Below, in pieces: positions 1 through 24,166 of a stretch of DNA of 24,166 nucleotides. The DNA is from a virus: positions 1 through 24,166 of IMG/VR virus record IMGVR_UViG_3300006737_000209, one strand, 5' to 3'. Within the stretch, counting starts at the first letter, position 1, and every line of letters starts with the position of its first letter. A program made the translations under genes and the position numbers. Under the pieces are notes generated by a model, which had not been told where the DNA came from, did no database searches, and was given only the letters and a program-made list of their open reading frames with translations.

Positions 1-463
1 TATGGTCTGTATTAGGACTTGCACCTATTTCTAGTATACCGTTACTTTCATAAAAAGTAGGTTTACCACCTAGAGAAAGAATTGTAAAACCTGAATTAGC
101 ATCATTACCATGAGCATTAAATTCATCACCAAAAAAGTTTGTATCTACACTTCCTGATATATTTCCGGCTACTTCTAAATTACCTGATGCTGTTATATGG
201 TTAGCTATAAAATTAGCGCTAGAACTTACATTTTTACTTATCGTAATTAAATCAGTAGTGCCTTCAGTTAGTTCTATAAAATTAGAGCCTCCTGCTTTGA
301 GGATAATTTTATCGTCTGTAAATTTTATTTTGGTATTGCTATCTCCGTGATGTATTATCTCATCTTTAACGTATAAGTTAGAAGCACTTATATTGTTAGT
401 TACATCAAGAGAGTTTAGCGTAGCGTCAGAGCCACTTACTATAAGTTTTTTCCAGTTCGGCAT
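1..463 (-). CDS. Fibre-like virion protein, 3' end cut by window edge
   Basis: An open frame starts with ATG at 461-463 and runs off the left edge, giving 154 codons without a stop. The protein begins MPNWKKLIVSGS, nearly the same opening as the fibre-like protein at 767-1741, and continues with Ser/Gly/Asn/Thr-rich, beta-prone sequence containing short SGN/SGS motifs (ITASGNLEVAGNISGS). This composition is typical of phage tail fibre and virion-surface proteins; the exact role cannot be read. It follows a terminator at 543-558 and a TATTTATA motif at 530-537, so it probably starts its own transcription unit. The leader of about 66 nt contains GC-rich blocks but no Shine-Dalgarno sequence. 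I see no catalytic motif. Structural protein is likely; fibre versus baseplate decoration is undecided. Confidence 0.7.
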   Translation of the reverse strand, partial: MPNWKKLIVSGSDATLNSLDVTNNISASNLYVKDEIIHHGDSNTKIKFTDDKIILKAGGSNFIELTEGTTDLITISKNVSSSANFIANHITASGNLEVAGNISGSVDTNFFGDEFNAHGNDANSGFTILSLGGKPTFYESNGILEIGASPNTDH

Positions 464-529
464 ATCTAATTTTATTACGGTTGGTTACAGGACTACCTGC
501 CCACTTCCCTTACGGGCCAATAATATAGT

Positions 530-537
530 TATAAATA
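530..537 (-). promoter_or_regulatory. TATTTATA motif, candidate late promoter
   Basis: Gene-sense sequence gcTATTTATAac lies 66 nt before the ATG at 463 and just after the terminator hairpin 543-558. It is one copy of an octamer found upstream of most transcription units here. Promoter function is inferred from position and recurrence only. Confidence 0.5.
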
Positions 538-542
538 GCAAA

Positions 543-558
543 AGGTCCCAAAGGACCT
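543..558 (-). terminator. Probable intrinsic terminator after the 55-aa gene
   Basis: In gene sense, AGGTCC pairs with GGACCT around a TTTG loop (6-bp stem), followed by TTTTGCTATTT. It begins 5 nt after the stop codon of the 55-aa gene and precedes the next promoter motif. The T-tract is short and interrupted, so termination may be partial. Confidence 0.6.
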
Positions 559-563
559 AGTAC

Positions 564-731
564 TTATTTTATTGCTTTAATATGATCTGTTATCTTTTTA
601 AATACTGTGAAGAATATTTCAAATTCATTACCTTTGAAATCTGCTGTTCTTAATTTAGCAAGAATAAATTCTGCTTCTTTTTTTGTAAGACCCTCATCTT
701 TCTTAGGTTTTATTTTTTCTATTAATCCCAT
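564..731 (-). CDS. Small 55-aa protein, function unknown
   Basis: ATG at 729-731 opens a 55-codon frame ending in TAA at 564-566. The protein starts MGLIEKIKPKKDEGLTKKEA, is rich in Lys and Glu, and looks mostly helical, with a TKKEAEFILAKLR segment and a C-terminal aromatic stretch (FEIFFTVFKKI). There is no signal peptide or membrane segment. Its reality is supported by the surroundings: a TATTTATA motif 44 nt upstream, a hairpin terminator 5 nt after the stop, and same-strand placement between two fibre-like genes. I have the impression of similar short proteins in other T4-like marine phages, but I cannot name a function. No Shine-Dalgarno sequence is present; the leader is A-rich. Confidence 0.65.
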   Translation of the reverse strand: MGLIEKIKPKKDEGLTKKEAEFILAKLRTADFKGNEFEIFFTVFKKITDHIKAIK

Positions 732-766
732 AAACTTTTTTTTGATAAAACTATTTTTAAATTATA

Positions 767-1741
767 CTATACATATATAAATATTTCTCCAGCTTCTATT
801 CTTATATTACCGTAATGATCAGCTAATGAACCTGATGCATCTTCTAATGAACCAGAAAATACACCACCTACATAATAAGCAGGAGATGCTCCATTACCTT
901 GGCTAGCTCCGAAATTATGTCCTACAGCTAACCTTCCATCATTACCATTAAAATCACCATTCCAAAATATAGCTGAACCTGAATGAGCTGTACCACCTGA
1001 TCCACCAAATATAATACCAGATTCATCACCTACCGAACTAGAACCTGAGTTAAGAAGTATAAATTTATCTTCTATATCTAGATTAGTAACATTAAGTTGT
1101 GTTGTAGTACCTGATACGGTTAAATTACCTCCTACATATGCATTGTTAGTTACAGTTAAACCGCTAAACGTAGGTGAATCGCCAGTTTGTAATTGTAAAT
1201 CGTGTGTTATACCATTAATACTTATAGAACCTTGACTTGGAACTGATATAGAACCTGAAACTGTTCCTGTAGGTAGTAGTGCGTCTATATCACCGGTAGT
1301 AACTGTACCGACTGTTGTAATAGCAGATTGTAAGAAGTGTTCTCCAGCTACAAAGTTAGTAGTTGAATCATGATCGATTTGTGCTGAAGCTGAAACTAAA
1401 CCGGACGGCAAAATAGCTGTTACGTTACCAGATGTTACAGTACCTAATGTAGTAAGATCACCAGTAGTAGAGTTAATATCTACTTGACTTGAGCCTGATA
1501 TTAATCCACCTGTTAAGCTAAAAGTTAAAGTATCGTTACCTGCTGAACCTGATATGTTAATTTCATTACTTCCTGTAGCGAAAGTTAACTGGCCGTTTTG
1601 ATTGTCAGCTATAAGATGAACACCGCCTATTGAAGCAGATACAAATGCGGTTTGAGCTGTTACAGATGTTAAGTACCCAGCGTCATTTGTTAATTGAGAT
1701 ATATTAGACCCTGATACTATTAATTTTTTCCACTTTGCCAT
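767..1741 (-). CDS. Fibre-like virion protein with WKKLIVSGS N-terminus and internal repeats
   Basis: A 324-aa Ser/Gly/Thr-rich, beta-prone protein, probably a tail fibre or other virion-surface component. It opens MAKWKKLIVSGS, shared with the neighbouring gene at 1-463. Residues about 81-122 and 115-164 form two imperfect repeats built around GTVTSGNVTAILPSG and GTVTTGDIDALLPTG, each ending in an SGS/SAS turn. Residues about 203-235 (GNLTVSGTTTQLNVTNLDIE, then DKFILLNSGS) resemble a module I know from other phage fibre proteins. No enzymatic motif is visible. It has its own upstream TATTTATA motif (1770-1777) and no Shine-Dalgarno sequence. The last codons overlap the TATTTATA motif serving the next small gene. 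Fibre-like is well supported; receptor-binding function is not shown. Confidence 0.7.
   Translation of the reverse strand: MAKWKKLIVSGSNISQLTNDAGYLTSVTAQTAFVSASIGGVHLIADNQNGQLTFATGSNEINISGSAGNDTLTFSLTGGLISGSSQVDINSTTGDLTTLGTVTSGNVTAILPSGLVSASAQIDHDSTTNFVAGEHFLQSAITTVGTVTTGDIDALLPTGTVSGSISVPSQGSISINGITHDLQLQTGDSPTFSGLTVTNNAYVGGNLTVSGTTTQLNVTNLDIEDKFILLNSGSSSVGDESGIIFGGSGGTAHSGSAIFWNGDFNGNDGRLAVGHNFGASQGNGASPAYYVGGVFSGSLEDASGSLADHYGNIRIEAGEIFIYV
776..783 (-). promoter_or_regulatory. TATTTATA motif before the 55-aa gene
   Basis: Gene-sense aaTATTTATAta lies inside the last codons of the fibre-like gene and 44 nt upstream of the ATG at 731. It is the only exact gene-sense copy that overlaps coding sequence, and it still precedes a gene start. 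Function is inferred from the shared motif. Confidence 0.45.
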
Positions 1742-1769
1742 GTCTATACAAAAATTTTAATTGTTTTAT

Positions 1770-1777
1770 TATAAATA
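1770..1777 (-). promoter_or_regulatory. TATTTATA motif before the 324-aa fibre-like gene
   Basis: Gene-sense aaTATTTATAat, in the 40-nt spacer 1742-1781, 28 nt upstream of the ATG at 1741. Same octamer and placement as the other candidate late promoters. Confidence 0.5.
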
Positions 1778-1781
1778 TTAG

Positions 1782-2069
1782 TTAATTATTAAAACCAAAG
1801 TAGTATTCGTTACTAGAACTATAAAATAATCCACCTTCTACTGGTGTTGGAGTTACTGATTGAGAATTAAACTGTAAAATACCTTGAGTATTTACTTTTA
1901 ACTTTTCTTCTCCACCTACTTTTATGTTAAAAATTTCTTCTACCCCGTCTAAATCTATAAACACCGATCCTGTAGTAGCAAAAGAGCCTGAAATATTAAG
2001 AGAACCTGTTAAATATTCTCCTAATTCAGGTAATTCGTTTTTTATTTGTTCCCAAAACAGTTGCGCCAT
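1782..2069 (-). CDS. Small fibre-like structural protein, 95 aa
   Basis: A 95-aa protein with two visible parts. The N-terminal helix (MAQLFWEQIKNELPELGEYL) is followed by beta-prone sequence with GSLNISGSF and TTGSVFIDLDG motifs and an aromatic C-terminus (NEYYFGFNN). The SGS-type turns resemble the fibre-like proteins downstream, so a small virion or fibre-associated role is likely; no named family is recognised. Its ATG overlaps the stop codon of the gp15-like gene by one base (TAATG), which suggests translational coupling at the end of the neck-gene operon. The next gene has its own promoter motif. Confidence 0.65.
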   Translation of the reverse strand: MAQLFWEQIKNELPELGEYLTGSLNISGSFATTGSVFIDLDGVEEIFNIKVGGEEKLKVNTQGILQFNSQSVTPTPVEGGLFYSSSNEYYFGFNN

Positions 2070-3328
2070 TATACTACTAATTTTCCTGTTACCACTATTT
2101 CCATTTCATCAGTTATAGCAAATCCTAACGATGGTGCAAAGTCTACTTTAAGAAGTGTACCGTCTTCTTCTATAGAAGTAATATTAGTTTTAGCCACAGC
2201 AGATCCATTTATAAAAACTTGAAAATCGTCAATAGTTGGTGTAGGAAAATTAGCAGGAGGTACTGCTATAGAAACATCTGGAAAAAATATAGAGTTATCA
2301 CTATCATTTATCACAGTTGCGTAACCATTGCTACTTATAGCTTTATTTATAGCTAAATAAGTACGTTCAGATTGAGTCATTCCACTTTGATTAATAGTAG
2401 TTTCTACTCTTCCTGCAAATGAATCATAAAATCTACCAGATGGTGCTTGACTAGCAGGTGATGATGATGCAACATTAAGTATTTCTTCAGTACCTGCTAC
2501 TTCTAAACCAAATTTTACTGATGATTTTGAATAAAACTTATTCATATTAGCTATAGACGTATTTATACTATCGGGAACTATGTGTCCCATCATTTTTATC
2601 TCAAACGATGTCTTAACTGTACGGTCTTGCCCTTGAGTCATCTCAGTTGAAGTAGTATAATTATCTATCATAGCTCTAAAATTGAACTTTTCAGGGTCTC
2701 CCCAATAAGCATCTGATGCAAAATTGATAGACTCTACTATTTTATTCATCTGCTCTACATACTCTGTAAAAACTACGCAAGAGTAGGTAATATTAACGTA
2801 ATCTGGTATAATTACACCGTATAATTCTTGAACTGGGTCTCTATTTGATAGAGCAGCAAATTTATCGTATACATTTTTCTTAGAATACTTTTTTTGAAAG
2901 ATAGAAAAGTTATTTGGATTGTTAGCATCTAACTTATTACCTAAACTTCTATTTTTTTCAACTGAATCTCTTTTGAACATTATTAACGGTGTTTGTATTT
3001 TACCGTTTTTATCTCTATAGAAGCCGTCTTTTTGAACTGCTTTCCATCTTTCAGGGGATCCGTATAGAATAGGTACATTAACCCTTTTTCCATTCCTAGT
3101 AACCGAAGGTTTAATTACATTATTAAAATAATAAATTATAGTTTCATCAATATCTCTTAATCCAATGTGGAATTGTTTAACATCGTCACCTTTTACTGAT
3201 CTATTATACCCTCTATTCTTTTTTAAAACGTCAGGAGTAGGTTGTTTTTGAGAATTATTATAAGTCTTGATAGAGTCTTGCGATAATTGAGACTGTCTTT
3301 TAGGTACTATTCTAGTTCTTTTAGCCAT
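2069..3328 (-). CDS. Tail sheath stabiliser/completion protein, gp15-like, with extra C-terminal domain
   Basis: A 419-aa protein resembling T4 gp15, which caps the tail and joins it to the neck. Residues about 50-255 carry the gp15-like order of features: a region around YYFNNVIKPSVTRNG, the strand KRVNVPILYGSPERW, TPLIMFKRDSV, the VFTEYVEQMNKIVESINF helix region, and a final FEIKMMGHIVPDS strand. T4 gp15 is about 270 aa, so this protein is clearly longer. The basic N-terminus (residues 1-50) and the Ser-rich linker plus beta-prone tail (about 285-419) are additions. The tail looks like a small beta-sandwich. It follows the gp14-like gene by 3 nt and overlaps the next gene by 1 nt. Assignment rests on motif order and synteny, not on an alignment. 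Confidence 0.65.
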   Translation of the reverse strand: MAKRTRIVPKRQSQLSQDSIKTYNNSQKQPTPDVLKKNRGYNRSVKGDDVKQFHIGLRDIDETIIYYFNNVIKPSVTRNGKRVNVPILYGSPERWKAVQKDGFYRDKNGKIQTPLIMFKRDSVEKNRSLGNKLDANNPNNFSIFQKKYSKKNVYDKFAALSNRDPVQELYGVIIPDYVNITYSCVVFTEYVEQMNKIVESINFASDAYWGDPEKFNFRAMIDNYTTSTEMTQGQDRTVKTSFEIKMMGHIVPDSINTSIANMNKFYSKSSVKFGLEVAGTEEILNVASSSPASQAPSGRFYDSFAGRVETTINQSGMTQSERTYLAINKAISSNGYATVINDSDNSIFFPDVSIAVPPANFPTPTIDDFQVFINGSAVAKTNITSIEEDGTLLKVDFAPSLGFAITDEMEIVVTGKLVV

Positions 3329-3331
3329 AAT

Positions 3332-3817
3332 TTATCTTACTCTTTGGATTCCTACTTTTTCTGCTCTTGTCAAGTGACAGTCTACTATTATAGATTCAGA
3401 AGAACCAAATTTACTACCATAATCGGTTAAATTATAGCTACTATCCCTACCTATGAATAATTGGTTCTCTCTTACTGTATCTACTTCGTAATAGTCTTCA
3501 TGCCAAAATACTATATCACCTACTTCAGGTACTACATTTGCATCTACTAAATCTTTTCTTATGAAAGCAAATGAGGCTTCTCTATTTAAATCTGGACCAA
3601 ATTCATCTACATCTATTACTTGATCTCCTCTAGTAATAAGACAATTAAATTTAACTGGGTCTAAATAAACTTTATCTGTAGCTTCTCCGTAAATATTAGA
3701 TTGAGTATCGCTTAAAGATAGTTTGTAGTAGCCTATTTCTTGTTCTACTATATCTTTTAAAAGTTCTCTACCAATCCTAGTGAGAACATTGAAATCTTTT
3801 TGACTACCAAATAACAT
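3332..3817 (-). CDS. Neck / head-completion protein, gp14-like by position
   Basis: A 161-aa protein between the gp13-like and gp15-like genes, the slot of the T4 neck protein gp14. It starts with a helical region (ISRIGRELL-type, residues about 10-30, containing LLKDIVEQEIGYYKLSL). The rest is beta-rich, including NIYGEATDKVYLDPV, a CLITRGDQ strand, and PEVGDIVFWHEDYYEVD. That last phrase is typical of small head-closure or tail-joining proteins with a beta-barrel. It is shorter than T4 gp14 (about 256 aa), so homology is uncertain and the call depends on context. It starts 3 nt after the 101-aa gene and ends 3 nt before the gp15-like gene, so the group is probably one operon. No Shine-Dalgarno sequence precedes it. 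Confidence 0.5.
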   Translation of the reverse strand: MLFGSQKDFNVLTRIGRELLKDIVEQEIGYYKLSLSDTQSNIYGEATDKVYLDPVKFNCLITRGDQVIDVDEFGPDLNREASFAFIRKDLVDANVVPEVGDIVFWHEDYYEVDTVRENQLFIGRDSSYNLTDYGSKFGSSESIIVDCHLTRAEKVGIQRVR

Positions 3818-3820
3818 ATG

Positions 3821-4126
3821 TTACTTTTTCTTTTCAATTGTTTTTTCTGCAACTTCTATTTTTTTAACTTCGGGTATTCTTTGTATAGAAGTTTGTTTAA
3901 ATGAAGCGAAAGCTTCACTAGCTGTTTTAGTAGTTAGTATTTTAACTTTTAATACAGCAGTATTATTATTTGAATCATGTGATACCTGGCCGATAGTTAG
4001 TACACTGGGTATAGCTCTAAGCATTTCTCCAATATCCTGTACTGTAACATCTTCGGAATGCCCTACTCTTACCATAGCTTGGTAGATAGAAAATTGTATC
4101 TCATTTATCAATTTTAATATTTTCAT
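3821..4126 (-). CDS. Conserved-looking 101-aa protein in the neck operon, function unknown
   Basis: A 101-aa protein between the gp13-like and gp14-like genes. It starts with an amphipathic helix (MKILKLINEIQFSIYQAM), then DVTVQDIGEMLRAIPSVLTI, then a strand pair around NNNTAVLKVKILTT, and ends in a Lys/Glu tail. The pattern helix, IPSVLTI strand, hydrophobic strand, helix is reminiscent of small ferredoxin-like or ACT-like folds, but that is a guess from secondary structure. The ATG overlaps the stop of the gp13-like gene by one base, so it is probably translationally coupled. T4 has no gene in this position. It may be a neck subunit or an assembly factor; the sequence does not decide. Confidence 0.6.
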   Translation of the reverse strand: MKILKLINEIQFSIYQAMVRVGHSEDVTVQDIGEMLRAIPSVLTIGQVSHDSNNNTAVLKVKILTTKTASEAFASFKQTSIQRIPEVKKIEVAEKTIEKKK

Positions 4127-5325
4127 TATCCTATGTATATGTGCATTGGTACCCCAGCCATAGCATCGTTTATATATTTTGTTTGTGTTGCTGCAAGTTC
4201 TAATTGATTAGTCATTGATGCAGTTTGCATAGTAGCTTTTAAATCTTCAACTAAGAATACTTTTTCTTCTCTTGCATCTTGTAGAAGATCTGATGCATTC
4301 ATAGTTACTTCTGAGCCAGGTACGGGCACCGTTTGGTACTTTCCTCTTACGTATGCAAGCATTTCTTTAGCAGTTGCTGCTGCATATTTAAAAATCCACT
4401 GTCTTCCTATAGCGTTAATTTCAGAATAAACTAAATTTTGAGCATTAACATTTGAAATATTAGTAGATACTCCTGAGGTTGATGTTCCTCCTCCAGAACC
4501 TTGAACACTACCTTCAGTTGAGGCGGTAGCATCTATACTTACTCCGTCTCCAGTATCGTAAGTTTTTTCTTCAGTTCTATAGTACTGTACTTTAAGTTTA
4601 CCTTCATTTTTTGGAACTGGAAATATTCTTAGTTTATTATTATTTATTTCAAAAGAATAAGACGATCTTCTTATTTGGTCGTTAAATTCAATAGCTTGTA
4701 CTTTAAGTAAGTCATAAGAAGCAGGCATTAATAGGAAATTAACACCGGGACTAAACGAGCCGAAATCGAATGCATCCATAAGGGACTGTATACCTGTTCC
4801 TGTTCCTGCATATGGGTCAAAATATCGTAATATTGAAGGTGGAGCTTCATAAAAAACTTTTCTTACTTCTATATCTCCGTCATTAATTAAAGCTTCTAGA
4901 TCATACTCTTGTTGATTTATTTTTAAATCTATCAAAGCACTTTTCATATCTACATCACCTCCTACTCCTGCTTCCATTCCATACTGCTTACTAGTCTCTA
5001 TGACACTTTTTAAACTAGGTTTAAATAAAGTTGTATTGACTGCAGTACCTGAAGCTGAACCACCGATTTGACTTGAAATAGTTTCTGCTGCTATGGCTTC
5101 TATAACTTCTTTACCATAAGCGGTTACTGCCTCTTCAAAAGCAGTATAAAAATTTCTTTCACTTAGTTCAACGTCTAGTACAGGAAAGCCTAATTTTTCA
5201 GCTATGTATCTAGCTACTTTAGGTGCATCTTCTTGAAAAGCTAAATCATCATCGTAAAAACCAAAAGGAGTAGATTCTCCAGCTACGAAGTTAGTACTAC
5301 CGTCCCAAATTGCAATATCAGCCAT
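4126..5325 (-). CDS. Neck / head-tail connector protein, gp13-like
   Basis: A 399-aa virion protein in the position of T4 neck protein gp13. Features in order: an N-terminal region with NFVAGESTPFGFYDDD; a helical block at about 35-80 (KVARYIAEKLGFPVLDVEL, then FEEAVTAYGKEVIEA), typical of connector proteins that pack against the portal; a central beta-rich region around 155-255; a Ser/Gly/Thr-rich linker at about 262-292; and a C-terminal helical part (YSEINAIGRQWIFKYAAATA, residues 300-319, followed by RGKYQTVPVPG). The YSEIN...GRQW...RGK pattern is one I associate with neck/structural proteins of marine T4-like phages. It precedes the gp14- and gp15-like genes in one tightly spaced run. 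Connector role is likely; the gp13 label is partly synteny. Confidence 0.55.
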   Translation of the reverse strand: MADIAIWDGSTNFVAGESTPFGFYDDDLAFQEDAPKVARYIAEKLGFPVLDVELSERNFYTAFEEAVTAYGKEVIEAIAAETISSQIGGSASGTAVNTTLFKPSLKSVIETSKQYGMEAGVGGDVDMKSALIDLKINQQEYDLEALINDGDIEVRKVFYEAPPSILRYFDPYAGTGTGIQSLMDAFDFGSFSPGVNFLLMPASYDLLKVQAIEFNDQIRRSSYSFEINNNKLRIFPVPKNEGKLKVQYYRTEEKTYDTGDGVSIDATASTEGSVQGSGGGTSTSGVSTNISNVNAQNLVYSEINAIGRQWIFKYAAATAKEMLAYVRGKYQTVPVPGSEVTMNASDLLQDAREEKVFLVEDLKATMQTASMTNQLELAATQTKYINDAMAGVPMHIYIG

Positions 5326-5336
5326 ATTATTTTATT

Positions 5337-5759
5337 TTATGTTAATGCTATAAAATAACCTACAGTAGCATCAGGGTCTATTGGAGATGCTTTTATAGAT
5401 CTTAGATCTCCATATAAAAATCCGTCGTTAAAAGTTTCACTAACGAACTCTGAGCTAAAGATAAAACTACCGCTACCGGTTACTAAAAAATTAAGCTCTC
5501 CAGTAGAACCACTAACTTGTAAGTTGATTGAGCTACTTGCAAAATTAGTTACTCTAGCATACTTTATACTACTTGATACAAACTGACCAGCTCCTGGTAG
5601 GTTATCTACGTTAATTAATTCTGTTGAAGAACCTGAAGGTATGTTCATTACTCTAGAGTCTGCATGATTGATACCGGGAATACGTATTTCTACGTTAGTA
5701 CCTCTTTCAACTCCGTTAAGTTTAACTCTTTCTCTTATAAAGTAAGTAAAATTGGCCAT
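5337..5759 (-). CDS. Small beta-rich structural protein, 140 aa
   Basis: A 140-aa protein, mostly Ser/Gly/Thr with alternating hydrophobic residues, which suggests a beta-sandwich. Recognisable stretches are IKYARVTNFASSSINLQVSG, then FLVTGSGSFIFSSE, then YGDLRSIKASPIDPDATVGY near the end. This pattern, with the 'GDL..I.A......V.YFIA' close, resembles small head-decoration or virion structural proteins in other phages, but I cannot name a family. It begins the neck operon: a TATTTATAAATA motif lies 12 nt before the ATG and the gp13-like gene starts 11 nt after the stop. The very short leader has no Shine-Dalgarno sequence. A head-decoration or neck-associated role is plausible and unproven. 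Confidence 0.6.
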   Translation of the reverse strand: MANFTYFIRERVKLNGVERGTNVEIRIPGINHADSRVMNIPSGSSTELINVDNLPGAGQFVSSSIKYARVTNFASSSINLQVSGSTGELNFLVTGSGSFIFSSEFVSETFNDGFLYGDLRSIKASPIDPDATVGYFIALT

Positions 5760-5771
5760 GTTGATATAGTT

Positions 5772-5783
5772 TATTTATAAATA
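5772..5783 (-). promoter_or_regulatory. TATTTATAAATA motif before the neck operon
   Basis: The 12-base palindrome TATTTATAAATA holds both TATTTATA (gene sense, 5776-5783) and the T4-type TATAAATA (gene sense, 5772-5779). It lies 12 nt upstream of the ATG at 5759. The next bases, AACTATATCAAC, closely match those before the portal gene. If TATAAATA is the active core, the mRNA leader is only a few bases long. Confidence 0.6.
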
Positions 5784-5787
5784 GCAA

Positions 5788-6474
5788 TTAATCCCTGAAG
5801 GTTTTATATACCTCTAATATAGGGGCAACTATATGATGTCTATGATTATATTCTAAAGAAGCTGTTTTAAATCCAGGTACGTTTTCTTCTAACCTAGCTA
5901 AAAACGAAAATCCAGTATCTCTTTTATTTTTGAGATCAATTTGAGCTAAATCTCCGCATATTACCATTTTAGATCCTTGACCTAATCTACCTATAACTGT
6001 TTCCATTTGACTATGAGTTACGTTTTGAGCTTCGTCTACTATTACAAATGAATTAACAAATGTTCTTCCTCTCATAAAAGCAAAAGGTACAATTTCTATA
6101 CTTCCTGCTTCCATTTCTTTCCTTACTTTAGCTTCGTTGTAAAGCATGAATAAGTTATGATAAATTGGTGCTAACCAAGGATCCATTTTTTCTCTTATAT
6201 CTCCTGGTAAAAATCCTATTTCTTCTTTAGCTACTGTTGGTCTTGTTATGATAACTTTTTCTATCTGTTTAGTAAATAGCATATCTAGAGCAACTTGTGT
6301 TGCAACCAATGTTTTTCCAGATCCAGCCATACCTTTAAGCATAGTAATTGGGTTTTCTAGTATAAGTGCTTTTGCTCTTTTTTGTTCTTCGTTAAGTTGT
6401 ACGTTAAATTTAATTGGTCTTTTCGGTCTTCTTTTTTGAACGAACACGTCGTCGTTGTGGTGGTTTGAAGGCAT
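5788..6474 (-). CDS. phoH: PhoH-like P-loop ATPase
   Basis: A 228-aa PhoH-family ATPase, a cytoplasmic P-loop protein related to superfamily 1 helicases and common in marine phages. Walker A is GMAGSGKT at residues 48-55. The family signature TRPTVAKEEIGFLPGDIREK lies at 78-97. Walker B is VIVDEAQN at 144-151 (Asp147, Glu148), and GDLAQIDL at 174-181 is the sensor-like motif. The length covers the PhoH domain alone, preceded by about 20 basic and polar residues. Phage PhoH is often called phosphate-starvation related, but its role in infection is unsettled; an RNA-related role is another possibility. It sits alone between the capsid terminator and the neck operon with its own TATTTATA motif, an insertion relative to T4. 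Confidence 0.93.
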   Translation of the reverse strand: MPSNHHNDDVFVQKRRPKRPIKFNVQLNEEQKRAKALILENPITMLKGMAGSGKTLVATQVALDMLFTKQIEKVIITRPTVAKEEIGFLPGDIREKMDPWLAPIYHNLFMLYNEAKVRKEMEAGSIEIVPFAFMRGRTFVNSFVIVDEAQNVTHSQMETVIGRLGQGSKMVICGDLAQIDLKNKRDTGFSFLARLEENVPGFKTASLEYNHRHHIVAPILEVYKTFRD

Positions 6475-6499
6475 ATATAATAACGTTTTAGTTTCTTTA

Positions 6500-6507
6500 T
6501 ATAAATA
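6500..6507 (-). promoter_or_regulatory. TATTTATA motif before phoH
   Basis: Gene-sense gaTATTTATAta lies 25 nt upstream of the phoH ATG at 6474 and 23 nt after the terminator 6531-6556. Its place right after a strong terminator supports promoter function. Confidence 0.55.
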
Positions 6508-6530
6508 TCGGAAAAATAAAGTATATAACC

Positions 6531-6556
6531 AAAAAAAAAGAGGCCCGAAGGCCTCT
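6531..6556 (-). terminator. Strong intrinsic terminator after the major capsid gene
   Basis: In gene sense, AGAGGCC pairs with GGCCTCT around a TTCG tetraloop, and the second arm runs into nine T residues. The GC-rich 7-bp stem, stable UUCG loop and long U-tract make a classic Rho-independent terminator. It lies 27 nt after the capsid stop codon and isolates the capsid unit from phoH. Confidence 0.92.
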
Positions 6557-6583
6557 CTTAATTTATAGAAAATCTATGTTAGA

Positions 6584-8284
6584 TTATACTGTAGCTACAT
6601 CGCTAACAAAAATCTTACCGTAGAAATCTGGTCTGATCATCTTCTTAGCATAACGAGTCATGATACCTTTTCTTGGTGTAAAGGTATTTGGATCGTATAC
6701 TAGAGGAGTCATCATTAATGGAACGTATGGGCAATAAGCAGCTCCTGTTTCTAAGAACTGAGAACCTCTATATCCCATAAGGATTACGTTTTCAGTCATA
6801 TAAGGATTCTTATATACTTTATATCTTCCGTTAAATTGACCTATTTTCTGTACTCCAAAAGCGTAGTCCATTTTGTCTCCTGGATCTCCTGCTGCATATC
6901 CTGGAATAGATTCTAGGATAGTAGAAACTGTTGGAGATACAACTAAGAAGTTAGCACCACCTCTAAGAGTTTTTTGGTGAATTTTGTTAGATACTTTTTG
7001 GATTTTAGTTCCTAAAGTTTGGAACCACTGTCCTTGAGTATTATAGTATCCACCATCAGCTACTCCAATAGATGCCCACGCACCACCTGTAGTAGTACCT
7101 GTCCATACTTTATTAGATTTAGCAGACCATCTTTCAGTAGTTACTGCTCCTCCAATTAACATATCTAAGATTTCAAGATCGATCTCCATAGAAATGTACT
7201 CACTCAATAATGATGTTAATTCTGCCTCAGCGTCTACACTGTGGTAAGCATTAAGATCTTGAGCAAATTCTGGAGTCCATTGTGCTTTTAACTTTCTAGT
7301 CTTAGCAACAATTGCTTCAGAAGCAAGTTCTACGTTGATTTCTGGAATTTGAATTGATCCTGCTGGAACATCTTCAAAGTCTCCTCTTGTGTTATCTTTA
7401 GGTTGTTTAACGAAAGTAATAAGTGGATGTGTTCCATTATCTACAGATCCAGCTCCTGCTGCTGCAGTTTCTAAAGCAACGAATGTTACTGTATCAGTAG
7501 CAGCGTTGTATTTAGTATACTCTGGGTAGATTCTAGTAATATCAGCACCGTTGTCATCTACTAAGTTCCATGCTCTTACTGCTTCAAAGTCACCGTCTGT
7601 AAAGTCAGCTCCTAAGAAGTTAATTCTAATTAATCTAGCTTCAGTTCCTGCTGCAATAATAGAAGCAGAGAAATCTGCGTCATAATCGTAAACATGCTCA
7701 TCTGTTAAAGCAAATGAAGCAGTAGTAAATTTACCAGTTGCTAAAGTAGCGTCTAGATCATTTGCTCCACTAAATAATAGTGATGAAGAATTAATAGAAT
7801 ATCCGTAAGAACCTACTCCGTAAAGACCACCGCTAACATCTTCATCTACTCCCATCTTAGCAGATCCTGAGGATAAGTTACCGTACATATTTGGATTGCC
7901 TGCAGCTTCTCCAAATCCATCTTTTACTGTTCCGTATTTAAAGTCTAAGTAGAATACTAGGCCTGAAGGTAAGTTCATTGGCTGTACACTAACGAAGTCT
8001 TTTGCAGCGATTTGAGCAAATACTTTACGTACTAAAGGTAAAGCTACTCCAGCCCACTGCTCACCCTGTCCTGCAGAAAAAGATCCTCCAGTACCAGTGC
8101 TAGACTGTTCAGCTACGATTTGCTTGGCTTGGTTTTCCAAGATCATAGCCATGTTGTTTTTTTCAGTTTCATTAGAATATCCTTCTAATAATCCTGATTG
8201 AGCCCACTTTTCAGCTAAACGTGCATTGTCTTCTTGCAGTCGCTTAAAATTGTTAGACCCTTCCAATAATTGGTTAATTTCCAT
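6584..8284 (-). CDS. Major capsid protein, gp23-like
   Basis: A 566-aa precursor of the major head protein, T4 gp23 type (521 aa in T4). The N-terminal region parallels T4 gp23: KWAQSGLLEG (residues 26-35) then ILENQAKQ (48-55). The conserved body follows: ALPLVRKVFAQIAAKDFVSV (81-100) and QPMNLPSGLVFYLDFKYG (101-118), equivalent to the VQPM...PTG..F region of gp23. Further on are LKAQWTPEFAQDLNAYHSVD and LLSEYISMEIDLEILD, also typical. Residues about 120-325 are variable and beta-rich, where gp23 proteins carry surface insertions. The prohead protease probably removes the N-terminal segment; VAE59-Q60 is my best guess for the cut. It is 20 nt downstream of the scaffold gene, with no promoter motif between, and is followed by a strong terminator. 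Confidence 0.93.
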   Translation of the reverse strand: MEINQLLEGSNNFKRLQEDNARLAEKWAQSGLLEGYSNETEKNNMAMILENQAKQIVAEQSSTGTGGSFSAGQGEQWAGVALPLVRKVFAQIAAKDFVSVQPMNLPSGLVFYLDFKYGTVKDGFGEAAGNPNMYGNLSSGSAKMGVDEDVSGGLYGVGSYGYSINSSSLLFSGANDLDATLATGKFTTASFALTDEHVYDYDADFSASIIAAGTEARLIRINFLGADFTDGDFEAVRAWNLVDDNGADITRIYPEYTKYNAATDTVTFVALETAAAGAGSVDNGTHPLITFVKQPKDNTRGDFEDVPAGSIQIPEINVELASEAIVAKTRKLKAQWTPEFAQDLNAYHSVDAEAELTSLLSEYISMEIDLEILDMLIGGAVTTERWSAKSNKVWTGTTTGGAWASIGVADGGYYNTQGQWFQTLGTKIQKVSNKIHQKTLRGGANFLVVSPTVSTILESIPGYAAGDPGDKMDYAFGVQKIGQFNGRYKVYKNPYMTENVILMGYRGSQFLETGAAYCPYVPLMMTPLVYDPNTFTPRKGIMTRYAKKMIRPDFYGKIFVSDVATV

Positions 8285-8304
8285 GATTGAATTTAAGTTT
8301 TAAT

Positions 8305-9687
8305 TTATTTAATAATTCCAGCTAATTTTTGCATCCTTAATACAGCTTCACTAGCTTCAGTAATTACTTCTGGTTTAGAAGCAGTTGTTCCTGTAGCTTT
8401 AGATGCCATACCTAGTTTTGATTCTCTAATGGTGCTTTTTGTAGTTTTAGCAACTACATTATCAGCAACAGTTTCGAATACTAATTTTACTTCTTTAACT
8501 GTTTCGGCTTTATCGAATGCAGCGATAACATTTACTTTTTGCGATTCAGTTAAATTATTTGTTTTGAAGACTTTGTTGACATAAAGTAATTTAGCATTTA
8601 GAAGATTAACTTCTTGCATTTTGCCTTTCAACTCATTGATAGTTTCCATAGCTTCTTCTAGTTCACTAGTTTCTTCTATTTCTACTTCTCTCATTGCATC
8701 AGACATTTTACCCATTTCAATGGATTTTACAAAATCAGCTACTGATTTGCCAGCTTTTTTAGCTTTGTCTTTAAGCATCATCATCACATCATCCATTTTA
8801 GCTTCATCCATATCTGTGTCTACTTCATTAGCTTCTACTTCAGAGACTTTTTCTCCGTCTTCTTTTGCGCTGTACTGTGCATCTTGTTTAGGGAATTTTC
8901 TTTTGATTAAGTCCATGACTGCATCATATCCCATTTTAGCTACACCGGCTGCTACAACACTCATTACAAGTGGAGCACCAACTGCTACAACATCAGCATC
9001 GAATTCGTTAATAGATTCGTCTTTGTGATCATCAGAATGCATAGCCTCGTCTTTTTTGTCGTGGTCCATAGCTTCATCTTTTTTGTCATGATCCATAGCT
9101 TCATCCATATCTTTATCTCCTTTACCTTCTTCTACTTCTTCTTCCATCTTTTTGTCTTCTTTATCTTCTTCAGATAATTCAGCGATTTCTTTTAGTAGTT
9201 CGTCTAAGTCAATTTCTTCTTCGTCTTCCGCTCCTACCATGTCATCAGCAGGCATTTCTTCTCCAGGCATTTCTTCGCCTTCGGAATCATGTCCCATTTC
9301 TTGAGCAATAATATCACGGATAAGATCTTTAAGGTCGTCCACTTCCATGTCCTTAACCTCAACATCTTCTTCTGCTTCCTCATCAGATTCTTCTGAATCA
9401 TCGTCAGCATCGTCAGCATCCATTTCTTCAGCTTCAACTGAAAGATCTTCCTCTATAGCTTCGTCTTTTTTGTCTTTATCCATTCCTTCTTCTACCTCTT
9501 CTTCGACTTCGTTTACTACTTCTTCTTCGACAGATGAATCATCCATTTCTTGAAGTTTAGCAGCTAACATGTCTTTAAGATGAGGAGTTAAAGTCTCTTC
9601 TAAAGCTTCTTTAGCATTAGCAATAGCGGCTTCTCTTACAGATTTAGCTTCAGCAATAGCTTGCTTGAATAAATCTTTATTTGCCAT
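8305..9687 (-). CDS. Prohead core scaffold protein, gp22-like, highly acidic
   Basis: A 460-aa scaffold candidate directly upstream of the capsid gene and downstream of the protease, as in T4 (21-22-23). Residues about 53-230 are extremely Asp/Glu-rich. The C-terminal part (about 345-410) holds the helical, gp22-like region with LLNAKLLYVNKVFKTNNLTE and VIAAFDKAETVKEVKLVFET, which I recognise from scaffold proteins of marine T4-like phages. Other features are a repeated DHDKKDEAM block (199-216) and an unusual hydrophobic segment at about 231-260 in the middle of an otherwise soluble protein. T4 gp22 is about 270 aa, so this one is enlarged by the acidic region. The scaffold is expected to be degraded by the gp21-like protease during maturation. 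Its mRNA has a leader of about 90 nt with a hairpin. Confidence 0.85.
   Translation of the reverse strand: MANKDLFKQAIAEAKSVREAAIANAKEALEETLTPHLKDMLAAKLQEMDDSSVEEEVVNEVEEEVEEGMDKDKKDEAIEEDLSVEAEEMDADDADDDSEESDEEAEEDVEVKDMEVDDLKDLIRDIIAQEMGHDSEGEEMPGEEMPADDMVGAEDEEEIDLDELLKEIAELSEEDKEDKKMEEEVEEGKGDKDMDEAMDHDKKDEAMDHDKKDEAMHSDDHKDESINEFDADVVAVGAPLVMSVVAAGVAKMGYDAVMDLIKRKFPKQDAQYSAKEDGEKVSEVEANEVDTDMDEAKMDDVMMMLKDKAKKAGKSVADFVKSIEMGKMSDAMREVEIEETSELEEAMETINELKGKMQEVNLLNAKLLYVNKVFKTNNLTESQKVNVIAAFDKAETVKEVKLVFETVADNVVAKTTKSTIRESKLGMASKATGTTASKPEVITEASEAVLRMQKLAGIIK
9040..9105 (-). repeat. 27-bp tandem repeat inside the scaffold gene
   Basis: Two 27-bp units (9040-9066 and 9067-9093, differing at a few positions) plus a partial third (9094-9105) encode repeated DHDKKDEAM nonapeptides. 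A diverged copy lies at about 9454-9483 (DKDKKDEAI). The period is a multiple of three, so copy-number change would keep the frame. Confidence 0.8.
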
Positions 9688-9754
9688 TTTTAATAAAAAA
9701 TTTGTGTGTTCGTACGATTATTGAAACCGTAATGTGAAGTTTATAATGTTTTTA

Positions 9755-9775
9755 ATACAGTATAAAGGACTGTAT
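9755..9775 (-). promoter_or_regulatory. Hairpin in the scaffold/capsid mRNA leader
   Basis: In gene sense, ATACAGT pairs with ACTGTAT (7 bp) around the loop CCTTTAT. It sits just after the TATTTATA motif, so it would lie near the 5' end of the leader. It may stabilise the capsid mRNA. There is no T-tract good enough for a terminator. Confidence 0.4.
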
Positions 9776-9782
9776 ATTTGTA

Positions 9783-9790
9783 TATAAATA
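9783..9790 (-). promoter_or_regulatory. TATTTATA motif before the scaffold-capsid operon
   Basis: Gene-sense taTATTTATAta lies within a perfect 9-bp inverted repeat, TTGTATATA-TT-TATATACAA (9778-9797). It is 95 nt upstream of the scaffold ATG, the longest leader in the window. The rest of the 140-nt spacer (9688-9827) holds the hairpin and AT-rich sequence with no further gene. Confidence 0.55.
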
Positions 9791-9827
9791 TATACAACTT
9801 ACAAAAACAAAATAAATTTATAAAGAT

Positions 9828-10406
9828 CTATGATCTTAATATGTCGTTGATAAGATTATTTACTCTAGCAAATTTATCTACTACAGCTTTTCCTTCATTT
9901 AATGATACAGGATTCATAAATGCACCGTGTGTAGATGGATTAGATACAAAATCCCAACATACTAATTCAAAATCAGATTGTACTTCTAAATATCCTTCAT
10001 TAGTTTGTTGTACTGAGCCTGTGCCTCTAGATGATATACCTATAGTATGGCCAGCTTTGATTATTTCTTTAACAATATTACCAGCTGGTGTATTAAGTAA
10101 TTCTACTTTACCAATTAAGTCATCTCCGTCCCAATGTAAGTCTTTTACTACATGGGATGCGTTCTTTAAAGATACTACAGCTGATTCAGGATGATCTAGT
10201 TCACCAAAAGCGTTTCCGTTTTTAACAAATTCGTCCATATACTTTTCAACTTCTCTTTCAAGAAGATCTTTTTCGTATATTCTGCCGTTTTGGTTCTTTG
10301 CACCAGCTCTTTGCATAACTCCTTCTACTTCAAATACTCCGGGTCTTTCCTTAGATTCTCGAAGGATGGATTTAAATGGTGTAACATTTACTAATACATT
10401 AGCCAT
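9828..10406 (-). CDS. Prohead maturation protease, gp21-like
   Basis: A 192-aa serine protease of the T4 gp21 type, which cleaves scaffold, capsid and internal head proteins inside the prohead. Visible motifs: QNGRIYEKDLLEREVEKY (39-56), typical of the family; FGELDHPES (67-75) with the likely catalytic His72; GHTIGISSRGTG (119-130) with the likely catalytic Ser125 or Ser126; and ELVCWDFVSNPSTHGAFM (147-164) with a conserved Asp152. The length is close to that of T4 gp21 (about 212 aa). It lies immediately after the 812-aa gene (10 nt) and before the scaffold, matching T4 order. The leader is AT-rich without a Shine-Dalgarno sequence. Identification is strong; the exact triad numbering is by eye. 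Confidence 0.92.
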   Translation of the reverse strand: MANVLVNVTPFKSILRESKERPGVFEVEGVMQRAGAKNQNGRIYEKDLLEREVEKYMDEFVKNGNAFGELDHPESAVVSLKNASHVVKDLHWDGDDLIGKVELLNTPAGNIVKEIIKAGHTIGISSRGTGSVQQTNEGYLEVQSDFELVCWDFVSNPSTHGAFMNPVSLNEGKAVVDKFARVNNLINDILRS

Positions 10407-10416
10407 AATTATTTTT

Positions 10417-12855
10417 TTATTTAATTGAATCGAAAGGATTAACTCCTCGTTTATGAGAAGCTTTTGCTTTTATTGGATTACCTTGATCATCTTCATACCC
10501 TGGTTGTAGAGCTGCGTAATCGAATGCTCTTGATATAATTTGTAATACTTTATCTACTAGTTGATTGTCCATTTTATTAAACAGACTTTTTAATTGAGTG
10601 CCACCATTATCGTATCCAGCTTTTAGAGAAGTCTTAGGACGAGTTAATTTAGATATAAAGAAATTAGAAAGATGATAAGCATCATTTCCTAATTTTTTGA
10701 GTTCATCTTCTTTATTTCTCATATACTTATCAACAGCATCTGTATCTACTTTATAACTATTGTTAGTATACTCACGTGCTTCATTTAAAGATTTACTTTT
10801 ATTAACTTTTTTAGTATACTTATATTTTTTTTCTTCAGTAACTGGTTTAAATACTGTTTCTTTTTCTTCTAGCTCTTCTTCTGCTATTTCATCAGTTTCT
10901 AGCATTTTTACTTTAGGCATTTCTAATCCTTTAGTAAATCCTTTTTCGGTTACCGGCATTAAGTCTTTTCTAAAAGCAGATTCTATAGCTGGTCCTAACA
11001 TAGCTCCTACTGCTAATCCTTCAGCATTTTTAATATCTTTAAAGCTATCATATACTTTTTGAATTTTTTCTTTAGTTTTAGCATAATAAGACTCTACATC
11101 AGTTACTATATTTTCTAAATCATTGATCGCTGCTTGCATACCTTCAAAATCACTATATGTACTAGCCATTTTAGATAAATTACCTGTAGCTGCTTCATTA
11201 ACTGTATCTTCGTTAATTATTTTAGTAATTATAGCTTTAACTGCTTCTTTTAATTCAGTTTCTTCTTCTGTAAGTTCGTCTATTACTTCTTCTCCTACTG
11301 ATATTCTGTTTTCTAAGTAATTTAAAAGGTCTTTTTTTGCATGAGGTACCATTGCTGCTTCGGTAGCTGGACCAGCTTTCCATTCTTCCCAGACTGCTTC
11401 TAACTGTCTCATTACTTTTTCTAACATAGGAGCCATGGATTCTACATATCCACCGGTTTCGTAATCGTTTTCAGTTACTACTTTACCGCCTTTCATTTTT
11501 CTACGTCTACCTTCTTCTAAAGCCATTTGGTCTATAGCAGGTTGCTTTTCTTCAAACTCAAGATAATGTTGCGCTTTTGAAATATAATCTCTAGCTAATA
11601 TTACTTTAGATTGCCACCAGTTAGGAAAATCAACTTCTCCATCCATTTGATCATACTTATGTAGACTTTTATATAGTTTAGCTGCATAATGTGCAATATC
11701 ATATGCATACTGCTTAAGCATATCTGGTTCATCATCTTGATGACCTATATCTAAATCTCCTTCGTTATATTGAGTAACTGGTGGTACTTTAGATCTTTGT
11801 TTATCTTTGGGATCACTTAATCTAGCGCCTCTTTCTCTTGCATCAGGTGTTAATTTACCTTTAACTAAGTTACCTGATTTTGTAAAATAATGTCCATCAG
11901 GAGCTCCTTTAGTCTCTTCTACGTCTTTGCCCATAGCTTTTTTAATAGCTTTATCTTTAGCTGCCATATAATCGTCTCCATCTATATCTCCGTCTCCGTC
12001 GTGATCTTTCCCTTTCTTTTCGTCTAAATCGTAATTAGCATCAACATAAAGGTCATATTCGTTTTCAACTTCCTCCATATCCATATCTAAAAGATTGTCT
12101 GGAGCTACTGAGAAAAATCCGTCAATCATTTCATCATCTATCATTTTGTTATCAGGATTATTAGGATCAGTAAATTTTTGATGTAAATGTTGTCTTATCA
12201 TATCTAATTTCTTAGATGCTGATTCGTCCACTTCTTCTGAGAATTTAGCTTTTTTGGCTGCGGCATCTGTTGCAGCTATTTCTCCCTTTTTAATTTTTTC
12301 CATAGCAGCTTTTAAGGCTTCTACAGATATATTAAGTTTCTTTGCTAAGTCTTCGGTTTTACCTTCTTTAAGTAGTATTTTGGCTTCTCTAAGGTCTGCT
12401 TTTTTCAAACCATTAAAAACGTCTACATGATTATTTTTTTTTACTGGGATCATTTGATCATGCTTATCAACTTTTTTAGAATCTCCTGATAGTAAGTGAT
12501 AGTAGTGGTTAGGATCTTTTTCTAAATTTTTTATAGCTTTTTTCTTAGCTTTACCGTAATCTTCATCAGAAACAGTTTCATTAGACATTAAGCCCATACC
12601 CTCTAATTCGTAATCTACTGCTCTTTCTAAAGTATCTAATGAGTAACTTTCTTCAGGTCTAGCATCATAAGATTGCACTCCAGTAAGTTTCTTTTCAGAT
12701 AAAATACCTCTACTTTTGAGTATTGTTACAGAGTCGTTATATCCATTATATGGAGAAATTAGTTGAGGTAGTTCTCTTTTAGCATCTCTTACAAATTGAG
12801 TTTTACTGAACTTACCTTCTAGTATCGCGTTATATTTTTCTTGTATTGTTTTCAT
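10417..12855 (-). CDS. Large prohead-core / internal head protein candidate with EF-hand loop, 812 aa
   Basis: An 812-aa, mostly helical, Lys/Glu-rich protein between portal and protease, where T4 has the small core proteins gp67 and gp68. The N-terminus [15 protein letters not shown] recalls the capsid-targeting peptides of T4 internal proteins (IPIII starts MKTYQEF) and offers an I-L-E13/G14 site. Residues 284-295 fit the EF-hand loop DxDxDGxIxxxD exactly. After it come a [20 protein letters not shown] module (320-339), helical regions, and a basic C-terminus ending NPFDSIK. There is no membrane segment or enzyme motif. The first 26 nt overlap the preceding 87-aa gene in another frame, and the N-terminal similarity supports this start. 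A structural or internal head role is inferred from context; function is otherwise unknown. Confidence 0.75.
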
Positions 12856-13093
12856 CTAAATAATCATACATTTTTGTATTATACGGTCTTTTTTTTCTTT
12901 TCACTGTTTTGAAACCAAGCTTCTCTCCATATTGAGTTGCTTTATTTTTTTTACCTTTTTTACCAAAAGCATAGGGAGTAGCATACTGAGCTCCTGACCC
13001 TGGTGTAAAAGTTGCTCCTGTACCGGTAGCACTAATTTCGTTCATCTCATGCAATACCTCTCTAATAAGTTTTCTCAATTCACTTATTTTCAT
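12830..13093 (-). CDS. Small basic protein in the prohead-core slot, 87 aa
   Basis: An 87-aa protein in three parts: an amphipathic N-terminal helix ([20 protein letters not shown]), a Gly/Thr-rich motif ([20 protein letters not shown]), and a basic C-terminus rich in Lys, Arg and Tyr. The N-terminal helix ends near L-H-E16, a possible gp21-type cleavage site. It occupies the place of T4 gp67, which has similar size but is acidic, so homology is doubtful. It overlaps the gene upstream by 4 nt (ATGA) and the gene downstream by 26 nt, which points to coupled translation. I know no function for it. A basic internal head protein that contacts DNA is one possibility. Confidence 0.65.
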
Positions 13094-13944
13094 GATTGTT
13101 TGAGCTCTTGAACTAGTTCATAATATTGCATTATATTAACTAAATGATCGTCAGTTACTTTTTTCGTTTTAGCAACTGGTATAATTGTTTTAGCAACTTC
13201 TTGCAATTTTATTACTACTATTTCATCGTCTACCTTATCTTTTAATTTTTCAATTATAGTTTTAAGTTTTTTTAATTCTTCATTTACTATATTTCGTAAA
13301 CGAGCAGAAGAATCTACGGACGTTATAAATTCTTTTAAAATATTTTTCTGTTCAGGTAGTAAGGTGCCGTATTTTGAATTAAATTTTTCTAATAAAATTT
13401 TAAAAGTTAATAGTTTTAAATCTTTATCGTATTTGCTATATTCTTCAATAAGGCTATCTCTTACTTTACTTTTATTCTGTCTTTCTTTAGTTAAATGTTC
13501 TAAAATAGTCGTTTTATTATCTACTAAAAAATTAGGATCTATTACATCTGTTACTTTATGTGCTTCCATTAAGCAGTAAAGAGCAGCTAAAGATTTATAG
13601 TCTTTAACATTAATAGAAAAGAATTCTTTTAAATCGTAGCTATTTTTTATTTCTCTTATTAGAGAATACTTTTGTTTTTTAAGATCTACTTTATCAATAT
13701 TTCTAGATACTTCTATAATAGTAGAAACTATAGATTCAGCTTTAGACTGGTTGACAGATTTGTTTTTAAGTACAAATTCATATAGTTTAAATTCACGTAC
13801 CAAAGTTGACTTGCCAGTGAAAAAGCGTTTAAGAATTTCTACAGCTTTAGAATCTTTTTTATTAAGTGTATCAGATGCTATCTGTTTTACCAGCAACTCA
13901 AATATAAGTCCTGTGTTTTTATACTTACTATGTTTAATGCGCAT
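13090..13944 (-). CDS. Helical protein after the portal gene, 284 aa, probable head-assembly role
   Basis: A 284-aa Lys/Glu/Leu-rich protein that looks almost entirely alpha-helical. It begins MRIKHSKYKNTGLIFELLVK, and an AALYCLMEAHKVTD segment and a long coiled-coil-like stretch at about 205-240 (RNIVNEELKKLKTIIEKLKD) follow. It sits between portal and prohead protease in the same unit as the 87-aa, 812-aa and protease genes, so a role in the prohead core or its initiation on the portal is likely. No family name or catalytic motif is recognised. It has its own TATTTATA motif upstream and overlaps the next gene by 4 nt. T4 gp68 (141 aa) has the same position, but I cannot show homology. Confidence 0.65.
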   Translation of the reverse strand: MRIKHSKYKNTGLIFELLVKQIASDTLNKKDSKAVEILKRFFTGKSTLVREFKLYEFVLKNKSVNQSKAESIVSTIIEVSRNIDKVDLKKQKYSLIREIKNSYDLKEFFSINVKDYKSLAALYCLMEAHKVTDVIDPNFLVDNKTTILEHLTKERQNKSKVRDSLIEEYSKYDKDLKLLTFKILLEKFNSKYGTLLPEQKNILKEFITSVDSSARLRNIVNEELKKLKTIIEKLKDKVDDEIVVIKLQEVAKTIIPVAKTKKVTDDHLVNIMQYYELVQELKQS

Positions 13945-13984
13945 TATTTAAAAGTTTTGTTGTACACATAGTATACCTTACCTA

Positions 13985-13992
13985 TATAAATA
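13985..13992 (-). promoter_or_regulatory. TATTTATA motif before the prohead-core operon
   Basis: Gene-sense acTATTTATAta lies in the 49-nt spacer between the portal stop and the ATG at 13944, 40 nt upstream of that ATG. Confidence 0.5.
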
Positions 13993-13993
13993 G

Positions 13994-15913
13994 TTATTGT
14001 TTATCTAAATCTTCGATTTGAGATTCGTCCAATAGACCGTCTTCTATTTTTTCTTTATTTTCAAATATTATCTGTTTAGTATCGTCAAATAAGTTTTTGT
14101 TTTTGAAAAACATAGATTTAGCTAAAGTATTATCTATTTTCTGGTCGTTTTCGTTTACTTTTTCGTTATCAGAATCAAATCCTCCTTTCATTCCATCAGT
14201 ACCCAGCGGGTCTCTTCCACCTAAACCATCGTTAGTTCCGTAGTGAGAAGCATGTATACGTGGTCTACCTCCTTTAGGTCCTATATCTCCTATACCTGGG
14301 GTATCGTCTTCATATCCTACGGGTACAGAACCAAATGGCATACCTTTAGAATCTCCCTGTCTCCTACCGTATAGAGAAGCCAAATCATGTGGAGTACCGT
14401 AAGACTTACCGGACTTAGCTGGGTCATTACCTTCATTTTCTATTTGACCTATTCTAAATAATCTCTTATAATCTTCAGTGACCAAATCTCTCATTTCCAT
14501 ATACTGATCTTCTGATAAATTAAATATATGATCGTAAATATAATCTGTAGGAAATAATTTAGTATCTAACATCTGGCTCGCTAAATCAACTTTTTCTTTT
14601 AACAAAGCTACTTTTTCTTGTTCAAATATTATAGATGGATTTGTTAAACTAACTTCAAAATTAGTTAATGATTCACCTTTAAATCCTTGAACGTAAAGAT
14701 GAACTAAAGCAATCTTAGTTAATTCAGATTCCATTATTCTTTGAATTCTTTCTACTGTTCTAGCGAATCTTATATCTTCCGCAGCTAGTGTAGCTTTCCC
14801 TTGTAAATCTCCTTCATATCCGAAATAAGCTTTAGGTACTTTTAATGCTGCAAACATTTTATCTCTTAGGTATTCTATATCATTAGTACCGTCGTAGTCT
14901 AAACCTTTTGTAGTATCAATTTTAGTTTGAGTATCTCCTCCTCTCATAGGAATATAATAATCTTCCATCATATTCATCATATTGAATCTAAGATTATAAT
15001 CTCCTGTATTAGGGTCAACGAAAGGTGTTTTTTTCATTTGATTGATAGTCTTTTGCATAAACTGCTCAACTTCGTTTGGTGGAATTTGTCCTACGTTAAT
15101 ATAAAAAGTTCTTTTCTCAGGAGCTCTCATAATACGATGTATCAACATCGCATCTTCCATCAAAGTAAGTTGTTTGAATATTTTTCTAGCAGGCTCTATA
15201 AAAGATCTACCATAAGGTAAGTAGTGAGTATCTGAGATTAATCTGAAGTGTGCTATTTCGTAATTGTCAAATTCTACTACTTTACTGTTACTTTTAGGTC
15301 TGTAATTAGGATCTTGAGATGAAGCTAATCCGTCAGGATCTAATTGAAAAGTTACTTTTGCAGGATTATCAGGATCTAAACCTTCTTGTCTTGTCATATG
15401 GTAAACTGTATAAGGAAGAACGTTATAAACTCCAAATTCTTCTGCTATTTCTAATTTTAAAAAGAAGTCTCCATACTTACACATATTACGAGTCCAAGAC
15501 CATAAATTGAATTCTATATTTAAAACATCGTAAAATAAATTATAAAGAATTTTCTGTATATTTTCGTCTGAAGATTTTATGGAAAGTACTTCCCCCATAT
15601 CGTTTTTTAAAGTTGCTTCATCAGATAGTATATCTAAGGTTGATGCTATTATAGGATCAGTATCCATAGCCTCATAATCAGAATATAATTGTATTCTTAA
15701 TGTCTGATAGTTAAGATTAGGATTAAAAATATTTTTATTATTGTAGATATATAATCTTGAAAATCTATCTATTAAAGAATTAGTCTGATATCTGCCAGTT
15801 GTTTGTATCTGATTTACATCAGCAACTTTTAGTGTATCACCACCTATATTTCTTATTACTACATCGGAAGAAAATAATCTACCTAATCGTTTAAAAAGTG
15901 AAGTATCTGCCAT
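13994..15913 (-). CDS. Portal vertex protein, gp20-like
   Basis: A 639-aa portal protein, the dodecameric ring at the head vertex through which DNA is packaged and where prohead assembly starts. Family features include YSDYEAMDTDPIIASTLDIL (78-97), the KYGDFFLKLEI strand (146-156), and the diagnostic stretch RAPEKRTFYINVG (263-275) through MMEDYYIPMRGGD (315-327) and IEYLRDKMFAALKVPKAYFG (346-365), all parallel to T4 gp20. T4 gp20 is 524 aa. The extra length is a C-terminal Gly/Asp/Pro-rich, probably disordered tail (about 500-590) followed by an acidic helical end. It lies 26 nt after the terminase with a TATTTATAAATA motif between, so it may be transcribed separately. No sheath or tube gene lies between terminase and portal, unlike T4. 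Confidence 0.93.
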   Translation of the reverse strand: MADTSLFKRLGRLFSSDVVIRNIGGDTLKVADVNQIQTTGRYQTNSLIDRFSRLYIYNNKNIFNPNLNYQTLRIQLYSDYEAMDTDPIIASTLDILSDEATLKNDMGEVLSIKSSDENIQKILYNLFYDVLNIEFNLWSWTRNMCKYGDFFLKLEIAEEFGVYNVLPYTVYHMTRQEGLDPDNPAKVTFQLDPDGLASSQDPNYRPKSNSKVVEFDNYEIAHFRLISDTHYLPYGRSFIEPARKIFKQLTLMEDAMLIHRIMRAPEKRTFYINVGQIPPNEVEQFMQKTINQMKKTPFVDPNTGDYNLRFNMMNMMEDYYIPMRGGDTQTKIDTTKGLDYDGTNDIEYLRDKMFAALKVPKAYFGYEGDLQGKATLAAEDIRFARTVERIQRIMESELTKIALVHLYVQGFKGESLTNFEVSLTNPSIIFEQEKVALLKEKVDLASQMLDTKLFPTDYIYDHIFNLSEDQYMEMRDLVTEDYKRLFRIGQIENEGNDPAKSGKSYGTPHDLASLYGRRQGDSKGMPFGSVPVGYEDDTPGIGDIGPKGGRPRIHASHYGTNDGLGGRDPLGTDGMKGGFDSDNEKVNENDQKIDNTLAKSMFFKNKNLFDDTKQIIFENKEKIEDGLLDESQIEDLDKQ

Positions 15914-15923
15914 TAATACAGTT

Positions 15924-15935
15924 TATTTATAAATA
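15924..15935 (-). promoter_or_regulatory. TATTTATAAATA motif before the portal gene
   Basis: This 12-base palindrome, flanked by AACTGTATT in gene sense, is almost the same as the element before the neck operon at 5772-5783. It is 10 nt upstream of the portal ATG and fills most of the 26-nt spacer. It holds both TATTTATA and TATAAATA on the gene strand. Confidence 0.6.
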
Positions 15936-15939
15936 TCGT

Positions 15940-17514
15940 TTATCTAAGTATCCAAGAAATATCTTCTTTTCCATGCTCAGTATCTATAATATACGGATTA
16001 TTTTGTTGATTTCCAACTGTTTTTATTACAGATCTATTTTTAGCATTAAGGTTAGTAAATGAAGAAAGCTGGGCTCTAGCTAGGTCCATTCCTTGTTGTC
16101 TTAACCTTAAAGCAGTATCTCTAACATATAGTGCAGTTGCACACGCCATTAGTAAGTCATCATTGTAACTAGTTTGTGCTTGAGCTTTACCATTTTTCCA
16201 AACGAATACTCTCATTTCACCCATTAATCGCTTTGACTGTACGGTAACACCTTTTTCCCTTATATATTCCATCATTTTAGCTATAACTAAGGGCCTAGTT
16301 CTCATTGACATAGTGAAGCCTGGTACTAGTTTGTCTCTTTCATATTTAGCCATATATGATTCTACTGTATCCATTTGGTTTCTAGGACTATAGTAGAGAT
16401 TACGGTACTGTCTTTCCATTACTTGTTCTATAGTAGCCCATCCTATATTAGCGTTTTCTACAACTAATAAAGCGTCATTATACTCAGCTGCTACTGCTAC
16501 CAGAACATTTCCAAAATCTTTAGGAGATAATTTACCTTTATATTCACCTACCTGTACACAGGTTTCAATATCAAATACGTGAAAAGCTGAGTAATCTGCT
16601 GAATCTCCTCTAGCTACATCGGCTACTACCATATAAGATTTTGAGTAATCAGGTTGTTCCCAAATCCATAAATTACCATCAACTCCTCTTTTTTCAACAG
16701 GGTCTTTTTGATAAGTCTGTTCGTAAAAAAGTAAATCATCCGGCTCAAAAACAGTATCTCCTGATGCTAGAAAATCGCAATCACATTCCTGACCAGCCAT
16801 TCGAGGTCCTAAGTCTCGATCTTGCTGATCTCGCCATTCATCATTTCTTTCGGGATGAACGGTCCACGGTAATCTTATAGGTAAAAAACTGTTTTCCCCT
16901 GATTCTGCTTTTTCCCAAGTTTGGTGAAACCAATTTCCAATTCCGTTAGGAGTTGATAAAGCCATACACTGTCCACCCGTTGCTAACGTTTGTTGCGCAG
17001 CTGTAAAGGTTTCTGCAATATTATCTATAAACGCTGCTTCATCTATTAATAACAGGGAAACAGCTTCTGATCTTGCTGCATCTGCGTTAGAAGATTTAGC
17101 TGTAATTTTAGAACCGTTTTTAAGTCTTAATGATAATTTATTCTTTTCTACGGCAGGTAAACGTAACCACTTAGGTAACTGGTCGTACATAAACATTGCT
17201 TTAGAAACCAAGTTTCTTGCTGTTGCCTGTGTAGTTGCTAATGCTAATACATTTTTATCTTTATGAAAGAGCATTAACCATAAACTATATGCTGCTGCTA
17301 AAGTAGAAATACCTAACTGTCTAGATTTAAGAGTAATAATATAGTCATTATCCCTGAATAAATGTAGGACTTCTGACTGAAAAGGGTATAAATTAAAAAG
17401 AATTCTACCTCTAGTAGGATGCTGTATATAGCAGTACTTTTTCATAAAGTACGACGGATCCTTAGCACATTTTAAAAACTCTTGTGCTATTATTTTTTTA
17501 ATATTCTGTGCCAT
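15940..17514 (-). CDS. Terminase large subunit, gp17-like
   Basis: A 524-aa packaging motor with ATPase and nuclease domains. ATPase: adenine-binding region YPFQSEVLHLF (43-53), Walker A SRQLGIST (64-71), Walker B LLLIDEAAF (154-162; Asp158, Glu159), and coupling motif ALSTPNGIGNWF (185-196). Nuclease: VVADVARGDSADYSAF (296-311) with Asp299, LLVVENANIGW (349-359) with Glu353, and TSYNDDLLMACATAL (448-462) with Asp452/453. Together these form the RNase H-like metal site. It is shorter than T4 gp17 (610 aa) but complete in motifs. It begins 5 nt after the 370-aa nuclease-like gene; no gene for a typical small terminase is recognisable upstream. It acts at the portal to fill the head and cut DNA. 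Confidence 0.95.
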   Translation of the reverse strand: MAQNIKKIIAQEFLKCAKDPSYFMKKYCYIQHPTRGRILFNLYPFQSEVLHLFRDNDYIITLKSRQLGISTLAAAYSLWLMLFHKDKNVLALATTQATARNLVSKAMFMYDQLPKWLRLPAVEKNKLSLRLKNGSKITAKSSNADAARSEAVSLLLIDEAAFIDNIAETFTAAQQTLATGGQCMALSTPNGIGNWFHQTWEKAESGENSFLPIRLPWTVHPERNDEWRDQQDRDLGPRMAGQECDCDFLASGDTVFEPDDLLFYEQTYQKDPVEKRGVDGNLWIWEQPDYSKSYMVVADVARGDSADYSAFHVFDIETCVQVGEYKGKLSPKDFGNVLVAVAAEYNDALLVVENANIGWATIEQVMERQYRNLYYSPRNQMDTVESYMAKYERDKLVPGFTMSMRTRPLVIAKMMEYIREKGVTVQSKRLMGEMRVFVWKNGKAQAQTSYNDDLLMACATALYVRDTALRLRQQGMDLARAQLSSFTNLNAKNRSVIKTVGNQQNNPYIIDTEHGKEDISWILR

Positions 17515-17519
17515 AACTT

Positions 17520-18632
17520 TTATATATCTAGATCATTATAATCTATAGTAAGGTTATTCGCTCTAGATGTTACTTTATTTTTAACTGATATAGGTACAGT
17601 TCTTATAGTGATACCCCTACCTACATAACCATCTGTCTGTGATGCTTTTGATGCATTTCTTTCAAACTGTATAATAGGTTTATCATCATCGTCAAAGTCA
17701 CTAACCTCTTTATATACTTTAGTTGAAGTAATAGTTAGTACTCCCTTATTAAATTTAAAATCATCGTCCTCAAAAGTACGTTGTACTACTGATACTTTAT
17801 CAGATCCGAATGCCATAGTTTCAAAATCTAATCCTGGTGCATTGATTACATGAATTCTACCGTATGGTAAGTTATTTTTTGGATTCATCATAACTAGCAC
17901 TCTAGGGTTATCTTTATCTGAAATTAATTTTAAATCACTTCTTTTACCTTTATATGCATCACCCATTACTTTATGAAAAATATCTCCATGGGTTTTCATT
18001 GCTGAAGACCATCTAAATGGGCCGTCTTTTTTTATGGAAATACCCTTGTCACCACCTGATGTTAAAAGTTTTATATCAGCTTTTTTATTTCCTCCGCTTT
18101 CTCTTCCTACTCCTACTGCCCCAGTAACACCTTTATATTCTAAAGATTTATTTGAACCTTTAAATATAACTGTAATCTGTCTTTCAAGTTCAGCTCTTTC
18201 TTTTATTTTTCTAACTACAATATCCTCATTATCCAATCCAGCATCACCAACAGACGTTTGAGCTTTATGAATAATTTCAATTCCTTCAGGTGTTTTAAAA
18301 CCTCCTGCACTGGAGCCTCTGATCAAATCTTTTTCGTAACCTAAATCTTTTAGTGAATTAAATACTTCTTGCCTAGGTCTATCAGTATATACTATAATTC
18401 TATTTTTTGCATGAGCTTTTATTTCATCATCTTCAAGACCTAATTTTTTAATAAGTTCTTTACCTAATTTTTGTGCTTCAGGTGAAAGGTATTCTATAGG
18501 TTTTTTTCCTTCAAATAAGTCAATTCCAAATAAAGACTCAAATATCCTTACATCATCTCTATTGTTGATATCAGGGTATCCTTTTTTGGTCCTATAAGAC
18601 CATTCTAATATGACTTTATCTATAAGATTCAT
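17520..18632 (-). CDS. 370-aa protein with possible PD-(D/E)xK-type nuclease motif, upstream of terminase
   Basis: A 370-aa protein without a family I can name. The N-terminus MNLIDKVILEWSYRTKKGYP resembles openings of other phage proteins and has an I-L-E10 site near the start. Residues about 75-125 (IIVYTDRPRQEVFNSL...GGFKTPEGIEIIHK) form an alpha/beta region. Residues 184-204 (KADIKLLTSGGDKGISIKKD) fit the core of a PD-(D/E)xK fold, with Asp186 and a strand ending in Ser199-Ile-Lys201; Glu178 could serve as the upstream acid. The C-terminal third is beta-rich. Its ATG follows directly after the stop of the 201-aa gene, and terminase starts 5 nt after its end. It may be a packaging-associated or injected nuclease, but catalysis is only inferred. 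Confidence 0.55.
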   Translation of the reverse strand: MNLIDKVILEWSYRTKKGYPDINNRDDVRIFESLFGIDLFEGKKPIEYLSPEAQKLGKELIKKLGLEDDEIKAHAKNRIIVYTDRPRQEVFNSLKDLGYEKDLIRGSSAGGFKTPEGIEIIHKAQTSVGDAGLDNEDIVVRKIKERAELERQITVIFKGSNKSLEYKGVTGAVGVGRESGGNKKADIKLLTSGGDKGISIKKDGPFRWSSAMKTHGDIFHKVMGDAYKGKRSDLKLISDKDNPRVLVMMNPKNNLPYGRIHVINAPGLDFETMAFGSDKVSVVQRTFEDDDFKFNKGVLTITSTKVYKEVSDFDDDDKPIIQFERNASKASQTDGYVGRGITIRTVPISVKNKVTSRANNLTIDYNDLDI

Positions 18633-19238
18633 TTATCCTTCTTCTCCTGCTTCGAAATCTATTTCTTCTCCGCCTAGGTCTTCTCCACCGCCTTCTTCTC
18701 CTCCGGCTGCTCCTGCATCATCAAATGCTGCTTCTTCGCCTCCACCTTCTTCACCGGGGAAGTCTGCTCCGCCTCCGCCTCCGCCAAAGTCTGCTTCGCC
18801 GCCTTCGCCGCCTTCTTCACCAGCTCCTTTTAAAGGTGCTTGTTGATAGAGTTTAGATAATTTATCTAAAGCTTGTTGAAAATCACTTATATTTCCAAGC
18901 ATATACCTTTTACCTAATATTTGAGCTTGGAAATTTTTACCGGTCCATTTTAACGTAAAATCTTGACCGTTTACTAAATTTACTTTAAAAGTAGTAGGTT
19001 TAGGTGATACCCAATCTATAGTATCTACAAATTCTTTAAAATCCTCAGTCATAAGTTTAACTAAAGTATTTTTTAAAGTTGGAAATTTGCTTAACATTTG
19101 ATCAGTAGCATCTTCTAATACTGTCTGTTCACTAGCTTTTTCATCCCCTATTGGATCTTCTGGTTTAGGTTCATCAGCTTCTTTTAAGACTTCCAAATAA
19201 GCTTGTTCAACTAAATATTTAAATCTACTTACTTTCAT
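18633..19238 (-). CDS. 201-aa protein with Gly/Glu-rich C-terminal tail
   Basis: A 201-aa protein with three parts: an N-terminal helix (MKVSRFKYLVEQAYLEVLKE, ending at an L-K-E20/A21 site), a folded domain at about 45-135 with FPTLKNTLVKLMTEDFKEFV and a beta region around KVNLVNGQDFTLKWTGKNFQ, and a low-complexity tail at 138-201 made almost only of Gly, Glu, Ala and Asp. The tail is encoded by DNA far richer in GC than the surroundings. I recognise no family. The start is supported by tight spacing after the 833-aa gene (1 nt) and by the conserved-looking N-terminal helix. It sits in the packaging operon, so a head or packaging role is plausible; no enzymatic motif is visible. Confidence 0.65.
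   Translation of the reverse strand: MKVSRFKYLVEQAYLEVLKEADEPKPEDPIGDEKASEQTVLEDATDQMLSKFPTLKNTLVKLMTEDFKEFVDTIDWVSPKPTTFKVNLVNGQDFTLKWTGKNFQAQILGKRYMLGNISDFQQALDKLSKLYQQAPLKGAGEEGGEGGEADFGGGGGGADFPGEEGGGEEAAFDDAGAAGGEEGGGEDLGGEEIDFEAGEEG
18636..18827 (-). repeat. GC-rich low-complexity coding repeat (Gly/Glu tail)
   Basis: About 190 bp of imperfect GGN/GAN codon repeats encode the Gly/Glu-rich tail of the 201-aa protein. It is the longest obviously GC-rich block in the window. There is no single unit length; it looks like slippage-prone triplet and hexamer expansion. Confidence 0.7.
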
Positions 19239-19239
19239 A

Positions 19240-21741
19240 TTATTTCTTTTTCTTTTTATACCCTTTATGCCAGTGTTCGTTTTGAGTAATTATTTTTAAC
19301 TCGTTGACCGGAATATCTCTTACTACTTTTCTATCTTTCTTAAAAACCACATCGTAATGAGTTACTACATACTTATTTCCTTCTTTAATTAAGGTATGTT
19401 TTTCTGGTATACACATTCCATGGCCGTAAGTTTCGTGAACTACATGAGCAGCACAGTCGTGTTTGTAACCTGGTGCTGATTCATGAAAAGAATCTATGGC
19501 AAGATTATGAATTAAATCAGGATTGTCATCTGTAAGTTCTTCTAGTTCACTATCGGTTAATTTACTACCATCTTCAAATTCAGCATATACAGCAAATGCA
19601 TCTGCGGTACCATCATCATATCCTTGAGATTTATCTACTCCATCTACTTCTATAGTCCCAATATCAACTGCTTTACCGTTGATAATTAGTGCATTTTCAT
19701 CTTCATTTATTGCTTCACTTACTCCCTTACCTAATCCAGGTAAGTTACTAAGATCTTGTATATATTGATCAGTTTTAACAACTATTTTACCTAACACCTC
19801 AGTTTCTTCTCTATCACGTCTATCGGCTGCTTTCTTAGTAATCTTAATTAATGTTAATAGAGATACTTCAGGATTAAAGTCTGGATCTTTATCTTTAAAG
19901 TTGCTATTATAATACTGTTTTTGATGTATTCTATAGTCTTCACCTTCATGCTCTAAATTATGATATTGAAGATGAACAAACATTGGAGCATATTGCCCCA
20001 TTCTAGCTTTGATACCACTCTTATCATGTGCTTTTAAAGCTTCTATGGCATCGTTTTCACTAGCTACTCCTTTAGGTAGTAGGTCTGCAAATAACTTTTT
20101 AGTAAACATATCTGGACTTTTTTCATTAGCATCATCTATTACTCCTGATCCTGTGAATGAACGGTCTGTATATTCTTTTAACTGACCTTCTCCTACAAAA
20201 CCGCCTGTTTGTATTTTAATACCGTAATGATCTGCTAAAGCTTCTATTACTTCTAGTGCTTCTTCTTGTTCTGAGAATTCACTATCAATAGCTCTATCTC
20301 TTATTAGGTTAATAAAATCTTGTAAAGCACCAACTCTTTCGTTAATATTTTCTAATCTCATATCTAGGTAACCTGTATTTGCAAGTACTTGATAAATAAG
20401 ATGTACTGCGTCCATTTCATCATAGCCGTACTTTTGTGCTACACCAGAAATAAATCTTTTAACGTATTTTTCTGCTTCAGGATTTATATTAGCTTCCCCT
20501 ACTACCTTAGTATCTGGGTTGATGCCCCCTGCTCTGTAGATAGATGCTCTTTCATGAGATGCTAGTCCCATTTTAATATATTTCATAACTAGTTCTTTTT
20601 TATCTTCCGGAACATCAACATTATCGATGTCTGGTTGAAGCAATGTCATTAAATCTTTTTTTAATGCCATATTAGCATTTTGACCTTGACCTTTGTACTT
20701 ATCGTATATACTACCTATTTCTTTTTTATTTTTATTTAAGATATCTAAAGCCAGTCTAGGATAATTAGGTATACTCTGTTGATATTTTTTAATTAAGTCT
20801 GATTCTTCTTTTATTTCTTGACTATTACCGAATTTATCTGCAAGAAACTTTAATGTTTTTTCTTCTGACCAATTCCAATGGTTCATTATATAGTCTACTA
20901 ATTCTTGTCCTTTTAATTCCATTTCGTTATCTGTTCCTTCAGCGAATAGGTCTAAATTAGTATCAGCTATCACTATATCGTTAGCTTTTAAGTCCATCAT
21001 AGCATCGTAGGCAGTAGTTTCGTCATTAAAGTAATAAGTATCTGAACCGCTAAATTCAACTTCTTTTCTGTATTTATCGTCAAGTATTCCAATAGCCTGT
21101 CTAGCATCTCTAATGTCTACTTTTAAGTAATACATACCTTCAGGAGCTTCAGATAATTGTAATTTAATTCCAACTTGTTTAGCCGCTTTTTCAACTTTAC
21201 CTTTTAAATCTTTTCTATCTTGACCAGAAGATTTTTTGTACATATCTAACATTCTCAGATATTTTTGCCTATCTGTTTCTTCTTCGTTTAGAGATTTAAA
21301 GTGTTTTAGTAATTCATTTTTTAATACATCTACATTAACTATAGGCTCTCCTGAGGGTTTAACTCCTACGTCAACTAAATCTTTATCAAAAGAAAAATCT
21401 ACTAAATGTAACCTATCTTCTCTAATATCAAAAGTAAATTCGTCTTCAAAATCGTTTTTATATTTTACATATACATCAAAAGTATTTTCTTGAATATGAT
21501 GAGCTTTAATTGTTTCTATTTCATCACCTGCTTCTCTCAAAGCTTCGATTAATGCTTTTCCTACTTCTTTTGCTATTGCTTTAGTTTCTTTAATTGAAAA
21601 AGTTATTCCTTCTTGTTCACTAGTAAGTTTGACTTTAACTCCGTCTTTAGCTAGATCAGCAGCTTTTTTTTCATCGTCAGTCGCAACGAATCCATCATCT
21701 CCCATTTCTTCTTCTTTAATAGTAATTTTATCTTTAGCCAT
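19240..21741 (-). CDS. Large multi-domain protein of unknown function with Cys/His-rich C-terminus, 833 aa
   Basis: An 833-aa, strongly charged protein heading the packaging operon. It seems to be built of several modules: an N-terminal alpha/beta part (about 35-150), a region with MYYLKVDIRDARQAIGILDD (about 203-222) and a YDAMMDLKANDIVIA segment, a helical centre with LVDYIMNHWNWSEEKTLKFL, and a C-terminal module (about 756-828) containing KHDCAAHVVHETYGHGMCIP and then a beta part with THYDVVFKK and IPVNELKII. That module has Cys763, His766, His769, His774, Cys777 and His782, a pattern that could bind a metal. The protein ends in a run of Lys. No signal peptide, membrane segment or known catalytic motif is visible. 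A virion-internal or assembly role is suggested only by its place in the late region. Confidence 0.6.
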   Translation of the reverse strand: MAKDKITIKEEEMGDDGFVATDDEKKAADLAKDGVKVKLTSEQEGITFSIKETKAIAKEVGKALIEALREAGDEIETIKAHHIQENTFDVYVKYKNDFEDEFTFDIREDRLHLVDFSFDKDLVDVGVKPSGEPIVNVDVLKNELLKHFKSLNEEETDRQKYLRMLDMYKKSSGQDRKDLKGKVEKAAKQVGIKLQLSEAPEGMYYLKVDIRDARQAIGILDDKYRKEVEFSGSDTYYFNDETTAYDAMMDLKANDIVIADTNLDLFAEGTDNEMELKGQELVDYIMNHWNWSEEKTLKFLADKFGNSQEIKEESDLIKKYQQSIPNYPRLALDILNKNKKEIGSIYDKYKGQGQNANMALKKDLMTLLQPDIDNVDVPEDKKELVMKYIKMGLASHERASIYRAGGINPDTKVVGEANINPEAEKYVKRFISGVAQKYGYDEMDAVHLIYQVLANTGYLDMRLENINERVGALQDFINLIRDRAIDSEFSEQEEALEVIEALADHYGIKIQTGGFVGEGQLKEYTDRSFTGSGVIDDANEKSPDMFTKKLFADLLPKGVASENDAIEALKAHDKSGIKARMGQYAPMFVHLQYHNLEHEGEDYRIHQKQYYNSNFKDKDPDFNPEVSLLTLIKITKKAADRRDREETEVLGKIVVKTDQYIQDLSNLPGLGKGVSEAINEDENALIINGKAVDIGTIEVDGVDKSQGYDDGTADAFAVYAEFEDGSKLTDSELEELTDDNPDLIHNLAIDSFHESAPGYKHDCAAHVVHETYGHGMCIPEKHTLIKEGNKYVVTHYDVVFKKDRKVVRDIPVNELKIITQNEHWHKGYKKKKK

Positions 21742-21766
21742 TATATGTGTAAGTTTTATATAGGTA

Positions 21767-21774
21767 TATAAATA
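21767..21774 (-). promoter_or_regulatory. TATTTATA motif before the packaging operon
   Basis: Gene-sense ttTATTTATAta lies in the 39-nt spacer between the 208-aa gene and the 833-aa gene, 25 nt upstream of the ATG at 21741. It would drive the 833-aa, 201-aa, 370-aa and terminase genes, which have no further motif between them. Confidence 0.5.
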
Positions 21775-21780
21775 AATAGA

Positions 21781-22407
21781 TTAATCTTCCCAAATAACAT
21801 TTTTAAAGTTTTCTGGAGATAATCCAAAATAATCAGTTCTCCACTGTGTTTGCTCAAAAAAATCAAGATTATACCATTCGTCTTTTTTATTCCATAAAGT
21901 TTTAGCAATATCATCCCAATCATTTTTAAGCATAAACTCTTCGATTTCTCCTTTTTTATCTATTACTGCATTAAAGTTAAATGAATCCCATTCATAATGA
22001 AAAACTTCGAATACTGCGTTCTCGGATACGTAGTCTATAGAAATATCTATACCCCATTTAGGTTTCATTTTGATAAGTTTATACAACATAGGGTTAATTT
22101 TAGCTATTTGTAACAACTGTTCTCTAGCATCTTTATCAAACCCTTTTCTCTCAAATAGATCAGAATGATTTATATGAGCTCCTTCTCTTTTATCCCAAAC
22201 TAACCAATCGTACCTTAGACAATCTTCATGCCTTCTTTCAATTGGCTTATATCCGTTGTACTGTAAATATGCTTGTTCAGCTTTAGTTAAATGATATCCG
22301 TTCTGATCAAATAAGTCTACGCTATCCTTATCTATTAAAGTATCAATATCTAAAGTAGGTACTGTAAAATAGCTCTTCTTATTAAGTTTATTATTTGTTA
22401 ATATCAT
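21781..22407 (-). CDS. 208-aa protein of unknown function
   Basis: A 208-aa soluble-looking protein rich in Asp, Trp, Tyr and Phe. Notable stretches are YHLTKAEQAYLQYNGYKPIE (38-57), the Trp-containing CLRYDWLVWDKREGAHINHS (63-82), and DISIDYVSENAVFEVFHYEW (120-139). The latter looks like paired beta strands. The C-terminal part is aromatic and acidic (TDYFGLSPENFKNVIWED). I cannot assign it to a family, and there is no membrane or catalytic motif. The ATG overlaps the stop of the preceding basic gene by 4 nt, indicating translational coupling. It is the last gene before a promoter motif, so it closes the unit that contains the superoxide dismutase. Confidence 0.6.
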   Translation of the reverse strand: MILTNNKLNKKSYFTVPTLDIDTLIDKDSVDLFDQNGYHLTKAEQAYLQYNGYKPIERRHEDCLRYDWLVWDKREGAHINHSDLFERKGFDKDAREQLLQIAKINPMLYKLIKMKPKWGIDISIDYVSENAVFEVFHYEWDSFNFNAVIDKKGEIEEFMLKNDWDDIAKTLWNKKDEWYNLDFFEQTQWRTDYFGLSPENFKNVIWED

Positions 22408-23204
22408 TGACAGTGGTAATTTAAATATCTTTGTAAAGCTTTAGCGTAATGTGTACCTTTGTTTTTAAGTTTACTTTTTGCTGATCTAACTTTTGAGCAC
22501 GATAGATCACCTAATCGTTTTTTTAGTATACCTGGTTTAACTGGGTCATGTACGCTTTTTTCATATAGTACATCTAAAACTATTTCTTTCATTTTGGATT
22601 TCTTTAATGAAGTACCTGCTTTTTTTGCAGCTTTATAAGCTTTAGAATTTTTATGAGAAGATTTTTCGCCTCTTTTCTTTTTAGCATTAATATTAGCCCA
22701 TAAACTTTCGTTTTTAGCTTTTTTTAATCTTTGAGTTTTTTTCTTAGAAGATTCTTTTCTTTGCTCAGCATAATCTAATGCTGTTTTTAATCTTTTCTTA
22801 ACTGCAGGATCTTTTGCTCTACCGTATGCCGCTCTTACTCTTTGGTGAATTAAATTAATTACTTGAGATTGACGAGCATGAGATTTAGATTTAAATGATT
22901 TTTTATTTAAAGTATCTACTATATCTTGTCTTGAAGAAAATTTTACTGAGACTGTATCTTTAGGGTTTTCATCGGTGTATAACCTACGGTCAGAACCTTT
23001 AGGTTTTTTACCAGTACCTTTTTTTGGGTCAGCTTCCTGTAGTAGTTCTCTAACTATATCTACGATTTCGTCTTTTTTAGCTAAATAAGCAGCTACAGCC
23101 ATTTGATCTTTCTTTTTTTTAGACTTACCTTTAAATTGAGGTGCATCAGATTTTCGAAAGTCTTTTATATAATCTCCTGCGTCAGCTTTTTTTCCTAATG
23201 GCAT
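22404..23204 (-). CDS. Very basic modular protein, 266 aa, unknown function
   Basis: A 266-aa protein with strong positive charge (many Lys/Arg), which suggests contact with nucleic acid. It seems to be a chain of modules seen separately in other phage and bacterial proteins: residues 1-42 with MPLGKKADAGDYIKDFRKSD and a QMAVAAYLAKK helix; a central helical part at 90-160; residues 167-196 with SLWANINAKKKRGEK; and a C-terminal module at about 203-266 ending LQRYLNYHCQ, with Cys236 and Cys265. A possible L-Q-E57/A58 protease site follows the first module. It overlaps the 208-aa gene by 4 nt and starts 6 nt after the Cys-rich gene. A DNA-binding or virion-internal role is inferred from charge and location only. 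Confidence 0.6.
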   Translation of the reverse strand: MPLGKKADAGDYIKDFRKSDAPQFKGKSKKKKDQMAVAAYLAKKDEIVDIVRELLQEADPKKGTGKKPKGSDRRLYTDENPKDTVSVKFSSRQDIVDTLNKKSFKSKSHARQSQVINLIHQRVRAAYGRAKDPAVKKRLKTALDYAEQRKESSKKKTQRLKKAKNESLWANINAKKKRGEKSSHKNSKAYKAAKKAGTSLKKSKMKEIVLDVLYEKSVHDPVKPGILKKRLGDLSCSKVRSAKSKLKNKGTHYAKALQRYLNYHCQ

Positions 23205-23210
23205 AATAAA

Positions 23211-23684
23211 TTATTTTAAAGGACCGCCTCCGACCCATGCATCGCATGATCTAGCACCTGCACATTTAAACCAGAAAAATTCGCAAAAACCTATATTAGA
23301 TTGTTTAACTATCTTTTGACCCTCATCTCCTATTGCTTTAGCTATTTTTTTAAGAGTAGCAGGCTTTTGATTAAAAGCAGAACAATTAGAACATCTTGAA
23401 GTCTTAGCGTGTTCTACTGTTGTATCCCACATTTCAGCTTTATCTTCCCAGAATTTTTTAGAACCTTTTTCGTCGTTAGGATTAAGAGGACCGTATCTGT
23501 ATTCTTTTACTGTTACGTTTCTACCTAATGTATTAAGATCTAGGTCTTGAATAGAATCCATTGGATCTACTTTTTTACTACCTAAAGCTTTTTCTTTATT
23601 CAATGCTGCTGGAGTATTATTTTTACCGTAATCTGATAGTTTACCTTCAAGCACTAAGTCTTTAATAAGTTTAATTATCTTCAT
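23211..23684 (-). CDS. Cys-rich 157-aa protein, possible metal or Fe-S binding
   Basis: A 157-aa protein with an N-terminal helix (MKIIKLIKDLVLEGKLSDYG) and a C-terminal domain holding five cysteines: Cys98 and Cys101 (RCSNCSAF), Cys134 (IGFCEFFWF), Cys141 and Cys147 (KCAGARSCDAWVGGG). The spacing C-x2-C-x32-C-x6-C-x5-C, with aromatic residues near the cysteines and a CDAW close, recalls small iron-sulfur proteins such as HiPIP, or a zinc-binding fold. The match is not close enough to name. The N-terminal helix ends at V-L-E13/G14, similar to a capsid-targeting peptide. The ATG lies 14 nt inside the end of the superoxide dismutase gene, so the two are probably co-expressed, which would fit a redox role. 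Confidence 0.6.
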   Translation of the reverse strand: MKIIKLIKDLVLEGKLSDYGKNNTPAALNKEKALGSKKVDPMDSIQDLDLNTLGRNVTVKEYRYGPLNPNDEKGSKKFWEDKAEMWDTTVEHAKTSRCSNCSAFNQKPATLKKIAKAIGDEGQKIVKQSNIGFCEFFWFKCAGARSCDAWVGGGPLK

Positions 23685-24166
23685 TATCTTTATTAATTAG
23701 TTTTTGGTAATTTTCTTCTGCTGTTTTCCAACATAATACTTTAAAAAAATCTTTGATATAGCTAGCTCTTTTACTTTTATGTTTTAGGTAGTATGCATGT
23801 TCCCAAACATCCATACCTATAATAGGATCTCCCTTTATTTCAGAGTAGCTCATTAATGGATTGTCCTGATTAGGAGTACTATGTATCTTTAGTCCATTAC
23901 TAGTAAGAGTCAACCAAGCCCATCCGGATCCAAATTGTCCTGTACCTGCGTTTGTAAACTCTTCTTTAAACTTTTGATAAGAACCAAAAGCTTTATCTAT
24001 ATCTTCTTTTAATTGGCCGACGGGATTTGTTGTAGCATCTGGGGATAGTAAGTTAAAGTAGAGGGTATGGTTATATGCTCCTCCAGCATTGTTTCTTACT
24101 TTATCGTCATATTTTTTAATATTAGATAAGATTTCTTCTATACTTTTAGCTTTACCTTTCATAGCA
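23671..24166 (-). CDS. Superoxide dismutase, Mn-type, 5' end beyond window
   Basis: The C-terminal part of an Fe/Mn superoxide dismutase, which converts superoxide to hydrogen peroxide and oxygen. Counting from the Met at 24160-24162, the NNAGGAYNHTLYF motif supplies a metal-binding His32, FGSGWAWL is the core motif at 77-84, and DVWEHAYYL (118-126) supplies Asp118 and His122. NQDNPLM has Gln99 at the place that marks Mn-type enzymes. The family's first metal ligand (HH-x-x-Y region) is missing. That Met is internal to the family alignment, and the frame stays open upstream (GCT at 24163-24165), so the true start lies to the right of the window. At the 3' end it overlaps the Cys-rich gene by 14 nt. 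No signal peptide can be judged. A host-derived auxiliary gene is likely. Confidence 0.92.
   Translation of the reverse strand, partial: AMKGKAKSIEEILSNIKKYDDKVRNNAGGAYNHTLYFNLLSPDATTNPVGQLKEDIDKAFGSYQKFKEEFTNAGTGQFGSGWAWLTLTSNGLKIHSTPNQDNPLMSYSEIKGDPIIGMDVWEHAYYLKHKSKRASYIKDFFKVLCWKTAEENYQKLINKDNEDN

Follow-up and report, generated by a model that had tools for sequence, protein, structure and literature searches.

The octamer TATTTATA is most likely a -10-like element of late promoters, served by a gp55-like sigma factor, in the clade of T4-superfamily phages to which Flavobacterium phage immuto belongs. The late promoter of T4 itself (TATAAATA) is read by gp55 with gp33 and gp45, and late transcription in T4 is coupled to replication via gp45. 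Our analysis started from a single window, that is the whole 24,166-nt stretch of viral DNA studied here, and was extended to immuto, which is the nearest isolate to the window, and to related viral contigs.

Placement of the octamer in the window

The window contains 13 octamer copies, TATAAATA occurring nine times on the plus strand and four times on the minus strand. A sequence-only reading had located TATTTATA in gene sense at nine places between 530 and 21767, and the word count recovered all of them (Table 1). It also recovered the T4 core in gene sense at 2344, at 2560 and in the two palindromic copies (minus strand, 5772 and 15924). The copies at 2344 and 2560, inside coding sequence, are probably due to chance. 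All nine TATTTATA copies precede a gene start at 14-95 nt, if the 55-aa gene, which that reading did not name, is counted for the copy at 776. This small gene also has tblastn matches in pieces of the long contigs G001 and G002. Support was likewise obtained for the statement that two copies follow terminators, both hairpins being on the minus strand. The copy at 9783 forms the centre of an inverted repeat rich in A+T.

Table 1. Octamer copies and the associated small gene in the window (distances run from the octamer to the start codon)
Feature	Positions	Strand	Context
TATTTATA in gene sense	530..537	-	66 nt to start of gene 2-463; preceded by terminator-like hairpin (558-543)
55-aa gene	564..731	-	Similar to KNV73_gp054 product of immuto (137396); tblastn 39% identity, E 6e-10
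TATTTATA	776..783	-	Within last codons of gene 767-1741; 44 nt to 55-aa gene 564-731
TATTTATA	1770..1777	-	28 nt to gene 767-1741
TATTTATA, part of palindrome TATTTATAAATA	5776..5783	-	16 nt to gene 5337-5759
TATTTATA	6500..6507	-	25 nt to phoH gene 5788-6474; preceded by terminator-like hairpin (6559-6536)
TATTTATA	9783..9790	-	95 nt to acidic scaffold-like gene 8305-9687
TATTTATA	13985..13992	-	40 nt to gene 13090-13944
TATTTATA, part of palindrome TATTTATAAATA	15928..15935	-	14 nt to portal gene (gp20-like) 13994-15913, by family match
TATTTATA	21767..21774	-	25 nt to gene 19240-21741
TATAAATA in gene sense	2344..2351	-	Within coding sequence; word count
TATAAATA in gene sense	2560..2567	-	Within coding sequence; word count

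The raw octamer count alone is just mildly unusual, because dinucleotide shuffles of the whole window, which gave a mean of 6.1 octamers, reached 13 in 2 out of 100 cases. The placement of TATTTATA in the window is not by chance. Spacers make up 627 of the 24,166 bp when the left-end gene is counted as a gene, and they hold eight of the nine gene-sense copies, corresponding to about 12.8 per kb of spacer, versus a coding-sequence density of about 0.04 per kb. With gene 2-463 left out, the octamer is present in seven of nine spacers of at least 18 nt, where Markov resampling predicted 0.47. The stretches reaching up to 100 nt 5' of the 25 starts together cover about 10% of the window. Upstream regions of window genes (n=23) contain TATTTATA in seven cases and gene-sense TATAAATA in two, both of them the palindromes. 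Of ten proteins of the window that were scanned, six could be assigned to families of head, packaging or connector proteins and one to PhoH; no Rfam family reached its gathering threshold in the window.

Terminators do not generally accompany the octamers, as judged from their frequencies under a strict rule: upstream of octamer spacers they were found in 4/23 (immuto), 1/28 (G001), 1/25 (G002) and 1/7 (window), and for spacers without octamer in 4/77, 4/55, 2/63 and 0/2, respectively.

Orientation and conservation in related viruses

In the spacers of 80 related viral contigs, with genes running off contig ends treated as genes, TATTTATA was found 215 times in sense and 14 times in antisense orientation. 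The sense orientation has the majority in 78 contigs, two are tied and none has an antisense majority. Equal octamer frequency in both orientations had been named in the sequence-only reading as a check on its claim; the frequencies are not equal, and the claim is not refuted. Without contig-end genes the count becomes 215/15, and 10 of these 15 antisense copies overlap a sense copy. Sense and antisense spacer copies number 8/2 in the window, 26/7 in immuto, 32/3 in G001 and 32/4 in G002. When contig-end genes are treated as spacer, the densities per kb of spacer are 2.6/0.7 (immuto), 3.7/0.35 (G001) and 3.8/0.48 (G002), and the coding sequences of the three have only 0.03-0.11 octamers per kb.

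The element is also conserved in front of orthologous genes. Regions upstream of gene 13090-13944 contain TATTTATA in 65 of 65 cases (48 distinct), with no antisense copy. For the portal gene it is present in 75/80 regions (50/54 distinct), and TATTTATT in five of the 80. Of the 24 regions upstream of the scaffold-like gene, 20 have TATTTATA at a distance of 87-96 nt and the other four have TATTTATT (L029/G001 and L038/G002 are each entered twice in this count). The eight phoH upstream regions, among which L029 and G001 are one record, contain exact TATTTATA (two), TATTTATT (five) or TATGTATA (one). The constant part of the element is its first seven bases, TATTTAT, and base 8 can be T. The sequence-only reading had suggested that the true -10 is TATA(T/A)A; since a T at base 8 breaks that word and leaves TATTTAT intact, this assignment is not supported. 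In gene sense the octamer is preceded by [A/C] and followed by A/T and then A-rich sequence.

Two putative promoter classes in immuto and rival explanations

Immuto has two structural blocks, delimited by eye on the annotated genome, which hold 29 of 100 spacers and 16 of the 23 spacers bearing the octamer (Fisher 4e-6); the other seven are outside. The element in immuto is a mark of mainly structural-gene units and has no fixed -35: no fixed TTG spacing was found 5' of TATTTATA, and there is little information upstream of base -1. Against this, in G001 a TTG at 22 nt accompanies 5 of 27 octamers. The small early-region genes of immuto have another promoter, consisting of TTG, 20 nt and TAT[AC]TTTA. 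The TTG was present exactly 20 nt 5' of this second-class core in 28/33, 10/14 and 15/21 cases, and none of the strict motifs of this class in immuto (TATATTTAG or ATATTTAGG, n=19) lies in the structural blocks. These results are based on exact words and fixed-spacing counts, used in place of an unsupervised EM motif search; since TAT.TTA-like words are present in both the late and the early class, that search blended the two. PMC9723704 gives the sigmaA box of Flavobacterium as TAnnTTTG at -12 to -5, and the early-region class, with its fixed spacing, resembles it.

Could TATTTATA then be a variant of this host -7 box, so that a phage sigma factor would be unneeded? Both elements are A/T-rich, TATTTA is common to TATTTATA and TATATTTAG, and several variants of the sigmaA box are described for F. 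psychrophilum (PMC9723704). We nevertheless consider this unlikely: TA and TTT adjoin in the element instead of being two bases apart, the element lacks the TTG found at a fixed distance 5' of the second-class core, and it is concentrated in the immuto structural blocks. It is quite unlikely that the copies are late promoters of the classical T4 type (TATAAATA) located on the opposite strand, directed antisense into the upstream gene or serving as antisense regulators. The exact T4 core is indeed on the plus strand at all nine places, and two copies lie within the palindrome TATTTATAAATA. However, no plus-strand genes were called in the window, the place of the element relative to the downstream start codon is kept over many contigs, the flanking preference is likewise in gene sense, and T4 and P-SSM4 themselves have TATAAATA mainly in gene sense (12 versus 5 antisense in the T4 late region; 7 versus 0 among 44 genes of P-SSM4).

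An RNA-level signal, such as a translation start context, a processing site or a leader element, would agree with the position of the octamer near start codons and on their 5' side, and according to PMC9723704 translation initiation in Flavobacteriaceae relies on properties other than Shine-Dalgarno. We regard it as very unlikely, given that a distance to the start ranging from 14 to 95 nt does not fit a ribosome signal, that most of the tightly packed genes of the window, like their orthologues, have no such element within 70 nt, and that terminators precede two window copies. There remains the notion of chance words in spacers rich in A+T, in favor of which are a window GC of ~33% and the just mildly high raw count. 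Its probability is negligible, as it is already contradicted by the orientation bias and by the conservation upstream of gene 13090-13944; the same two kinds of evidence rule out that TATTTATA is a general AT-rich word.

A candidate sigma factor and the comparison with T4

We favor the late-promoter explanation, according to which early genes would be transcribed by the RNA polymerase of the host, carrying the host sigmaA, from the TTG, 20 nt, TAT[AC]TTTA promoters. The phage would then make a divergent gp55-like sigma factor, in immuto KNV73_gp118, and host core polymerase with gp118 would bind TATTTATA via sigma region 2, no -35 being needed. Melting of TATTTATA would be followed by transcription from start sites a few bases 3' of it, giving short leaders before structural and lysis genes. 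The sequence-only reading had proposed, as one of two options, a changed late sigma-factor preference; such a change would best explain the oriented, recurrent element at the starts of late units.

The product of KNV73_gp118 is annotated just as a hypothetical protein. It has close relatives in G001, G002, viral contigs and Mel-JY01 (E 1.4e-47), the last of which shares TATTTATA (6 sense, 0 antisense). By sequence, the case for homology to gp55 is weak. The late-sigma profile PHROG_234 matched gp118 with an E of 0.008 within immuto, this being the only match in five records (none in G001/G002), and of 14 cellular control genomes 7 also gave matches; the profile detected nothing in Mel-JY01 or RM378. 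Against all PHROGs, gp118 reached E 0.5 and better scores were obtained by two families whose function is unknown; its G001 and G002 relatives had no match. An immuto-type profile did not detect gp55 of T4 or P-SSM4, PDB profile searches returned no gp55 chain and nothing relevant, and Pfam gave no match for gp118 and DUF2624 below cut-off for the G001 and G002 relatives.

Thus, gp118 is a putative gp55-type sigma factor that would read TATTTATA, and its predicted fold is sigma-like. When this fold was re-aligned to solved structures, the gp55 chain 7d7c_F was top (Z 10.0, 133 aligned, rmsd 5.6), although for a helical model Z 10 falls within the range rated by the alignment tool as possibly non-specific and rows within 1 Z are tied. 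Among the 50 rows shown, most are sigma factors or polymerase complexes by title. Foldseek alone gave a best E of 0.07, which is not significant; the matches listed for a library of viral structures included some phage sigma factors, and the best match there (E 0.004) was a protein without a name. Some 95 further C-terminal residues, additional to gp55, form a well-predicted domain (pLDDT 91), for which the best match to known structures, a chain of a yeast polymerase II initiation complex (Z 4.8), is unconvincing.

When TATTTATA is aligned with TATAAATA in the same register, the two differ at bases 4-5 only, which are TT here and AA in T4. The proposed idea of a promoter in "reverse sense" is not supported; the element being the reverse complement of the T4 word is a coincidence, because TAT..ATA is nearly palindromic. 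The A at bases 2 and 6 is kept (-12 and -8 of T4; PMC7892883), and by analogy the register of TATTTATA would be A-12, T-10, T-9, A-8. As in T4, a single -10-like A/T octamer without -35 precedes structural genes, and the clade has a phage protein with a predicted sigma region-2-like fold. In nine far members aligned with T4 gp55, Y97 is kept in all, whereas N13 is changed in all (T in six), T99 is replaced by G, Q or S in all, and the polymerase-contact residue E77 by S, T or A in all. H95 was rejected as the specificity switch: it does not explain the change of word, because P-SSM4 has F at this position and yet uses TATAAATA. A further difference from T4 is that the annotated DNA polymerases of immuto are of family A. 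The gp45 family (phrog_223) had no match in immuto, G001, G002 or two partial contigs, in a search that had no phage positive control.

Cyanophage P-SSM4 resembles the clade in that the element precedes head and tail region genes and, like T4, it has a canonical gp55, but it carries TATAAATA in sense. Bacteroidota sigmaA promoters (TTG ... TAnnTTTG) have a similar A/T box, whereas the late element has another box and no fixed TTG. In Rhodothermus phage RM378, which has a distant match to the immuto-type sigma (E 9.7e-4), the spacer motif TTATTTAAAGAAAA likewise has TATTTA followed by A-rich sequence, but the word is TTATTTAA and not TATTTATA, and its orientation is less biased (10 sense and 5 antisense among 26 spacers). 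LR756508 encodes a sigma relative at 40% identity, but TATTTATA is present in 1 of 31 spacers in the 50 kb examined, making it a weak further positive. The link between sigma type and motif is thus not perfect. No published description of the TATTTATA element was found in a search over open-licence PMC literature.

It is conceivable, if somewhat short of probable, that the clade has rewired late transcription, such that TATTTATA and not TATAAATA is read by a gp55-like sigma that lacks an annotation, has a folded C-terminal domain of its own and works without a sliding clamp of T4 type. The word in the promoter and the pocket of the sigma that reads its bases would then have changed together. 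The results provide a candidate late promoter and a candidate sigma factor for a widespread environmental phage group, and with these in hand operons would become parsable in many metagenomic contigs. The pair TATTTATA and TATAAATA would represent a natural two-base change at a well-studied sigma-DNA contact, and a relative without a detected T4-type clamp may offer a way to study the timing of late genes in the absence of gp45.

Distribution of the octamer in the window and its relatives

The octamer TATTTATA (given in gene sense) and its distribution are matters of direct observation. Every copy claimed in the sequence-only reading was found in the window, a viral record of 24,166 bp in which 25 genes were called, all on the minus strand. 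Placement at gene starts was likewise borne out, as all nine gene-sense copies are located 14-95 nt upstream of a start codon when a 55-aa gene (see table) is counted; the position of this gene downstream of the odd copy at 776 explains that copy. The octamer is present in 7 of the 9 window spacers examined, where 0.47 would be expected. Compared with whole-window shuffles alone, 2 of 100 of which reach the observed count, the number of copies is unconvincing, but their placement and orientation are convincing.

Features of the window associated with octamer copies
Feature	Position	Strand	Observation
55-aa gene	564-731	-	tblastn hits to immuto (KNV73_gp054) and to pieces of G001 and G002
Leader of scaffold-like gene	9688-9800	-	~95 nt; inverted repeats, including one that spans the octamer

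Similar repeats are present in the leaders of those scaffold-like gene orthologues that were printed.

The proposed dependence on gene direction would not be compatible with equal frequencies in both orientations, and these were not seen: spacers of 80 related contigs contain 215 sense and 14 antisense octamers. Sense copies were ahead in 78 contigs, two were tied and antisense copies were ahead in none, the 80 contigs being akin to one another and hence not independent samples. In a count giving 15 antisense spacer copies, 10 overlap a sense copy. Sense and antisense spacer copies numbered 26 and 7 in the complete genome of Flavobacterium phage immuto, the nearest isolate, and 32 and 3, and 32 and 4, in two long related contigs, G001 and G002, respectively; in the coding sequences of these three the octamer is rare (0.03-0.11 per kb).

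Orthologous upstream regions were compared only for sequences whose tblastn match starts inside the first three residues, and many window genes, with at most three such comparators, are therefore little informative; two contigs were entered twice (L029 within G001, L038 within G002). The octamer was present upstream of 65 of 65 orthologues of gene 13090 (48 distinct), 75 of 80 portal orthologues (50 of 54 distinct) and, at near-identical distance, 20 of 24 scaffold gene orthologues. The remaining five portal and four scaffold regions contain TATTTATT, which has T at base 8. Upstream of eight phoH orthologues we found two exact octamers, five copies of TATTTATT and one of TATGTATA. The region upstream of the window terminase gene lacks the octamer; in relatives this region contains it in 8 of 78 cases, and 4 others have just the classic T4 late promoter core, TATAAATA.

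Two putative promoter classes and the relatives of the window phage

Unbiased 8-mer counts in immuto returned the octamer and pieces of a second motif, TATATTTAGGTATCAATAATT. A TTG lies exactly 20 nt before the core of this second class, TAT[AC]TTTA, in 28 of 33 cases (immuto), 10 of 14 (G001) and 15 of 21 (G002); no TTG at a fixed upstream spacing was found for the octamer. The core is similar to the Flavobacterium sigmaA promoter, given as TAnnTTTG at -12 to -5 in PMC9723704, but A replaces the last G. In immuto two structural blocks were delimited visually on the annotated genome. None of the 19 strict second-class copies falls inside them, and 16 of the 19 are in the 60-77 kb region, among small genes; 16 of the 23 octamer-bearing spacers are located within these blocks. 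Outside them, an octamer at 43412 lies upstream of an endolysin-holin cassette. A loose second-class pattern covered 32 genes, six of which also have the octamer and five of which are in structural blocks. Directly upstream of various start codons in G001 and G002 we observed AATAAAGGTT, containing a Shine-Dalgarno-like AAAGG. Expectation maximization (EM) placed this word in 27 of 88 upstream regions of G002, and it is also seen in the 8-mer counts; in contrast, the presumed hosts are said in PMC9723704 not to rely on such signals.

Among 10 window proteins scanned, T4-type family matches comprised terminase, portal, protease, major head protein, head-tail adaptor and PhoH; four proteins had no family. 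The window terminase shares 77% identity with its immuto counterpart and 50% with that of phage Mel-JY01, with at most 43% for the remaining matches listed (best 40 of 2,679 records). We infer that the host is a member of Flavobacteriia. At 13994-17514 of the window the portal gene directly follows the terminase gene, whereas T4 and P-SSM4 have the tail sheath and tube genes in between; in immuto these tail genes are at 147-150 kb. The immuto annotation also includes 7-deazaguanine DNA modification genes at 18-37 kb (QueC, QueD, QueE, FolE, DpdA). The recorded host of Mel-JY01 (PP395634) is the cyanobacterium Microcystis, though in terminase and candidate sigma it is most similar to Flavobacterium phages; this label may deserve a check.

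Upstream words and a candidate late sigma factor

Words were counted in sense and antisense within 60 nt upstream of genes, using only a ~50-kb stretch for T4, P-SSM4, Mel-JY01 and RM378. TATAAATA gave 12/5 in the T4 late region (52 genes) and 7/0 in P-SSM4 (44 genes). TATTTATA gave 6/0 in Mel-JY01 (43 genes), 7/2 in the window (23), 24/6 in immuto (223), 31/2 in G001 (214) and 25/4 in G002 (197). Neither word occurs upstream of 62 RM378 genes. Therefore, the change of word tracks phage clade, RM378 going with TTATTTAA and LR756508 being ambiguous.

The PHROG late-sigma profile of the T4 gp55 family, phrog_234, gave a single weak match in immuto, the hypothetical protein gp118 (E 0.008). This match proves little alone, because none of the four relatives given matched and 7 of 14 cellular control genomes did. 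A gp118 counterpart is kept in G001 and G002 (60% identity), and relatives occur in many viral contigs (at least 600 stretches, of which 80 were retained). A gp118 search of 50,697 phage records found six: four immuto records, Mel-JY01 and LR756508. The Mel-JY01 protein as query added RM378 (E 0.002, 17% of the query covered). Records with a gp118-type protein are the terminase relatives ranked first among the matches listed. A profile of the immuto type matches Mel-JY01 at E 1.4e-47 and RM378 at E 9.7e-4, with no match in T4 or P-SSM4; PHROG_234, in the opposite manner, finds T4 and P-SSM4 and misses the other two. The predicted gp118 fold (mean pLDDT 80) gave nothing significant by itself in Foldseek; a second-look aligner placed gp55 in its top row (Z 10.0), and sigma factors and polymerase complexes make up most of the rows below it. 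We regard this as a good, though not conclusive, case for gp118 being a gp55-like sigma. In contig L113 and its relatives the last 95 residues of the candidate sigma are predicted with high confidence (pLDDT 91) as a helical C-terminal domain, for which structure comparison gave no convincing match; T4 gp55 has a shorter chain, the C-terminal part of which is poorly aligned. A search of immuto, G001, G002 and two partial contigs detected no clamp of the gp45 family.

The only differences between TATAAATA and TATTTATA are at bases 4-5. According to PMC7892883, A-12 stacks on Y97 in the T4 structure, while N13 and H95 contact A-9 and T99 contacts A-8. With an unchanged register, A-12 and A-8 would stay and -10/-9 would turn T. 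We compared the contact residues in a MAFFT alignment of 18 very distant proteins, nine canonical (T4-like gp55) and nine far (gp118 relatives). The Y97 place is Y in 9/9 far members. At the N13 place N is present in 7/9 canonical and 0/9 far members, and the T99 place is T in 9/9 canonical members and G, Q or S in far ones; E77, a polymerase-contact residue, is not conserved in far members. This residue pattern fits a putatively changed -9 pocket and suggests that the -8 pocket may be changed also.

The candidate sigma of the octamer clade is without functional annotation in immuto, and the octamer is most likely the altered -10-like word of a known type of late promoter.
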